From NCBI RefSeq assembly GCF_000424145.1, contig NZ_AUJI01000011.1:1-64000 (forward strand): DNA of 64,000 nucleotides. Direction: 5' to 3'. The notes under the pieces are model-generated. The model searched no databases. It was not told where the DNA came from and saw only the letters and a program-made list of their open reading frames with translations. Source of the DNA: Butyrivibrio sp. AC2005. GTDB lineage: Bacteria; Bacillota; Clostridia; Lachnospirales; Lachnospiraceae. Below, piece by piece: positions 1 to 64,000 of the stretch (the first letter of the stretch is position 1; each line of letters opens with the position of its first letter). A program made the position numbers and the translations under genes.

Positions 1-286
1 ATTCCTCCGGGATATCGCATTCTGAACGTCTTTTGATTGGTTTAACGGGTTTGCCATAGCGCTGAGTATAGTAGTTGTTAAGGTCCTTCCAGTCCCAGTC
101 CTGATGATAATAGACAATCTTAGGAAGTTCATCCACTTTGAACTTTTGATATTTGGGAGAATGTGAGTCATCGAAAGCCCACTGTTTGAGCGGTATATAT
201 CTGCAGATGAAGTTAATAAGCCAGCAATTCTGTTGATAGAGTTGGTGGATGATTTCAAGTAAATAAAGTATAATGTTCATGAGCAT
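1..286 (-). CDS. IS transposase, N-terminal part (runs off left edge)
   Basis: Reading the minus strand from ATG at 286 gives an open frame of about 95 codons that continues past base 1. It starts MLMNIILYLLEIIHQLYQQN and later contains a KPVKPIKRRSE stretch. This N-terminal layout (hydrophobic start, then a YYHQDWDW-like block, then a basic Pro/Lys segment expected to precede a zinc-ribbon Cys pair) resembles DDE transposases common in clostridial insertion sequences. The start is supported by AAAAGGA about 4 nt upstream. The catalytic part lies outside the window, so the IS family and intactness cannot be judged. It could also be a stand-alone remnant. Confidence 0.55.
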   Translation of the reverse strand, partial: MLMNIILYLLEIIHQLYQQNCWLINFICRYIPLKQWAFDDSHSPKYQKFKVDELPKIVYYHQDWDWKDLNNYYTQRYGKPVKPIKRRSECDIPEE

Positions 287-397
287 TGAGTCCTTTTCGG
301 AGATGTTGATTTGGTCGTTGACATTATACCAAAAAGGGAGGTCAATGCTCTTTTTATTTTGAACTCCCGATAAATCAAGGTTTTAGAACTAAAAATG

Positions 398-418
398 GGT
401 AGTGAATTTGACACTACC
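398..418. repeat. 7-bp inverted repeat, possible IS end
   Basis: GGTAGTG (398-404) and CACTACC (412-418) are perfect inverted arms around AATTTGA. It lies between the transposase 5' end and the alcohol dehydrogenase. It may mark the terminal repeat region of the insertion sequence or be a small operator; the other IS end is outside the window. Confidence 0.35.
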
Positions 419-441
419 AAAACTAAAAAAGGAGAGAATGT

Positions 442-1509
442 ATGAAAGGTTTTGCGATGCTGAAAATTGGCGAAGTGGGCTGGATTGAAAAAGAGCGTCC
501 TGTCTGCGGACCAATGGATGCGATTTGTCGTCCGCTGGCGATTGCTATCTGTACATCAGATGTGCACACGGTTTGGGAAGGTGCTGTGGGTGATCGTCAT
601 AACATGATTCTCGGACATGAGGGATGTGCCGAGGTTGTTGAAGTTGGTAGTATGGTAAAGGATTTCAAGCCGGGGGATAAAGTACTTGTTCCTGCCATTA
701 CTCCTGATTGGAATTCACTTGAGGCACAGGCCGGATATTCCATGCACTCCGGCGGAATGCTTGCAGGCTGGAAGTTTTCTAATTTCAAGGATGGCCTTGA
801 TTCCGAATTTTTCCATGTAAATGATGCCGATGGTAACCTTGCTCACATGCCTGAGGGTATGAGTCTTGAGGATGCGTGCATGCTTTCAGATATGGTTCCT
901 ACAGGATTCCATGGAGTGGAGCTTGCAGACATTCAGTTTGGTGATACTGTTCTTGTTATCGGTATCGGACCTGTTGGCCTTATGAGCGTTGCCGGCGCAC
1001 ATATGCGTGGTGCGTCCAGAATAATTGCAGTCGGGACACGTCCTAAGTGCGTGGAGGCAGCTAAATTCTACGGCGCAGATGAGTTCATTAGCTATAAAAA
1101 CGGTACAATTGAGGATCAGGTTCTTGCAATGACAGATGGTCAGGGAGTTGACAGGGTAATCGTTGCAGGCGGTGGTGTTCAGACCTTCGAGTCAGCGGTT
1201 AAATCACTTAAGCCCGGCGGAAAGATTGGTAATGTCAATTACCTCGGAAGCGGTGATTTTGTTACTATTCCCAGAGTTGAGTGGGGTGTTGGAATGGGAC
1301 ACAAGCAGATTGCAGGTGGACTTATGCCGGGTGGAAGACTTCGCATGGAAAAACTGGGAGCTCTTGTTTCTTCAGGCAAGCTTGATGTCAGCAAGCTTTC
1401 AACACATGTATTCCACGGCTGGGAACATATTCCGGAAGCACTGCAGCTTATGAAAGACAAGCCGGCTGAACTTATTAAACCGGTTGTAATACTTGATAAT
1501 CAGCCATAA
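442..1509 (+). CDS. NADP-dependent Zn secondary alcohol dehydrogenase
   Basis: 355-aa medium-chain dehydrogenase that matches, from memory, the Clostridium beijerinckii/Thermoanaerobacter secondary alcohol (isopropanol) dehydrogenases along its full length. It should interconvert secondary alcohols and ketones in the cytoplasm. Catalytic zinc ligands are visible: Cys37 in AICTSDVHT and His59-Glu60 in GHE, with the Asp ligand in the LSDMVPTGFHG segment near residue 150. The Rossmann fingerprint is GIGPVG. The following GTRP (GSRP in the NADP enzymes, Ser to Thr here) keeps the Arg that contacts the NADP 2'-phosphate, so NADP is the likely cofactor. The start is supported by AAAAAGGAGAGA just upstream. 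It is monocistronic, with a terminator directly after the stop. Confidence 0.9.
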   Translation: MKGFAMLKIGEVGWIEKERPVCGPMDAICRPLAIAICTSDVHTVWEGAVGDRHNMILGHEGCAEVVEVGSMVKDFKPGDKVLVPAITPDWNSLEAQAGYSMHSGGMLAGWKFSNFKDGLDSEFFHVNDADGNLAHMPEGMSLEDACMLSDMVPTGFHGVELADIQFGDTVLVIGIGPVGLMSVAGAHMRGASRIIAVGTRPKCVEAAKFYGADEFISYKNGTIEDQVLAMTDGQGVDRVIVAGGGVQTFESAVKSLKPGGKIGNVNYLGSGDFVTIPRVEWGVGMGHKQIAGGLMPGGRLRMEKLGALVSSGKLDVSKLSTHVFHGWEHIPEALQLMKDKPAELIKPVVILDNQP

Positions 1510-1525
1510 TAAAGTATTTTTTGAA

Positions 1526-1554
1526 GGGCGGTCTGATATGACCGTCCTTATTTT
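1526..1554 (+). terminator. Intrinsic terminator after the alcohol dehydrogenase
   Basis: GGGCGGTC (1526-1533) pairs with GACCGTCC (1540-1547) with one G-U pair around a 6-nt loop, followed by TTATTTT. It sits 17 nt after the stop codon. Confidence 0.8.
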
Positions 1555-1590
1555 GAGATATCAGACAAAGTCTATTATGGAGTTTTATTC

Positions 1591-2562
1591 ATGCAAATTC
1601 TGATAATATCCGGTTTTCTTGGTGCAGGTAAAACGACCTTCATTAAGGAACTGATAAGAAGGACAGATTATCGTCCGGTGATAATGGAAAATGAATATGG
1701 CGCAAACAATCTTGACTCTCTGGAGCTACAAAATGCGACATCAGAGGAGGGTGAGATAAAGATCCTGGAATTTATGGAAGGCTGTGTGTGTTGTACAATG
1801 AAGGACAGCTTTGTGAATTCGGTTATGGCAATTTTTTCATCTCTGTCTCCGGAGTACCTCATTATTGAACCTACAGGGGTAGGAAGGCTTAGCAGTATAA
1901 CAGAAAACCTGCAGCCGATACTTGGAAAAGTAAATTTCTTACTTCCGCCGATTGTAGTACTTTCACCATCCTCCTATTATCAGAATATGAGAGAGTGGCC
2001 TGAGCTCTATACTGACCAGATTGCCAATGCCAAAAGAGTGGTGTTTTCTAAATGTGAGAATGCCGCGGCAGAGGAAATTCAGAAGGTAACTGAGGAAATA
2101 TTAAAGATAAATCCTGATGCAGAGGTAACCGGCGAACATTATACGAAAATGGATGCTGTGTGGTGGGAAAGCCTTATGTTGCCGGAAAAAAGTAACATTG
2201 TTAATAGAAAAGAAATGTATTTTGCGGAAAACGGTGAAAAGAGGAAAAACCGTTTTTTCGAAGCTGCTAAAGGAAGTACGGAATCCTTTTCTCAGGTTAG
2301 TATACAAAAGGCCGGTTTGTATAACCCATCTGAGCTTGTCCAGTTTCTGGAGGACTGCCTGAGGGGAGAATTTGGTCTTGTGGCCAGGGCAAAGGGAACC
2401 CTCTGGGTAGGGAGTGAGCTTTTGAGATTTGACATGGCAGACAAAATGTATGCTGTTTCTGCTTCTCCTGACGATGAGTCCCAATGCGTTTTTATTGGAA
2501 AAAAACTTGATGAGAAAAAGCTTAAGCACCGTTTAGGCGGCGGGCACAGGGGGATTCGTTAA
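1591..2562 (+). CDS. CobW/G3E family GTPase, putative metallochaperone
   Basis: 323-aa P-loop GTPase of the G3E/COG0523 family. The Walker A motif GFLGAGKTT is at residues 8-16. The family metal-binding CxCC is present in EGCVCCTMKD (about residues 63-72). The guanine-specificity loop is degenerate (FSKCE rather than NKxD). The C-terminal third is a CobW_C-like domain ending in a basic, His-containing tail (KHRLGGGHRG). Members insert or deliver Zn, Co or Ni to target proteins; the client cannot be told from the neighbours. TGGAG lies about 9 nt before the ATG. The gene precedes the TetR-like regulator, which has its own promoter, so the two may be independent. Confidence 0.8.
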   Translation: MQILIISGFLGAGKTTFIKELIRRTDYRPVIMENEYGANNLDSLELQNATSEEGEIKILEFMEGCVCCTMKDSFVNSVMAIFSSLSPEYLIIEPTGVGRLSSITENLQPILGKVNFLLPPIVVLSPSSYYQNMREWPELYTDQIANAKRVVFSKCENAAAEEIQKVTEEILKINPDAEVTGEHYTKMDAVWWESLMLPEKSNIVNRKEMYFAENGEKRKNRFFEAAKGSTESFSQVSIQKAGLYNPSELVQFLEDCLRGEFGLVARAKGTLWVGSELLRFDMADKMYAVSASPDDESQCVFIGKKLDEKKLKHRLGGGHRGIR

Positions 2563-2593
2563 GTTAATCGCCAGCTTAACAGGTGTTTGATGA

Positions 2594-2627
2594 TATAATT
2601 ATGAATGTCACAAATGGTTTTTGTGAC
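2594..2627 (+). promoter_or_regulatory. TATAAT -10 box and abutting 21-bp palindromic operator
   Basis: A consensus TATAAT (2594-2599) is followed by a perfect inverted repeat, GTCACAAA (2607-2614) and TTTGTGAC (2620-2627) with a 5-nt centre. The palindrome covers the expected transcription start of the TetR-like gene, which is the usual place for an autoregulatory TetR operator. No good -35 box is seen. Confidence 0.6.
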
Positions 2628-2666
2628 GGATGGCGAGATATATGAAAGGTAAAATTATTTGATTCA

Positions 2667-3218
2667 ATGAGCAACGACAGTAAATACAGGCTTGCAGAGG
2701 CAATCAAGGAGTGCATGAAAACAACCTCTGTTGAAAACATAACAGTGAAGCAGATAGTTGATGTATGCGGTGTTTCAAGGCAGACCTTTTACCGGAATTT
2801 TATAGATAAATACGACCTTATCAACTGGTATTTCGACAGACTGCTTGAGCAGTCCTTTAAGGAAATGGGAAGTAAGGAAAACCTGAGGGAAGGCCTTATA
2901 AAGAAATTCAAATATATTAAGGCAGAGCGTGTGTTTTTCTCTGCAGCTTTTCGCTTTGATGAGCAGAATAATTTAAAGGAGCATGACTTCATAATGATCT
3001 ATGAGTTTTACTGCAGACTCATACGTGAAAAGACAGGTAAGCTTCCTGATAAAAAGACAAGAAAGCTTCTTGAGATGTATTGTCAGGCTTCGATTTACAT
3101 GACAGTTCAATGGGTTCTTAAGGGGATGAAGGAGTCCGAATCAGAGTTGGCAGATTTGATGATAGATGCAATGCCGGGGCACCTTAGTGTTTTGTTTTCG
3201 GGTCTTGGAATTGTATAG
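2667..3218 (+). CDS. TetR-like transcriptional regulator (DhaS type)
   Basis: 183-aa protein with an N-terminal TetR helix-turn-helix: ITVKQIVDVCGVSRQTFYRNF at about residues 25-45. The C-terminal region resembles the TetR_C_8 domain of DhaS-like regulators, which act on dihydroxyacetone kinase genes, but no dha genes are present here. The target is therefore unknown; autoregulation through the palindrome at 2607-2627 is the best inference. The ribosome site is weak (AAAGG about 18 nt upstream), but an in-frame TGA at about 2642 excludes a longer form. The stop is 21 nt before the rsmH-like gene, so the two are probably cotranscribed. Confidence 0.75.
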   Translation: MSNDSKYRLAEAIKECMKTTSVENITVKQIVDVCGVSRQTFYRNFIDKYDLINWYFDRLLEQSFKEMGSKENLREGLIKKFKYIKAERVFFSAAFRFDEQNNLKEHDFIMIYEFYCRLIREKTGKLPDKKTRKLLEMYCQASIYMTVQWVLKGMKESESELADLMIDAMPGHLSVLFSGLGIV

Positions 3219-3239
3219 AAAATAGCGAGGATAAACATA

Positions 3240-4277
3240 TTGGAACAACATAAGAGAAGAGTTCATTACTCGGGAAAATATCCAAAGAAATTCGAGGAAA
3301 AATATAAGGAACAGAATCCTGAAAAATATGCGGATACTGTGGCACACGTTATTTCAAAGGGCTCTACACCTGCCGGGATGCATATATCCATCATGGTAAA
3401 GGAAATCCTGGATGTTCTGAAAATTCAGCCAGGAGAGCAGGGACTGGACTGTACTCTTGGGTATGGCGGACATACAAGGAAAATGCTTGAGGAGCTTAAG
3501 GGTGAAGGCTGCGTTTACGGTCTTGATGTTGACCCCATAGAATCCAAAAAGACGGTGGAGAGACTTAGAAACACCGGCTTTGATGAAAATATGTTTAAAT
3601 TCAGGCTGATCAATTTTGCCAATATAGATAAAGTCTGCGAGGAAGCCGGAAAGTTTGATTTTGTGCTGGCTGATCTGGGCGTTTCCTCTATGCAGATTGA
3701 TGATCCTAAGAGAGGTTTTTCATATAAAATCGATGGACCACTGGATCTTAGACTTGACCCCGAGCATGGGCAGTCTGCGGCTGAGAGACTTCACGATATT
3801 ACTTTGGATGAATTCAAGGGTATGCTCATAGAGAATTCAGATGAACCTTATGCGGATGAGATTGCAAACAAGGTTTTTAATCTTATGAAAAAAGGTGATC
3901 CCATGGACACCACAACCGCGCTTAGAAATGCGGTAGAATCAGCGCTCTGGAAGGTTCCGAAGGAAGAGAAGGCTGATGCTGTGAAAAAAAGCTGTGCCAG
4001 AACTTTTCAGGCTCTGAGAATAGATGTTAACAGTGAATTCGAAGTTCTGTATGCCTTCCTTGAAAAGCTTCCGGGTATACTGAATCCGGGCGGACGAGTT
4101 GCGGTATTAACTTTTCATTCGGGAGAAGACAGACTTGTGAAGCAGTCTTTTAAGGCTCTCCATAAGGAAGGGGTATACAGTGAGATTTCAAGGGATGTCA
4201 CAAGACCGACACCGGAGGAACAACGACTTAATCCCAGGAGCAAATCAACCAAGCTCAGGTGGGCAGTGAAGTCATAA
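3240..4277 (+). CDS. rsmH: RsmH-like 16S rRNA cytosine-N4 methyltransferase, divergent
   Basis: 345-aa SAM-dependent methyltransferase of the RsmH (MraW) family. These modify C1402 of 16S rRNA in the ribosome P site. The SAM-binding loop reads DCTLGYGGHT where canonical RsmH has a GGGGHS-type loop, and an acidic motif VYGLDVD follows. The conserved FADLGVSSMQIDD-type segment appears as VLADLGVSSMQIDDPKRGFS, and the C-terminal SKSTKLRWA tail is present. About 40 extra basic residues precede the usual start. It begins with TTG, supported by GCGAGGATAAA about 10 nt upstream. It is not in a division/cell-wall cluster, where rsmH normally lies, so it may be a second, specialised copy. Confidence 0.8.
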   Translation: MEQHKRRVHYSGKYPKKFEEKYKEQNPEKYADTVAHVISKGSTPAGMHISIMVKEILDVLKIQPGEQGLDCTLGYGGHTRKMLEELKGEGCVYGLDVDPIESKKTVERLRNTGFDENMFKFRLINFANIDKVCEEAGKFDFVLADLGVSSMQIDDPKRGFSYKIDGPLDLRLDPEHGQSAAERLHDITLDEFKGMLIENSDEPYADEIANKVFNLMKKGDPMDTTTALRNAVESALWKVPKEEKADAVKKSCARTFQALRIDVNSEFEVLYAFLEKLPGILNPGGRVAVLTFHSGEDRLVKQSFKALHKEGVYSEISRDVTRPTPEEQRLNPRSKSTKLRWAVKS

Positions 4278-4376
4278 TTTTTGCCTGTTATCCTGAAAAT
4301 GTCAATGGTACAAAACAGTTAAAGTGTAACTTATAAAAACCTCCCTAAAATGCTAAGCTTTTATGTGGTAGATAAA

Positions 4377-4393
4377 TCCCGTGTAACATGGGA
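4377..4393. promoter_or_regulatory. Near-perfect palindrome before the fucO-like gene
   Basis: TCCCGTGTAACATGGGA has 7-bp arms with one mismatch around TAA, 27 nt before the fucO-like ATG. It could be a repressor operator or a weak leader hairpin; no regulator is identified. Confidence 0.35.
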
Positions 4394-4420
4394 AAACTTA
4401 GTATTTTGGGAGGTCATATA

Positions 4421-5569
4421 ATGGCAAACAGAATTTCTTTAAACGGCACATCCTATCATGGAGCAGGTGCTATCGCAGAAGTAGTAAATGAGATTAACAA
4501 CAATGGATTCAAGAAGGCATTCGTTGCTTCTGATCCTGATCTTATCAAATTCGGCGTAACTACAAAGGTTACCGACCTTCTCGACGGAGCAAAGATTCCT
4601 TACGAGATATATTCAGATATCAAACCCAATCCTACAATCGAAAATGTAAAGAACGGTGTCGAGGCCTTCAAGAAGTCAGGCGCTGATTGCATCGTAGCAG
4701 TTGGTGGCGGTTCTTCCATGGATACCTCCAAGGCTATCGGTATCATCATTACAAACCCTGAGTTTGCTGATGTTCGTTCACTTGAGGGCGTTGCACCTAC
4801 AAAGAACCCCTGTGTTCCGATCATTGCAATTCCTACAACAGCAGGAACAGCAGCAGAGGTTACAATCAACTACGTTATCACAGATGTAGAAAAAGAGAGA
4901 AAGTTTGTATGTGTAGATACACACGATATGCCTATCGTGGCTATCGTTGATCCTGAAATGATGTCCTCAATGCCTAAGGGCCTTACAGCTGCTACAGGTA
5001 TGGATGCCCTTACACATGCAATCGAGGGTTATACAACAAGAGCAGCCTGGGAGATGACAGATATGTTCCATCTCGAGGCTATAAGACTTATTTCCAAGAA
5101 TCTTCGCGGTGCTGTAGAAAATACTAAGGAAGGCCGTGAGGGAATGGCTCTTGGTCAGTACATTGCAGGAATGGGCTTCTCAAATGTAGGTCTTGGTATT
5201 GATCATGCTATGGCTCATACACTTTCAGCTCACTATGACACACCTCATGGCGTAGCTTGCGCTATGTTCCTTCCCATCTCCATGGAGTTCAACCGTGAGT
5301 ACACAGGTGAGAGACTTCGCGAGGTTGCAAGAGCAATGGGTGTTGAAGGTGTAGACAATATGTCTCAGGAAGAGTACAGAGACGCTGCTATTAACGCAGT
5401 TAAGAAGCTTTCAGAGGATGTTGGAATTCCGAAGACACTTGATAAGATCAAGGAAGAAGACCTTGATACACTTGCAACAGATGCACTTAACGATGCTTGC
5501 TATCCCGGAAATCCGAGAGAAGCAACCAAGGAGCAGGTTATCGAGATGTTCCGTATGCTGATGGCGTAA
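4421..5569 (+). CDS. fucO: Lactaldehyde reductase-like iron alcohol dehydrogenase
   Basis: 382 aa from the ATG at 4421, the same length as E. coli FucO and, from memory, closely similar along its length. The ATG at 4421 is chosen over the upstream ATG at 4388 because GGGAGG lies 7 nt before it. It should reduce lactaldehyde to propane-1,2-diol with NADH, or act on related short aldehydes. The nucleotide loop is GGGSSMDTSKA, and the metal ligands are visible as DALTH and as the His residues in HAMAH and HYDTPHG. FucO has VHGMAHPLG where this has DHAMAHTLS, so substrate range may differ. It stands alone, without fucose or rhamnose genes beside it. Confidence 0.8.
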   Translation: MANRISLNGTSYHGAGAIAEVVNEINNNGFKKAFVASDPDLIKFGVTTKVTDLLDGAKIPYEIYSDIKPNPTIENVKNGVEAFKKSGADCIVAVGGGSSMDTSKAIGIIITNPEFADVRSLEGVAPTKNPCVPIIAIPTTAGTAAEVTINYVITDVEKERKFVCVDTHDMPIVAIVDPEMMSSMPKGLTAATGMDALTHAIEGYTTRAAWEMTDMFHLEAIRLISKNLRGAVENTKEGREGMALGQYIAGMGFSNVGLGIDHAMAHTLSAHYDTPHGVACAMFLPISMEFNREYTGERLREVARAMGVEGVDNMSQEEYRDAAINAVKKLSEDVGIPKTLDKIKEEDLDTLATDALNDACYPGNPREATKEQVIEMFRMLMA

Positions 5570-5630
5570 AAGTAGGGCAAATAAAATATCTTAAGCAAGG
5601 TATTTAGAAATATTGATGTAAAGATAGAAA

Positions 5631-5691
5631 CGCCTTCCCCTTGGGGGGAAGGTGTCACCGAAGGTGACGGATGAGGGGAGACTCATCCGTC
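5631..5691. repeat. Dispersed structured repeat, family A copy 1
   Basis: Hairpin 1 is CCTTCCCC-TT-GGGGGGAAGG (5633-5652). Hairpin 2 is GTCACC-GAA-GGTGAC (5654-5668). The GGATGAGGGG tail follows (5669-5678). In this copy GACGGATGAG can pair instead with CTCATCCGTC (5682-5691), followed by ATTTTTAT, giving a terminator-like hairpin between the converging fucO and pilT genes. Confidence 0.8.
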
Positions 5692-5695
5692 ATTT

Positions 5696-6757
5696 TTATC
5701 TCAAAATTTTAGTCTGCATAATATCCGGATCCTGTGCATACTGAACAGCCTTTTCTCTGGAAATCTTACCTGCTCTGCACAGATCGATGATGGCCTCGTC
5801 CATGGTAACCATACCGAGTTTTCTGTTGGTCTGCATGATCGTTATGAGCTGGTGCGTTTTTCCTTCACGAATCATGTTTCGGACAGCAGAGTTAACATGC
5901 ATTACTTCAAAAGCTGCGACTCTTGCCTCTCCATCTGCTGTAGGGATCAGCTGCTGAGAGATTACAGCCTCCAGAACGTTTGCCAGCTGAATTCTGATCT
6001 GCTGCTGCTGATGAGGCGGGAAAACATCAATTATTCTGTCGACAGTACTTGCGGCACCTATTGTATGCAGCGTTGATAAAACCAGGTGTCCTGTTTCTGC
6101 TGCGGTTATTGCTGTGCTTATGGTTTCCAGATCGCGCATCTCACCGACAAGAATAACATCCGGATCCTCACGAAGAGCTGCCCTTAAAGCGTTCGCATAG
6201 TTGTCACTGTCAAGGCCGACCTCGCGCTGGTTAACGATTGATTTATTGTGCTGATACAAAAACTCGATAGGATCCTCAAGAGTTATAATATGCGCCTCTC
6301 TATTGTTGTTTATCATATCGATTATAGACGCAAGAGTAGTGGATTTTCCTGAACCTGTGGGACCGGTAACAAGGACAAGACCACGCTGTCTCTGGTACAG
6401 ATTAACTACAGAGGGCGGAATTCCAAGTGTTTCGGCATCCGGTATTTCTGTTTCAACAAGGCGGATTGCCATTGCTATGGAACCTCTTTGTTTAAATACA
6501 TTTAATCTGAAACGCCCCAAACCCATGACGGAAAAGGACATGTCATGCTGCCCGTTAGCCTCAAGAAGTTCCTTTTGTTTAACACCCATGATGGTATCGG
6601 CGATTTCTCTGGTGTCGTTGGGCATCATTCTGTTGTAGCCTTCGAGAGCTATTAGCTTTCCGTTTACGCGCATCTTGGGTGGAATACCTACTGTGATGTG
6701 TACATCAGATGCTCCCTGTTCTTTTGCGGTTCTGAGAATATCATCTATTCTTGACAT
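5696..6757 (-). CDS. pilT: PilT twitching-motility ATPase
   Basis: 353-aa hexameric ATPase of the secretion-ATPase superfamily that drives type IV pilus retraction at the inner face of the membrane. Seen here are Walker A GPTGSGKST at about residues 129-137, the Asp box, Walker B ILVGEMRDLETI, the His box HLVLSTLHT and the PilT C-terminal region with an AIIDLCRAGKIS-like segment. Length matches the family. The start is supported by AGGAGATATTAG before the ATG. No other pilus assembly genes adjoin it, but a prepilin lies at 22407 and the DNA-uptake gene dprA diverges from it, so a role in competence or twitching is plausible. Confidence 0.9.
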   Translation of the reverse strand: MSRIDDILRTAKEQGASDVHITVGIPPKMRVNGKLIALEGYNRMMPNDTREIADTIMGVKQKELLEANGQHDMSFSVMGLGRFRLNVFKQRGSIAMAIRLVETEIPDAETLGIPPSVVNLYQRQRGLVLVTGPTGSGKSTTLASIIDMINNNREAHIITLEDPIEFLYQHNKSIVNQREVGLDSDNYANALRAALREDPDVILVGEMRDLETISTAITAAETGHLVLSTLHTIGAASTVDRIIDVFPPHQQQQIRIQLANVLEAVISQQLIPTADGEARVAAFEVMHVNSAVRNMIREGKTHQLITIMQTNRKLGMVTMDEAIIDLCRAGKISREKAVQYAQDPDIMQTKILR

Positions 6758-6919
6758 CTAATATCTCCTGTTTTATGAAAAGTAATTATATTTCAACGAT
6801 ATTTTTTATTTTCCAAAGGTCATATTTGCATAATGACCTACCTTTATCTTGTCGAAATAGAGAATAAAAATCAACGAACATAGAATGAAATAATAGTAAA
6901 ATTTAGATAAAAAATTTTC

Positions 6920-6947
6920 TTGCAAAAAAATCACAATCCGATATAAT
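6920..6947 (+). promoter_or_regulatory. Sigma-A promoter of comM-dprA
   Basis: TTGCAA (6920-6925), 16-nt spacer, TATAAT (6942-6947). It is the only good promoter in the 338-bp gap between the divergent pilT and comM genes. It gives a leader of about 140 nt. Confidence 0.65.
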
Positions 6948-6980
6948 AAAATTTGCGCTTAAGGCGCTTATTTATTTCGC

Positions 6981-7002
6981 ACGGAGTATCTCCGTTTTTT
7001 TT
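6981..7002 (+). terminator. Leader terminator between promoter and comM
   Basis: ACGGAG (6981-6986), TAT loop, CTCCGT (6990-6995), then a run of seven T. No gene ends upstream on this strand, so this is a leader attenuator or the end of a tiny RNA of about 50 nt. A second hairpin, CTGCGC (7049-7054) with GCGCAG (7066-7071), lies just before the comM ribosome site. Confidence 0.65.
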
Positions 7003-7095
7003 CCTGTTTATTTTGCAATTGACTGCCTTTTTACAGCATGTTCCTTTGCTGCGCTATTTTTTTGTGCGCAGAGCTGCGAAAGGAGTAATAAAAAT

Positions 7096-8739
7096 ATGTT
7101 TAGTACTGTTGTTTCAGGTGCGGTGAAAGGTATTATGCCGTATCTGATGCAGGTAGAGGTCGATACCTCAGATGGTCTTCCTATGTTCAATATGGTGGGC
7201 TTTATTAGCGGTGATGTGAGAGAGGCCGCAGAGAGGGTGAGAGTGGCTCTGAAAAATGCGGGATATCCGCTTCCGCCCATGAGAATAACGGTTAATCTGT
7301 CCCCTGCGGATATCAGAAAGTCGGGGATTGCTGTTGATCTTCCGGTTGCTATTGGGATACTTACGGCCGTTGGGGAGATAGATTCTGAGAATCTGAAGGA
7401 TACGCTCGTCATAGGGGAACTGGGGCTAGACGGTGAAGTCAAGGCTGTAAGCGGTGTATTACCTATGGTTTCACATGCCTTTAAGTGCGGATTTAAGACC
7501 TGCATTCTTCCTGCGGATAATGCAAGGGAAGGTGCTGTTGTACAGGAAATGAAAATTGTAGGAGTGGAGTCCCTATCTGAAGCCGTAGCCTATTTGAAGA
7601 CGGATGCGGATGAGAGGGATGAAATCATTCCCCCTACTGTGGTCGATGTTGATGAGCTTTTCAGAGAGGCCGGAAGCTATGAGGATTATCTGAAGGGCAT
7701 CGACTTTTCAGAGATAAATGGTCAGGCTGCGGTAAAAAGAGCGGTGGAAATTGCGGCAGCAGGCTACCATCATATCCTTCTTATCGGACCTCCGGGATCG
7801 GGAAAAAGTATGGTTGCCAAAAGAATTCCGTCGATTATGCCGCCATTATCAAGAGAAGAGGCGCTTGAAGTCTCATCAATTTACAGTGTTGCGGGGATGC
7901 TGAAAAAAGGAGAAACGCTTATAACAAGAAGACCTTTCATGAGTCCGCATCATTCTATTACGGAAGCTGCCCTTGCAGGAGGTGGGACTATACCGCATCC
8001 CGGAGTGATTTCCCTATCTCACAGGGGAGTTATGTTTCTTGACGAAATGGCGGAATTCAAACGAAATACCTTGAATCTTTTGAGACAGCCTCTTGAGGAC
8101 AGGGAAGTGCATATTGCAAGGAGTGGCGGGAATTTTTCATATCCGGCGGACTTGTTACTGGTAGGAGCGATGAACCCCTGTCCTTGCGGTTATTATCCGG
8201 ACCTGAATAAATGTAAATGCTCGGAAGGTGAGATCACAAAGTATCTGGGGAGAATATCGGGGCCTATTCTGGATCGGATTGATATATGCATAGAGGCTGC
8301 AAAAATAGATGTGAGCGAGCTGAGTCACGGTACGCAGTGCAATGAGTCCAGCGCGGATATCAGAAAGCGGGTAACTGCAGCTGTTAAGGTGCAGCAGAGA
8401 CGCTTTGAAAAGGAGGGAATCAGATTCAATTCCGAGATGAATCCGTCTCAGATTCAGAAATATTGCAAGCTTGGAATCCAGGAACAGAGGTTGATGGAGA
8501 GAATTTTTACCACAATGGATTTGTCAGCACGGGCGTATCATAAAGTGCTGCGGGTGGCGAGAACCATAGCTGATCTTGAGAATTCTGAGAGAATAGAGGC
8601 GTCTCACCTGACAGAGGCTGCCTGCTACAGGATGATGGATACGAAATATTTCAGTAAGTCGGGGCTTAGCGCGGAGCAGAGCATTGCAGGCAAAACTTCT
8701 GTGAATCTGAGGAAACCGGCAGAAGGAGGCACGCTATGA
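7096..8739 (+). CDS. comM: ComM/YifB family AAA+ Mg-chelatase-like protein
   Basis: 547-aa ATPase. ComM is a hexameric helicase that promotes branch migration during integration of transforming DNA in naturally competent bacteria; many non-competent species also carry it. The N-terminal YifB domain (about 1-170) has the typical NLSPADIRKSG. Then follow Walker A GPPGSGKSMVAKR (about residue 232), Walker B VMFLDEMAEF, and the Cys-rich NPCPCGYYPD segment of the family. The C-terminal Mg_chelatase_C domain ends near residue 520, leaving a short Ser/Lys-rich tail. GAAAGGAG precedes the ATG. Its stop overlaps the dprA start (ATGA), indicating translational coupling. Confidence 0.9.
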   Translation: MFSTVVSGAVKGIMPYLMQVEVDTSDGLPMFNMVGFISGDVREAAERVRVALKNAGYPLPPMRITVNLSPADIRKSGIAVDLPVAIGILTAVGEIDSENLKDTLVIGELGLDGEVKAVSGVLPMVSHAFKCGFKTCILPADNAREGAVVQEMKIVGVESLSEAVAYLKTDADERDEIIPPTVVDVDELFREAGSYEDYLKGIDFSEINGQAAVKRAVEIAAAGYHHILLIGPPGSGKSMVAKRIPSIMPPLSREEALEVSSIYSVAGMLKKGETLITRRPFMSPHHSITEAALAGGGTIPHPGVISLSHRGVMFLDEMAEFKRNTLNLLRQPLEDREVHIARSGGNFSYPADLLLVGAMNPCPCGYYPDLNKCKCSEGEITKYLGRISGPILDRIDICIEAAKIDVSELSHGTQCNESSADIRKRVTAAVKVQQRRFEKEGIRFNSEMNPSQIQKYCKLGIQEQRLMERIFTTMDLSARAYHKVLRVARTIADLENSERIEASHLTEAACYRMMDTKYFSKSGLSAEQSIAGKTSVNLRKPAEGGTL

Positions 8740-9896
8740 ATTCAGAACATGCTTATGCTTATATGCTTCACAGTATTCCGTCTTTTGGCAATAAAACACT
8801 TATCAGGCTTCTGGAGGAGTTTGGGAGCTGCAGTGGGATATATAGCGCAGATAGTGGGAGACTTGAGAAGCTTATCACGACAAAGCAGCTTAAAAATCTG
8901 GAAGCCTTTAAGAATAGATGGGATGTGACTGCTGAGTTTGAATATCTTTACAAGAGAGGAATAGATTTTTACCCCTGTTTTGCAGACGAATATCCGAGGA
9001 GGCTAAAGGATATCCCGGATCCGCCCTTTGCCCTGTATTGTCTGGGAAAGCTTCCTGATGAAAACCGTCCGACTGTCTCCATAATAGGAGCAAGAAACAG
9101 CTCTGAATACGGAAAATATGCTGCGAAGTTGTTTGGGGAAAAGCTTGCTATGGCAGGAGTACAGATAATAAGCGGTATGGCAAGAGGGGTAGATGGAATA
9201 TCACAGCAATCAGCTATTTACGCAGGCGGAGATTCTTATGGAGTGTTGGGAAGCGGAGTGGATGTCTGCTATCCGGATGAGAACAGAGGCTTGTATGAAG
9301 CGCTCATAACAAACGGCGGTGTTATTTCGGAGTATATCCCCGGAACGCAGCCTAAGCCACAGTTTTTTCCGCCTCGCAATCGTATAATCAGCGGTCTGTC
9401 AGATGTGGTGCTTGTGATTGAGGCAAGGGAGAAGAGTGGAACCCTGATAACAGTAGACATGGCTCTTGAGCAGGGACGTGAAGTATTCGCAGTTCCGGGA
9501 AGAATCTGTGATTCCTTAAGTTATGGCTGTAACTCACTTATAAGGCAGGGCGCGGGAATAGCCTCGTGCCCTGAGGACATAGTTGAATACTTGCGCAGAA
9601 ACATATGCAGCGAAGCTGTAAGAATAAATAACACTGCCATAAGCGGTGATGTAGAAGAAGGAGAGAATATGAAAAGAAACAATGCAGATGATGATCTGTC
9701 TTTTATAAAAAACAACACTCAAAAATGCATCTATGGGGAACTTGATTTTTATCCACAGACATCAGCAGTTATCTTTGAAAAGATAATAGCAAAGGGCATG
9801 GAAATGACAGTGTCGGAGGTTATGAATGCTTTGGTAGAGCTGTGTCTTCTTGGTGTGGCGTCGCAGAATGGGATGGGATTTTATAAGCGAGGGTAG
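8736..9896 (+). CDS. dprA: DprA/Smf DNA-processing protein
   Basis: 386-aa protein that binds incoming single-stranded DNA and loads RecA. It has an N-terminal SAM-like helical region (1-60). A Rossmann-fold DprA domain follows (about 70-285) with SGMARGVDGISQ, GSGVDVCYPDEN, FPPRNRIISGLSD and EKSGTLITVDMALEQGR. A C-terminal winged-helix-like domain spans about 320-386. The linker around residue 305 is acidic and Asn-rich. It overlaps comM by 4 bp and is read from the same promoter. No topA or codY follows, unlike in many Firmicutes. The gene is intact. Confidence 0.92.
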   Translation: MNSEHAYAYMLHSIPSFGNKTLIRLLEEFGSCSGIYSADSGRLEKLITTKQLKNLEAFKNRWDVTAEFEYLYKRGIDFYPCFADEYPRRLKDIPDPPFALYCLGKLPDENRPTVSIIGARNSSEYGKYAAKLFGEKLAMAGVQIISGMARGVDGISQQSAIYAGGDSYGVLGSGVDVCYPDENRGLYEALITNGGVISEYIPGTQPKPQFFPPRNRIISGLSDVVLVIEAREKSGTLITVDMALEQGREVFAVPGRICDSLSYGCNSLIRQGAGIASCPEDIVEYLRRNICSEAVRINNTAISGDVEEGENMKRNNADDDLSFIKNNTQKCIYGELDFYPQTSAVIFEKIIAKGMEMTVSEVMNALVELCLLGVASQNGMGFYKRG

Positions 9897-10041
9897 GTTA
9901 ATGGTTAACGGTAAGGTTATATGTTTAACCAATCAGTAAATATCAGCATTTATGCAGATATCACTTTTAATTTAATGCAAATTATAGGTTAACAAAGGAT
10001 ACTTGCAGGGGTAATTGTCAGACAATAAAAAAAGAGAAAAC

Positions 10042-10156
10042 GGAAACGATTCCAATACAGTTAAATACTAATGAACAAACGGTTGCGCATGCATTTAAGG
10101 AAAACGTTTGCTACCGGTAACAAATTTGTGTAATCTGTATAAGGAAAACGTTTTAC
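10042..10156. promoter_or_regulatory. Cluster of LacI-family operator-like sites upstream of the ABC operon
   Basis: The 401-bp gap after dprA holds no gene. It contains several pseudopalindromes with a central CG: GGAAACGATTCC (10042-10053), CAAACGGTTGCGCAT (10076-10090), GGAAAACGTTTGCT (10099-10112) and GGAAAACGTTTTAC (10143-10156). The CAAnCGnTTG form is typical of LacI-family operators; the AAAACGTTT forms could serve the local LacI protein or CcpA. Confidence 0.65.
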
Positions 10157-10175
10157 GTTTGTGTATGTTTAACGA

Positions 10176-10230
10176 TTGACGCCAAATTAAAGGGGAATTA
10201 AAATAGCTTTCAGAACAACCGATTGCGCAT
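10176..10230 (+). promoter_or_regulatory. Promoter and start-site operator of the ABC operon
   Basis: TTGACG (10176-10181), 17-nt spacer, TAAAAT (10199-10204). Directly downstream lies CAACCGATTGCGCAT (10216-10230), matching the site at 10076-10090 except at two central positions. A repressor bound here would cover the transcription start. A further half-like AGTTGCGCT is at 10241-10249. Confidence 0.65.
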
Positions 10231-10297
10231 TTTAATAAAAAGTTGCGCTAAAAACAAACCTTTTCTTGCGAAGGTATTTTAAAACGGAGGAAAAAAA

Positions 10298-11686
10298 ATG
10301 AAAAAGAAATTGGTATCAGTTTTGATGGCTACAGCAGTGACAACATCACTTCTTGCAGGCTGTGGCGGCGGAGCAGCACAGCAGGCAGCAGATACAGCTG
10401 AGTCCACAGCTGAGGAAGCTAAGGATGCTGTAGAAGACACAGCAGAGGCTGTCGAGGACGCAGCTGAGGATACAGCAGAGGCTACGGAGGATGCAGTTGA
10501 AGATGCAACTGAAGATGTAGCAGCTGACGATACAGATTATGGCACAGGCGAGATCAAGATCTGGGTTGCTGATAACGTAGTTGATTTTACAAAGGAGCAG
10601 TTTGATAAGTTCATCGAGGCTAATCCTCAGTTCGCAGGTTATACAGCAACTGTTGAGGCTACAGGTGAAGGCGATGCAGCCGGTAATATGATAACAGACG
10701 TTCAGGCTGGTGCTGATATTTATGGTTTTGCTCAGGATCAGATCGCAAGACTTGTTTCTGCAGGTGCTCTTGAAGAAGTTGAGGAGTCTAATGCAGAGGA
10801 TATCAGGAAGACTAACGATGCAGGTGCTGTTACAGCAGCAACAGTAGGTGACACACTTTATGCTTATCCTCTTACAGCTGATAACGGATATTTCCTTTAC
10901 TATGATAAGAGCGTTGTAACAGACCCTTCTACACTTGAGGGTATCTCAGAGCAGTGCGACGCAGCAGGTAAGAACTTCTATTTTGAAGTTAATAATGGCT
11001 GGTATCAGACAGCATTCTTCTTCGGAACAGGTGCTGAGCTTACATATGACACAGACAATGATGGTAACTTCACAAAGTGCAATACTTCATACGCTAGTCC
11101 TGAAGGTGAGGTAGCTCTTAGAGAGATCATCGAACTTGCTAACACAAAGTCATTCCAGAACGGTTCATCAGTTTCTGCTGCAACCGATTGCGCAGCTATC
11201 GTTGATGGTACATGGGATGCTGATGCAGCTAAGGAGATGTTTGGCGACAACTACGCTTGCGCTAAGCTTCCTACATTCACAGGTTCAGACGGAAAGTCAT
11301 ATCAGCTTTCAGGCTTTGGCGGATATAAGCTTCTCGGTGTAAAGCCTCAGGAAGATGAGAACAAGCTTGCTGTATGTGATGCACTTGCGGCTTACCTTTC
11401 AAGCGAAGAAGTTCAGCTTGCAAGATTCAATGCAGTAGGTTGGGGCCCTGCAAACCTTAACGCACAGAACTCTGACGAAGTTAAGGCTGATGAAGCTCTT
11501 TCAGCTCTTGGCGAGCAGCTCAAGTTTGCAATTCCTCAGGGACAGTATCCCGGAGACTACTGGAGTCTTGCTACATCACTTGGTGACTCTGTAATATCAG
11601 GTGAGATTAAGGCTGATGCTTCTGATGATGATATCAAGAAGGCTCTTGATGACTTCCAGGCAACATGTGAGTCTTACGTACAGTAA
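10298..11686 (+). CDS. CUT1 ABC transporter sugar-binding lipoprotein
   Basis: 462-aa extracytoplasmic binding protein. The signal peptide ends in the lipobox LLAGC, with lipidated Cys22. Residues 23-80 are an unusual low-complexity linker of Ala, Glu, Asp and Thr built on TAEAVEDAAED-like repeats, which would hold the binding domain away from the membrane. The rest is a periplasmic-binding-protein type 2 fold of the maltose/galacto-oligosaccharide class. The operon continues with two permeases after an intercistronic terminator, the usual arrangement for overproducing the binding protein. No ATPase gene is present, so a shared MsmX-type ATPase elsewhere is assumed. The substrate is an alpha- or beta-linked oligosaccharide; the nearby GH35 gene favours galactosides. 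GGAGG precedes the ATG. Confidence 0.85.
   Translation: MKKKLVSVLMATAVTTSLLAGCGGGAAQQAADTAESTAEEAKDAVEDTAEAVEDAAEDTAEATEDAVEDATEDVAADDTDYGTGEIKIWVADNVVDFTKEQFDKFIEANPQFAGYTATVEATGEGDAAGNMITDVQAGADIYGFAQDQIARLVSAGALEEVEESNAEDIRKTNDAGAVTAATVGDTLYAYPLTADNGYFLYYDKSVVTDPSTLEGISEQCDAAGKNFYFEVNNGWYQTAFFFGTGAELTYDTDNDGNFTKCNTSYASPEGEVALREIIELANTKSFQNGSSVSAATDCAAIVDGTWDADAAKEMFGDNYACAKLPTFTGSDGKSYQLSGFGGYKLLGVKPQEDENKLAVCDALAAYLSSEEVQLARFNAVGWGPANLNAQNSDEVKADEALSALGEQLKFAIPQGQYPGDYWSLATSLGDSVISGEIKADASDDDIKKALDDFQATCESYVQ
11181..11194. promoter_or_regulatory. Intragenic copy of the promoter operator
   Basis: CAACCGATTGCGCA inside the binding-protein gene is identical over 14 nt to the operator at 10216-10229. 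It could be an auxiliary LacI-type site allowing looping or road-blocking. Confidence 0.45.
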
Positions 11687-11728
11687 TTTTGACAGGATGA
11701 TCTAAAACGAAGAAATAAAGATAATACA

Positions 11729-11761
11729 GGGCTCGGGAACTGTTTCATCCCGGGCCCTTTT
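11729..11761 (+). terminator. Partial terminator between binding protein and permease
   Basis: GGGCTCGGG (11729-11737) pairs with CCCGGGCCC (11749-11757) with one G-U pair and an 11-nt loop, followed by TTTT. Read-through would feed the permease genes at a lower level. Confidence 0.8.
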
Positions 11762-11808
11762 CAAAAGAAGTTATATCTATGCGCCATAGTAAAGAAGGGA
11801 GGCCAGAA

Positions 11809-13206
11809 ATGGCACACGGCTCAAAAATAAAGAAAAAACAAAATTTGGCCACGGTCTTAAGTGCTCTTGGAAATGATCTTAAGAAAATCGGGCTTACATT
11901 TAAAGAAGGCGATATTAAGACCAAGCTTTCATTCATTATCTTTGGATTAGGCCCGCTACTTAGAGGGCAGATTCTTATAGGTCTGACATTTATGGTTCTG
12001 GAGGCTCTTTTCTTCTGGTACATGACAGGCTTTGGATGGATGTATCTGTCCAAGATAACGACATTGGGAACAGTAGCTACTCACAAGGTTAAGAGAAAGA
12101 CAGTATATGGAGATAACAGTTTCCTGATTCTCTTATTTGGAGTACTTTCTGTATTTGCTATAATTTTACTGATTTTAATATGGAGACTGAATGTCGAAGA
12201 GAACCGCAAGGAGGAACTTGCTCTTAAGGCAGGCAAAAAGCTTCCTACGAATGCTGAGGCATTTGGTTCACTGTTTGATAAACACTTTGATAAAACCTTA
12301 CTATTTCTTCCTGTAACGGGAATATTCCTTTTTACATTACTTCCTATCGTATTCATGATTTTTATAGCCTTCACGAATTACGATTACAACCATCAGGCTC
12401 CCGCGAACCTGTTTACATGGGTAGGTCTTGCTAACTTTAAAGAACTGGTTTCATTCGGAAGTGAGGGACTTGGTCCCACATTCTTTAAGGTTCTGGCCTG
12501 GACACTTGTGTGGGCGTTTCTGGCAACATTCATAGACTATTTCCTCGGACTTGCAGTAGCAATTCTTATTAATAAAAAGGGAATTAAATTTAAAAAGCTC
12601 TGGAGAACAATTCTTGTTATGACAATTGCTGTTCCTCAGTTTGTATCACTGCTTTACGTTATGAAAATGTTTGCAAATGACGGTATCATAAACGGATTTT
12701 TAAAACGGGCAGGCCTTATTCAAAATGCAATTCCGTTTTGGTCAAATCCTATGCTTGCGAGAATTACGATCATTGTAGTCAACATCTGGATAGGTATTCC
12801 TTACATGATGCTTATTGCAACAGGTCTTTTAATGAATATACCGGAAGATTTATATGAAAGTGCCAGAATTGACGGTGCAAGCCCGTGGCAGATGTTTAAG
12901 AGTATAACTCTTCCTTATATGCTGTTTGTAACAGGTCCGTTCCTGCTTACACAGTTTACAGGTAACCTTAATAACTTCGGTGTGATTTATCTTCTCTCAG
13001 GTGGTGGCCCCGGAACCATGAGCTATGCAGGAAATGCCGGAACGACAGACCTTCTTGTTACATGGCTTTACAAGATGACAGTAACAGACAGTAACTACAA
13101 GATGGCTGCGGTTATCGGTATCATGGTATTTATTGTAACGGCGACATTTGCTCTCGGAGTATATGGACTACTTCCGTCAGTAAAGGATGAGGAGGGCTTC
13201 CAATGA
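11809..13206 (+). CDS. CUT1 ABC sugar permease, MalF/GanP type
   Basis: 465 aa from ATG 11809, preferred over ATG 11779 because GGGAGG lies just before it. There is a long N-terminal region with extra hydrophobic segments (about residues 40-120), as in MalF and GanP, then the six-helix permease core. The EAA loop is visible as ARIDGASPWQMFKSITLPYM near residue 360. It pairs with the next gene to form the membrane channel of the oligosaccharide importer. Its best functional category is arabinogalactan-oligomer/malto-oligosaccharide transport; the sequence alone does not decide between them. Confidence 0.85.
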   Translation: MAHGSKIKKKQNLATVLSALGNDLKKIGLTFKEGDIKTKLSFIIFGLGPLLRGQILIGLTFMVLEALFFWYMTGFGWMYLSKITTLGTVATHKVKRKTVYGDNSFLILLFGVLSVFAIILLILIWRLNVEENRKEELALKAGKKLPTNAEAFGSLFDKHFDKTLLFLPVTGIFLFTLLPIVFMIFIAFTNYDYNHQAPANLFTWVGLANFKELVSFGSEGLGPTFFKVLAWTLVWAFLATFIDYFLGLAVAILINKKGIKFKKLWRTILVMTIAVPQFVSLLYVMKMFANDGIINGFLKRAGLIQNAIPFWSNPMLARITIIVVNIWIGIPYMMLIATGLLMNIPEDLYESARIDGASPWQMFKSITLPYMLFVTGPFLLTQFTGNLNNFGVIYLLSGGGPGTMSYAGNAGTTDLLVTWLYKMTVTDSNYKMAAVIGIMVFIVTATFALGVYGLLPSVKDEEGFQ

Positions 13207-14069
13207 TTAAAACCGGTTATAAAACAAAAAGAACGATAGGAAATATCGTCTCATATATTTTCCTTGTTTTGATTAGCATAATCTGGCTCTTTCCGTTTGT
13301 GGGAATCGTGCTGCAGAGTTTCAGATCCTATGCGACAGAATCAGGCGGAATGGAGAGCTACGTGATTCCGCACCAGTTTTCACTTGATAACTATAAATTT
13401 CTGTTTTCGGGCGAGACCAATTATTTAAGATGGTATTCAAATACTGTTATTATTGCGTTTTTTGTAGCAGTACTGCAGACAATAGTGGTTCTCTGCGTCA
13501 GCTATGCGCTTTCAAGAATGAGATTTAAGGGAAGAACACTTCTTATGAAGTCCTGGCTCGTGCTTGGATTGTTCCCCGGATTCCTTACAATGATCTGTCT
13601 GTACTTTTTGCTTAAGATGTTCGGACTTACACAGGCAGGTGCTATACCCGGACTCATTTTGGTTTCGGTAGCAAGCTCAGGTATGGGATATTATGTATGC
13701 AAAGGTTATTTTGATACTATTCCTAAGGCTCTTGATGAAGCTGCAAGAATTGATGGTGCCAGCAGATCAAGAATATTCTTTACAATGACTATTCCCATGA
13801 GTAAGCCAATTATTATTTATACAGCTCTGGTTGCATTCATGGCGCCCTGGAATGATTACATTTTTGCTTCTTATGTAGCGTTTGGTCACGACAAGAGCTA
13901 TAACGTAGCGGTTGCTATGTTCAGATGGGTTAAGACTAATGATTATCAGGGATACTTTACAAGATTCTGCGCGGGCGGCGTACTTATAGCAATTCCTGTA
14001 GTATTACTGTTTATGTTCCTTCAGAAATACTATGTTGAGGGCGTTACCGGCGGCGCTGTGAAAGGTTGA
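13203..14069 (+). CDS. CUT1 ABC sugar permease, MalG/GanQ type
   Basis: 288-aa inner-membrane permease with six predicted helices. The start overlaps the stop of the previous gene (ATGA), so translation is coupled. The EAA motif is EAARIDGASRSRIFFTMTIP near residue 180, the docking site for the ATPase. The length equals typical MalG/GanQ proteins. It forms the heterodimeric channel with the preceding permease. The gene is followed by two tandem structured hairpins (14075-14149) rather than a T-tailed terminator, then the LacI regulator. Confidence 0.87.
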   Translation: MIKTGYKTKRTIGNIVSYIFLVLISIIWLFPFVGIVLQSFRSYATESGGMESYVIPHQFSLDNYKFLFSGETNYLRWYSNTVIIAFFVAVLQTIVVLCVSYALSRMRFKGRTLLMKSWLVLGLFPGFLTMICLYFLLKMFGLTQAGAIPGLILVSVASSGMGYYVCKGYFDTIPKALDEAARIDGASRSRIFFTMTIPMSKPIIIYTALVAFMAPWNDYIFASYVAFGHDKSYNVAVAMFRWVKTNDYQGYFTRFCAGGVLIAIPVVLLFMFLQKYYVEGVTGGAVKG

Positions 14070-14074
14070 GCAGA

Positions 14075-14149
14075 GCACTTAGCGAGGTATTACACGAGCT
14101 TAGTGCGAGCCATGGGTGAACACTTGGCGAGGTTCTGTCGAGCCTAGTG
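14075..14149. repeat. Structured repeat, family B hairpins 1 and 2
   Basis: Hairpin 1: CACTTAG (14076-14082) pairs with CTTAGTG (14099-14105), extended by a G-C pair. Hairpin 2: CACTTGG (14121-14127) pairs with CCTAGTG (14143-14149). Both stems contain one T-T mismatch. Both loops are bounded by CGAG at each end (CGAGGT...CGAG). Two more members lie at 55983-56046. Confidence 0.65.
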
Positions 14150-14213
14150 AGAATCCCAGAGAAGACTTACAGCAGAACTTCCTTGTGAAAAAAGAAAAGT
14201 GAAGGATAACTAT

Positions 14214-15209
14214 ATGGGGACACAAATCACTATCGAGGATGTGGCAGATGCTCTTGGGGTATCCAAGACAACCGTATCCCGAGCTATTTCCGGGAAAGGG
14301 AGAATTGGTGAAAAGACAAGATTACGCGTCCTTGAGTACATTGAACAGAATAATTATAAGCCGAATGTGGTTGCAAAGGGACTTGCTCAGCGGAGAACCT
14401 TTAATATTGCAGTAGTATGGCAGGGGGATTATTCACTTGTAGATCTTCCGTTTTTTCAGCGATGTCTTGTTGGAATGAGCGAGGTCACAAGTGGTTACAG
14501 CTACGACATAATAATATCTATGGTTACCGGGGATGAGATTTCTAATCTTAAGAGAATTATTGATAACCATAAGGTAGATGGAGTGATACTCACAAGAACT
14601 CTGATTGATGATAAAACTGCTGAGTACCTGCTAAGAAGCGGAATACCATTTGTTGCAATAGGCTCTTCAAGTGATGAAAAGATTATCACTGTTGATAATG
14701 ACCACTTTGATGCGTGCAGGGAGCTTACTTCTATTTTAATAGGAAAAGGTCATACAAAGCTTGCTCTGGTAGGAGGCTCACAAAACCACATGATCACCCG
14801 AACAAGGTATGAAGGGTTTCTAAAAGCCTTTGAGCAGGCAGGGAAAAAACTGGATGAATCTCTTATTTTCCTGAATCAGGGTAATGAGCAGAGACTTACT
14901 GAAATCGTAAAACACCTTGCGGAAAAGAAAATAGATGGTGTTGTTTGCATGGATGATCAGCTGGCAGGCTATGTTATGAGTATCTGCAGAGCTGCCGGAA
15001 TAAGGATACCGGAAGACTTGAGACTTGCATCCTTTTACAACAGCAATATACTTGAGAATGCTGTTATTCCCGTAACATCGCTTAATTTTGATGACAGGAA
15101 GCTTGGTGCTGTTGCCACAAGAATGCTTATGCGGCTCATAGATGGAGAGGCAGTAGAAAGTCAAAAACTTAAGAATTATGAAGTTATAATGAAGGAGAGC
15201 ACCAAATAG
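14214..15209 (+). CDS. LacI-family repressor of the oligosaccharide operon
   Basis: 331 aa from ATG 14214; GAAGGA lies 7 nt upstream, whereas the GTG at 14199 has no ribosome site. The N-terminal helix-turn-helix is TIEDVADALGVSKTTVSRAI (residues 5-24) with a hinge helix around KPNVVAKGLAQ. A periplasmic-binding-like ligand domain follows (about 60-331). It lies directly after the permeases and probably represses them through the CAAnCGnTTG sites at 10076, 10216 and 11181, with release by an incoming sugar. This is inference from location and from the LacI-type operator form. Confidence 0.85.
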   Translation: MGTQITIEDVADALGVSKTTVSRAISGKGRIGEKTRLRVLEYIEQNNYKPNVVAKGLAQRRTFNIAVVWQGDYSLVDLPFFQRCLVGMSEVTSGYSYDIIISMVTGDEISNLKRIIDNHKVDGVILTRTLIDDKTAEYLLRSGIPFVAIGSSSDEKIITVDNDHFDACRELTSILIGKGHTKLALVGGSQNHMITRTRYEGFLKAFEQAGKKLDESLIFLNQGNEQRLTEIVKHLAEKKIDGVVCMDDQLAGYVMSICRAAGIRIPEDLRLASFYNSNILENAVIPVTSLNFDDRKLGAVATRMLMRLIDGEAVESQKLKNYEVIMKESTK

Positions 15210-15223
15210 GTGCTCCCTTTTCT
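15197..15223 (+). terminator. Terminator overlapping the lacI-type stop codon
   Basis: GAGCACC (15197-15203) pairs with GGTGCTC (15209-15215) around AAATA, followed by CCTTTTCT. The stop codon lies in the loop, so translation of the last codons may influence folding. Confidence 0.75.
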
Positions 15224-15315
15224 ATATGACCAAAAAATTGTAAAATACCTTTATCTTTTATGGTACCGGTGAACCTGCCGAATGAGGGATATATACGATT
15301 CTAAGGAGAGAGAAT

Positions 15316-17661
15316 ATGATACAAAGTATGAACAGACTATCCTATACACCAATGTCACTAACTGTTGATGATAAGCCTTTTTATCCTGTGATGGGTGAGA
15401 TGCATTTCTCCCGTTACAGAAACAGATATTGGGAAGAAGAGCTATGCAAGATGAAAAGTGGCGGAGTGGATATTGTATCACTCTATACCATTTGGATTCA
15501 TCATGAAGAGATTCGTGGTGAGTTTGATTTTAGTGGAGATAAGAACCTGAGAAAATTCCTTCAGATTGTGAAGAGAGTGGGATTAAACTGCATCCTTAGA
15601 ATTGGCCCCTGGGCACACGGAGAAGTAAGAAACGGCGGTTTTCCGGACTGGTTGTTGGAAGATGCGAAGGATAAGGGCTACGAAGTAAGGAGTAATGCCC
15701 CTGAATATCTTGCTCATGCACGAAATTTTTATGAACACATATATGAGCAGGCTAAGGGATTGTTCTTGAAGGATGGCGGACCTGTAATCGGTGTGCAGAT
15801 TGAAAATGAATACGGACATTGCGGCGGATTTGGCGGCGAAGAGGGTGAGGCTCATATGCGGACTCTTCGTGATATGGCCATAGAGATCGGTTTTGATGTT
15901 CCGATTTATACTGCAACCGGATGGGGAGGCGCTGTTACCGGCGGGATGCTCCCTGTTATGGGTGGTTACTGCGAAGCTCCGTGGGATCCAAGAACAACAG
16001 AGCTTGAGCCCAGTGGGAATTATATTTTTACTGCTGAAAGAAATGATCACAATATTGGATCGGATCATGGGCTGGGTGCCGGCATCACTTTTGATATGAA
16101 AAAATTCCCATATCTTACTGCTGAATTGGGTGGAGGATTGCAGGTGACTCACCATAGAAGATGCATTGCTACCGGCAGGGATACAGAAGCTATGAGCATG
16201 GTAAAACTTGGAAGTGGCGCTAATCTTCTCGGATATTATATGTATCACGGTGGAACTAATCCAGAGGGAAAGCTATCAACTCTTCAGGAAAGCACAGCGA
16301 CCGGATATCCCAATGACCTGCCTGTTTTATCTTATGATTTTAATGCGCCTCTTAAAGAGTATGGGCAGATGTCTGATACCTACAGAAAAATCAGAAGAAT
16401 CTCCATGTTTACTAAGGACTTTGGTGAAGCGCTCTGTGAGATGCCATTTATAAATCAGCCCAATAATCCGGATAAACCGGAAAATTTAACTGATCCTAGG
16501 ACCGCTGTTCGCGCTGTGAAAAAAGAGGTTAACGGGCAGGAGCGGATGTCAGGTTATCTTTTCGTAAATAATTATCAAAGAAGATACGAAATGGCTGACC
16601 ATGATGATGCCATTCTTAAGGCTTATGACGCTGAAGGCAACGTGATCACAGAATTTGAAGAGAGGAATATTAAAAACGGGGATACCTTTTTCTACCCTTT
16701 TAATATGCCAATAGGTGAGGATGCAGTGTTGATTAGAGCTAACATGATTCCACTCTGTATTCTTCATGATGAAAAGAAGCGAGAATGTGCCTATGTTTTC
16801 TATGCAGATGAGAGAGATTCCGCAGCCGCTGAAATAGAAGGTGACCTTGGTGGCATTAAAATAGTTACACTTAGCAGCTATGAAGCTGAACATGCTGTGA
16901 AAATAACTGATGACCGCGGTGCTGAGCATCTTATTATCTGCGAGTTTGATGTTGTGGACAGGATTGTCGGTACAAACAGGAGACGTTCGGGAGTTCTGGA
17001 AAATGGTAACCCGAATGGTTATGAGATATATGCAGAGATTCCGTCAGACGGAATGGAACATACTGTTTCTTTCAGAGTATGGCCTGATCTTGATGAGACT
17101 CCTTCGGGATTTATACATGACGATGCTGAGAATGTAAGCGATACCTATATGGTAGACAGCATGGATTTTGCGGATTACAGATATGCTGACAGCCTGATTA
17201 GCCCTGTACGCGCAGAGCTTGGAAAGATTGAGAATAACAGCGCAAATTGCCCATCTGCCCTGAGTGAAGATAGCCTTTCTTTAGAGAAATATTCAATTAA
17301 TGTAACAGGCATAGATGAGAACATCGACGAAGTGTATCTTCACATAAAGTATGCAGGTGACAGAGCAGAGCTCTATGCTGTCAGTGATGTGGATGGTTTC
17401 CATGAGGGACAGCTTATAGCAGACAGCTTCTATACCGGACAGGCTTGGGAAATAGGGCTAAAGCGATTTATCGGCTCCGAAGGAAATACTGAACTGGAAG
17501 AGGATTTCGAAGCTATGGCAGTTATCTATCCTCTTTATGAAAATCAAAAGGTTTATATTCAGGAATGGCCGGAACTAAGCGAAATAGTTGATGGCAAAAA
17601 AGTTGCCTGCAGAGCTGAAAGTATTGAATCAGTAGCACAATATAAAATTCGAATTTGGTAA
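15316..17661 (+). CDS. GH35 beta-galactosidase, cytoplasmic
   Basis: 781-aa glycoside hydrolase of family 35. The TIM barrel (about 10-360) begins with the typical GEMHFSRYR and WIHHEE motifs. The proton donor is Glu165 in QIENEYG and the nucleophile is Glu270 in TAELGGG; both are clear. The C-terminal 400 residues are beta-rich domains. There is no signal peptide or anchor, so it acts on galactosides already imported, presumably by the adjacent ABC transporter. AAGGAGAGAG precedes the start. It is separated from the LacI gene by a terminator, so it has its own promoter. Family 35 also includes exo-glucosaminidases, but a beta-galactoside is the first guess. Confidence 0.85.
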   Translation: MIQSMNRLSYTPMSLTVDDKPFYPVMGEMHFSRYRNRYWEEELCKMKSGGVDIVSLYTIWIHHEEIRGEFDFSGDKNLRKFLQIVKRVGLNCILRIGPWAHGEVRNGGFPDWLLEDAKDKGYEVRSNAPEYLAHARNFYEHIYEQAKGLFLKDGGPVIGVQIENEYGHCGGFGGEEGEAHMRTLRDMAIEIGFDVPIYTATGWGGAVTGGMLPVMGGYCEAPWDPRTTELEPSGNYIFTAERNDHNIGSDHGLGAGITFDMKKFPYLTAELGGGLQVTHHRRCIATGRDTEAMSMVKLGSGANLLGYYMYHGGTNPEGKLSTLQESTATGYPNDLPVLSYDFNAPLKEYGQMSDTYRKIRRISMFTKDFGEALCEMPFINQPNNPDKPENLTDPRTAVRAVKKEVNGQERMSGYLFVNNYQRRYEMADHDDAILKAYDAEGNVITEFEERNIKNGDTFFYPFNMPIGEDAVLIRANMIPLCILHDEKKRECAYVFYADERDSAAAEIEGDLGGIKIVTLSSYEAEHAVKITDDRGAEHLIICEFDVVDRIVGTNRRRSGVLENGNPNGYEIYAEIPSDGMEHTVSFRVWPDLDETPSGFIHDDAENVSDTYMVDSMDFADYRYADSLISPVRAELGKIENNSANCPSALSEDSLSLEKYSINVTGIDENIDEVYLHIKYAGDRAELYAVSDVDGFHEGQLIADSFYTGQAWEIGLKRFIGSEGNTELEEDFEAMAVIYPLYENQKVYIQEWPELSEIVDGKKVACRAESIESVAQYKIRIW

Positions 17662-17680
17662 AAACATTTTAATTCATTGT

Positions 17681-17805
17681 TATAGTGCAAGACTATTATT
17701 AAACTTTTTGCTATAGGGTAAAGATATTTTATTATCTTTTATTATAGTGGAATGAAAATTTTTAATCTTTTGTCATACGGTGAAGACATATTTTTATTCT
17801 ATTGA
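17681..17805. repeat. Degenerate 31-bp AT-rich tandem repeat, four units
   Basis: Units begin at 17681 (TATAGTGCAAG), 17712 (TATAGGGTAAAG), 17743 (TATAGTGGAATG) and 17775 (ATACGGTGAAG). Each is followed by a T-rich stretch. Together with copy 2 of repeat family A this fills the 217-bp gap after the GH35 gene. Confidence 0.5.
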
Positions 17806-17826
17806 GAGGATAATGATATATTTTAA

Positions 17827-17878
17827 AGCCTTCCCCCTTTTTAAGGGGGAAGGTGTCACCGAAGGTGACGGATGAGGG
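17827..17878. repeat. Dispersed structured repeat, family A copy 2
   Basis: Hairpin 1: CCTTCCCCCTT (17829-17839) with AAGGGGGAAGG (17843-17853). Hairpin 2: GTCACC-GAA-GGTGAC (17855-17869). The tail GGATGAGGG ends at the stop codon of the minus-strand 75-aa gene. Confidence 0.8.
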
Positions 17879-18106
17879 TTATAGCAGCCCATCTCTCGAA
17901 TCTAAATAAATCTCAAACAAATCATACTGTTCCAGAAATGCATAGCAGCATAACAGCTCATCTCTTAACAGATTTCTTGCTCTTTCAAGGTAAATTGCCT
18001 CATCTTTTATAAGCTTGAAACTTTCTGTGGTATGCATAGCCATAACTATTGCATGGCTGAGACCACCACGCCGGAAAAGTAAATCTTTGATTTTGTTGTA
18101 ATGCAT
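17879..18106 (-). CDS. Small hypothetical protein, 75 aa
   Basis: Begins at ATG 18106 with AGGTGA about 6 nt upstream; a longer TTG start at 18127 lacks a ribosome site. The protein starts MHYNKIKDLLFRRGGLSHAI and is predicted helical, with a central ESFKLIKDEAIYLERARNLL segment and an acidic C-terminus. No family is recognised. The stop codon abuts the tail of a family A repeat, which may end its transcript. It diverges from the XRE regulator across 336 bp. It is probably real because the start, length and amphipathic composition are sensible, but there is no functional clue. Confidence 0.5.
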   Translation of the reverse strand: MHYNKIKDLLFRRGGLSHAIVMAMHTTESFKLIKDEAIYLERARNLLRDELLCCYAFLEQYDLFEIYLDSRDGLL

Positions 18107-18442
18107 GAAAATCACCTGCCCTTTCAATTGGGAATGTTCTGTCGGATAGACAAGATACTACTAAAGTGACCATGCTTGCCATAAAACAAATCATTATTTA
18201 ATTTCAAACAATAGTGATGGTTATATTCTATGTTATTCATAAAGTATAGATATAACAATTGTCTTTAGTGCTATATCTATCAGTTTTTAGGATTTGTATA
18301 ATAGTGTCACTTGAAGCAAATGCAATACAATGGTTAATTGTTGGCTGTTTATACAATCTTTAGTATAGATACTGTGAGCAAAAGTAGTGATAGTATGCGC
18401 TCTGTTATCTGCATATTAAAACTATTTTACAGGAGGACATCT
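18107..18442. other. 336-bp divergent intergenic region
   Basis: AT-rich DNA between the 75-aa gene and the XRE regulator. A TATAAT is at 18297-18302 on the plus strand without a clear -35 partner. TATAGAT and TATAGTG-like words recur. No ORF or RNA gene is seen. Confidence 0.4.
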
Positions 18443-18778
18443 ATGGATATCACAGAAGAGATTGGTAACAGAATTAGATTTTACAGGAAAGACAGAAAGT
18501 TAAGTCAGGAAGAGCTTGCTGAAATGAGCGACCTTCACCCTTCATATATTGGACAGCTGGAGAGAGGAATTAAGACTCCGTCAGTTGATACAATATACAG
18601 AATCACTAAGGGATTGGATGTGACTATGTCCGATTTTCTTAAGAATATTGAGACTTTTGATACAGATGAAGATACGTGGGCTATGAAATCATATCTCTTA
18701 ATCGAACAGGAGAAGCTGGGAGATCAGAGGCATCTATATGAGATCATTAAAAATATCATTGCTCTAAAATCAAAATAA
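18443..18778 (+). CDS. XRE-family helix-turn-helix regulator, 111 aa
   Basis: Starts at ATG 18443, 6 nt after AGGAGGAC; the longer ORF start at 18338 has no ribosome site. Residues 8-62 are a Cro/CI-type helix-turn-helix (SQEELAEMSDLHPSYIGQLERG with the typical GIKTPSVDTIYRI). A short acidic/helical C-terminal part ends in Lys residues. It resembles SinR-like small regulators that control sporulation, biofilm or plasmid functions. It lies just upstream of the surface-glycan locus and has its own terminator, so a role in controlling that locus is possible but only inferred. Confidence 0.8.
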   Translation: MDITEEIGNRIRFYRKDRKLSQEELAEMSDLHPSYIGQLERGIKTPSVDTIYRITKGLDVTMSDFLKNIETFDTDEDTWAMKSYLLIEQEKLGDQRHLYEIIKNIIALKSK

Positions 18779-18807
18779 TAGAACTGAAAACAGAATATGT
18801 AGATGGT

Positions 18808-18846
18808 AATCCCTGATTCATTTAACTGAGTCAGGGATTTTTTGCC
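18808..18846 (+). terminator. Terminator after the XRE gene
   Basis: AATCCCTGA (18808-18816) pairs with TCAGGGATT (18831-18839), extended inward by TTCA/TGAG pairs, followed by TTTTTTG. Confidence 0.8.
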
Positions 18847-18861
18847 AAAAAAACAATACAA

Positions 18862-18890
18862 TTGACGCTAAAAACAAATAAATATATACT
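18862..18890 (+). promoter_or_regulatory. Promoter of the first glycosyltransferase gene
   Basis: TTGACG (18862-18867), 17-nt spacer, TATACT (18885-18890), followed by ATAGATAT. It is nearly the same as the promoters at 22857 and 40486. Confidence 0.75.
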
Positions 18891-18911
18891 ATAGATATTA
18901 TTTGAGGGGAA

Positions 18912-20078
18912 ATGGTTACTATAGACCGTGAAGATAGTATGAAAAAAGCGCTGATTGTTTCAAGTACTGGTGGTTTTTTATCTCAATTTCTAGAAAATGA
19001 TGTTCAGGTACTGCAGGAAAATGGATATGAAATCCACTATGCATCTGATTTTGATAATCCCGTATATGCTTTTAATCCGGAAAGCCTACGAAATGCAGGA
19101 ATTATAATGCACCAAATTGTTCTGCACAAAAAGCCCTGGCATTTAATTAAGAATACTAAAGGTCTTATTCAGCTGTCGGATTTAATTAAAAAAGAAAATA
19201 TAAGTCTTGTTCATTGCCATAATCCGGTTGGAGGCATGCTGGGGAGATTAGCTGGTTTTTGTTCTGGAAAAAATCCATATGTAATTTATACAGCGCATGG
19301 ATTTCATTTCTTTAAAGGCGCCCCTAAAGCATATTGGCTTATTTTTTATCCCATAGAGCGCTTCCTTGCCAGGTTTACGGATATGATCATCACCATAAAT
19401 AAAGAGGACTATAAACGAGCATGTACCTTCAATTTAAGAAAGGGTGGACATGTAGAACTTCTCCATGGTGTTGGTCTTGATACAGATAGATTCCATCCAA
19501 TGCCGGAACTTAGAAAGGCAGTAAGAGAAGAACTTGGAATACCGGATAAAGGTTTTCACATAGTAACTGCAGCGGAACTGAATAATAACAAGAATCATAC
19601 TGTGGTGCTGGAAGCAATCAGATCCTTGGATGATGAAGATATTTATTACAGCATTTGTGGCAGGGGAGGAAAAGCCCTGGAACTGCGAAACTTCATCGAA
19701 GAGAGCGGATTATCTGATAATATAAAGCTTCTCGGTTATAGAAACGATATGGAGCGAATATTACAGTCAGCTGATGTATTTGCTTTTCCGTCAAAGAGGG
19801 AAGGATTCGGAATGGCTGCGGTTGAGGCGCTCGGTTGTGCGGTGCCTGTCATAGCTGCTGATAATCGCGGAACTAGAGAATACATGAGAAATGGTGAAAA
19901 CGGAATAGTGTGTAGACCTAATGAGGTACGGGATTTCGAGAAAGCAATTTCTACCTTTAAGAGCAACCCGGATGTCAGGGATGCATATTCTAAAAAAGCA
20001 TTGGAGCTTTCAAACATCTTTTCAAAAAGCTCAGCAAAAGAAACAATGCGAGAAATATATAGCAAAATTCAGCAATAA
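18912..20078 (+). CDS. GT4-family glycosyltransferase
   Basis: 388-aa GT-B fold transferase. The N-terminal Glyco_transf_4 half includes HCHNPVGGMLGRLAG and YTAHGFHFFKGAP, as in EpsD/CapM-like capsule and exopolysaccharide enzymes. The C-terminal half carries the donor-binding motif (FAFPSKREGFGMAAVEALG, about residues 290-310). It opens the surface-glycan locus and probably adds an early sugar to a lipid-linked acceptor at the cytoplasmic membrane. The SD (GAGGGG) is very close to ATG 18912, while the alternative ATG at 18939 (MKKALIV) has only a weak site, so the exact start is uncertain. Donor and acceptor are unknown. Confidence 0.85.
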   Translation: MVTIDREDSMKKALIVSSTGGFLSQFLENDVQVLQENGYEIHYASDFDNPVYAFNPESLRNAGIIMHQIVLHKKPWHLIKNTKGLIQLSDLIKKENISLVHCHNPVGGMLGRLAGFCSGKNPYVIYTAHGFHFFKGAPKAYWLIFYPIERFLARFTDMIITINKEDYKRACTFNLRKGGHVELLHGVGLDTDRFHPMPELRKAVREELGIPDKGFHIVTAAELNNNKNHTVVLEAIRSLDDEDIYYSICGRGGKALELRNFIEESGLSDNIKLLGYRNDMERILQSADVFAFPSKREGFGMAAVEALGCAVPVIAADNRGTREYMRNGENGIVCRPNEVRDFEKAISTFKSNPDVRDAYSKKALELSNIFSKSSAKETMREIYSKIQQ

Positions 20079-20127
20079 TCATTTTCAAGGATTGTCAGAA
20101 AATACTTTTATTGTGGGGAGATAATGT

Positions 20128-20940
20128 ATGAAGACGGTTGAGATATCCGTCATAATGGGGGTTTTTAGTGGACAGAATACCAATGAACTTGATAGAGCAG
20201 TTAATTCAATTCTGACACAGACTTTCAGGGACTTCGAATTTATAATCTATGATGATGGCTCCAATCCTAAGGCATCAGAGTTTATCAGAGGATTAAAGGA
20301 CAGAGATAACAGAATAATTGTGATTGGCAGTGAGGAGAATAATGGTCTCGCTTTTTCATTAAATAAGTGTCTGGAAAAGGCAAGTGGGAGATATATTGCA
20401 CGCATGGATGATGACGATATATCACTTCCAAAAAGGTTCGAAAAACAACGAGCATTTTTGGAGGCTCATCCGGAGTATGACTGGTGTGGCTGTAATGCAA
20501 AAATATTTGATGAAGAAGGCGTGTGGGGAATAACTACAAGACCGGCACATCCTACTGCAGAGGACTATCTCAAATTCTCGCCATATATTCATCCTACAGT
20601 TATGTACAGGAGATCTGCACTTATAGAAAATGGTGGCTATACTGCCAGAAAAGAGACTCTGCGGTGCGAGGATTATGAGATATTTATGAGACTTTATCAG
20701 GCTGGATTTAAAGGCTGCAATATGCAGGAGGTACTTTTTAAGTATCATGTGGATAGAGACAATTACCACAACAGAGCTTTTAAATTCCGTGTCTATGAGA
20801 TGAAGGTCAGATACGAAAATTTTAAAAAAATGGGACTGCTTTTCCCATTTGGTTGGGTATACTGTGTAAGGCCGATAGCCGGTACTTTCGTTCCGGTCAA
20901 ACTTATAGAATTCTTCAAGCACAAGAAAGCAACAGTATAA
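20128..20940 (+). CDS. GT2-family glycosyltransferase, 270 aa
   Basis: GT-A fold inverting transferase. The N-terminus (about 1-110) has SVIMGVFSGQN, the nucleotide-binding IIYDDGS and the metal-binding RMDDDDISLP. HPTVMYRR and a CEDYEIFMRL motif (likely catalytic base region) follow. It has no membrane segment beyond a weakly hydrophobic C-terminal part. GGGGAG lies 8 nt before the ATG. It is 49 nt after the GT4 gene and 1 nt before the next, so it belongs to the same operon and acts in the same glycan assembly. Donor sugar is not predictable. Confidence 0.85.
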   Translation: MKTVEISVIMGVFSGQNTNELDRAVNSILTQTFRDFEFIIYDDGSNPKASEFIRGLKDRDNRIIVIGSEENNGLAFSLNKCLEKASGRYIARMDDDDISLPKRFEKQRAFLEAHPEYDWCGCNAKIFDEEGVWGITTRPAHPTAEDYLKFSPYIHPTVMYRRSALIENGGYTARKETLRCEDYEIFMRLYQAGFKGCNMQEVLFKYHVDRDNYHNRAFKFRVYEMKVRYENFKKMGLLFPFGWVYCVRPIAGTFVPVKLIEFFKHKKATV

Positions 20941-20941
20941 G

Positions 20942-22345
20942 ATGGATAGACTTGTGTATTATAAAAAAGCTCTTGAGAAAAATCCTGCATACAACAGAGC
21001 TAACGAAAAATGCATGGAGGAACTCGTGACAATCCCTTCATTTGCAAATTATAATGGGGATCCTGCCTCTGTAAGGAAGGTGGGAAGTATCATTCATTAC
21101 CTCCACACATGGGCACCCGTGCTGACGGAATTTGCGGCATGGGTGCTCAATGATGCCAGAGAAAAAGGAATTAGGAAGCTATATTTTTTATCCAGGGATG
21201 CATGGCCTGTTTATAGGGCTGCGATGGAAATAGTGAAGTCTTCTGATGATATAAAAACATATCCGGAACTTAGATACCTCAGGGTCTCCAGATATGCGCT
21301 CAGAATTCCTGAAATGGCTTTAGATGATAGTCACTTTTTGGATATGATGTTTCTTAGCGGTATAGATGTGACTATGAGAAAAATTCTTCGTAGGGGAGCT
21401 CTTGATAAAAATGAAATACAGGAGTTTACAGGAATTCTTGGATATAATGATTCCCTGGACAGAATTCTTTCCAGACCGGAGATATTGCAGTGGAAAGAGA
21501 AAGCATCGGCAAGTAAAGAGAGCTTATGGCCAATAATTCAAAAACATGCAAAGAAAAGGCTACCTAAAGCACTTGGCTATTTAAAGCAGGAAGGGATGCT
21601 GTCGGATGAAAAGATAGCAATAGTTGATAGTGGATGGGTAGGGACTACTCAAAGAAGTCTTACTCGCCTTCTTTGTTATGAGAAACCAGGTACAAGATTA
21701 TATGGATATTACTTTGGGCTTTATGAAGTGCCCACGGATATGAACCCTAAAGATTATTATGCGTTCTATTTTAGTCCTAAGAACCGGATAAGAAGAAAGG
21801 TATATTTCAGTAACTGTTTATTCGAAGCTGTCAGCTCCGAGGCAGCAGGTATCACACTGGGGTATAAAAAGGATAGTAGCGATTCTGGAAGATTTCATGC
21901 TGAGATTGTAGAATATGGAAGTCTTAATAGAGAATATTTGGAAACAATGCAACCCTATCTGGAGATGTATGCAAATGCATATTCAAGTTATAGTGCATTG
22001 GATAACGGAGCAGCTATCTCAGAAAGTATTCTTTCAAAACTTATGGCAAAGCCTGATAAATGGGAAGCAAATATATATGGCAATCTATTCTTTTGTGATG
22101 ATGTTCTGGAAGAAGATGCCCAGACAATTGCAGCTAAACTGACATACGAAGATATATGCAATTTGAGGCTCTTAAGGAAAACGCTTATATGGTTTCTAAG
22201 TAAATTCAACGTTAGAACAGCGGATATCCATGAGAGCGGCTGGATATACGGAAGCATTGTCAGATGTGGTAAGCATGTTCACTGGAGTCTAATGCAGGCA
22301 AGACTGTACAACTACCTGATGTATATCAGGAAAAAATATAACTAA
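20942..22345 (+). CDS. COG5610-like glycan-locus protein, no HAD domain
   Basis: 467-aa protein of unclear function. It matches the C-terminal half of the HAD-containing protein at 36989: KLYFLSRDAWPVYRAA corresponds to KLLFLSRDGDILLKAY, and AIVDSGWVGTTQ corresponds to AAVDIGWAGSGA. The VDxGWxG loop looks like a phosphate-binding loop, reminiscent of phosphoribosyltransferase loops, but that is speculative. Such proteins occur in polysaccharide clusters next to glycosyltransferases. Start is 1 nt after the preceding stop, implying coupling. It is followed by a family A repeat and the prepilin gene. Confidence 0.6.
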   Translation: MDRLVYYKKALEKNPAYNRANEKCMEELVTIPSFANYNGDPASVRKVGSIIHYLHTWAPVLTEFAAWVLNDAREKGIRKLYFLSRDAWPVYRAAMEIVKSSDDIKTYPELRYLRVSRYALRIPEMALDDSHFLDMMFLSGIDVTMRKILRRGALDKNEIQEFTGILGYNDSLDRILSRPEILQWKEKASASKESLWPIIQKHAKKRLPKALGYLKQEGMLSDEKIAIVDSGWVGTTQRSLTRLLCYEKPGTRLYGYYFGLYEVPTDMNPKDYYAFYFSPKNRIRRKVYFSNCLFEAVSSEAAGITLGYKKDSSDSGRFHAEIVEYGSLNREYLETMQPYLEMYANAYSSYSALDNGAAISESILSKLMAKPDKWEANIYGNLFFCDDVLEEDAQTIAAKLTYEDICNLRLLRKTLIWFLSKFNVRTADIHESGWIYGSIVRCGKHVHWSLMQARLYNYLMYIRKKYN

Positions 22346-22346
22346 T

Positions 22347-22393
22347 GCCTTCCCCTTGGGGGAAGGTGTCTGCGAAGCAGACAGATGAGGGGA
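22347..22393. repeat. Dispersed structured repeat, family A copy 3
   Basis: Hairpin 1: CCTTCCCC (22348-22355) with GGGGAAGG. Hairpin 2: GTCTGC-GAA-GCAGAC (22368-22382), whose arms differ from copies 1 and 2 but remain complementary. The GATGAGGGGA tail leads into the ribosome site of the prepilin gene. Confidence 0.8.
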
Positions 22394-22406
22394 ATGGAGG
22401 TGTACC

Positions 22407-22760
22407 ATGAAAAATTGTATCAAACACTCAAAAGACGGATTTACTTTAGCAGAACTCTTGATAGTTGTTGCTATCATAGCCGTGCTAGTGGCAATAGCGA
22501 TTCCGCTATTTTCCAATCGGCTTGAAATGGCTCGCGAGGCGACAGATGCCGCAAATATCAGAGCTCTATATGCGGAGGTTATGGCTGAATACCTCGACAC
22601 GGGAAACGCAGTCGATGCCAAGACTACTCCTGTTCAGCAAAAGCGGGAAGGTTGGCAGTCACAAATCTCCTGGCCAAATGGTATCACAGCACCTGCTGCG
22701 AAAACATCAGGAAACTGGGCAGTTAGCTGTTCTGAGGACGGAACGATATCTGTACAATAA
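22407..22760 (+). CDS. Type IV prepilin-like protein
   Basis: 117-aa protein with a class III signal: basic leader ending KDG, then FTLAELLIVVAIIAVLVAIA with Glu at +5. This is the prepilin peptidase site and the hydrophobic helix that packs in the pilus core. The globular part is short (about 80 residues) and contains one Cys. GGAGG lies 8 nt before the ATG. It sits alone inside the glycan operon, bounded by a family A repeat and a terminator. The only other pilus gene in the window is pilT. It could be a minor pilin, a pseudopilin, or a pilin serving DNA uptake. Confidence 0.85.
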   Translation: MKNCIKHSKDGFTLAELLIVVAIIAVLVAIAIPLFSNRLEMAREATDAANIRALYAEVMAEYLDTGNAVDAKTTPVQQKREGWQSQISWPNGITAPAAKTSGNWAVSCSEDGTISVQ

Positions 22761-22785
22761 ATTTTAGGAATATAACAGGAGAAAG

Positions 22786-22820
22786 ATGCTCCAAGGCAGA
22801 AATGCGTTGGAGCATTTTTA
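22786..22820 (+). terminator. Terminator after the prepilin gene
   Basis: ATGCTCCAA (22786-22794) pairs with TTGGAGCAT (22807-22815), followed by TTTTTAT. Confidence 0.85.
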
Positions 22821-22856
22821 TGCTTCCGTATAAGCACGATAGTATCTAAAACTAAA

Positions 22857-22885
22857 TTGACGAATCTATAGTATAGTTATATACT
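22857..22885 (+). promoter_or_regulatory. Promoter of the ABC polymer exporter/heptose operon
   Basis: TTGACG (22857-22862), 17-nt spacer, TATACT (22880-22885), same form as the promoters at 18862 and 40486. Confidence 0.75.
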
Positions 22886-22949
22886 AAAAAGGTACTTTAG
22901 TGCGTGTTCTAAACATTAAAGTACAACAGAAAGTTTTTGTGAGGAAAGT

Positions 22950-23714
22950 ATGGGAGAATTAAAGCAGTACTGGTTTGTAATCAGGGAGCTTACGGGGAGA
23001 GAAATCAAAAGGAAATATGCCAGATCCTATTTGGGGATCTTGTGGAGCGTCCTTAGTCCACTACTCTACATGCTGGTAATGACGCTAGTGTTCTCAACTA
23101 TGTTCAAAAGAAATATTCAGAATTTTCCACTTTATTACCTTACAGGATATTTGTTTTTCAACATGTATGGGCAAGTTAGTCAGAGCGTCATGACTGTTCT
23201 TGTTGATAACAGAAATCTTTTGCTTCGTGTAAAAGTTCCCAAAAATGTTTTTGTGCTTTCTAGATGCTATACAGCATTCATAAATTTTTTATACAGTATG
23301 ATGGCATATCTGCCCCTTCTACTTTTATCTGGGGTTAAACCGAAGCTAACCATGATTTTGTTCCCGATTGATATGATTTTATGTCTGATGTTTGGACTTG
23401 GTGTTGGATATGTACTTTCAATCTTATACGTATTCTTTGCTGATATTAAGTACTTGTACACGGTTTTTCTTACGATGCTCCTGTACTTATCTGCAATCTT
23501 TTATCCTATAGAGCAGGTTCCGAATGCTATGCAGATGGTTATTTACAACAATCCCGTATATGATTATATGCTCTTTGCTAGAGATTGCATGGTATATGGA
23601 ACCTGGCCTACTGCAGATTTATGGATGAGGATAATAATCTGGGGAGTAGCGAGTTATCTTCTAGGTTACCTTATATTCCTAAGAAGAGAAAATGAAGTAA
23701 TGCAGCATATTTAA
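22950..23714 (+). CDS. ABC-2 polysaccharide exporter permease (Wzm/TagG type)
   Basis: 254-aa inner-membrane protein with about six hydrophobic helices. The N-terminal motif LTGREIKRKYARSYLGILWS is typical of the ABC-2 exporters for O-antigen, teichoic acid and capsule. Together with the next gene it should flip an undecaprenyl-linked glycan or teichoic-like polymer across the membrane. GAGGAAAG precedes the ATG. It has its own promoter and starts the operon that encodes the heptose pathway, suggesting that the exported polymer contains D-glycero-D-manno-heptose. Confidence 0.88.
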   Translation: MGELKQYWFVIRELTGREIKRKYARSYLGILWSVLSPLLYMLVMTLVFSTMFKRNIQNFPLYYLTGYLFFNMYGQVSQSVMTVLVDNRNLLLRVKVPKNVFVLSRCYTAFINFLYSMMAYLPLLLLSGVKPKLTMILFPIDMILCLMFGLGVGYVLSILYVFFADIKYLYTVFLTMLLYLSAIFYPIEQVPNAMQMVIYNNPVYDYMLFARDCMVYGTWPTADLWMRIIIWGVASYLLGYLIFLRRENEVMQHI

Positions 23715-23726
23715 TTGGAGATTAAG

Positions 23727-24476
23727 ATGGCAGATACACAGCCGGTAATCAGTATAAAGAATCTGACCATGAGATATAGAATAAGCACAGCGAATGTGTC
23801 AGGGCTTAAGGATTACCTTATCAGGAAAATAAAAAATCAGATCAACTATAGAGAACTCCTTGCACTTGATGATGTCAGCTTTGATATACAAAAAGGAGAG
23901 GTTGTTGGAATAATCGGCACTAATGGTTCAGGGAAAAGTACCCTTCTGAAGCTTATATCAGGTGCAATTAGTCCCTCAAGCGGAGAAATAGAGGTTGACC
24001 GGAGAAAAATACAACTCTTAACCTTGGGAACAGGATTTGACATGGAGCTATCCGGCAGAGAAAACGTGTACCTAAATGGCTCAATAATCGGATATTCCAA
24101 AGACTTCCTTGATGGGCACTATGATGAAATTGTCGAGTTCGCGGAGCTTCAGGACTTTATGGAGGAAAAGGTAAAGAATTACTCCTCAGGTATGGTATCA
24201 AGACTTGGATTTGCAATAGCAACAGCTGGAGATGCCGCTGAAATCCTTCTTCTTGATGAAGTGCTTTCTGTGGGAGATGAGTTCTTCAGAAAGAAGAGTC
24301 TTAAGAGAATTAAAGAAATGATCCACGGGGGATCAACAGTTGTCATGGTCAGCCATGGCATGGGAACAATCCTCGACAACTGCGACAGGGCAGTCTGGAT
24401 TGAAAAAGGTAAGCTTCGTATGGACGGGGATGTTAAAACCGTATGTGCTGAGTATAGAAAGTTAGGTGGGCAATGA
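23727..24476 (+). CDS. ABC polysaccharide exporter ATPase (Wzt/TagH type)
   Basis: 249 aa from ATG 23727, which has GGAG 8 nt upstream; the TTG at 23715 does not. Walker A is [12 protein letters not shown] (about residues 67-78), the signature is [12 protein letters not shown] and Walker B is [12 protein letters not shown]. It lacks the C-terminal carbohydrate-binding domain of large Wzt proteins, so chain-end recognition is not expected. It partners the permease gene that ends 12 nt upstream. Confidence 0.9.
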
Positions 24477-24495
24477 ATGTTAGGAGACATGACAT

Positions 24496-25485
24496 ATGAT
24501 TATAACAAGAACACCTTTTCGGGTTAGTTTTGCCGGGGGTGGAAGTGATATTCCATCATTTTATGAAAAACATGGAGGGTGCGTGTTGAGCACTTCCATT
24601 AACAAGTACATGTATATATCAGTTCATCCAAGCTTCGCAAAGATGGACACAATTCTTAAATATTCCAAAACGGAAATTGTAGGCGATGTGAGCGAGATCA
24701 ATCACGCTTACTTTAAGGAAGTCCTTGAGATGCTGAGGGTTGATGGAGTGGAGATAACCAGTACTGCTGATGTTCCAGCAGGGACGGGACTTGGCTCATC
24801 AAGTTCATTTACGGTTGGCTTATTACATTCCCTGTATTCATATAAAGGAAAATTTGTTTCTAAAGAAAAATTAGCGCAGAAAGCATGTGAGATAGAAATT
24901 ACAAGACTTGGAAATCCGATAGGGAAGCAGGATCAGTATGCTGCAGCCTACGGCGGCCTTAACTTTTACCAGTTCAACAGGGATGGTTCAGTTATGGTTG
25001 AACCAATAATAATGAGATCTGAATTGTACTCAGAGCTGGAAAGTAATCTTATGATGTTTTATACAGGACAGCTTCACTCTGCAAGTGAGATTCTTAAAGA
25101 ACAGGGAGTAAATATCACAGTCGGTGACAAGGAAAAGAATCAGCTTAAGATGTGCGAACTTGCAAGAGAACTGCGAGATGAACTTCATATGAACAACATA
25201 GATGCTATGGGAGAAATTCTCAATGAAAGCTGGAAGTTGAAGAAAACTCTTGCAAATGGAATATCAAATCCTTCAATAGATGAGTATTATGAGCTGGCTA
25301 TGAAACATGGTGCTATGGGAGGAAAACTTCTTGGTGCAGGTGGAGGCGGATTTCTTCTGTTTTATGTTCCGAAGAAAAGACAGCCAGAAGTTAGATCAGC
25401 TCTTAATCTTACACAGATGCCCATGGCATTTGATAGACAGGGATCGGCTGTAATACATGTCGGAATTAAACCAGACAGCTACTGA
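24496..25485 (+). CDS. hddA: D-glycero-alpha-D-manno-heptose-7-phosphate kinase
   Basis: 329-aa GHMP kinase. It opens with RTPFRVSFAGGGSDIPSFY and has the phosphate-binding loop PAGTGLGSSSSFTVG near residues 94-108. It ends with the conserved GAMGGKLLGAGGGGF. HddA phosphorylates heptose 7-phosphate at C1, giving the 1,7-bisphosphate. The assignment is strengthened by hddC-gmhB and gmhA two genes downstream; alone it could be another GHMP sugar kinase (fucokinase-like). AGGAG lies about 9 nt upstream. It is in the operon of the ABC exporter. Confidence 0.85.
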   Translation: MIITRTPFRVSFAGGGSDIPSFYEKHGGCVLSTSINKYMYISVHPSFAKMDTILKYSKTEIVGDVSEINHAYFKEVLEMLRVDGVEITSTADVPAGTGLGSSSSFTVGLLHSLYSYKGKFVSKEKLAQKACEIEITRLGNPIGKQDQYAAAYGGLNFYQFNRDGSVMVEPIIMRSELYSELESNLMMFYTGQLHSASEILKEQGVNITVGDKEKNQLKMCELARELRDELHMNNIDAMGEILNESWKLKKTLANGISNPSIDEYYELAMKHGAMGGKLLGAGGGGFLLFYVPKKRQPEVRSALNLTQMPMAFDRQGSAVIHVGIKPDSY

Positions 25486-25587
25486 ATTATGTCCAATGCC
25501 CATCAGAAGACTTTGCTAATCATATACTGTTAGGATTTGGGATGAATTGGGATTGGGAATTATTAAAATACAAGGAAGATTTATGTT

Positions 25588-26544
25588 ATGAAAAAAGAAG
25601 TGTGTCTTATAACTGGCGGAGCAGGATTTATAGGTTCTCACCTTGCTCGAAAGCTGCTTTCTGAAAACAGAACGGTAATTTGTGTTGACAATTTTACACT
25701 TGGAAAGAAAGAAAACATAGAAGATTGTTTGGATAATGAAGACTTTAAATTCATCGAAGCAGATGTATCTGATGTAGATGTTTTCAGCAAACTATTAGAA
25801 AATGAAGGCGTACAGAGAATATATCATCTTGCTGCAAATTCAGATATACAAAAGAGTGCAAAGGAACCGGGAAAAGACTTCAAGAATACCTTTAGTACCA
25901 CCTACAGCGTGCTTGAAGGCATGAGAAGAAACAACATTCATAAGTTGTTCTTTGCATCAACAAGTGCAGTGTATGGTGACAAAACCGGTATAAATGTTTC
26001 CGAGACCCAGGGGAGCCTTGCTCCTATATCATATTATGGTGGCGCGAAGCTCGCATCGGAAGCCTTCATATCTTCATACTCTTATATGAATGAATTGGAA
26101 GTTCTTATATTCCGCTTCCCGAATGTGATAGGTCCCGGACTTACACACGGGGTAATATTTGATTTTATACGTAAATTGAAGAAAAATCCTACAGAACTTG
26201 AAATCCTCGGAGATGGTACACAATGTAAACCATATCTGTATGTAATCGATCTTGTGGATGCCATATACGATTTTTCTATAAAAGAAAGAAAAGGTGTAGA
26301 AGTCTTCAACGTTGGAGTAGAGGACGCAACTACAGTAAAAGAAATCGCAGATCTCGTCTGCGAGCGCATGGGGCTTTCCGATGTTCAGTATAAATACACG
26401 GGTGGAAATGTAGGCTGGAAAGGCGATGTTCCATCCTTTCAGTACGACCTCTCCAAGATACATGAGACTGGCTGGAAACCGGCGCATACATCTAATAATT
26501 CCGTAAGGGACACTCTGAAAAACGTTAATATCGAGGTTCTATAA
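25588..26544 (+). CDS. NAD-dependent sugar epimerase/dehydratase
   Basis: 318-aa extended short-chain dehydrogenase. The NAD loop is TGGAGFIGSHLA (about residues 9-20). The catalytic Ser/Thr lies in FASTSAVYGD and the YxxxK pair in SYYGGAKLASE. It resembles nucleotide-sugar 4-epimerases and dehydratases. Within the GDP-heptose genes it could modify GDP-heptose (for example at C4 or C6) or act on the hexose of another nucleotide sugar. The following gene starts directly after its stop codon. A gap of 102 bp separates it from hddA; no terminator is visible there. Confidence 0.85.
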   Translation: MKKEVCLITGGAGFIGSHLARKLLSENRTVICVDNFTLGKKENIEDCLDNEDFKFIEADVSDVDVFSKLLENEGVQRIYHLAANSDIQKSAKEPGKDFKNTFSTTYSVLEGMRRNNIHKLFFASTSAVYGDKTGINVSETQGSLAPISYYGGAKLASEAFISSYSYMNELEVLIFRFPNVIGPGLTHGVIFDFIRKLKKNPTELEILGDGTQCKPYLYVIDLVDAIYDFSIKERKGVEVFNVGVEDATTVKEIADLVCERMGLSDVQYKYTGGNVGWKGDVPSFQYDLSKIHETGWKPAHTSNNSVRDTLKNVNIEVL

Positions 26545-27843
26545 ATGCAGGCGGTAATAATGGCTGGTGGAAAAGGAACCCGGCTTTCTTCAGTTACAAA
26601 GGATATTCCAAAGCCTATGGTAAAGCTTAATGGGAAACCGCTTTTGGAATATCAGATTGAAAATTTAAGAAATTGCGGAATTACAGAGATTTTTATGATA
26701 ACCGGGCACTTGTCCCATGTAATAATGGAGTATTTCAGTGACGGTCATAAGTGGGGCGTAAACATCACTTATTACAATGAAGAAAAACCTCTTGGTACAG
26801 CTGGAGCATTGGCGTTTCTAAGAGACAGTTTGGATGATGATTTTCTTCTTCTCTTGGGGGATCTCTATCTGGAGGTTGATTTTACGCGTTTTATATTGTT
26901 TCACAAAAAAAATAATTCCGAGATATCACTTTTTGCTCATCCAAATGCTCATCCTCAAGATAGCGACCTTATTGTTGCACTAAAGGATGGCAGGGTAACT
27001 GACTGGATATCCAAACATACAGAGAGAACGGATTATTATAGAAACCTAGTAAACGCAGGAATATACATATTGGATAAAAAAACTATCTGCGGTTTGGAAG
27101 AGGGGAAAACGTATGATCTTGACAAGGAGATTATAGCACCTCTTATAGCCGTTGGACAAGTATATGCATACCGCAGTACGGAATATGTCAAGGATATTGG
27201 TACTCCGGAACGGCTTTCTTGTGTGGAAAAAGATATAAAGAAGGGCATTCCGAGTAGTAGAAATCTATCGAACAAGCAACAGTGCATTTTTCTCGACAGG
27301 GATGGAACAATAAACAGATATAAGGGATTTGTCAGGCATACAGAGGATTTAGAACTGGAAGAAAAAGCTGCACTTGCCATTAAGAAGATCAATGCATCCC
27401 CCTATTTGACAGTTGTTGTATCAAACCAGCCAGTCATAGCCCGCGGAGAATGCAGTTTTGGTGAACTTGAGAAAATCCACAGCAGAATGGAGACTCTTCT
27501 CGGGCTGGAGGGGGCATACCTCGACCGGATTTATTACTGCCCACATCACACTGACAAAGGTTTTGAGGGAGAAATCCCTGAACTGAAATTTGAATGTGAC
27601 TGTAGGAAGCCTAAAACAGGAATGCTAACCAGAGCAGCTGCGGAGATGAATATAGACCTTGCGAGCTCATGGATCATCGGTGACACCACTGTTGATATAC
27701 AGACCGGTAAAAATGCCGGCATGAAGACCTGCCTCGTAATGACAGGGGAAGCGGGCGAAGATAAGAAGTATGATGCGAAGCCAGACCTGGTGGGGAAGAA
27801 TCTGCTTGAATGTATTGAAATGATTTTGGGGGATAAAGAATGA
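26545..27843 (+). CDS. HddC-GmhB fusion: heptose-1-P guanylyltransferase + heptose bisphosphatase
   Basis: 432-aa bifunctional protein. Residues 1-235 are a nucleotidyltransferase with MAGGKGTRLSSVTKDIPKPM, LGDLYLE and VNAGIYI, matching HddC. Residues about 247-430 are an HAD phosphatase of the GmhB type with FLDRDGTIN (Asp251), VVSNQP, the zinc-binding CPHH...CDCRKP cluster and SWIIGDTTVDIQTG. The fused steps are removal of the C7 phosphate and transfer of GMP to heptose 1-phosphate, giving GDP-D-glycero-alpha-D-manno-heptose. It starts directly after the epimerase stop and overlaps gmhA by 4 bp. Confidence 0.87.
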   Translation: MQAVIMAGGKGTRLSSVTKDIPKPMVKLNGKPLLEYQIENLRNCGITEIFMITGHLSHVIMEYFSDGHKWGVNITYYNEEKPLGTAGALAFLRDSLDDDFLLLLGDLYLEVDFTRFILFHKKNNSEISLFAHPNAHPQDSDLIVALKDGRVTDWISKHTERTDYYRNLVNAGIYILDKKTICGLEEGKTYDLDKEIIAPLIAVGQVYAYRSTEYVKDIGTPERLSCVEKDIKKGIPSSRNLSNKQQCIFLDRDGTINRYKGFVRHTEDLELEEKAALAIKKINASPYLTVVVSNQPVIARGECSFGELEKIHSRMETLLGLEGAYLDRIYYCPHHTDKGFEGEIPELKFECDCRKPKTGMLTRAAAEMNIDLASSWIIGDTTVDIQTGKNAGMKTCLVMTGEAGEDKKYDAKPDLVGKNLLECIEMILGDKE

Positions 27844-28397
27844 AGGAACTGATAAAAGAGTATTTTGACAGGGAAATAAAAGTAATCAAGAATCTCGATT
27901 ACGATGAGATAACTGAAGCCGTAGATGCAATAAAGGACGCCTATGAGAGAGAGGCCGTAATTTACATTTTTGGAAATGGAGGAAGTGCAGCCACAGCATC
28001 ACATTTTGTCGGTGATTTCAATAAAGGCATTAGCGAACCACTTGATAAAAAGTTCAGACTTGTATGCTTAAACGACAACATGGCATCTGTTCTCGCAATC
28101 GCAAATGATATCTCCTATGATGAGATATTCCGTTTCCAACTTAGAGGTAGATTAAAATCTGAAGACCTTGTGATTGCCATATCAGGTAGTGGCAATTCTA
28201 GAAATGTTGTACATGCGGCCGAATTTGCAAAAGAGGTCGGAGCAAAGGTTATTGGTCTTACTGGCTATTCTGGTGGAAAGCTCATAGCACTAGCTGATTA
28301 TCATATGCATGTAAATATCGAAGATATGCAGATAACAGAGGATATCCACATGGCATTTGATCATATGATGTACTTTGTATTAAAAAAGGTTCTTTAG
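27840..28397 (+). CDS. gmhA: Sedoheptulose-7-phosphate isomerase
   Basis: 185-aa SIS-domain isomerase that makes D-glycero-D-manno-heptose 7-phosphate, the first step of the heptose pathway. Typical features are FGNGGSAATASHFVGDF (about residues 43-59), ISGSGNSRNV and the metal/active-site TEDIHMAFDHM near the C-terminus. It overlaps hddC-gmhB by ATGA. It completes the pathway, so every step from sedoheptulose 7-phosphate to GDP-heptose is encoded between 24496 and 28397. After the stop follows 269 bp of AT-rich DNA with no gene. Confidence 0.92.
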   Translation: MKELIKEYFDREIKVIKNLDYDEITEAVDAIKDAYEREAVIYIFGNGGSAATASHFVGDFNKGISEPLDKKFRLVCLNDNMASVLAIANDISYDEIFRFQLRGRLKSEDLVIAISGSGNSRNVVHAAEFAKEVGAKVIGLTGYSGGKLIALADYHMHVNIEDMQITEDIHMAFDHMMYFVLKKVL

Positions 28398-28666
28398 CAA
28401 TTTAAGAAAAACAAAATAAATATGGTATAGATATTTTCTCTACAGTGGAAATTAAAACAAGAGAACTACTAAAGGATAATTAGATATTTTTCATAATGAT
28501 TTAAATATTTATAGCGGTTTGGATTATCAGCAAAGTGTTTATGCTTGAATTCTGAATAAAGGCATAGAAAAACAACTGCTTTTGACTGAAAATGACATGC
28601 TTTTATTAGTGTTTTGTGGTTTATTGTATTTTGGTAAAGGAAAGATTTGAAGAGGAGATAGATTTA

Positions 28667-30124
28667 ATGGGGATAATTAGAAGTTGGATCAGAGAGCGAT
28701 TAATATTAGCTGTAAAATATGCGATTAGAGAAGAAATAAAAGATAGTACTTCATTATTACCACAGATACAAATTAATACGTCTTTAGGAAATGATACATT
28801 AAAAGATATTGATAAAAGAATAGAAAGGTGGACATGGGATAGATGCAAAAGAAATGATAGACAAATAGAAAATTGGACATGGGATAGGTGGAAACGAATA
28901 AAAAAAGAGTTCGAGGCACAGACAGGTAATATCGCGTTTTATTCCAATAGGATTCCATATTATGAAGGAGAAAAAATAAGGATAGTGTTTCTTTTTCAGA
29001 TCCCTTCTGAATGGCCATCCATTGAATCGGTCTACAATATTTTGGTTAAAGATGAGAGATTTGAATTTACAGTATTATTATATGACCGAACATTAGGAGA
29101 ACCTGAGCAGATGGCAGGTGCCAGGAAATTTCTAATAGAAAATAATATTTTATTTGAAGAAGCTGAGTACTATGATTTTAGAAAAAAACGTCCACATATT
29201 ATGTTTTATCAAACACCATGGGATGATAAACATCGTCCATATTTTTTGCGTTCTGATGCCATTAGTTCATTAGGAATAAGAGTTTTTTATATTCCATATG
29301 GTATTAATTATTCAGCGTCTGTATGGTCTGACAATATTTTTTCTGATGTTAAGTTTAGAGTTAAGCCGTGGTTAATGGCTTGTATGTCGGAAGCACTTAA
29401 GGTTGATCATCAACTGATGTCAAGATATGGAGGACATTACTTAACTGTAACTGGACTACCTAAGTTTGACTCGTTGTATTATAGGGATAGATTCCATTTA
29501 GAAGAATCATTATTAGAAGAAATCGGGAATAGAAAAATAGTATTTGTTCAGATGCATTTTACAGATAAAGGAGGGAATGCATCAGTACCTGAGCCTCATA
29601 TTTCTGAGTATATTGATTTTTTTGATCAAGTGGATATGTATAAGGAATATTATTTTATTTTGAGACCACATCCGAAGTTTTTTGAAGTATATGTGCGTGA
29701 TGGTTATGAGGACGAAGTATATCAGTTTAAAAGAATCATAAATGAAAAAGAAAATGTATATTTGTACGATTCTCCCGATTATAGACCTGCTCTAATATCC
29801 GCTGATTGCGTGATTGGCGATAGATCAGCTCTTTTGATTGAAGCAGCTGTTCTTGATGTCCCAGTTTTATATATGACGAATAATTATTATCAGGAGCAAT
29901 TGCTTCCTTTTATTAAACCGTTATTCGATAGTTACTACCAGGGACATACAGCATATGATATGCGAACTTTTATGGAGTATGTGATTATCAGTGGTAATGA
30001 TTATAAAGAAGCAATGAGAAAAAAGGCTACTAGAGAATGTATACCATACTTTGATGGCAAGTGTGGGGAGCGTATAGTAGATGCGTTGTATGAAAATATG
30101 ACTCTTGAAATGGAGAAAATGTAA
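28667..30124 (+). CDS. TagF-like CDP-glycerol glycerophosphotransferase family protein
   Basis: 485 aa from ATG 28667 (GAGGAG upstream; the ATG at 28616 has none). Residues about 100-480 belong to the CDP-glycerol glycerophosphotransferase/TagB-TagF family: IPYGINYS, VTGLPKFD, RPHPKFF, and the signature CVIGDRSALLIEAAVLDVPVLYMTN. These transfer polyol phosphate to teichoic acid-like polymers at the membrane. The N-terminal 90 residues are charged and helical and contain WTWDRCKR (Trp55) and WTWDRWKR (Trp70), a 45-bp tandem duplication also seen in the gene at 31163. Codon use is clearly more AT-rich than in genes before and after. Specificity is unknown. Confidence 0.8.
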   Translation: MGIIRSWIRERLILAVKYAIREEIKDSTSLLPQIQINTSLGNDTLKDIDKRIERWTWDRCKRNDRQIENWTWDRWKRIKKEFEAQTGNIAFYSNRIPYYEGEKIRIVFLFQIPSEWPSIESVYNILVKDERFEFTVLLYDRTLGEPEQMAGARKFLIENNILFEEAEYYDFRKKRPHIMFYQTPWDDKHRPYFLRSDAISSLGIRVFYIPYGINYSASVWSDNIFSDVKFRVKPWLMACMSEALKVDHQLMSRYGGHYLTVTGLPKFDSLYYRDRFHLEESLLEEIGNRKIVFVQMHFTDKGGNASVPEPHISEYIDFFDQVDMYKEYYFILRPHPKFFEVYVRDGYEDEVYQFKRIINEKENVYLYDSPDYRPALISADCVIGDRSALLIEAAVLDVPVLYMTNNYYQEQLLPFIKPLFDSYYQGHTAYDMRTFMEYVIISGNDYKEAMRKKATRECIPYFDGKCGERIVDALYENMTLEMEKM

Positions 30125-30125
30125 T

Positions 30126-31118
30126 ATGGCAGAAGTGTCTGTGGTAATGAGCATTTATAATGATGAAGAATATTTAAGCGATTCTATCGATAGTATTTTG
30201 AATCAATCATTTACTGATTTTGAATTTATTATTGTTGTCGAATTTGGGAGTAGTGCTGAAAGTGTTAAGCTTGTTGAGGAATATGCTTCAAAGGACAAAA
30301 GAGTGGTGCCGATCTTCAATGATACAAAACTTGGTATATCAGCAAGTGTCAATCGAGGAATGCGAATGGCGGTAGGAAAATATATTGCAAGAATGGACGG
30401 GGATGATATTTCTGGGATTAATAGACTTGCATATCAGAAACGTTTTTTGGATTACTATGATAATATAGGTGTCCTAGGAACTCGTCATACAGTGATTGAT
30501 TCACCTAAGTGGAGGGTTGATTTTTTTGCTGATCCTAATCTAAATTATAGTGAATTGCTTTTCTTTTTACCTCTGAGGCAACCAACTATTATGATTCGAA
30601 AAAGAATTCTGGATGAGTTTAATTTATATTATAATGAACAACTTTTGGGGGTTGAAGACTATGATTTTTTCATAAGAGCGGGGGATTGTACAGAATTATC
30701 CAATTTAATGGATGATGAACTTTTTCAGTATAGGAGAGCTGCAGGGAATAAATCCGAAATAGATAGAGAACATGATGAGGCAGTTCGAGCTGAATTAGCT
30801 AGGTCATTGTATGAAAGAAAGTTCGGGCGGCAGTATTTGGATGATGAACTGAAGACACTTATGTTTACAACGCAATTTGATAATCTTGATAGAAACCAGT
30901 TTGGGAATTCTATGGAGAAGCTAAATTTATTAATTACTGAAATGTATAGAATTAATATGGAAAGAAAAATATATGACATTAACTGTATAGAAAAGACATT
31001 TTGTCATAGGTGGTTATTTGCGAAGCATGCAATGGAATTACGTTGTAAAGGAAGTGTTCCTGAATATGCAAAAGAGGTCTTTCGTAATGGATTATTTTAC
31101 AGAAAATGGATGGAATAG
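30126..31118 (+). CDS. GT2-family glycosyltransferase, 330 aa
   Basis: The start is ATG 30126, 1 nt after the preceding stop, with TGGAGA upstream; the TTG at 30105 is less likely. The GT-A domain has VSVVMSIYNDEEYL, the variant IIVVEFGSSAES in place of the usual DDGS, and RMDGDDISG as the metal-binding site. LRQPTIMIRK and GVEDYDFFIRAG complete the core (to about residue 200). The remaining 130 residues are helical and of unknown role. The EFGS variant also occurs in the first domain of the next protein (SEFGND). It is AT-rich like its upstream neighbour. Confidence 0.82.
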   Translation: MAEVSVVMSIYNDEEYLSDSIDSILNQSFTDFEFIIVVEFGSSAESVKLVEEYASKDKRVVPIFNDTKLGISASVNRGMRMAVGKYIARMDGDDISGINRLAYQKRFLDYYDNIGVLGTRHTVIDSPKWRVDFFADPNLNYSELLFFLPLRQPTIMIRKRILDEFNLYYNEQLLGVEDYDFFIRAGDCTELSNLMDDELFQYRRAAGNKSEIDREHDEAVRAELARSLYERKFGRQYLDDELKTLMFTTQFDNLDRNQFGNSMEKLNLLITEMYRINMERKIYDINCIEKTFCHRWLFAKHAMELRCKGSVPEYAKEVFRNGLFYRKWME

Positions 31119-31162
31119 CATAATAAATCACTATATTTTGAATAATTGGAGATGTGATTTTT

Positions 31163-34100
31163 ATGTATAAAAGTAAATCTGTTTTTGAGAATCAAGTTAG
31201 ATTAAATGAGCCTGATATTTCAATAATAGTTCCATTGTATAAGGGGATAAATTTCATAGAAGAATCTATCAAAAGTATCCAATCGCAAACACACGAAAGA
31301 TGGGAATTAATTATTGTTAGCGAATTTGGAAATGATGATGGTTCTGATGACATCATCAAGGATTATGCTGCTCTGGATAATAGGATAGAGATTATTAAAA
31401 ATACTGATTGCTTAGGGCTTGCTGAATCTCTTAATGTTGGAATAAAAGCTGCTAAGGGAAAGTATATAGCAAGGGTTGATGTTGACGATCCATCATATCC
31501 AGAACGATTGCAGAAGCAATATGAATTCATGGAAGATAATGCTGATGTGTTTCTTTGTGGAACACTTACTAGAAGTGTTCTTCCAAATACTAACTACATA
31601 CTGAATGCTCCATGCGATTATGAAGCCTTGAAAGCAAGGCTTCTTTTTGGATGTGAAATTAGTCATTGTTCGATAATGTTTAGGAGATGTGAATGGCTAG
31701 AGGCAGGATATAAATACGATGCGAAGAGCCTGTGTGAGGATTATGATCTCTGGACAAGGATTATGTTCGAAAAAAAAATTGTGAACATTCCGGAGGTACT
31801 TGTTGATCATAGATGGGGATTTGAGAATATATCTATTCAAAAAGGAGACCGACTACTAGCTGCAGCGCGAGAGGTGAGCAGGAGAACCATATTCAATGCT
31901 TATGGTATCTCAATACCTGATGAAGATTTATATCTTTGTTCCGGTTGGAGAAGCCTTCCAAAAGAGCAGGGACGAGTAGGTATGTCCACTTTTATAAGAG
32001 TACAGGCACATTTGATTTCAAATCTGGAGGAAGCCAATAACAAAACTGGTCTCATAGATCGAGAAGCCTTTAGCCATATGCTCTATGAGCGATTCAATTG
32101 GTGCTGCGATAGCTGCGATATATTTTACAGGAAGTTTTCTTATGAGGAGATATATCATCAGAACAAAGATGAACAGAATCAATTTATAAATACGGATAAG
32201 CCACTCGTGTCAATAGTGATGCCTGTAGCGAATTCTGTTCGCACTATAAGAGAGACTATCGACAGCATTATTCTCCAGGACTATTCCAACTGGGAATTTA
32301 TTATTATCTGTGAGGAGGACTGCAATGACGGAAGTTTTGAAATCGCAGAGTTTTACAGTAGATATGACAAAAGAATAAGAGTTGTTAAGAATAAAGAAAA
32401 TCTTGGGTTGGCAGGATCATTAAATTATGGAATTAATATTTCTAACGGGAAGTATATTGCCAGGATAGATGCGGATGATCTTGCTAATCGAAAGAGAATC
32501 GAATGTCAGGTGGAGTATATGGAATCCCATCCTTATGTAGGAATGTGCCAGTGCTACCAGCACTATTTTGGGCACGATGCAGAAGATTTTATTCACAGAC
32601 CGGAGTGTAGTGCTGATGGTCTCAAGGCAAAGCTTCTCTTTTTCTGTGATGCCTGTCATTCCACTGTTTTTTTAAGAAGAGAAGCCCTTGATAAATACAG
32701 CCTTCAATATAACACGGCTTCCGTGATAGAGGACTACGACCTCTGGACTAGGCTCATAAGGGTGTCTGATGCTGTTACTTTACCTGAAGTGTATGGGGAA
32801 TACAGGGTTTCTTATTCCAATATATCCAGAGAAAAAGAGGCACTTATACAGTCTGAAATGTGTAGGATTACTGCAAGGCAGTTAAAGGATAATCTGGCAA
32901 TGAATGTTGCAGATGAAGATATGTATGTACTCGGAGGATACGTTAATACAGTATTCAGTCTTAGTGATACTGAAAGGCAGAATGCCCTTGCGACTTTAAA
33001 GAGGATACTTTTTGAGGCATGGGATGCCAATAACAGGATTGGCTACTATGATAAAGCAGCTCTGCTCAAAGCAATTGCGCTTAAGTGGAGATGGGCAAAT
33101 GAGGGGATTTCTTGGCATGAGCCTATTAATGTGTCGTCTATTAATAGCATTTTTAATAATCTTTCTCAAATTGTAAACGAAGATAATACACAAATCAGAA
33201 AGAAAGTGAACCTTGGAAACATCATAAGTAGCATGTGTATAAAACCCTTAAAGCTTATACAAAGGGCTAATCTGCATCTGTTTGCGGCAAATATTGAGCA
33301 TCTTAGCAACGTTACAAAGGATGTAAGCAATGCACAGTACTATGAAATCGATGGAAGAATAGAACATTGGACATGGGATAGATATAAGCGAATTGAGGAA
33401 AGGCTCTCTGTGTTGGAATCTGAGAACAAGGCTCTCCGCCTTGAGCAGGTAGCCCAAAGTTTTGAAAGAAATAAGGTCGTTTACAGAAATGGAGATAAGC
33501 TTCGTATTGTTTTCCTTTACCAGATTCCGTCCATTTGGATATCTTGGAAGTCTTTTTATGAGGCGTGTCTTAGGGATTCGCGTATAGACTGCCACCTATT
33601 TCTCCTTGAGGAGACGGGTACGGAGAAGTCACAGATGAATGGAGCCAGAGAGTTCCTTGAGAAAAATTCTATAGAATATGATACTATTGACACTTTCAGT
33701 ATCAGTGAATTCAGACCGCATGTTCTCGTTATTCAGACACCTTATGACAACTGGCATAGAAAAGAAAATCACAGGTCAGGCATCTGGAAATCAAAGGGAA
33801 TCCGCCTGGTATATATTCCATATGGCATAGAAATTTCGGATACAGAGGATTCACATAGGCTTCATTTCGAGGAAGAAACCATCTTTAATTGCTGGAGAAT
33901 CTTTACGTTTTCAGATGTGATGAAGGGTGATTACCGGAAATACTGTATGAATGATGAGGCTGTTAGAGTAACGGGACTTCCTAGGATGGATTTCTACCAC
34001 GAAAATCTAGGGAGAAATGCAAAGAGCGGTGCAGTAAATACCTTGGTGTGGAAAGTTCATTTTCCCAAGTGGATTATGGAATCCGGAAAAAGGGTATTTG

Positions 34101-34633
34101 TCACGCCGGACTTGTATGAATATTTGAAATTTGCGAAGACTATCAGGAGATTTACAGGTATTCATATTGTTTTCATGCCCCACCCGAAATTCCTTGAGAG
34201 GAGTTGGGGGAATGAAGTTAATGCATTGACCTCTGAGATAGTGAATGTTCTTTCATCCAGTGGGAGTGCTGAGATTTTTACAGGAGATGATTACTGGAAC
34301 AAGCTCATAGATGCGGATTACATAATAACAGACAGAAGTTCTGTGATGGTTGAAGCGGGAGCCTTGGATGTGCCTGTTCTTTATATGACCAATCACAAGT
34401 ACGATGAACCGGTAACTGATGCGATAGCACCTCTTATGAATGCATATTACAAGGGAACAACATGTGAAGATATGGTGAATTTTGTGGAAAAATGTATGGA
34501 AGGAAGGGATCCTCTTAAGGCTGTCCGTGAGAGAATGTTTTCAAAATGCATTCCTTATTACGATGGAGAAGCGGGGGAGCGCATAAAGGATGAGATCATA
34601 CAGGCGATTATTGAAGAAGATATTAAGGCATAG
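31163..34633 (+). CDS. Three-domain protein: GT2 - GT2 - TagF-like phosphotransferase
   Basis: 1156 aa from ATG 31163 (GGAG 11 nt upstream; the GTG at 31154 is too close to it). Domain 1 (about 15-300) is GT2 with SIIVPLYKG and RVDVDDPSYPER. Domain 2 (about 345-640) is GT2 with SIVMPVANS, IICEEDCNDGS and RIDADDLANRKR. A linker carries WTWDRYKRIEERL (Trp736). Domain 3 (about 770-1150) is CDP-glycerol phosphotransferase-like with IPYGIEIS, VTGLPRMDFY, MPHPKF and YIITDRSSVMVEAGALDVPVLYMTN. It could build a repeating unit with sugar and polyol-phosphate in one enzyme. Products are unknown. Its G+C rises toward the 3' half. Confidence 0.82.
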   Translation: MYKSKSVFENQVRLNEPDISIIVPLYKGINFIEESIKSIQSQTHERWELIIVSEFGNDDGSDDIIKDYAALDNRIEIIKNTDCLGLAESLNVGIKAAKGKYIARVDVDDPSYPERLQKQYEFMEDNADVFLCGTLTRSVLPNTNYILNAPCDYEALKARLLFGCEISHCSIMFRRCEWLEAGYKYDAKSLCEDYDLWTRIMFEKKIVNIPEVLVDHRWGFENISIQKGDRLLAAAREVSRRTIFNAYGISIPDEDLYLCSGWRSLPKEQGRVGMSTFIRVQAHLISNLEEANNKTGLIDREAFSHMLYERFNWCCDSCDIFYRKFSYEEIYHQNKDEQNQFINTDKPLVSIVMPVANSVRTIRETIDSIILQDYSNWEFIIICEEDCNDGSFEIAEFYSRYDKRIRVVKNKENLGLAGSLNYGINISNGKYIARIDADDLANRKRIECQVEYMESHPYVGMCQCYQHYFGHDAEDFIHRPECSADGLKAKLLFFCDACHSTVFLRREALDKYSLQYNTASVIEDYDLWTRLIRVSDAVTLPEVYGEYRVSYSNISREKEALIQSEMCRITARQLKDNLAMNVADEDMYVLGGYVNTVFSLSDTERQNALATLKRILFEAWDANNRIGYYDKAALLKAIALKWRWANEGISWHEPINVSSINSIFNNLSQIVNEDNTQIRKKVNLGNIISSMCIKPLKLIQRANLHLFAANIEHLSNVTKDVSNAQYYEIDGRIEHWTWDRYKRIEERLSVLESENKALRLEQVAQSFERNKVVYRNGDKLRIVFLYQIPSIWISWKSFYEACLRDSRIDCHLFLLEETGTEKSQMNGAREFLEKNSIEYDTIDTFSISEFRPHVLVIQTPYDNWHRKENHRSGIWKSKGIRLVYIPYGIEISDTEDSHRLHFEEETIFNCWRIFTFSDVMKGDYRKYCMNDEAVRVTGLPRMDFYHENLGRNAKSGAVNTLVWKVHFPKWIMESGKRVFVTPDLYEYLKFAKTIRRFTGIHIVFMPHPKFLERSWGNEVNALTSEIVNVLSSSGSAEIFTGDDYWNKLIDADYIITDRSSVMVEAGALDVPVLYMTNHKYDEPVTDAIAPLMNAYYKGTTCEDMVNFVEKCMEGRDPLKAVRERMFSKCIPYYDGEAGERIKDEIIQAIIEEDIKA

Positions 34634-35582
34634 ATATCATTTTCATCCCGAGCTTTCAATCATAATTCCTTTTTATAATGCAGAGGTATATCTTGAAAGG
34701 CTTCTGAGTCATATCGTAAACACAACAAATATTAAGTGTGAAATTTTGTGTATAGATGATGGAAGTGAAGATGACGGCGCGTCTATTGTAAAGCGGTATA
34801 GGTTGGTATATGGCTGTATAAGACTTATCAGATTTGAAGAAAACAGGGGACTATTTGTGGCTAGACAAGAAGGTATTAAGGAAGCCAGAGGTGATTATAT
34901 AGGTTTTGTTGATAGCGATGATATGATAGTGCCTGAATATTTTGATATGTTATATAAAGCGGCAGTTGAGGAATTCAGTGATATAGCAGTGGGACAAATT
35001 ATAAATGTGAATACAAAAGGGGAGCGTTACCTTCAGATGAGATGCGCAGAGTTTCCATATGATGTGAAAGCGCAGGAAACTCTTCTTGAGAAATATTGGC
35101 ATCAACAGGGGCGCTGTTACCATTTTCATGTGGTTTGGAATAAGATATATAAAGCATCAATACTTAAGAAGGCACTTGCAGATACATCAAAGTACTTAGG
35201 GCATCATGTCATGCTAGAGGATTTTGTTTATTCAAGCCTATGGTTTTCGGCTATACGCACTTTTGTCACAGTTCCTGAAGCAAGATATTTTTATTATGCT
35301 AAGGATCAACAACACTCTTGCGATTACTACATAGTACAACTTGAGGATATTCGAGATGCCTTTGATTTTGTGAAGCAATATGTGTCTTCGGAATTTATGG
35401 TGGATTTTAAGGAATGGAAGGCTTTATATGGCAGAATATGGAAGAAAAATATAAAGGTTTCAGGGGTTAGAGTGGAGCAGCAGGATAGACTTATGGAGCA
35501 ACTTTACAGTATTTTTGGGGAGACAATAGGCGATATTACTGCAGATGATGATTACTATTATGAGATTGCAGAGATAGTGTAA
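34590..35582 (+). CDS. GT2-family glycosyltransferase, 330 aa
   Basis: Overlaps the end of the three-domain gene by 44 bp. Residues 1-20 are basic (RSYRRLLKKILRHRYHFH). The GT-A core then shows LSIIIPFYNAEVYLERLL, LCIDDGSEDD and GFVDSDDMIVPEYF. The second half contains VWNKIYKASIL and MLEDFVYSS, typical of EpsJ-like teichoic/exopolysaccharide transferases. It is the last gene of this operon stretch; a decayed nuclease fragment follows. Acceptor and donor are not predictable. Confidence 0.82.
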   Translation: MRSYRRLLKKILRHRYHFHPELSIIIPFYNAEVYLERLLSHIVNTTNIKCEILCIDDGSEDDGASIVKRYRLVYGCIRLIRFEENRGLFVARQEGIKEARGDYIGFVDSDDMIVPEYFDMLYKAAVEEFSDIAVGQIINVNTKGERYLQMRCAEFPYDVKAQETLLEKYWHQQGRCYHFHVVWNKIYKASILKKALADTSKYLGHHVMLEDFVYSSLWFSAIRTFVTVPEARYFYYAKDQQHSCDYYIVQLEDIRDAFDFVKQYVSSEFMVDFKEWKALYGRIWKKNIKVSGVRVEQQDRLMEQLYSIFGETIGDITADDDYYYEIAEIV

Positions 35583-35653
35583 GAGGCGAAAAGATGGTCT
35601 CGGCTGTTTTGAGCTGGGAGCAGTAGAATAAATAATCACTTTTGTTTTTGGGG

Positions 35654-35862
35654 TTACTCAATCTGCTTTTTTTCAGTACTTTGATTTTGACCTTTTTTGA
35701 GTGATTTCAGCATCCTTCTGGAAGCTATTAAATTGTTAAGTTTCTCCCATGTTTGCGCGTTGAATAGTGGGCTAAGTAATCAATATTGTGGGCGCTGTCT
35801 TTAGAGGTTGCTAACTATATCTGAGATAAGTCCAGCACGTAGAGTTGTAGCTTACCACTATA
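35654..35862 (-). pseudogene. Remnant of an Rpn/PD-(D/E)XK-type nuclease gene
   Basis: The minus strand from about 35862 reads SGKLQLYVLDLSQI, stop, LATSKDSAHNIDYLAHYSTR, then further stops and a frame change to a Lys-rich tail. The LQLYVLDLxQIELAT...D.A..ID pattern is the C-terminal part of Rpn-like recombination-promoting nucleases/PDDEXK family transposases abundant in Lachnospiraceae. An in-frame TAG stands where a Glu codon is expected. The rest of the 543-bp gap 35583-36125 holds no recognisable gene; AGGAGG at its end serves the next gene. Confidence 0.5.
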
Positions 35863-36125
35863 AATTTGATTATTCTTTTCATTAACCATTTTGTAAGAAG
35901 CCTCTTCTACAAGTGTTTATATCTTATTTCAAAATGAGAAATGGAAATATACTGTTTGAACGATGTTCTTCAGATGCATTTAAATAGTGCCTGACACAAA
36001 TGGAATAAATTAGTTTTCAATGCAGGCTTTTTTTGAAATATTGCTTTTTATATTCTGTGTAATATGGAGACTTGGGCGATTTGTGGACAAGAGATATTGT
36101 GCTTTTGTCTTGCAGGAGGAAATAG

Positions 36126-36848
36126 ATGCGTAAGAAAATTTATGAGATTATAGAGCTTGCAAAAGAAGGTGATCAGCTTAGTGACTGGTATGATGCCATT
36201 ATGCTCTTTTTTATAATTCTCAGCATTGCTCCGATGCTTTTTAAGGAGCCGCGACCTTTATTTGAGATTACTGACCCTATAGCTGCTATTGCATTTATTA
36301 TTGATTATGCTCTGAGATGGATTACTATAGATTATAAATTAGAAAGCAGGAAGGTGACTTCGTTTGTAAAGTATCCTTTCACTCCTATGGCTATAATAGA
36401 CATGCTGTCAATTCTTCCTTTTATTACGTATGTTGACAAGAGTTTTAGAGTCCTTAGGTTGTTCAGAGTGATAAAAACACTTAGAATTTTCAGGGTGTTA
36501 CGGGTAGTGAGATATTCCGGTAGTATGGAAATTCTTATTAATGTTATGAAGGATTCTAAGAGAGCTCTACTTGAAGTGGCATCTCTTGCTATGGGGTATG
36601 TTTTTGTCTCTGCTCTGGTCGTTTTTAGTGTGGAGCCGGAGGCATTTAATTCTTTTTTTGATGCTATTTACTGGGCGACAGTTTCATTGACAACCGTGGG
36701 ATACGGAGATATTTATCCTGTGACAACTGTGGGCAGGACTGTAGCTATGATTTCCTCTGTGTTTGGAATTGCTATCGTGGCACTCCCATCAGGTATTGTT
36801 ACAGCGGGGTATTTAAATACACTCTCGAAAAAGGGGGGCGGGGAGTAA
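36126..36848 (+). CDS. Voltage-gated-type potassium channel, 6TM
   Basis: 240-aa ion channel. Hydrophobic segments S1-S3 are followed by an Arg-rich S4-like helix (SFRVLRLFRVIKTLRIFRVL, about residues 108-127). S5, a pore helix and the K+ selectivity filter TVGYGD (about residues 190-195) follow, then S6. The layout equals KvAP-like prokaryotic Kv channels; there is no cytoplasmic RCK domain. CAGGAGG precedes the ATG. It lies within the glycan locus but has no evident link to it; the preceding AT-rich gap with a dead gene suggests that it was inserted as cargo. Confidence 0.88.
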   Translation: MRKKIYEIIELAKEGDQLSDWYDAIMLFFIILSIAPMLFKEPRPLFEITDPIAAIAFIIDYALRWITIDYKLESRKVTSFVKYPFTPMAIIDMLSILPFITYVDKSFRVLRLFRVIKTLRIFRVLRVVRYSGSMEILINVMKDSKRALLEVASLAMGYVFVSALVVFSVEPEAFNSFFDAIYWATVSLTTVGYGDIYPVTTVGRTVAMISSVFGIAIVALPSGIVTAGYLNTLSKKGGGE

Positions 36849-36920
36849 AAAACTTCGTTTTGTAGACTTATGGCTAGTGAAAAATTTTTGATAATATGTA
36901 TAGTGACTAATTAAATCTGA

Positions 36921-36961
36921 TATAATACTATAGTGCGTATACATAAGAATATACGCACTAT
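36921..36961 (+). promoter_or_regulatory. -10 box with 12-bp perfect inverted repeat at the start site
   Basis: TATAAT (36921-36926) is followed by ATAGTGCGTATA (36930-36941), an 8-nt loop and TATACGCACTAT (36950-36961). The repeat spans the expected transcription start of the HAD gene. It is either an operator or a 5'-terminal mRNA hairpin; the GTGGGGA ribosome site lies just after it. Confidence 0.55.
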
Positions 36962-36988
36962 CATACTTTTGTGGGGATTATATCAGCT

Positions 36989-39043
36989 ATGAAAATGAAA
37001 ATCTATAATTTCTTGGTGAATAAAGTTCCGGGGATAAAGCAGCGATACCATCGCTTTCATGACGGTTCATCCGGTGTCATGAAGCTAATGTCCTGGGGGT
37101 ACTTACTTCTTTTAAATCTTGGATATCATATTTTTTTCCTTAAGTTCTTAGGGAAGACTAAGCAAATACAATTTTATGAGAAAAAGGTGGTTCCTACCAA
37201 AATAAGTGAATCAGCGCAGAATGCAAAATCAAAAGGATATCTGTCTGTGGATGAATTCGTAGACAAGTTGAAGGACTATGATGTTATATCCTTTGATGTA
37301 TTTGACACACTTATTTTTCGTGCTGTGGCGCAACCGACAGATGTTTTCTATTTTGTCGGAGAAAAGCTTTCTATGCTGGATTTCAGAAACATTCGTGCCT
37401 GGGCTGAGTGGGATGCAAGAGTTAAGTGCAACAAAAAAAACGGACATATGGAAATAACCCTGGAGGATATATGGGAGAATCTTGCTGAAGATACCGGACT
37501 TGATGCCAAAAAAGGAATGCAGACAGAGTGGGAAGTGGAACTTTCACTTTGCTATGCGAATCCATTTATGCTGGAAGTTTGGAAGAGGCTCAGAGCACTA
37601 GGAAAAGAAATAATAATCATATCTGACATGTATCTGTCTCAAAAACAGATAGAAGAATTGCTTATAAAAAATGGATATGAAGGCTTTTCAAAGATGTATG
37701 TTTCCTGTGAATTCGGAATTAGTAAGGCTGATGGGAAATTATATAAAAAAGTAAAAAACGAATTGCAGGAAGTTTCATCTAATAAAGTCATCCATGTCGG
37801 GGATAACCCTGTAAGTGATGTAAGAAATGCTAAAAATACAGGCTTTGATACACTTAATTATGCAAATGTTAATAGAAATGAAATTCTTTACAGAGCTCAG
37901 GATATGTCATATCTTATAGGATCAGCATATAGAGGGCTGGTCAACGCTCATATATACAATTGCCTTAATGTATATTCTATGGAGCATGAATATGGTTATA
38001 TTTATGGTGGCCTGTTTGTGCTTGGGTACTGTGCTTTTATTCATAATTACTATGTTAAGGAAGACTTGGATAAGCTGTTGTTCCTGTCAAGGGATGGAGA
38101 TATTTTATTAAAAGCATATAAGCTCCTGTATCCGATAGATAGCGCGGAGTATGCATTTCTATCAAGAAAAGCTGTGACTAAGCTTATATATGATAAGGAT
38201 AGACATGACTATTTCAGAAGATTTGTCTTCCATAAAGTAAATCAGGGTTATTTGATTAAAGACATCCTGGGTTCGATGGAGCTTGGTTCACTTGAATCAG
38301 AATTGCCATCATCTCTTAATCCTGAAGATGAACTTACTGATAACAATAGCGATGCATTACGAAGCTTTATTGATTCAAAAAGGGACATAATTAGAAAAAT
38401 ATATGATTCTCAGATATGGGCAGCAGGGAGATATTATAATAACAAACTTTCGGGGTGCTTTAGAGCTGCTGCAGTTGACATAGGCTGGGCTGGAAGCGGT
38501 GCCATGGCTCTCTATAGACTTACTAATGAGGTGTGGAAATTTGGCTGCGATCTAAGAGGAATCGTCGCAGGTACGAATACTATATACAATGCAGAACCTG
38601 ATGCTGCAGAGCCATTCCTTCAGTCAGGGCGTATGGTAGCCTACTTGTACTCGCAATCTCATAACCGGGATATTCTCAAAAAGCATGATCCGGACAAGGG
38701 CTACAATGTGTTTTGGGAACTTCTTTTGTCATCGGATACACCGCAGTTTGTGGGTTTTTATGAAGGCGATGTTAGGAAGGGGAAAGATGACATTTATGAT
38801 GAGACTATGGATATCACCTTGAGATTTGGAAAACGGGATGTAGATCCTATCGGAGTTGCAGAGATTCAGAGAGGAATTCTTGATTTTGTAACTCAGTACA
38901 AGGAGCATTTTGAAGCTTATCCTTATATGCTCAATGTTAGTGGAAGAGATGCGTATGCACCGCTTTTGGCAGTGGCTGGCAAGAATGAAAAATATCTCCA
39001 TGAGATTGAAAAACGGTTTGAATTGGAGATAAATGTGGTCTGA
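36989..39043 (+). CDS. HAD hydrolase with C-terminal glycan-locus domain (COG5610-like)
   Basis: 684 aa from ATG 36989 (GGGGA 11 nt upstream). The N-terminal 30 residues are basic (NKVPGIKQRYHRFH). A hydrophobic stretch follows (about 42-62). The HAD domain (about 90-300) has ISFDVFDTLIFRA, IIISDMYLS and HVGDNPVSDVRNA, so a phosphatase core with catalytic Asp is intact. Residues about 330-620 match the protein at 20942 (LLFLSRDGDILL, VDIGWAGSGA). Predicted COG5610 proteins of this shape sit in polysaccharide loci; substrate is unknown. A scarred partial copy lies at 39996. Confidence 0.7.
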   Translation: MKMKIYNFLVNKVPGIKQRYHRFHDGSSGVMKLMSWGYLLLLNLGYHIFFLKFLGKTKQIQFYEKKVVPTKISESAQNAKSKGYLSVDEFVDKLKDYDVISFDVFDTLIFRAVAQPTDVFYFVGEKLSMLDFRNIRAWAEWDARVKCNKKNGHMEITLEDIWENLAEDTGLDAKKGMQTEWEVELSLCYANPFMLEVWKRLRALGKEIIIISDMYLSQKQIEELLIKNGYEGFSKMYVSCEFGISKADGKLYKKVKNELQEVSSNKVIHVGDNPVSDVRNAKNTGFDTLNYANVNRNEILYRAQDMSYLIGSAYRGLVNAHIYNCLNVYSMEHEYGYIYGGLFVLGYCAFIHNYYVKEDLDKLLFLSRDGDILLKAYKLLYPIDSAEYAFLSRKAVTKLIYDKDRHDYFRRFVFHKVNQGYLIKDILGSMELGSLESELPSSLNPEDELTDNNSDALRSFIDSKRDIIRKIYDSQIWAAGRYYNNKLSGCFRAAAVDIGWAGSGAMALYRLTNEVWKFGCDLRGIVAGTNTIYNAEPDAAEPFLQSGRMVAYLYSQSHNRDILKKHDPDKGYNVFWELLLSSDTPQFVGFYEGDVRKGKDDIYDETMDITLRFGKRDVDPIGVAEIQRGILDFVTQYKEHFEAYPYMLNVSGRDAYAPLLAVAGKNEKYLHEIEKRFELEINVV

Positions 39044-39209
39044 TCGGTTGGCTATTCGGCTGATGATACTTTACATATAACCATATTAATGCTAATATGC
39101 TCTTCGTAGTATTTCTACTGAACATTTCGTTTATTTTTCCTATTTTTTTATAGTAGCTTACGCAGAGCTAACGCTTTGTTTTATTTTTGTGTGTTTTAGG
39201 AGTGTTAAT

Positions 39210-39803
39210 ATGGAACAGGAACAAGCCCTTATATCCAAGAAGGGTATCAATAATGGATTTTCAGTTGACCGTGATTTGGTAAATTCGAAGCTATATCATG
39301 ACAAATTTGAAAAATTAAGATTCTCAAAGACAGTTACAGAGGCTTTATATCATGAAGCAGGTAGGTTGCTTGAGAAGGCAGATGGAAATGAGTTTGAGTA
39401 TATGGTTGCTATAGATGCAAGAAATGGCAGGCTTGTGGTAGATAACTTTTCCAGACAAGGGCTACCTACTCAGACCGGCTTTTCTGATGAAGAATATCAA
39501 AAGATTTTAGATAATGGATCAGAAATAATAATACTGCATAACCATTCTTACAACAGGATGCCTTCCGGGAAGGATATAGTATCATTTTCCCAAAATGAAC
39601 AAATTAAATGCTCTATAGTTCTCTGCCATGATGGAGAAGTATATGCTATTGTTAGTGCGAAAAATAATGTTGCTGATATATATTATACGAATTATAATGA
39701 TTTTAAGAGAAAGTATGAAGATATGATGGCAAAAGTATTAGCTACATCGGTGCTGTATGAGACTAATAATTCGTTGCATTTGTTTGATATAGAGAGGTTA
39801 TGA
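39210..39803 (+). CDS. JAB/MPN-like metalloprotease-fold protein
   Basis: 197 aa from ATG 39210 with AGGAG upstream; the GTG at 39189 has no ribosome site. The core holds EIIILHNHSYNRMPSGKDIVSF: His110-x-His112, then Ser and Asp at the spacing of the JAMM zinc motif found in RadC and JAB proteins. The upstream Glu expected for catalysis is not clearly placed. The N-terminal 60 residues are charged and helical. The gene is followed after 1 nt by a 45-aa acidic protein. Function is unknown; a peptidase acting on a partner protein or an inactive JAB fold are both possible. Confidence 0.55.
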   Translation: MEQEQALISKKGINNGFSVDRDLVNSKLYHDKFEKLRFSKTVTEALYHEAGRLLEKADGNEFEYMVAIDARNGRLVVDNFSRQGLPTQTGFSDEEYQKILDNGSEIIILHNHSYNRMPSGKDIVSFSQNEQIKCSIVLCHDGEVYAIVSAKNNVADIYYTNYNDFKRKYEDMMAKVLATSVLYETNNSLHLFDIERL

Positions 39804-39804
39804 T

Positions 39805-39942
39805 ATGAGTGAACTTAATTTTTTTACGGATGAGTTGACGATGGATGTGCCAAATCCAATGCCGGATGATATGAAGCAATCATTTGAAGAGGCGGTGAAA
39901 CGCACGTTAAGCGAATTTGATGAATCTGAAGAAGCTGAGTAA
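39805..39942 (+). CDS. Small acidic protein, 45 aa
   Basis: Begins ATG 39805, 1 nt after the JAB-like stop, with AGAGG upstream, and ends TAA at 39942. The sequence starts MSELNFFTDELTMDVPNPMP and ends FDESEEAE; the net charge is strongly negative. It is followed directly by a strong terminator (39948), which supports a real last gene of a two-gene transcript. It may bind the JAB-like protein. No family is recognised. Confidence 0.6.
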   Translation: MSELNFFTDELTMDVPNPMPDDMKQSFEEAVKRTLSEFDESEEAE

Positions 39943-39947
39943 TCAAG

Positions 39948-39991
39948 AACTCCTGTTGTAAAGTATGAAAATACTAACAACAGGAGTTTTT
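39948..39991 (+). terminator. Terminator after the JAB-like/acidic protein pair
   Basis: AACTCCTGTTGT (39948-39959) pairs with ACAACAGGAGTT (39977-39988), followed by TTTTTG-like T-rich sequence. The stem and loop are very similar to the terminator at 42792. Confidence 0.85.
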
Positions 39992-39995
39992 GATT

Positions 39996-40372
39996 ATGAG
40001 AATTAAAATATACCAGATTCTTATTGTTAATAGAGTGCCGGGAATAAAGCAGAGATATCATCGATACCATTATTCATCAGGCAAAATGATTCATGTAAGG
40101 GATAACCTTATAAGTGATATCAAAAATGCAAATAGGGCAGGAATTGTTTTAACGTTTATTCTATGGAGTATGAATATGGTTATATTTATGGTGGCCTGTT
40201 TGTGCTTGGCTAGGATATTCTCAAAAAGCATAATCCGGACAAGGACTACAACGTGTTCTGGGAGCTTTTGCTGTCATCAGATGCGCCACAGTTTGTGGGC
40301 TTTTATGAAGGTGATGTTAGGAAGGGGAAAGATAACATTTATGATGAGACTATGGATATCACCTTAGATACA
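39996..40372 (+). pseudogene. Deleted, frameshifted copy of the HAD gene at 36989
   Basis: The start MRIKIYQILIVNRVPGIKQR matches the beginning of the 36989 protein. The frame then jumps to IHVRDNLISDIKNANRAG (matching HVGDNPVSDVRNA). A shifted frame follows that would encode YSMEYEYGYIYGGLFVLG, then a further block matching DILKKH.PDK.YNVFWELLLSSD to the ETMDITL segment. At least three internal deletions and one frameshift separate blocks that are collinear with the intact gene. It is a decayed tandem duplicate. Confidence 0.85.
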
Positions 40373-40485
40373 TATATTGACAGTTCAGCTATTGACAGTT
40401 GATGCATGCTTTAAAATGAGAAAATATTAAATTTTTAGCCGCTATTAAATAAACGTAAAAATGTAATAAAAAAAGATAGATACTA

Positions 40486-40514
40486 TTGACACTAAAAATA
40501 TAAAAAACTATACT
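40486..40514 (+). promoter_or_regulatory. Promoter of the secreted LRR-like gene
   Basis: TTGACA (40486-40491), 17-nt spacer, TATACT (40509-40514), then ATAGATAT. It has a consensus -35 and is almost the same as the promoter at 18862, including CTAAAAA after the -35 box. Confidence 0.8.
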
Positions 40515-40568
40515 ATAGATATGTTTTGAAGTTGAAACAAAAATTCTTAAAAAAGGGAGAAAGTGATT

Positions 40569-41144
40569 ATGAAGAGAATTATTGCAGCTGCCCTTGCGGC
40601 AGTACTCGTAGCAACATCTGCTCCGGCAGTAGGAAACGCAGCAACCGTTGAAGTCACGGCGCTTGACGCGAACATTTCTGTTCAGCAGGCTGACCAGGAT
40701 AAGTTTGACAAGGGTGAGGTTGTTGTAGTTAAGGATGAAGCCTCAGGAACTGAAGAGAGTGTTAAGGCTGAGGGCAATAGTGTTACAGTTACTGCAGTTA
40801 AGAGTAGTGCCAAGACAGTTAAGATTGCCGGTACAGTAAACGGCAAGCCTGTTACAAAGATTAGTTCTAAAGCTTTCAAAAACTGTAAGAAGGCTAAGAC
40901 CATCGATCTTTCTGATGTTGAACTCACACAGCTTCAGAAAAAGCAGTTTAGCGGTGCTAAGAAGGCTAAAAAAGTTAAAATCAATGCTAAGAAACTTAAG
41001 GCTAACAAGATCAGTTCAAAGGCACTTAAGGGCTTCAAGGGTAAGAAGATAATTCTTAAGGGCGTGAGTAAGAAACAGTTCAATAAGCTTGTTAAAAAGC
41101 TTCAGAAGAGTGCGCCTAAGGGTGTTGTATTTAAAAGAGGTTAA
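40569..41144 (+). CDS. Secreted Lys-rich BspA-type leucine-rich-repeat protein
   Basis: 191 aa from ATG 40569 with GGGAGAAAG upstream (GTG at 40563 rejected). Residues 1-25 form a Sec signal peptide with an Ala-rich core ending NAA. The mature part has a short acidic/Val region, then about 110 residues with repeats of ISSKAFKNCKKAKTIDL and ISSKALKGFKGKKIIL type, as in BspA-like LRR proteins. Lys content is extreme, giving a very basic mature protein without an LPXTG anchor. It could bind anionic cell-wall polymer or be retained by charge. It has its own promoter and terminator. Confidence 0.72.
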   Translation: MKRIIAAALAAVLVATSAPAVGNAATVEVTALDANISVQQADQDKFDKGEVVVVKDEASGTEESVKAEGNSVTVTAVKSSAKTVKIAGTVNGKPVTKISSKAFKNCKKAKTIDLSDVELTQLQKKQFSGAKKAKKVKINAKKLKANKISSKALKGFKGKKIILKGVSKKQFNKLVKKLQKSAPKGVVFKRG

Positions 41145-41174
41145 TTGATTTATTTCTCATAGGATGACTTTTGG

Positions 41175-41219
41175 ATGAGACTGGCAAGGCTGTTTTGGCC
41201 TGTCAGTCTCATTCTTTGT
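41175..41219 (+). terminator. Terminator after the secreted LRR-like gene
   Basis: ATGAGACTG (41175-41183) pairs with CAGTCTCAT (41204-41212), with inner AGGC/GCCT pairs, followed by TCTTTG. Confidence 0.75.
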
Positions 41220-41255
41220 AAAGAAAAAGTTAGTTGATTTTGGGGAGGAAATCCT

Positions 41256-42770
41256 TTGAATACTATATTTACAAAGCGCACAGCTGCGCGAATTTATTTT
41301 TTATTGATACTTGCTATTGCACCTTTGTATATGACAAAAGGCTTCAGGCGTATACTTACAGATAAAGCGACTATTGTGTGGATAAGCATTGTAGTAGGGA
41401 TGGCATTGTTTTTTCTTTTGGCTGTGAAGGAATTGGTAATTGCGGTTAAAGGACACTCTATAAAAGAAGTTATAAAGAAGGATAGAGAGAAAAAAAATAT
41501 AAAAAAACCGATTGATTTATTGGTACTCCTGTTTGGGGGAGTTTGTCTTGTTTCATCGCTGTATTCTGAATACACCTATGAGGCTTTAACTGGAGCAGGT
41601 GCATGGTATGTAGGCGGAGCAATGCTTGCTTCACTTGCAATCATGTATTTCATAACATCGGAAAAGAGGGAGGATGATATAGTTCCTTTCTTTGGGATGA
41701 TGCTTGGCGGAACTATTACTATGATTATAGCGCTGCTCAATGACCTATGGATTGATCCGTTAGGAGCACTTGCAACAGTAGATGTAAATTGGAAAAATCA
41801 CTACACCTCTACAATTGGAAACAGCAACCAATTCTGTGGTTACTTATCAATCGTTATTCCGATAATGGTAATTATATTTATAACATCTGAGAATGGTTTT
41901 AAGAAGACAGCTGCAGCTATTGTACTTTTCTTTGGTTATCTAAATATGTTTCTTACTCATGCGGATAGCATTTATATTGGTGTTGGGATAGGTTATATAT
42001 TCATAATTGCATTTTGTTTAAAAAAAACAGATAGGTGGATGGGACTTCTTATTAACGGAGTTTTGTTTGGAGTGGCGGGATTTGCAGCAAAGGTAATAAT
42101 TTTGTACAGACCGGAGATAAAGCTTGATACAGTTTCACCTGTTCTTCTGGCTCATAACGTGCACCTTATTGTAGGAGGACTGTGTTTTGTGTTGTTGCTT
42201 CTTCAGATGGCACTGGAACTCAAATTCAAAAAGGAAGATATTGAAAAATTGATGGGGTATATGTTTTGGCTATACCTGATTCTGGTGATAGTATTGGCTA
42301 TCTGCGTGATAGTGTATGCTGTCAAAAACTATGATATGAATTTCCTGAACAGAAGAGGACTTTTATGGTACATTGCGGCTAGTACATTTTGGGATAATGA
42401 ATTAATGCAGCAGCTTATTGGAATCGGCCCCGGATGCATAGATGAGATTTCAAGAGATTACTACTTTGAAATTGTTGAGGCCTATGGGGATTTTTACTTC
42501 CTTGAGAATGCACACAATGATGTGCTCGAGTATCTTTTGACAACAGGGATAATAGGTGCTTTGTCATACCTTGGTATTTATCTGTGCGTGATAGTGGATT
42601 TTGTAAAAAATGTAATAAAAAATACAGAAGTAAGAGGTGTTAGATTATATGCAATGATAGGTATTATCGGTTACATTGCTCAGTCGATAATGAACGGACC
42701 TCATCCTCTTACAACAGCAATGTTCTTTGTATTACTGGCGATTTATCGCAGTACTTTGGATGAGTCATGA
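41256..42770 (+). CDS. O-antigen ligase/polymerase-like membrane protein
   Basis: 504 aa; starts with TTG at 41256, supported by GGGGAGGAAATCC. It has about ten to twelve hydrophobic helices. The large loop near residues 385-430 (IGIGPGCIDE...YFLENAHNDVLEYLLTTGI) is the Wzy_C/WaaL signature, with the conserved His in AHND. Such proteins polymerise or ligate lipid-linked glycans on the outer face of the membrane. It lies in the glycan locus but has its own transcript, ending at a strong terminator. Confidence 0.82.
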   Translation: MNTIFTKRTAARIYFLLILAIAPLYMTKGFRRILTDKATIVWISIVVGMALFFLLAVKELVIAVKGHSIKEVIKKDREKKNIKKPIDLLVLLFGGVCLVSSLYSEYTYEALTGAGAWYVGGAMLASLAIMYFITSEKREDDIVPFFGMMLGGTITMIIALLNDLWIDPLGALATVDVNWKNHYTSTIGNSNQFCGYLSIVIPIMVIIFITSENGFKKTAAAIVLFFGYLNMFLTHADSIYIGVGIGYIFIIAFCLKKTDRWMGLLINGVLFGVAGFAAKVIILYRPEIKLDTVSPVLLAHNVHLIVGGLCFVLLLLQMALELKFKKEDIEKLMGYMFWLYLILVIVLAICVIVYAVKNYDMNFLNRRGLLWYIAASTFWDNELMQQLIGIGPGCIDEISRDYYFEIVEAYGDFYFLENAHNDVLEYLLTTGIIGALSYLGIYLCVIVDFVKNVIKNTEVRGVRLYAMIGIIGYIAQSIMNGPHPLTTAMFFVLLAIYRSTLDES

Positions 42771-42791
42771 AGTGGATAAACGATTATATGG

Positions 42792-42832
42792 CTCCTGTTG
42801 ATAGTATGAAAAGACTATCAACAGGAGTTTTA
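42792..42832 (+). terminator. Terminator after the ligase-like gene
   Basis: CTCCTGTTGATAGT (42792-42805) pairs perfectly with ACTATCAACAGGAG (42814-42827), followed by TTTTAT. The stem base and loop resemble the terminator at 39948. Confidence 0.88.
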
Positions 42833-42912
42833 TGATTCATTGCAGTAGCTATGGCTGTTTTGGTACAATAGTTAAAATGATAAAAAGTGTAGAATCGGAA
42901 AGCAGGTCACTA

Positions 42913-43167
42913 ATGAAAGTATTCAATACAACTGCAGTATGTATACCATCAAAACATTATATGGTTGATATATGCGGAAAAGTTGCCGAGATAAAACAGC
43001 TTGTTGACAATGGAAAATACTTTACTATCAACAGAGCAAGACAGTATGGAAAAACTACTACTCTGACAGCACTGAAGCGCGTGCTTGAAAAAGAATATAT
43101 TGTTCTTTCTTTGGATTTTCAAAGCATTGATAATGATGTGTTTGAAAATGGTACAAATTGGCGATAA
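42913..43167 (+). pseudogene. Truncated AAA-ATPase/PDDEXK family gene
   Basis: From ATG 42913 the frame reads MKVFNTTAVCIPSKHYMVDI, then INRARQYGKTTTLTALKRVL and VLSLDFQSI. This is the N-terminal 84 residues of the AAA-ATPase-like/PD-(D/E)XK nuclease family widespread in Lachnospiraceae, whose members are usually over 500 aa. The frame stops after NGTNWR and no continuation is seen before the next gene. The Walker A is also shortened (ARQYGKTT). It is a decayed remnant. Confidence 0.75.
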
Positions 43168-43218
43168 GACTTTATATGAAGGTATAGTATGATTTTTTAC
43201 TAAAATGGGATTTTGATT

Positions 43219-44736
43219 ATGCCTAAAAAGACGAATTTACGAATATATTTTTACATGCTGATTACGGTGTTCTTTTGTCTTCTTGTAGCATCGAGATCAT
43301 CCTTCCTTTACCCCTTGAATAACTGGGACGATGCAAACAGTTATTTTTCAATGGGTAAGGCTATTTTTAATGGGAAAATGCCCTACAGAGACGTATTCGA
43401 TCAAAAGGGAATGTACCTTTATTTTTTCTATGGTCTTGCTTACCTTGTATCGCACACGACTTTTACCGGAGTGTTCATTCTTGAGCTTATTCTTGGCTTT
43501 CTGGATGTATATGGTTTTTACAGGATAATCAGAATATATGCAGGAAAAGAGCGCTTTGTATCCTCTGCGATACTTGCGGTTTGTACCTTTGCAACAATCA
43601 CCTGCTCCAGGAGCTTTTGGTGGGGAGGAGCGGCAGAGGAGATATGTCTTCCGTTTTATGTGTGGGGACTGTATCTTATTCTGGATTATTTTAAGAATAT
43701 TTATGCAGATGAAAAGATGCCCTTCAAAACGGTTTTTTATGGAGGTATTCTGGCAGGTTTTATTGCAAATATTAAGTTTACCGGACTTGGATTTTTCTTT
43801 GCCTGGATGATGATGGTATTCTTTTCATTCCTTGCTCACAAGGATTTTGCAAGGGGGATAAAGGCTTGCTTTGTATTTCTCCTTGGAATGTTCCTGCCTT
43901 TTGTTCCCTGGATAATTTATTTTGGAGTTCAGGGCGGGCTCAGCGATTGGTACTGGGGCTATGTCTATGTGAATGTGTTTGTCTACACAAAGGTGGAGAA
44001 CGAGGATGGCAGAATCATATACCTTATCAAGACTCTCTACTATCTGATAAAGGACGACTGGCAGTATTTTGCCTTTGTTATTTTGGGAGTTGCCTACGGT
44101 ATTTTCGGAAAAGGACAAAAGCTGCTTTCAAGACTTATTGTACCTGTGCTTTTTGTTTTTATGTTTCTTGGCTTTTTTGGAGGAGGAAGAGATCTTCCCT
44201 ATTATTCGCTTCCGCTTTCGGTATTTGCGGTAGTTGGCTTTGCCTTGCCTGGCAGACTTCTTGCCCATTATTATCTTGAAAAGGGAACGCCAAGTGATAA
44301 GACTGCAATGAGATTCCTTGCAGCACTGATAACCGGTGGTCTGGCAATTATATTTGTTTATATCAATTCCATGAATGTGCCGTTCATGCGGGAGTCCGGG
44401 GATGATTACTTCATGTTCAGATTTCGCGACGAAGTCCTTGAGACTGATAACCCGACGCTCCTCAATGTTGGATGCCTTGATGCCGGGCTTTATACACTCT
44501 GTGATATTGTGCCAAGCTGCAGATGGTTCCAGACACAGACTCTTAATATCGACGAACCTGAAAATAATCCTTACATGGAACAGGAGCGATATGTAAGGGA
44601 AGGACTCATCGATTACGTTCTCGTCCGCGATCACATTCCGGATTCGATAAATGATCACTATGAACTTATAGATAATGAAGTTTATGGCTGGGATGGAATG
44701 GAGTTTAACTATTTTTTATATAAAAAGATAAAGTAA
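43219..44736 (+). CDS. GT-C-type membrane glycosyltransferase
   Basis: 505 aa from ATG 43219 with GGGA upstream (TTG at 43213 is the alternative). It has about ten hydrophobic helices. An acidic NNWDDANSYF after the first helix is the expected GT-C catalytic Asp region, followed by the typical MPYRDVFDQKGMYLYFFYGL. A soluble C-terminal part (about 390-505) follows. It resembles ArnT/PMT-like enzymes that use polyprenyl-phosphate sugars on the outer membrane face. It is the last glycan-locus gene and ends at a terminator. Confidence 0.8.
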   Translation: MPKKTNLRIYFYMLITVFFCLLVASRSSFLYPLNNWDDANSYFSMGKAIFNGKMPYRDVFDQKGMYLYFFYGLAYLVSHTTFTGVFILELILGFLDVYGFYRIIRIYAGKERFVSSAILAVCTFATITCSRSFWWGGAAEEICLPFYVWGLYLILDYFKNIYADEKMPFKTVFYGGILAGFIANIKFTGLGFFFAWMMMVFFSFLAHKDFARGIKACFVFLLGMFLPFVPWIIYFGVQGGLSDWYWGYVYVNVFVYTKVENEDGRIIYLIKTLYYLIKDDWQYFAFVILGVAYGIFGKGQKLLSRLIVPVLFVFMFLGFFGGGRDLPYYSLPLSVFAVVGFALPGRLLAHYYLEKGTPSDKTAMRFLAALITGGLAIIFVYINSMNVPFMRESGDDYFMFRFRDEVLETDNPTLLNVGCLDAGLYTLCDIVPSCRWFQTQTLNIDEPENNPYMEQERYVREGLIDYVLVRDHIPDSINDHYELIDNEVYGWDGMEFNYFLYKKIK

Positions 44737-44789
44737 TTTTTATACTAATTTAATACCAATGATATTCGTTATTTCATATAATAATGGTG

Positions 44790-44816
44790 AAAGGGGGCAT
44801 GGTTGCTCCCTTTTTT
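44790..44816 (+). terminator. Terminator after the GT-C gene
   Basis: AAGGGGGC (44791-44798) pairs with GCTCCCTT (44805-44812) around ATGGTT, with one G-U pair, followed by TTTT. Its position excludes the longer start at 44759 for the next gene. Confidence 0.75.
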
Positions 44817-44848
44817 CATCTTTAATAAAACACAAGGATGTGATTATT

Positions 44849-46210
44849 ATGAAAGTAGCGGAAAGTATTGCATATGGAATAATGGGACTTGTTATAGCCG
44901 GGGTGATGGCAATCATAGCATGCGCTGTTAACCCCGATATTGGCGTGTGGATAAATGAACTGATAAGGCCTGCCGAAAAGGAAGAGGTTAAGGTAGATAA
45001 CTCAAAAAAATATTATGTTGAGGTTCCGGACTGGGATTACATATATGGGTATAAGACCCAAAAAGCTAATGAGGAGTCTGAAGATGGCGGATCCTCCGGG
45101 CTTGGTTCTATGATAACGGATGCGGTTAACGGGCTTTCGGATGCAATAAATCAGCTGGAAGCAACAAAGGTAGATAATCTTGCAGAGACGGATGTCACTG
45201 TCCAGGATGTTGCTGATGCCGCAGATGCCATGGTCAATGCACTCACAGGAAAAGGCGGAAAGAAGATTCAGGTCAACATAGAAACCGAATCCTTAAAGAA
45301 TACAGGCTCCGGAGATGTGGATGCTTCCGGGAATGAGAATGCAGTTCAATACACGCCCGGATACCCGACGGGGAAAAACGGTTATGCCGCATTTGAACCT
45401 GAGATTATTGAACTAACAGATGCGGGACTTGCACAGCAGGCGATCAACAGTACAGACTATGGTCAGCTCGGAAATGAATTTATTTTCAGCACGGAATACT
45501 ATCCTTATTACCATATGCTGAATGATACGGGAAAAGCTCTCTACAGGCAGATATATGCTAACACCCTGAATCTGAATACAACCTTCAGACCTGTTGAGCA
45601 GGTAAATATGGATACCATGCAGATGATCATTCTTAGTGTAGTGTTTGATCATCCCGAACTTTTCTGGCTTGATACAACCTTTTATCAGGAGTTTGATTAC
45701 AAAGGAGCAGCGATAAAACTGCGCCTTCGCTACTACGACAGAATAAACAATATACCTGCTGCTAACAGAGAGTTTCAGTCTATAGTTGAGCAGATAGTTG
45801 CAGGAGCGGAAGGTTTACCGGATGTATATTCGAAAGAGCTTTATGTCCATAATCTTCTGGCAGACAAGCTGAATTATAAGCATAATCCACTTGACCAGAG
45901 TGCCTACAGCGCTATTGTTGGAAATGACACTGTTTGTGCCGGTTATGCAAAGGCCTTCCAGTATCTTATGCAAAGACTTGGCGTTCCCACTTATCTTTGC
46001 GCCGGTTCAGCCGGAGAGCTCCACGCCTGGAATATAATTAAGCTTGGTGATAATTATTACAACGTTGACTGTACCTGGGATGATCAGAATCCTACTGTAT
46101 ACGATTACTACAACCTTTCTGATGCTGATAACTACATGCACAAGAGAATGTTTAATTCCGTATATCTTCCTGCATGTAATGAAGGAACTTTTATAGCATC
46201 TGCGCAGTAG
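44849..46210 (+). CDS. Membrane-anchored transglutaminase-like protein
   Basis: 453 aa from ATG 44849 with AAGGATG upstream. Residues about 8-28 are a single hydrophobic anchor. Residues 45-210 are a Gly/Ser/Asn-rich, low-complexity stalk. Residues about 270-450 form a transglutaminase/protease-like core with the triad Cys363 (TVCAGYAKAF), His392 (LHAWNII) and Asp407 (NVDCTWDD). Such proteins act outside the cell on peptides or cell-wall material. The gene stands alone between two terminators. Confidence 0.82.
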   Translation: MKVAESIAYGIMGLVIAGVMAIIACAVNPDIGVWINELIRPAEKEEVKVDNSKKYYVEVPDWDYIYGYKTQKANEESEDGGSSGLGSMITDAVNGLSDAINQLEATKVDNLAETDVTVQDVADAADAMVNALTGKGGKKIQVNIETESLKNTGSGDVDASGNENAVQYTPGYPTGKNGYAAFEPEIIELTDAGLAQQAINSTDYGQLGNEFIFSTEYYPYYHMLNDTGKALYRQIYANTLNLNTTFRPVEQVNMDTMQMIILSVVFDHPELFWLDTTFYQEFDYKGAAIKLRLRYYDRINNIPAANREFQSIVEQIVAGAEGLPDVYSKELYVHNLLADKLNYKHNPLDQSAYSAIVGNDTVCAGYAKAFQYLMQRLGVPTYLCAGSAGELHAWNIIKLGDNYYNVDCTWDDQNPTVYDYYNLSDADNYMHKRMFNSVYLPACNEGTFIASAQ

Positions 46211-46297
46211 GAATCAGATTTGTCCTGTTCTATTGAAATATGAAAAGCTAATAGAGAAATGCAGTTGTATAAAGAAAATGCTATACTTATAACAAAG

Positions 46298-46335
46298 TCC
46301 GGGTAGTTTTGGATAGGCTACCCGGATTTAACTTT
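46298..46335 (+). terminator. Terminator after the transglutaminase-like gene
   Basis: TCCGGGTAG (46298-46306) pairs perfectly with CTACCCGGA (46318-46326), followed by TTTAACTTTT. The rest of the 297-bp gap holds only repeat family A copy 4. Confidence 0.85.
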
Positions 46336-46396
46336 TGGGCAATATCATAGATAATATAAAATATTATAATAAGTGAAGTTGACATATTATTATATA

Positions 46397-46498
46397 GCCT
46401 TCCCCGTGGGGGCGCACGACATCCGGGGGATGTCGGTTTTGCGCGGACCGAAACGGAGTGAAGACAGGTGGCAGCGAAGCTGACGGATGAGGGGAAGG
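46397..46498. repeat. Dispersed structured repeat, family A copy 4, extended form
   Basis: CCTTCCCC (46398-46405) can close the whole element with GGGGAAGG (46491-46498). Inside lies GACATCC-GGG-GGATGTC (46418-46434), flanked by GCGCA/TGCGC. The family hairpin with a GAA loop follows (GCAGC-GAA-GCTG, about 46471-46482), then the GGATGAGGGG tail. The tail provides the AAGGAA ribosome site of the next gene. Confidence 0.75.
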
Positions 46499-46507
46499 AA
46501 ATCATAA

Positions 46508-47206
46508 ATGGCCCTATATGCACTAGGCGACCTTCACCTTGCCTATCAGTCCGATAAATCCATGGACATTTTCGGCAAGGTATGGAGAGGACACGAGAGA
46601 AAAACTGAAAAGAACTGCAACAGGATAATGACCGATGAGGACACCCTTGTTCTTGTAGGCGACCACAGCTGGGGTAAGAGTCTTGAACTCTGCGAGATGG
46701 ATTTGAAATTTATTGAAAATCTTCCGGGCAGAAAAATACTGATACGAGGTAATCACGACAATTTCTGGAATGCCAAGAAAACACAGAAGCTGAATGATTT
46801 GTATAAAGGCAGACTGTTTTTCCTGCAAAACAATTTTTATCCCTACAAGGATTACGCCATTGTTGGAACAAAGGGCTACTGCTACGAAGGCTTTGACACC
46901 AGAGAGCATGCGGATATGCTGATTGAGCGTGAGGCAAAAAGGCTGAAGGCTTCCTTTGAGGCTGCGAGGGCAGAAGGCTATGAGAAATTCATTATGTTCC
47001 TTCATTATCCGCCAACGGAGCTGGGGGAAAGGCAGAGCCGTTTTACCCTGATGGCAAAGGCCTACGGCGCGGAGCAGGTAGTCTATGCTCATTGTCATGG
47101 GAAGGAGAGATTCCATGACAGTCTGCTGGGTAATGTGGATGGCATAGAATATAGTCTGGTATCAGGTGATTATCTTGATTTTATGCCCAAGAAAATTTTA
47201 TACTAA
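46508..47206 (+). CDS. Metallophosphatase-family phosphoesterase
   Basis: 232-aa calcineurin-like phosphoesterase. Metal-binding motifs are GDLHL (residues 7-11, as D-x-H), LVGDHSW (GDH in place of the common GDxxD), IRGNHDNFW (GNHD) and later LHYPP and YAHCHGKE (GHxH variant). Length fits the small YkuE/YfcE-like class. GGGGAAGGAA from the repeat tail precedes the ATG. It is followed 22 nt later by the Nudix gene. The substrate is unknown; pairing with a Nudix enzyme suggests nucleotide or phosphodiester turnover. Confidence 0.82.
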   Translation: MALYALGDLHLAYQSDKSMDIFGKVWRGHERKTEKNCNRIMTDEDTLVLVGDHSWGKSLELCEMDLKFIENLPGRKILIRGNHDNFWNAKKTQKLNDLYKGRLFFLQNNFYPYKDYAIVGTKGYCYEGFDTREHADMLIEREAKRLKASFEAARAEGYEKFIMFLHYPPTELGERQSRFTLMAKAYGAEQVVYAHCHGKERFHDSLLGNVDGIEYSLVSGDYLDFMPKKILY

Positions 47207-47228
47207 TTAATAATGCAAAAGGATAAAT

Positions 47229-47834
47229 ATGACACAGGATATGAATAGAAAAAGAGAAGACCTCATCTGGGAAGAGGTAAAGACAAAGCATATAGTTCAG
47301 AATGAGTGGATAGATTTTAAGGAGTCGACATTCAGATTCCCTGACGGAACGGTTTTCGAACCCTATTACAGCTACAGCAGAAGAGATTATGTGGTGATAG
47401 TTCCCTTTGATACTGAAGGCAATCTCATCTGCGTTAGACAGTACAGACAGGGCATTCGTGAAGTGACTACTGAGTTCCCGGCAGGCGGAATAGAGCGGAG
47501 CGATGGAAAAGAATACGGAGCTGCGGATAAAAACTCAGAGGACGTGGAAGATGCTCTGGAAGCTGCAAAAAGAGAACTCACTGAAGAAACAGGCTATGCT
47601 TCCGATGAATGGATGCATCTTATTACCATTCCGTCCAATGCGACCATAGCTGACAATTACGCTCATGTTTATATGGCAAAAAATTGCAGAAAGGTTTCGG
47701 GACAGAATCTTGATGATACTGAGTTTTTGAATGTGGAAGTGTACACCCGGGAGGAGATTGAGGAGTTTATCCATAAGGGAGAATTCCAGCAGAGTGTGCA
47801 TGTTATGGCATGGCTGCTTGCGAAGAATATCTAA
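47229..47834 (+). CDS. Nudix hydrolase, ADP-ribose pyrophosphatase-like
   Basis: 201-aa Nudix protein. N-terminal strands precede VRQYRQGIREVTTEFPAGGIE, typical of ADP-sugar pyrophosphatases. The Nudix box reads EDALEAAKRELTEETGY (E-x7-RE-x2-EE-x-GY). About 12 extra residues (SDGKEYGAADKNSEDV-like, acidic) separate the Gly part of the box from this helix, which is unusual. It should cleave ADP-ribose or related nucleoside diphosphate sugars. It is cotranscribed with the metallophosphatase and ends at a family A repeat. Confidence 0.85.
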   Translation: MTQDMNRKREDLIWEEVKTKHIVQNEWIDFKESTFRFPDGTVFEPYYSYSRRDYVVIVPFDTEGNLICVRQYRQGIREVTTEFPAGGIERSDGKEYGAADKNSEDVEDALEAAKRELTEETGYASDEWMHLITIPSNATIADNYAHVYMAKNCRKVSGQNLDDTEFLNVEVYTREEIEEFIHKGEFQQSVHVMAWLLAKNI

Positions 47835-47835
47835 A

Positions 47836-47879
47836 GCCTTCCCCTTGGGGGGAAGGTGCCCGAAGGGCGGATGAGGGGA
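47836..47879. repeat. Dispersed structured repeat, family A copy 5
   Basis: Hairpin 1: CCTTCCCC (47837-47844) with GGGGAAGG (47849-47856). Hairpin 2 is shortened to GCCC-GAA-GGGC (47858-47868), still fully paired. The GGATGAGGGG tail is at 47869-47878. Confidence 0.8.
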
Positions 47880-47905
47880 ATACTTGGTAGTAAGGAGACT
47901 CACAT

Positions 47906-49339
47906 ATGAAACGCGGAGGAAAAAGAATGGAAGAAATTCTTATGTGGCTGGTAGTTGTTGCAGCCTGTGGCGGTCTGTTATTTGCGATAACTGTGACAAT
48001 CATATATCTGGGTCATAAACTGAAGGAAGAAGAGGAAAGTGAAAATCCCTCCGAACAGGCAGAAACTCAGGAAGTCGAAGATGCAGATACCCCTACCGCC
48101 AATCAGGTCAAAATCAACGTTGCGGACATTGCCCCGGATACAACAAAAGAAAAGAAGTCCGACACTGATGAAATAGATATGAGCGAAATTGCTATGGAGG
48201 TTGAGAATACTGAAACTGAAGCTTCCGAAGGTGAGTCTGCAACTAAAGTTTCGGAAGACTTGGAAACGGCAGATTTTGTTATGTGTGATTTTGATAAAGG
48301 TCTGTTCGAGTTTTTGGAGAATGAAGGATACAAGAATGAAAACTACATTGTATCTCCGGCTTCATTAAGATCAGTTATGGGACTTGCAATAGCAGGAGCT
48401 GACAATGAGACTAAGGCAGAGCTTCTTAAGGCTGCCGGTTTTTCAGATGAGGCTGCAATGAACAAATGGTACGAGAATCTTGTGAACGTGCCTGATACCA
48501 CTGAAAAGAACGTCACTTTCCATATACTTAATTCTGCCTGGCATAACACAAAAATGCCCGGAGCGTTGTCGCAGGATTATAAAGACTATATTAAGGCTCA
48601 CTACGAAGCGGAAGCTCAGGACGTAGAGGCCGGAGAAATAACAGATGCTGTAAATAACTGGGTAAATGAAGGAACAAACGGGCTAATACCTTCTCTTTCA
48701 GATGATCTTTCAGGAGCAGATATGGTCCTTGTTAATACCCTGTATCTCAAATCATCCTGGATCAGGGAATTTGAAAAGGCAGCTACCGAAGAGGGCGATT
48801 TCATGTCTTACGACGGATGCTGTATCAAGAAGGAATTCATGGATCAGACTGATCACTTTAAATATTTTGAAGATGATAAAACAAAGATTCTTGTAATGAC
48901 CATGAATGGCGGAATTGATGTGATGTATGTACTTGGAGATTCTTCGGACTTCCAGGGGAAGCTTTCCAAGGCAACGATGCAAAAGGTTCACGTAAAGGTG
49001 CCTAAGTTTACAACAGAGACCTCCTTCGACAAAAGGGAACTTGTGAAATATCTTCAGGGGAAAGGTGCTAAAACAGCGTTCCTTCCTGAGGCTGATTTTT
49101 CAGCAATGAGCAGTAATGAAAATTTTTATATTACAGATATTATCCAGAAGACCAAGATTGTTACAGATGAAAACGGAATCGAGGCCGCTGCTTCGTCGGG
49201 AATGGTTATGGTCGGAAGTGCCCTGCCCACTGAAGAAGAGGAGCCTAAGGAATTCATAGCCGATAAGCCCTTTAAGTACTATATCATGACCACAGGAAGA
49301 TCAAAGGAGATTCTCTTCTATGGTCAGGTTGTTGAATAG
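47906..49339 (+). CDS. Membrane-anchored serpin
   Basis: 477 aa from ATG 47906 (AAGGAG 8 nt upstream); ATG 47927 after GGAGG is an equally good start. Residues about 12-35 are one membrane helix. An acidic, Thr/Glu-rich stalk extends to about 125. The serpin fold follows with YIVSPASLRSVMGLA, VNTLYLKSSW and MVMTMNGG-like segments. The reactive loop hinge is DENGIEAAASSG (P17-P7), with Ile at P14 where Thr/Ser is usual; the scissile bond is expected near VGSALP. It ends with the FKYYIM...ILFYGQVV strand. It should trap an extracellular serine protease. Confidence 0.9.
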   Translation: MKRGGKRMEEILMWLVVVAACGGLLFAITVTIIYLGHKLKEEEESENPSEQAETQEVEDADTPTANQVKINVADIAPDTTKEKKSDTDEIDMSEIAMEVENTETEASEGESATKVSEDLETADFVMCDFDKGLFEFLENEGYKNENYIVSPASLRSVMGLAIAGADNETKAELLKAAGFSDEAAMNKWYENLVNVPDTTEKNVTFHILNSAWHNTKMPGALSQDYKDYIKAHYEAEAQDVEAGEITDAVNNWVNEGTNGLIPSLSDDLSGADMVLVNTLYLKSSWIREFEKAATEEGDFMSYDGCCIKKEFMDQTDHFKYFEDDKTKILVMTMNGGIDVMYVLGDSSDFQGKLSKATMQKVHVKVPKFTTETSFDKRELVKYLQGKGAKTAFLPEADFSAMSSNENFYITDIIQKTKIVTDENGIEAAASSGMVMVGSALPTEEEEPKEFIADKPFKYYIMTTGRSKEILFYGQVVE

Positions 49340-49443
49340 TTACAATCTTTTAATAATAGATAATTCTTATTTAATAGTTTTTTGGAAAATGATGGATTAT
49401 CATTATATTTAGCAGCGAATATCTTATGAAAGGGGTTTGAATT

Positions 49444-49686
49444 ATGAGCAGAGTATCTGAAGTTACAGGATTACAGCAGCAGAGAGTTCTTAAATACGAT
49501 CAGATTGCCAAAAAGGGCAATGAAGCTGAGATAATGAAGGCATCCATGGAGAATATCATGCTGGCTCTTAATGATATTTCACAGACACTGGCAATGATTG
49601 CTGATAGGGACGGTGCTAATCAGCGTGACACCTTTGATTCCATGGCAAGAAGTCTTGCTATGATGGCAGACGCAGGAAAAAAGTGA
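49444..49686 (+). CDS. Small conserved-looking helical protein, 80 aa
   Basis: Begins MSRVSEVTGLQQQRVLKYDQ with AAAGGGG 8 nt upstream. It is predicted all-helical with Met- and Ala-rich amphipathic segments (NIMLALNDISQTLAMIADRD, ARSLAMMADAGKK). No Cys, signal or membrane helix. It is monocistronic, with a hairpin after the stop. No family is recognised; composition suggests a coiled-coil or oligomerising protein. Confidence 0.65.
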   Translation: MSRVSEVTGLQQQRVLKYDQIAKKGNEAEIMKASMENIMLALNDISQTLAMIADRDGANQRDTFDSMARSLAMMADAGKK

Positions 49687-49714
49687 GATAACGACCAGGA
49701 AAAAGGCAAATTCG

Positions 49715-49747
49715 AACATCCGCAAATTTCAAGGGTTTGCGGATGTT
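49715..49747 (+). terminator. Perfect 12-bp hairpin after the 80-aa gene
   Basis: AACATCCGCAAA (49715-49726) pairs with TTTGCGGATGTT (49736-49747). The T tract is weak (ATTAAT), so termination may be incomplete. Confidence 0.65.
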
Positions 49748-49792
49748 ATTAATGCACAATTCGAGAGAATCTTTTTCTTTATTTATTCACAA

Positions 49793-49821
49793 TTGAGAAA
49801 ACAAAATAGGTACTATAGAAT
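49793..49821 (+). promoter_or_regulatory. Candidate promoter of the GH31 gene
   Basis: TTGAGA (49793-49798), 17-nt spacer, TAGAAT (49816-49821). It leaves a leader of only about 10 nt before ATG 49839. Confidence 0.45.
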
Positions 49822-49838
49822 TATAGGGATTGATTAAG

Positions 49839-51902
49839 ATGTTTAATCAATCCCTGTTGCTTTTAGGGGAAAGAACAGGGAAATATTATGTTCTATGGGA
49901 GGGGATTGCAATAGACTTTAGTAAGATAGCTCTCACAGTTGGAAATGGCGAAAACAGATTTTCCATGAAGCGTGGGAGCTTTAAATATAAGCATAAGATT
50001 AATTGGAAGCAGAAATGTAAGTTAGTCGATACCATTCGTTCCAAGGATTTTGTGAGTTACGTATATGAGTGTGAAGAGGTTGGGGAGAGACTTACACTTA
50101 AGGTTTGGACTGACAAAGAAAAAACCGGGGCTGAGCTTTCATCCTCAGTGGGAAGTTCTTCAAAAATCAACAGGTTCTGGTTTACTTTTGGCACAAATCC
50201 TGATGAACATATCTATGGATGTGGCGAGAATTATTCGGAGTTTGACTTAAAAGGACAGAAAGTAAGGATATGGGTTGCAGAGCATCAGAACGTCCGGCGT
50301 ATTTCAAGAAAACTGATAAAAGAAAAGATAAGAGGACCACGGCCGAAGAGAAAGCTTTCCTTCAGTAAATATGAGTCCTACTATGTGCAGCCAACCTTTG
50401 TATCTTCGGATAAATATTATGTGCATGTGGATATGAAGGCTTATGGCTACTTTGATTTTTCAAAGCCCTCTGAAATAACGATACATACTCAGGAATATCC
50501 TCGGTTTGTATGTGAAAAAGCAGATAGCTTTACGGAGATTTCAGGAAAACTGGCTAAGCTCCTTGGACATCAGAGAACTCTTCCTGACTGGATCTATGAA
50601 GGTGGAATTATCGCCATGCAGGACTGGGTGAAGGATGGAGATAAGGTAAAAGAGGGTTTTGATGGCTGCGGTAATATAGACAGAAAGCTCCTTGAACTTG
50701 AGAAGGAAGGAGCGAAGGTATCCGGGGTCTGGTGTCAGGACTGGTGTGGTTGCAGATGCACAGGGTTTGGATATCAGGTCATGTGGAACTGGCGATATGA
50801 TGAAAAGCAGTACCGGAATCTCCCTGCGAAAATCAGGGAATGGAAGAAAAAGGGCGTCAGATTCTTAGGTTACATAAATCCTTTTATTGCACTTGAAAAG
50901 GATATTTATGCTACGGCAAAGGAAAAGGGATATTGTGTAAAAAACAGAAATGGTGAGGACTACCTTGTAACTATTACAACTTTTCCTGCAGCAATGGTGG
51001 ATTTTACCAATCCTGAGGCCTATGAGTGGTACAAGAATCTCATCAAGGAAAACATGATTGGAATCGGTATGGGCGGCTGGATGGCAGACTTTGGGGAATA
51101 TCTGCCTGAGGATGCCGTGCTGTATGACGGCGATGCAAGGATTCTTCATAACAGCTGGCCTTCGATATGGGCGAAGATGAACAGGGAAGCAATCCTTGAA
51201 TGCGGAGTTGAGAATGAAGTGTTCTTCTTTACCAGGGCAGGCTATACCGGAAGCGTAGGTGCAACCGACATGATGTGGACGGGTGACCAGCATGTCGACT
51301 GGTCAGTGGACGACGGACTTCCGTCAGTAATTCCTGCGACTTTGTCGCTTTCCATGTCAGGGTATGGAATTACACATTCTGATGCAGGCGGTTACACTAC
51401 TGTTATGCACATGAGAAGGTCAAAGGAGCTTCTTATGAGATGGGAAGAGATGAATGTTTTTTCACCTCTTTTCAGAACACACGAAGGTAATCAGCCTGGG
51501 AACAATGCCCAGTTTGATATGGACGAGGAAGTGCTTAAGCATACCGCTTTTTGCACAAGGCTCCATTATGAGTTAGGGGACTACATCAGGGAGCTGGTGA
51601 AGAATGCTACAGAGAGCGGGACTCCGGTTATCAGACCTCTGTTTTATCACTATGATGAACCGTGGGCATATACGGAGATGACAGAATACTTATTGGGTAG
51701 GGATATTCTGGTGGCTCCGGTTCTGGAAGCAGGAAAAGTTAAAAGAGAAGTGACTTTACCTGACGATACATGGGTTAATTTATTTAGCAAAAAAGAATAC
51801 ACGGGAGGAAAACATACAGTGGAGGCGCCGATTGGCCAGCCGCCTGTATTCGTGAGAAGGGACTCTTCCCGGTATGAAGAATTAATAAAAATTGGGGTTT
51901 AA
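49839..51902 (+). CDS. GH31 glycosidase, sulfoquinovosidase clade
   Basis: 687 aa from ATG 49839 (AGGG upstream). From memory it aligns along its length with E. coli YihQ. Seen here: IYGCGENYSEFDLKG, the nucleophile Asp417 in GGWMADFGEYLP, the acid/base Asp483 in MMWTGDQHVDW, and HSDAGGYTT. YihQ binds the sulfonate through Gln288, Arg301, Trp304 and Tyr508. The Gln (CQDW), Trp (VMWNW) and Tyr (GGYTT) are kept, but the Arg is Gln313 (FGYQVMW instead of FGKRVMW). It has no signal peptide, so it acts in the cytoplasm. It is followed after 1 nt by the GPH symporter. Confidence 0.82.
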   Translation: MFNQSLLLLGERTGKYYVLWEGIAIDFSKIALTVGNGENRFSMKRGSFKYKHKINWKQKCKLVDTIRSKDFVSYVYECEEVGERLTLKVWTDKEKTGAELSSSVGSSSKINRFWFTFGTNPDEHIYGCGENYSEFDLKGQKVRIWVAEHQNVRRISRKLIKEKIRGPRPKRKLSFSKYESYYVQPTFVSSDKYYVHVDMKAYGYFDFSKPSEITIHTQEYPRFVCEKADSFTEISGKLAKLLGHQRTLPDWIYEGGIIAMQDWVKDGDKVKEGFDGCGNIDRKLLELEKEGAKVSGVWCQDWCGCRCTGFGYQVMWNWRYDEKQYRNLPAKIREWKKKGVRFLGYINPFIALEKDIYATAKEKGYCVKNRNGEDYLVTITTFPAAMVDFTNPEAYEWYKNLIKENMIGIGMGGWMADFGEYLPEDAVLYDGDARILHNSWPSIWAKMNREAILECGVENEVFFFTRAGYTGSVGATDMMWTGDQHVDWSVDDGLPSVIPATLSLSMSGYGITHSDAGGYTTVMHMRRSKELLMRWEEMNVFSPLFRTHEGNQPGNNAQFDMDEEVLKHTAFCTRLHYELGDYIRELVKNATESGTPVIRPLFYHYDEPWAYTEMTEYLLGRDILVAPVLEAGKVKREVTLPDDTWVNLFSKKEYTGGKHTVEAPIGQPPVFVRRDSSRYEELIKIGV

Positions 51903-51903
51903 A

Positions 51904-53418
51904 ATGGGAAACAAAAGAGAAAACAGCTTTATTTCAAAGTGCGCCTACGGTCTTACCGACATCTACGGTGGCGGCGCATTTATTGTAATCAGTACTTTTT
52001 TTACGGTATTTCTTACTAAGGCACTTGGAATGTCACCTGTACTTGCGGGAACCATTCCGCTTATAGGAAGAGTATGGGATGCGATTACGGATCCCATAAT
52101 GGGTAACATTGTCGACAGGACAAGTTCCAGATTTGGAGCAAAAAGATTTTATATTCTTATCGGCAGCATCATTTCATCAATCACATTTTTGATGCTGTGG
52201 ATGAACGTAGGAATAGAAAGCGTAGCAGGGCAGTATGTTTTTTATGCAGCGATGTACATGCTGTTTTCTACCGGCTTTACAATTGTTATGGTCCCATATA
52301 ACGGACTCCTTCCTGATATGGTAGACGACTATAGCAAAAGAGGAAGCTACTCAGGCATAAGGATGATTTTTTCAAGCCTTGGTGCTATAATGGCCGGGCT
52401 GATTCCGACGATCCTTATAACCGATAATACCAATGGCGGTTTATATTTTAAGGTTGCTGCTATTTTTTCATGTATTTTCATAGTCGTGATTTTGCTTTCC
52501 TTTGCAGGAACATGGGAAAAACAAAAAGAACCTGTAAAGGTTCCTCTAGGAAAGAGCATGACACAGTCAGTTACGGTTTATAAGAGCTTTTCATTTAAGC
52601 TGTTTATCTGTATTTTCCTTGCAGGGCAGGGAGCTGCGGATTTTGTAACAGGACTTGCGGTTTATTACGTGGATGATGTCCTCAATGCATATTCGGGCGG
52701 ACGATTCACTATGATGATGGGAGTGCTTCTGCTGGCACAGTTCTCAGGAACAGTCATCTTTTCAATGATAATTCCGAAGACTTCCAAGAAGTTTCCGATT
52801 TTACTTGGATTCCCGATCAGAATTCTTGCAACGATTGCTCTTTTGTTCTTCTCATATGAAGGTGCATCCTTTGCTATAATACTTGTTCTTTCATTTATCG
52901 TGGGACTTGGCATGGCAGGAGCTTCAGTCAGCATCTACGCGATACTGTCCGATATGGTAGATGTTGATGAGCTCATTACATCCATCAGACGTCCCGGAAC
53001 AGTATCAGGCATGGCGACCTTTATCAGGAAAATTGCAACAGGTCTCAGCTCAACAGTGATTGGAATCAGTCTTGCGATGGTAGGATACGATGAGAGTCTT
53101 GCAACACAAAAGCTGAGACAGTCCGCAGGAACTCAGATGGGAATAACACAGCTGTATGTGTGGCTGCCCGTGGCACTTATGGTGCTCACAATTATTTTTG
53201 CAGTAATGTTCCCTATGAACAAGGCAGAATACAATGTGATCAAAAAGGAAATAAAGCGCAGAAAGGGCGAGGATGCTTCAATAGCAACAGCGGAAGAGAT
53301 TGCCATCTGCGAGATGGTTACAGGCTTTAAATACGACAGACTCTGGAACGAGGACAATGCGCTTAAGCTTCGTTCGAGCGAGACAGATAAAACATCCCAA
53401 AAGAACGGATGCGCTTGA
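51904..53418 (+). CDS. GPH-family sugar:cation symporter
   Basis: 504 aa from ATG 51904, 1 nt after the GH31 stop (TTG at 51892 rejected). It has 12 predicted membrane helices. The GPH signature is present as GRVWDAITDPIMGNIVDRTSSRFGAKRFYI in two conserved blocks (DAITDPIMG; RFGAKR). The C-terminal cytoplasmic tail is charged. YihO/YihP-type importers for SQ and SQ-glycerol belong to this family, and location beside the GH31 gene supports uptake of its substrate. The ion may be Na+ or H+. A terminator follows. Confidence 0.85.
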   Translation: MGNKRENSFISKCAYGLTDIYGGGAFIVISTFFTVFLTKALGMSPVLAGTIPLIGRVWDAITDPIMGNIVDRTSSRFGAKRFYILIGSIISSITFLMLWMNVGIESVAGQYVFYAAMYMLFSTGFTIVMVPYNGLLPDMVDDYSKRGSYSGIRMIFSSLGAIMAGLIPTILITDNTNGGLYFKVAAIFSCIFIVVILLSFAGTWEKQKEPVKVPLGKSMTQSVTVYKSFSFKLFICIFLAGQGAADFVTGLAVYYVDDVLNAYSGGRFTMMMGVLLLAQFSGTVIFSMIIPKTSKKFPILLGFPIRILATIALLFFSYEGASFAIILVLSFIVGLGMAGASVSIYAILSDMVDVDELITSIRRPGTVSGMATFIRKIATGLSSTVIGISLAMVGYDESLATQKLRQSAGTQMGITQLYVWLPVALMVLTIIFAVMFPMNKAEYNVIKKEIKRRKGEDASIATAEEIAICEMVTGFKYDRLWNEDNALKLRSSETDKTSQKNGCA

Positions 53419-53455
53419 TGGGTTTTGATCTGAAGTCACAGGATTAAAAAAGTAG

Positions 53456-53500
53456 GCAGGTTTAGTTCAGCTAACACCGCACTAAATCTGCTTTTTCTTT
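53456..53500 (+). terminator. Terminator between the symporter and DASS genes
   Basis: GCAGGTTTAGT (53456-53466) pairs with ACTAAATCTGC (53481-53491) with one mismatch, followed by TTTTTCTTT. Confidence 0.75.
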
Positions 53501-53545
53501 GAAATAATTGATTAAAATATTTAATTAAAAGGAGATACAAAAGAA

Positions 53546-54973
53546 ATGAACAGCACAAAACGCGGTATACATATGATACTGGGGCCGGTACTGTTTTTAC
53601 TGGTAAGCTTTGGACTCGGTAAGACAGGGATCATTGATTATACAGCAGCTAAGGGAATAGGATGTGCCCTGTGGATGATCTACTGGTGGGTTACAAGACC
53701 TGTAGATATCACAGTCACAGCACTTTTACCCGGAGTTATAAATGCACTTTTTGATATTGTTCCAATGGAGAATGTAATATCACAGTATTCTTCAAGCAGT
53801 ATTATCCTGATCTTCGGATCCTGCCTTCTGACAGCACCCTGGAGTGAGATAGGACTTGATAAGAGAATTTCCTTAAAGGCTCTTTCACTTATCGGACCCT
53901 CCATGAAATCACAGATCACGGTATGGCTTCTGGCGGCTGTTGTTCTTTCCAACATGATGCCCAACGTTGTTGTGGTTGCTATTTTCACACCTATAGCTGT
54001 TTCCATGCTTGCGGCAGCAGGTTATAAGGATATCAAAAACTGTGAGGCGGCAACACCTATCCTCTGCGCGATCGCATGGGGCTCTCAGGTTGGCGGTGCC
54101 GGAACTCCTCTTGGCGGAGCCATGAATATCACAGCCATTGCATTTATAGAAGAGTTCACAGGCAAGGAATTCATGTACATAGACTGGATCACAAGAATGC
54201 TTCCTTACACCATTATTGCAACAATCGCAGTACTGGCTGTAATGCTTCTTAAACACATGAAGACAAGCTCTCTTGAGGGTACAAAAGAGTATTTCGAGAA
54301 GTGCTATAAGGATCTTGGCCCCATGAAAAAGGACGAGAAGATAAGTTTTGTACTTTTTGTTGTAGCTATGCTGGGTTCCTTTGTAAGACCACTTTATGCA
54401 AACCTTATACCCGGACTTGTTCCTGCATATCTGTTCCTGATACTCGGCTTTGCTAACTTTGTTATCGTATCCTGCGAGAAGAAAGAGCTCCTTCTTACCT
54501 GGGAAAAGGCACAGAAAGAAGTTATGTGGGGAATGCTCCTTCTATTTGCAGGCGGACTTGCACTTGGCCAGATACTTACAGGTTCAGGGGCAAACGATGC
54601 TATTGCTAATGTGATCTCTTCAGCCAATATAAGCGGCGGATTCGTTGCAATCCTTGTGTTCACATTGTTTGCATGTGTTATCTCAGAGATGACAAACAGT
54701 ACTGTATCAGCAGCAGTTACACTTCCTATCGTAATTGGTGTAACACAGAAGATGGGGCTGAATCCTATACCGTATGTGTTTACAACCTGTATGGGCATGA
54801 ATTTTGAATCAATTCTTCCTGTCAGCGTACGTGCAATCTCAGTATCCTACGGCCTTGATCCTGATAAGCTTCTTAAAAATGGTCTCGTTGTAGCGCTTGT
54901 CAGAATGCTCATTGCTGTAATCGTAGGCTTTATCACTATGATGGTTTGGCCGGGATTTGGCGTTTTAAGTTAA
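53546..54973 (+). CDS. DASS-family anion transporter
   Basis: 475-aa divalent anion:Na+ symporter family protein with about 11-12 helices. Two SNT-type family motifs are visible: VVLSNMMPNVVVVAIFTPIA (SNMMPN) and EMTNSTVSAAVTLPI (TNSTVS). The family moves dicarboxylates, sulfate and related anions. Between the symporter and the transaldolase it is a candidate exporter of the sulfonate product (2,3-dihydroxypropane sulfonate or sulfolactate) or importer of an anionic substrate. AAAAGGAG precedes the ATG. It is followed by its own terminator. Confidence 0.82.
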   Translation: MNSTKRGIHMILGPVLFLLVSFGLGKTGIIDYTAAKGIGCALWMIYWWVTRPVDITVTALLPGVINALFDIVPMENVISQYSSSSIILIFGSCLLTAPWSEIGLDKRISLKALSLIGPSMKSQITVWLLAAVVLSNMMPNVVVVAIFTPIAVSMLAAAGYKDIKNCEAATPILCAIAWGSQVGGAGTPLGGAMNITAIAFIEEFTGKEFMYIDWITRMLPYTIIATIAVLAVMLLKHMKTSSLEGTKEYFEKCYKDLGPMKKDEKISFVLFVVAMLGSFVRPLYANLIPGLVPAYLFLILGFANFVIVSCEKKELLLTWEKAQKEVMWGMLLLFAGGLALGQILTGSGANDAIANVISSANISGGFVAILVFTLFACVISEMTNSTVSAAVTLPIVIGVTQKMGLNPIPYVFTTCMGMNFESILPVSVRAISVSYGLDPDKLLKNGLVVALVRMLIAVIVGFITMMVWPGFGVLS

Positions 54974-55028
54974 TGACTAAATAGTTTATAGTAAATAAAT
55001 TTACACTTTTAATAAATTGTAATTGGCG

Positions 55029-55085
55029 AAAAATAGCTCAAAATACCTACTTTAGTTCGAATGTGGGTGTTTTGGGCTATTTTTG
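55029..55085 (+). terminator. Long terminator after the DASS gene
   Basis: AAAATAGC (55030-55037) pairs with GCTATTTT (55076-55083), continued inward by CAAAA/TTTTG and ACC/GGT with small mismatches around a 12-nt loop, followed by T's. Confidence 0.75.
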
Positions 55086-55147
55086 TGCAAAATATGGGCG
55101 AAAATGCACATTTACGAAACTTTTTAGTGAACTATTACAAAAATAAA

Positions 55148-55160
55148 TTAAACAGTTTAA
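55148..55160. promoter_or_regulatory. TTAAACAGTTTAA palindrome upstream of the transaldolase operon
   Basis: A perfect 13-bp palindrome, followed by AAC so that GTTTAAAC also forms an 8-bp one. It lies about 50 nt upstream of a TTGACT/TTGACC -35-like region (55199-55214). It is a candidate operator for the ROK regulator of this operon. The 301-bp gap 54974-55274 otherwise holds the DASS terminator and no gene. Confidence 0.4.
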
Positions 55161-55274
55161 ACAATACGCCAAAATGAATTAAATATATCAAAGTTCTATT
55201 GACTATATTGACCAAATTGATAGAATTATATTTGCTTAAAGAAATTAACTAATTAGTATTTGGGAGGCAATACA

Positions 55275-55961
55275 ATGAAATTTTTCTTAGACAGCGCAAA
55301 ACTTGATGAAATCAAACAGGCATACAACACATTTGGTATTGACGGAGTAACAACAAACCCTCGTCACATTATGGCAAGTGGTAAGCCCTTTATGACAGCT
55401 ATTACAGATATCGCAAACTGGATCAAGGAAGAGGGCCTTGAGGGAGTTGATAAGTTCCCTGTATCAGTTGAGATCAATCCTCATTTTGACAAGACAGAGG
55501 ATATGGTAGAGATGGCTAGAAAGGTTGCTAAGATCAGCCCTAACTTCGTAATCAAGATTCCTGCAATCGAGGCTGGTGTTGCAGCAGCAAGAATCCTTGA
55601 GAAGGAAGGCATCAGAACAAACGTAACTCTGATCTTCTCACCCGCACAGGCAATTCTTCCTGCAAAGAACGGTTCACTTTTTGTTTCACCTTTCATCGGA
55701 TGGAAAGAGCAGAATGGCGAAGACTGCAAGGAATATATAAAGAACATCGTAGAAATCTACAAGAACTATGGCTTCTATGGTAAGACACAGATCATCTGTG
55801 CAGCAATTCGTACACCTAAGCAGATTGCTGATTGTGCAGTAGCAGGTGCGGACATCGTTACATGTGGACTTGCAGTATATCAGGATTGCATGAAGCATGC
55901 ATACACAAATCAGGGACTTAACACATTCTGTGAAGCTTGGGATAACACAGCTACTGAATAA
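55275..55961 (+). CDS. Transaldolase-family protein, candidate sulfofructose transaldolase
   Basis: 228 aa from ATG 55275 with GGGAGG upstream. It is a short, class I aldolase-fold enzyme of the fructose-6-phosphate aldolase/TalC type. The Schiff-base Lys lies in NFVIKIPAIEAG (about residue 90), with NVTLIFSPAQAI and SPFIGW as expected. The usual TTNPS(L/I) motif reads TTNPRHI. In the sulfo-TAL pathway of Firmicutes, such an enzyme splits 6-deoxy-6-sulfofructose, giving sulfolactaldehyde and passing the three-carbon unit to glyceraldehyde 3-phosphate. The neighbours support this role; a plain transaldolase is the alternative. Confidence 0.75.
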   Translation: MKFFLDSAKLDEIKQAYNTFGIDGVTTNPRHIMASGKPFMTAITDIANWIKEEGLEGVDKFPVSVEINPHFDKTEDMVEMARKVAKISPNFVIKIPAIEAGVAAARILEKEGIRTNVTLIFSPAQAILPAKNGSLFVSPFIGWKEQNGEDCKEYIKNIVEIYKNYGFYGKTQIICAAIRTPKQIADCAVAGADIVTCGLAVYQDCMKHAYTNQGLNTFCEAWDNTATE

Positions 55962-55982
55962 GTAATCACTTAGCGGCTGTGA

Positions 55983-56046
55983 GAACCTGACGAGGTATTA
56001 TCGAGTCTGGTTCGAACGTGTTACGCCGAGTAAAACGAGGCGTAAC
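55983..56046. repeat. Structured repeat, family B hairpins 3 and 4
   Basis: Hairpin 3: GAACCTGA (55983-55990) with TCTGGTTC (56006-56013), one T-T mismatch, loop CGAGGTATTATCGAG. Hairpin 4: GTTACGC (56020-56026) with GCGTAAC (56040-56046), loop CGAGTAAAACGAG. Same design as 14075-14149 with different stems. Confidence 0.65.
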
Positions 56047-56075
56047 TTCCATAAAAAGACAGGGAGATATAAAGT

Positions 56076-56933
56076 ATGAAAATCGGATTTATCGGTCTTG
56101 GCATTATGGGTGAGTCCATGTGCGAGAACATTGTTAAGAAGCATGATGACAAAGTTTACTGCTTCGATTTTATAAAAGAGAAGGTTGACCTTCTTGCATC
56201 AAAGGGAGCCATTCCCTGTGAGAATTCAGTAGAGCTTGCAAAGAACTCTGACGTAATCATTTCAATGGTTCCCAAGAGTGAGCACTCAAGATCAGTATAC
56301 GAATCAATCGTGGATGTTCTTGATTCTTCCAAGACCTGTATCGATATGAGCACAATTGATCCCAGCGTATCAATTGAAATTTCAAAGATGGTAAAGAAGA
56401 CAGGAGCTCAGTTCATCGATGCACCTGTAGTTAAGTCAAAGCCTGCTGCAATCGAGGGTACACTTGGTATCTACGTTGGCGGTGAGGTAGAGACATATAA
56501 GGCTATGAAGCCTATCCTCCTCTACATGGGATGCAACGTAATCCGCATGGGTGACAACGGTAAGGGGCTTGTTATGAAGATCTGCCACAATGCTCTTGTT
56601 TCTCAGATCCAGAACGGTGTAAACGAGACAATCACTCTTGCAAAGGCAAACGGAATCTCAATTCCGGACTTCACAGAGGCTGTTTCCTACGGCGGAGCAT
56701 CTAACTGGTATCTTGATGGCCAGGCCAAGAAGCTTGAAGCTGAGGATTATACAACAGCATTCTCAATTGAGAACATGGCTAAGGACGTAAACATCTGCGT
56801 GAATCTTGCAAAAGAGTGTGGTGTTAAGATGCCCGGCGAAGAGAATGCACTTAATGTATATCAGACAGCTCTCGACAGAGGAATGGGTAAAGAGGACTTC
56901 AGAGCAACCATCAAGGTTGTAAGAGACAGATAA
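56076..56933 (+). CDS. Beta-hydroxyacid-dehydrogenase family, candidate sulfolactaldehyde reductase
   Basis: 285-aa NAD(P)-dependent reductase. The Rossmann start is IGFIGLGIMGESM. The substrate loop reads DAPVVKSKPAAIEGTL, where carboxylate-using members have DAPVSGG; E. coli YihU (sulfolactaldehyde reductase) has VGRTSANA there. The catalytic Lys is in GLVMKICHNAL (about residue 165). It follows the transaldolase and so probably reduces sulfolactaldehyde to 2,3-dihydroxypropane sulfonate while reoxidising NADH. GGGAG lies 9 nt before the ATG. The next gene begins directly after its stop. Confidence 0.75.
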   Translation: MKIGFIGLGIMGESMCENIVKKHDDKVYCFDFIKEKVDLLASKGAIPCENSVELAKNSDVIISMVPKSEHSRSVYESIVDVLDSSKTCIDMSTIDPSVSIEISKMVKKTGAQFIDAPVVKSKPAAIEGTLGIYVGGEVETYKAMKPILLYMGCNVIRMGDNGKGLVMKICHNALVSQIQNGVNETITLAKANGISIPDFTEAVSYGGASNWYLDGQAKKLEAEDYTTAFSIENMAKDVNICVNLAKECGVKMPGEENALNVYQTALDRGMGKEDFRATIKVVRDR

Positions 56934-57617
56934 GTGACGGTGAAGAAAATGCTGGATAGATTGAACGAAGTAAATGATGTAGAAATCACCTCAGTATTTG
57001 ATGAGTCCTTCAAGACCTATGGAAACATCGTAGAGGGTTACGACTTTTCCGAGATGATAAAGTTCATGGAAGATAACACGGATATTCCTGAGAATGGAAA
57101 CGTGTATGTGGCTTCTGTCCCTGAGATGGAAAAACTCTCAGTAGTAGCTGACGTCAGAGGATTCTTCTATGGAGATATGCCGATTCAGGTTGGCTACTGC
57201 AACGGCAGAAATACGACCTACAACGGTTTTGAATATCATAAGGGAAGCGAGATAAATGTTGCAGTAACAGATTTTATGCTGGTACTTGGACATACCTGGG
57301 AGATAGCAAAAGATAATACTTACAAAGTAGAAGATGCAAAGGTCTTCTTTGTACCTAAGGGAACAGCAATAGAAATGTTCCAGACAACTCTTCATCTTTC
57401 ACCGGTAAGAGTTTGTGATGAAGGCTTTAAGGGAGTAGTAATTCTTCCGAAAGGAACCAATACACCTCTTGATAAAAAGCCTACAGCAGAAAGCGGTGAG
57501 GAGAGACTTCTTCATCAGAGAAACAAGTGGGTAATATCTCATCCCGAGAGAGAACCTCTGATTAAGCAGGGAGCTTTCCCCGGACTTATCGGAGAAAATA
57601 AGGAACTAAAACTATGA
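56934..57617 (+). CDS. DUF4867-like protein, candidate sugar isomerase
   Basis: 227 aa if started at GTG 56934, directly after the preceding stop; ATG 56949 (MLDRLNEV) is an alternative. It appears to be a cupin-like beta protein of the DUF4867 type: VQVGYCNGRNTTYNGFEYHKGSE, LVLGHTWEIA, VFFVPKGTAIEMFQTTLHLSP. Such proteins accompany transaldolase-type sulfoglycolysis and tagatose-type sugar clusters in Firmicutes. His residues in EYHKGSE, LGHTW and LHLSP could bind a metal. It may isomerise sulfoquinovose to sulfofructose, but the next gene is a second candidate. Confidence 0.6.
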   Translation: MTVKKMLDRLNEVNDVEITSVFDESFKTYGNIVEGYDFSEMIKFMEDNTDIPENGNVYVASVPEMEKLSVVADVRGFFYGDMPIQVGYCNGRNTTYNGFEYHKGSEINVAVTDFMLVLGHTWEIAKDNTYKVEDAKVFFVPKGTAIEMFQTTLHLSPVRVCDEGFKGVVILPKGTNTPLDKKPTAESGEERLLHQRNKWVISHPEREPLIKQGAFPGLIGENKELKL

Positions 57618-58954
57618 AATTTGAAGTTATATACGTACCCATCGGCGTAGGTACCTACGAGATGGTAACTGCACATGAGCAGTTTGATAATTCAGTAAAA
57701 TTATTAAAAGAAATTGACAAGGATATCCTTGTTCCTGATGACATCCTCCTTACAGTTGATGCAGTAGCAGAATTTGTAAGTGATAAAAATCCCGACCTCG
57801 TTATCCTTCAGAACATTACTTTTGCAAATGCAGCATATGCAAGCGAGGTATTAAGGAGATTCAGCTGTCCCGTACTTTTGTGGACACTCAGAGAGCCCAT
57901 CATTGATGGCACAAGACTTCGCAGTAACTCTCTTACAGGAGCATATTCAGCAGCCAACGCAATCTGCGCATTCAGAGGACAGGGCAAGTTTGAGCACGTA
58001 TTCGGCGCTCCTTCAGAGGATAGCGTAAAGAGAGTAATTGAAGCAACAGTTTTTGCTGCAAGAGTAAAGAAGGATCTCACAGGTCTTAAGATGTCCGCAA
58101 TCGGACATACACCTCAGGGCTTTGGCTTTGGAAGAGCGCTTGATGCTGAGCTTCTTAGCAAGTTCGGTGTAACACTTGAAGCCATCGAAGCCAGAGAGCT
58201 TATAAATAAGGCAAAGGCATACACAGATGAAGAGTGTGCAGCAGATCTTGAAGAGGCTAAGGCAAAGGTTGTAGGCCTTGAGAAAATGCCTGAGAATAAC
58301 ATAAAGGATTTTGCAAGACTTTATAAAGCATACAAGGCATATGTTGAAGATAATAAGATTGGTGCTATATCATCACGCTGCTGGCCTGATTTCTTCACGG
58401 AATTCGGCACACCTGTTTGTATGGTATTATCACTCTTAAATGCAGTAAATATTCCTGCAAGCTGCGAAGCAGATGTATACGGAGCTCTTTCAATGTACAT
58501 CGGAACAGCTTTCACAGGTCAGTCAACTTTCTTCGGAGATCCTGTTTCAATGGATGAGAAGGAAAGCTCAATCACTTACTGGCACTGCGGAATGGCAGCA
58601 TGCAATCTTGCCCGCTGCGACACCGGAGCAGAGGTTGGAGTTCATCCCAACAGAAAAATCGGTCCTGTTATGGACTTTGGATGCAAGGCTTCAGAGGAGG
58701 CAACAATCTTCAGAGTAGGCCGTACTGCAGAAGGAAAGTTTAGATTTTTCATCGCAGAAGGAAATGTTATGGATAAGCCCAAGCAGTTTAATGGTGCATC
58801 CATCGTTGTACAGACAAAAGAGCCTGCAGAAAAGATCGTAAAAGACACAATTAAGAACGGATGGGAGCCACACTACGTGGTAATTTACAAAAACATTGCA
58901 GAAGAGCTTGAAAAGTTAGGAAATATGCTTGATGTAGAGGTTGTACGTTACTAG
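57614..58954 (+). CDS. L-fucose/arabinose isomerase-family protein
   Basis: 446-aa protein of the FucI-like (COG2407) fold, overlapping the DUF4867-like gene by ATGA. N-terminal half: PDLVILQNITFANAAYA, LLWTLREPIIDGTRLRSNSL, typical of the family. Probable Mn ligands are the Glu in ASCEADVYGALSM (about residue 285), the Asp in FFGDPVSMD and the His in YWHCGMA (about residue 323). The enzyme class interconverts aldoses and ketoses in the cytoplasm. In this operon it could convert SQ to sulfofructose, or epimerise another released sugar. Confidence 0.72.
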   Translation: MKFEVIYVPIGVGTYEMVTAHEQFDNSVKLLKEIDKDILVPDDILLTVDAVAEFVSDKNPDLVILQNITFANAAYASEVLRRFSCPVLLWTLREPIIDGTRLRSNSLTGAYSAANAICAFRGQGKFEHVFGAPSEDSVKRVIEATVFAARVKKDLTGLKMSAIGHTPQGFGFGRALDAELLSKFGVTLEAIEARELINKAKAYTDEECAADLEEAKAKVVGLEKMPENNIKDFARLYKAYKAYVEDNKIGAISSRCWPDFFTEFGTPVCMVLSLLNAVNIPASCEADVYGALSMYIGTAFTGQSTFFGDPVSMDEKESSITYWHCGMAACNLARCDTGAEVGVHPNRKIGPVMDFGCKASEEATIFRVGRTAEGKFRFFIAEGNVMDKPKQFNGASIVVQTKEPAEKIVKDTIKNGWEPHYVVIYKNIAEELEKLGNMLDVEVVRY

Positions 58955-58977
58955 TTTGATAGTGTAAAATTTAATTT

Positions 58978-60129
58978 ATGAAATATCAGGGGATTAACTT
59001 AGAGAACGTAAAACTCAGCAACCGATCTTCAATACTCCTTTTACTAAATAATAACGGAGCAATGTCAAGGAAAGATATAGCAGCGACGGTTGGCTTAACA
59101 GCCGCCTCTGTTACATTAATCTGTTCCGAGCTTATAGAAGAGGGCATTGTTGTAGAGCTTGGGGAGGCAGCAGAAGAGAAGAGAGCTGGGCGAAAAAAAA
59201 TACTTGTAGATATCAATGCTGATTACAGAGATGTTCTGTGTATAGCGGTTGAATCCGATACTACCTACATTGCCGTGACCAACTTAAGGGGAAAGGTAAT
59301 ATGCAACTGCAGTATTCCGACAGATAAGGAGGCGGATCCTGAGCAGTTTTTCAAGAAGGTAACGGATGAGTGTCAGAGACTTTTCTGGAAAAATGATATT
59401 GCCCGTGACAAGGTTCTTGGTGCGGCAGTAACAATTCCGGGAAGTGTAGACAGAAAAAAAGGCGTCAGCCTTAACAGCTATAACATATGGACAGATAGCA
59501 TTCCGGTAGCTTCCTATATAAAGAAAGAGCTTGATGTACCGGTAGTAGTTGAGAACAACCTTAAGGCATATGCTCAGACAGAAATATATTTTGGTATTGG
59601 CAGAACAGTCAATAATCTTTTCATTCTCAAATGGGGACCCGGTGTTGGCGCTTCCATAATTGTAGATGGAAAAATCTATCAGGGGTCAAATAAGATGGCA
59701 GCCGAGATAGGACACATGACTGCTGTCAGAAACGGCAGAGACTGTAACTGCGGAAGAAAAGGATGCCTGGAAACCTATGTGTCTACAATGGCAGTGCATG
59801 AAGATATCAAAAAGGTATTGGGAAATGATCATGACTATCTAAGTGATGAGAATCCTCTGGACAACCCTGTGGTAAGGGGCGTCATTGATGAGAAAATTGA
59901 TACGCTTGCACATAATCTCAGAAACAGCATAAGCATTCTTGATCCCAAGAATGTTGTATTAATAGGGTATATGTTTGAAATTCCGGGATGTGCAGAGCGT
60001 TTTGTTAAAGCTTATAAACAGTATGATCCTTTTGTGGCAGATGATTTCTTTGTGAAAAGCAGTATGCCGGAGAATATAAATCACACAGAGGGACTGGCGG
60101 TATTTTTAAATGAGGTTCTTTTAGCCTGA
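58978..60129 (+). CDS. ROK-family transcriptional regulator
   Basis: 383 aa. N-terminal winged helix (about 10-75): LSNRSSILLLLNNNGAMSRK and IAATVGLTAASVTLICSELI. The ROK sugar-kinase-like domain follows, with VVENNLKAYA, GPGVGASIIVDGKIYQG, EIGHMTAVRNG and the zinc motif CNCGRKGCLE (about residues 256-265). It resembles NagC/XylR-type repressors. The ribosome site is not evident. It lies between the isomerase and glycerol kinase genes and probably senses the island's substrate; the palindrome at 55148 is a possible target. Confidence 0.85.
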   Translation: MKYQGINLENVKLSNRSSILLLLNNNGAMSRKDIAATVGLTAASVTLICSELIEEGIVVELGEAAEEKRAGRKKILVDINADYRDVLCIAVESDTTYIAVTNLRGKVICNCSIPTDKEADPEQFFKKVTDECQRLFWKNDIARDKVLGAAVTIPGSVDRKKGVSLNSYNIWTDSIPVASYIKKELDVPVVVENNLKAYAQTEIYFGIGRTVNNLFILKWGPGVGASIIVDGKIYQGSNKMAAEIGHMTAVRNGRDCNCGRKGCLETYVSTMAVHEDIKKVLGNDHDYLSDENPLDNPVVRGVIDEKIDTLAHNLRNSISILDPKNVVLIGYMFEIPGCAERFVKAYKQYDPFVADDFFVKSSMPENINHTEGLAVFLNEVLLA

Positions 60130-60169
60130 ACTAAGTTTTGAAGATTAAACTAATTTTTCGAAGCGATAA

Positions 60170-61699
<1,530 letters not shown>

Positions 61700-61720
61700 T
61701 TTGAGATAGGAGATGAAAAA

Positions 61721-63172
61721 ATGATTTACGATATCATAATCATTGGTGCAGGCGTATCAGGAAGCGCAGTGGCAAGAGAAGTTTCCAGATATGATGTATC
61801 TGCATGCGTACTTGAAAAATGTGAGGACGTATGTGAGGGCACATCAAAAGCAAATTCAGCAATTGTACATGCCGGATTTGATGCAGATGAAGGCTCTCTC
61901 ATGGCAAAACTGAATGTTGAAGGAAACGAGATGATGGATCAGCTTTCCAAGGATCTCGATATTCCTTTTAAGAGAAATGGATCACTTGTTGTTTGCATTC
62001 ACAAGGAAGAGCTTGATGGTCTTAAGACTTTGTATGACAGAGGCGTAAAGAACGGTGTAAAGGGCTTAAAGATTCTTACAAAAGAGGAAGCCCTTGAGAT
62101 GGAGCCTAATCTTTCAGATGATGTAGAGGGAGCACTTTTTGCACCCACTGGCGGAATCGTATGTCCCTTCGAGCTCAACATCGCTATGGCTGAAAATGCC
62201 AACATGAACGGCGTTGATTTCAGATTTAACACTGAAGTAGAAGATATCAAAAAGGGCGAGGATGGCTTATGGCACATCAGAACCAATAACGGTGAGTATG
62301 TAAGCCGTGTGGTTGTAAATGCTGCAGGTGTTTATGCAGACAGAATTCATAACATGGTAAGCGAGGACAAGATGCATATCATCGAGAGAAGAGGAGATTA
62401 TCTTCTTCTTGATAAAGAGGTAGGCGGATTTGTTTCTCACACAGTTTTCCAGCAGCCTACCAAGTATGGTAAGGGCGTTCTTGTAACCCCTACAGTTCAC
62501 GGCAATGTCCTTGTTGGACCTACAGCTATCGACCTTGAGGATAAGGAAGGAAACAACACAACAGCAGAGGGACTTGGTGAAGTTACAGCCAAAGCTAATG
62601 AGAGTGTAAAGAATCTTCCTCTGAGAAATGTCATCACTTCCTTCGCAGGACTTCGTGCTCACCTTGAGAGACACGAGTTCGTTATCGAGGAGGTTAAGGA
62701 CGCTCCTGACTTTATAGATGTAGCAGGAATTGAGTCTCCCGGACTTTCAGCATCACCCGCTATCGGCAAGATGGTAGGAGATATGCTTAAGGACAAGATG
62801 AGCCTTAAGGAAAAGTCAGACTGGATTGCTACAAGAAAGGGAATTAAGAGCACAGAGGGACTTTCCATAGAGGAAATGAATGCTCTTATTAAGGAAAATC
62901 CCGCATACGGAACAATCGTATGCAGATGTGAATCCATCACAGAAGGAGAGATTCTTGATGCTATTCACAGACCTCTTGGTGCACGCTCACTTGATGGCGT
63001 TAAGCGCAGAACAAGAGCAGGTATGGGAAGATGTCAGGCAGGTTTCTGCAGCCCCAGAACAATGGAGATTTTAAACAGAGAATTAGGACTTCCGTATGAG
63101 AAGATTACAAAGAGCGGCGGAAAATCCAATATCATTTTAGAGAGAACTAAAGGGGAGGTAAGCCACTCATGA
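61721..63172 (+). CDS. Anaerobic glycerol-3-phosphate dehydrogenase-like FAD protein with [2Fe-2S] domain
   Basis: 483-aa FAD-dependent oxidoreductase. The FAD loop is IIIIGAGVSGSAVARE. DAO-type fold to about residue 385, with the TSKANSAIVHAGF and AGIESPGLSASPAIG segments. The C-terminal BFD-like domain (about 400-470) carries four Cys as CRC and GRCQAGFC, for a [2Fe-2S] cluster. This is the GlpA-like subunit found in clostridia, oxidising glycerol 3-phosphate to dihydroxyacetone phosphate. AGGAGATG precedes the start. It overlaps the next gene by ATGA. Confidence 0.85.
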   Translation: MIYDIIIIGAGVSGSAVAREVSRYDVSACVLEKCEDVCEGTSKANSAIVHAGFDADEGSLMAKLNVEGNEMMDQLSKDLDIPFKRNGSLVVCIHKEELDGLKTLYDRGVKNGVKGLKILTKEEALEMEPNLSDDVEGALFAPTGGIVCPFELNIAMAENANMNGVDFRFNTEVEDIKKGEDGLWHIRTNNGEYVSRVVVNAAGVYADRIHNMVSEDKMHIIERRGDYLLLDKEVGGFVSHTVFQQPTKYGKGVLVTPTVHGNVLVGPTAIDLEDKEGNNTTAEGLGEVTAKANESVKNLPLRNVITSFAGLRAHLERHEFVIEEVKDAPDFIDVAGIESPGLSASPAIGKMVGDMLKDKMSLKEKSDWIATRKGIKSTEGLSIEEMNALIKENPAYGTIVCRCESITEGEILDAIHRPLGARSLDGVKRRTRAGMGRCQAGFCSPRTMEILNRELGLPYEKITKSGGKSNIILERTKGEVSHS

Positions 63173-64000
63173 AAACATATGACATTGTAATCGTTGGAGG
63201 CGGACCGGCAGGCCTTGCAGCAGCAGTAGCAGCAAAAGAGGCCGGAAATGACAGCATTCTCATACTTGAGAGAGATCACGAGCTTGGTGGTATCTTAAAC
63301 CAGTGTATACACAATGGTTTCGGACTTCACACTTTCAAGGAAGAGCTCACAGGTCCCGAGTATGCATACAGATTTATCAAACAGGTTCTTGACCTTGGTA
63401 TTGAATACAAGCTTAACACCATGGTTATGGATATAGCAGCAGACAAGACAGTTACAGCAATGAACAGGGAAGACGGCATGTTCCAGATCCCTGCTAAGGC
63501 AGTAATTCTTGCAATGGGATGCAGAGAGCGTCCGAGAGGAGCCCTCAATATTCCAGGATACAGACCAGCAGGTATCTTCTCAGCAGGTACAGCACAGAGA
63601 CTTGTTAATATTGAAGGATACATGCCAGGTCGTGAAGTAGTCATTCTTGGTTCCGGTGATATCGGACTTATCATGGCAAGAAGAATGACTCTTGAAGGTG
63701 CCAAGGTTAAGGTTGTGGCAGAGCTTATGCCTTACTCTGGCGGACTTAAGAGAAACATTGTTCAGTGCCTTGACGACTACGGAATACCGCTTAAGCTTTC
63801 TCACACTGTTGTTGACATTGAAGGAAAAGATCATGTTACAGCAGTTACAATAGCTGAGGTTGGCCCTGACAGAAAGCCCATTCCGGGAACAGAGATCAGG
63901 TATACCTGTGACACTCTCCTTCTCTCATGTGGACTGATTCCCGAGAATGAGCTTTCAAGGTCAGCTGGCGTAAAGATGAGCCCTGTTACATCAGGTCCTG
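63169..64000 (+). CDS. Pyridine nucleotide-disulfide-type oxidoreductase, partner of the GlpA-like protein (partial)
   Basis: Starts ATG 63169 and runs off the right edge after 277 codons. The protein begins MKTYDIVIVGGGPAGLAAAV, then LERDHELGGILNQCIHNGFG and VILAMGCRERPRGA. A second Rossmann loop, VVILGSGDIGLIMARR, is seen further on. This is the usual second subunit of clostridial glycerol-3-phosphate dehydrogenase systems, normally followed by a small DUF1667 protein. It should pass electrons from the GlpA-like protein to NAD(P) or a quinone-free acceptor. Confidence 0.85.
   Translation, partial: MKTYDIVIVGGGPAGLAAAVAAKEAGNDSILILERDHELGGILNQCIHNGFGLHTFKEELTGPEYAYRFIKQVLDLGIEYKLNTMVMDIAADKTVTAMNREDGMFQIPAKAVILAMGCRERPRGALNIPGYRPAGIFSAGTAQRLVNIEGYMPGREVVILGSGDIGLIMARRMTLEGAKVKVVAELMPYSGGLKRNIVQCLDDYGIPLKLSHTVVDIEGKDHVTAVTIAEVGPDRKPIPGTEIRYTCDTLLLSCGLIPENELSRSAGVKMSPVTSGP

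Follow-up and report, generated by a model that had tools for sequence, protein, structure and literature searches.

Hairpins in two intergenic regions

The window, a 64,000-nucleotide stretch of the genome of Butyrivibrio sp. AC2005 (NZ_AUJI01000011.1, positions 1 to 64,000, forward strand), contains two intergenic regions with a tandem pair of hairpins each. By Pfam, the first lies between a permease (BPD_transp_1) and a LacI-type gene, and the second between a transaldolase (TAL_FSA) and a dehydrogenase (NAD_binding_2/NAD_binding_11). All four hairpins follow the plan stem-CGAG-5 to 8 nt-CGAG-stem that was proposed in the original prediction (Table 1). As also predicted, the four stems differ in sequence and nevertheless pair, three of them containing a T-T mismatch, which lies two pairs below CGAG, and the fourth being perfect. 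Neither pair is followed by a T tract, unlike terminators. The sugar-operon setting noted earlier applies to both pairs in the window, but it is not the rule, as copies elsewhere adjoin other kinds of genes.

Table 1. Hairpins and associated features in the two intergenic regions (window positions).
Feature	Position	Strand	Description	Covariance-model E	Fold z
Class-a dispersed unit	14068-14158	+	two B hairpins, GAGCAGAG...AATCCCA; recurs in genus		
Hairpin B1	14076-14105	+	GCACT-T-AG-CGAG-GTATTACA-CGAG-CT-T-AGTGC, loop 8 nt	3.2e-9	-2.70
Hairpin B2	14121-14149	+	CACT-T-GG-CGAG-GTTCTGT-CGAG-CC-T-AGTG, loop 7 nt	6.5e-9	-0.68
Remnant	14171-14188	+	C-hairpin 3' arm and tail without 5' arm (AGCAGAACTTCCTTGTGA); like tail in sister species		
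Stop and truncated arm	55959-55974	+	transaldolase stop TAA, then truncated left arm of another B hairpin (GTAATCACTTAGCG); by eye against L191, L196, L202		
Class-b dispersed unit	55975-56050	+	B hairpin, C hairpin, TTCC tail; recurs in genus		
Hairpin B3	55983-56013	+	GAACC-T-GA-CGAG-GTATTAT-CGAG-TC-T-GGTTC, loop 7 nt	1.0e-7	-2.77
Hairpin C	56020-56046	+	GTTACGC-CGAG-TAAAA-CGAG-GCGTAAC, loop 5 nt, perfect 7-bp stem, no T-T mismatch		-3.92

All four CGAG hairpins of the window are on the plus strand and none is on the minus strand. In 100 dinucleotide shuffles, searched on both strands, a loose pattern matched six times in total (0.06 per window) versus four times in the window, and a strict filter, which demands the T-T mismatch together with a closing pair that matches, gave five matches in total in the same shuffles versus three in the window. 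Single-sequence folding favours hairpins B1, B3 and C. For B2 it yields another minimum-energy fold, and this hairpin therefore rests on comparative evidence. Hairpin C represents a second subtype (GTTC..GAAC-TTCC), which comes after the first type in many related junctions. It is absent from the 25 covariance-model matches in its own genome, and the C-hairpin stems of sister species have different sequences that still pair.

At gathering score, Rfam gives no match in the window or in 11 element loci, the sub-threshold matches having E values of 0.84 or worse; in 13 further loci it matches T-boxes and tRNAs alone, and none of the hairpins. Literature searches outside bioRxiv, with few subscription papers covered, on Lachnospiraceae or Butyrivibrio repeats, tandem-GA hairpins and RAYTs of Clostridia contain no description of the element among the matches listed, and the bare core letters as a query return unrelated titles among the matches listed.

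Dispersed units and nesting

The hairpins of the genus belong to dispersed units of 75-95 nt. In the window, the first GA of the class-a unit completes the stop codon TGA of the permease gene (14067-14069). The segment 14066-14158 recurs by itself in at least 27 of the 41 genus genomes (manual count). The left end of class a is preceded by T in 35 of 38 collected copies, and its right end was recognised in 29 of the 38; in 13 of those 29 the left-end sequence recurs immediately behind it. Class b recurs, whole or in part, in at least 33 of the 41 genomes (manual count), its C hairpin frequently being GTTCTG-GCGAG..CGAGAG-CAGAAC. Tails like the remnant at 14171-14188 close intact C hairpins at the permease-lacI junction in sister species, and stand alone in four loci (L282, L289, L291 and L295).

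A truncated left arm (CACTTAGCG) is situated directly 5' of the next unit (GCTGTGA...) both in the second intergenic region of the window and in locus L409, just before position 1958, which suggests that copies are nested in, or replace, older copies. Elsewhere in the organism's own genome (L194, C2:262301-262406) a class-d B hairpin (ATGTGCAG...ATGTCATACAGAG) lies within the loop of a C hairpin. Class-a units are found within or beside other local repeats in L346, L360 and L407 (e.g. GTACCCACATGGGTGAGAG; TTGGCGAGGCGGTTTATCGC), and inside a different hairpin element in L103. In genome G157 (L224-L238) a CGAG hairpin occupies the centre of a dispersed repeat of ~250 nt with inverted ends (AGGTAATTGCGAAACTCC...); the hairpin variant differs between copies of this repeat, and L233 has one extra hairpin within it. 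The same core occurs in 59-nt tandem units in genome G143.

Structure and covariation

Covariation was analysed on covariance-model matches from 70 chosen loci, aligned to the structure of the model itself, which was built from 83 hairpins (CGAG-only sequences). Among 100 distinct matches from the genus, 97.2% of the cells pair, a value equalled by none of 500 shuffles, and eight of the nine stem pairs change on both sides. The U.U mismatch is kept in 99 of the 100 matches, and either CGAG/CGAG or the covarying TGAG/CGAA is present in 95. At the pair outside the GA step, 84 of the matches have C-G, 13 U-A, two U-G and one C-A. From this covariation and the conservation of the boxes it follows that pairing between the two CGAG boxes is possible, in the order C-G, G.A, A.G and G-C. 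The CGAG boxes that were taken to bound a loop are thus present, but since their closing pair covaries they are better interpreted as forming a tandem G.A/A.G step of the helix itself. The near-fixed core consists of the U.U mismatch, two pairs, the tandem G.A/A.G step and a loop starting with G-U. The tandem GA of (CGAG)2 reportedly forms sheared pairs in RNA (SantaLucia and Turner, 1993). A tandem G.A/A.G step is also a feature of kink-turns and related tandem-GA motifs. The kink-turn, however, is defined by a three-nucleotide bulge, whereas the aligned CGAG hairpins form a symmetric helix that lacks one.

Half-changes in the stem cells comprise 12 cases of G.U versus one of A.C (manual count), which indicates that the CGAG strand is the folding strand, either as RNA or as single-stranded DNA.

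Distribution in the Lachnospiraceae

The covariance search of Lachnospiraceae genomes that had been proposed together with the original prediction finds copies well beyond the window, so that the lack of further examples by which the prediction would have been refuted is clearly not observed. Pattern searches reveal more copies in the 5.1-Mb genome of the organism itself, where the model gives 25 matches at E ≤0.1. Within the genus it detects copies in 38 of 41 genomes, with 1-54 in each. Most sister species have at least 10, and genomes G207, G214 and G217, in which the model finds none, are useful for tracing a partner protein. In the family, at least 64 of 200 genomes contain copies, the organism's own included; here 32 candidates were scored per genome under strict filters, and the copy numbers are lower bounds. 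In a class-wide sample, eight of 293 genomes have copies by the covariance model, all eight being among its 13 Lachnospiraceae members, and the 280 genomes outside the family have none. The exact core CACTTAG-CGAG-N4..10-CGAG-CTTAGTG is found in at least 119 stretches of named genomes, whose titles include Butyrivibrio, [Clostridium] symbiosum, Hungatella, Faecalicatena, Dorea and unclassified Lachnospiraceae or Clostridia. Viral contigs, searched for carriage by phages, give no exact match to one pattern. The further copies in the genome, the genus and the Lachnospiraceae bear out the proposal of a family of structured, non-terminator hairpins.

Presence and absence at orthologous sites

The junction between permease and lacI genes was compared at 30 loci of the genus, of which nine contain units, five contain remnants (L282, L289, L290, L291 and L295) and 16 have nothing recognisable; among the latter, L303 is doubtful and L307 has another gene next. 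In the nine filled loci B, B+B or B+C lies directly behind the stop codon. The permease gene ends in TGA at all nine filled loci, versus nine of the 21 others (manual count). At valS, class a is located behind the T-box terminator in L377-L379, and in L381, which is close in sequence, the T-run of the terminator continues to the Shine-Dalgarno region without a unit. With this one clean empty site, no target duplication is evident for class a.

Other copies lie behind the T-box leaders of valS and tyrS (Rfam T-box) and pheS (T-box by eye), behind rpmI and ahead of tpiA, these five genes being named from their predicted N-termini. Rfam matches the T-box in L348 and L372; that in L375 was recognised by eye alone, with no Rfam match. 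Class a also follows a tRNA-Gly gene in L337 and L345, and in the latter it is situated between two tRNA genes. Several class-a units stand directly behind apparent genuine terminators, and units of this class are often distant from a stop codon, in a leader behind an attenuator. The hairpins are thus dispersed in many copies, present or absent at orthologous junctions and nested in one another, an insertion-like distribution that was not foreseen in the original prediction.

Placement and orientation

Genes around the hairpins were called by home-made procedures based on ORF length or dicodon score and not taken from annotation, and duplicate hairpins were dropped from the placement counts. 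Of 107 unique genus hairpins from loci chosen by the model alone, 36 lie between -3 and 15 nt from the stop codon of an upstream gene in sense orientation, and no hairpin stands at such a distance from the stop codon of a downstream gene in antisense orientation. Two sense genes flank 78 of the hairpins (ss), versus seven flanked by two antisense genes (aa). A larger set, in which 54 of 146 hairpins are post-stop, draws 33 from loci resembling the window junctions (20 of them post-stop) and 22 from stretches with copies on both strands, and because part of it was chosen with bias the 107 model-chosen hairpins were used instead. All 25 hairpins of the organism's own genome are sense to the upstream gene. 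In a genus panel of 71 hairpins, 58 are sense to the upstream gene, 12 are antisense and one was called inside an ORF. Its 40 places L337-L376 were drawn from the upper part of the best 150 model matches, which favours strong copies. Three of the 12 antisense hairpins (two in L337, one in L372) follow a sense tRNA or T-box. Orientation counts based on ORF length (50 sense, 11 antisense, two inside; n=63) were replaced by dicodon calls because small ORFs had been missed. Some copies of classes a, b and d (in L407, L409, L411, L413 and L415) do not follow a neighbouring gene according to the home-made caller. In the genus, sense placement directly behind stop codons is therefore frequent, and in some examples the hairpins stand behind terminators or tRNA genes.

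The orientation may also reflect the replication strand, but at eight convergent sites the hairpin adjoins the stop of the sense gene, and in L408 a hairpin pair follows its gene within a four-gene minus-strand block of a plus-dominated stretch.

Other genera show a weak orientation bias (56 ss, 32 aa, 25 as and 10 sa, with taxon labels set by hand from record titles), and in genomes G143 and G157 together the orientation is reversed (14 aa versus 4 ss). In 20 Butyrivibrio loci from named records 18 hairpins are ss and nine aa, and in 19-kb stretches six of 22 hairpins have an antisense gene on both sides. In view of the counts outside the genus and in the named Butyrivibrio loci, a role as sense RNA cannot be general.

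Comparison with known mobile elements

REPs are described in passages of two papers (PMC12306157, PMC8266576) as short, imperfect palindromes that contain fixed mismatches, fold in a strand-specific manner and occur in many copies between genes, some of them close behind stop codons; according to a passage of the former, ribosomes stall at REPs that lie no more than 15 nt from a stop codon (PMC12306157). The CGAG hairpins resemble them in each respect, as short imperfect palindromes with one fixed mismatch, dispersed in many intergenic copies, strand-specific in fold and in part post-stop. They differ from the REP/RAYT system in their core of U.U and tandem G.A, in units composed of two hairpins of the same orientation, in being confined to one bacterial family in the genome samples and in not tracking Y1 transposases. 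No general GTAG is found just 5' of the hairpin (17 of 143 in the genus and two of 156 in other genera). Either GCAG or GTAG stands there in 48 of the 143 genus hairpins, versus six at the same place on the other strand, and in six of the 156 in other genera, versus 28 on the other strand. The tetranucleotide is present in a subset of the genus and is not a feature of the family.

Like MITEs, the units are non-coding, dispersed and present or absent at orthologous sites, but those of the genus have no visible terminal inverted repeats; the inverted ends of the G157 repeat make this comparison a mixed one. Group IIC introns insert in sense orientation just behind intrinsic terminators, and the likeness of the CGAG units to them is confined to this choice of site, as the units are shorter than 100 nt and contain no intron.

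No mobilising enzyme was found among the Y1 and maturase candidates checked in the genus. The presence of Y1_Tnp does not track the hairpin copies, and a Y1/RAYT partner was rejected: a cognate Y1/HUH transposase is not detected, as a Y1_Tnp match, in eight of the 38 hairpin-bearing genus genomes, including G223 (99% complete) and G231 (100%). Strict hairpins are absent from 33 of the 35 Y1 loci examined. In the two exceptions, a class-d hairpin on the opposite strand follows a Y1 transposase domain at a distance of a few hundred nt (L317, G211:C61), and a hairpin is located ~780 nt upstream of the Y1 domain (L310). The group II maturase was likewise rejected, being present in 12 of the 41 genus genomes and 11 of the 38 with hairpins, and in none of the sequence of the organism itself. 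The hairpins may have been mobilised earlier by an enzyme since lost.

Interpretation

We read the hairpins as a new type of REP-like element, dispersed in the Lachnospiraceae. That they are REP-like, non-autonomous and recognised as a folded strand is well supported. The fuller reading, in which the post-stop copies in addition act in mRNA as the REPs of E. coli do, we hold at even odds. A predicted conserved factor would recognise the folded strand and spread the unit, and the transcribed hairpin would then follow a stop codon, a position shared by many REPs of E. coli. REP hairpins at the 3' end protect upstream RNA. By analogy, the post-stop hairpin might hold back 3' exonucleases, slow the terminating ribosome, or both, and the upstream cistron would thereby be uncoupled from the next one, so that the RNA copies would punctuate operons. 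Protection of a 3' end does not make sense for class-a units that lie in leaders behind attenuators, a long way from a stop codon.

The main rival is a purely selfish single-stranded-DNA element, its hairpin being recognised as DNA by a transposase or Rep protein and having no function as RNA; we regard it as possible, though somewhat unlikely. The placement behind stop codons and T-runs would then reflect the target, with the left end usually inserting after T and its first GA re-forming TGA, together with purifying selection. This agrees with the T that precedes most class-a left ends, the consistent TGA of the filled permease-lacI loci, the orientation in other genera, which is weakly biased or reversed, the nesting of copies in other repeats, and the occurrence of tandem arrays. 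The stop-proximal copies, however, are sense alone, for which the target would have to be very asymmetric, and none of the enzymes checked tracks the copies.

A reading that joins both roles is doubtful, and less probable than the purely selfish one. The unit would be a mobile punctuation mark of the whole family, inserted in sense orientation where RNA units end, its own first bases re-forming the stop codon, and its tandem-GA/U.U hairpin would be read by a putative conserved Lachnospiraceae factor both for spread as single-stranded DNA and for control of message ends as RNA, without a RAYT.

The U.U/tandem-GA hairpin could instead be a dedicated cis-regulatory RNA, the binding site of one operon-controlling RNA-binding protein, as its core is constant across many genera while the stems covary and one folded strand is favoured. 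We consider this improbable, given that the adjoining genes (tRNA, ribosomal protein, synthetase and sugar genes) share no pathway, that many orthologous sites have no copy and that other genera show weak or reversed orientation bias. Least probable are intrinsic terminators or RNase III-type processing hairpins, which would suit the copies at the ends of genes and the one that separates tRNA genes in L345, but no T run follows the hairpins of the window or related copies, several class-a units already stand behind apparent genuine terminators, and RNase III would require longer stems than these of 7-8 bp, which U.U and GA interrupt.

Returning to the REP-like element, the Lachnospiraceae are abundant in the gut and difficult to manipulate, and their post-transcriptional signals are little known. 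A repeat whose non-canonical core is nearly constant, which occurs in about one third of the family genomes sampled and in many cases stands behind a stop codon, offers a concrete target in these organisms. The element predicts a protein that recognises it, and it alters intergenic regions between sister species. It also allows testing, outside the Proteobacteria, whether REP-like repeats are selfish, functional or both.
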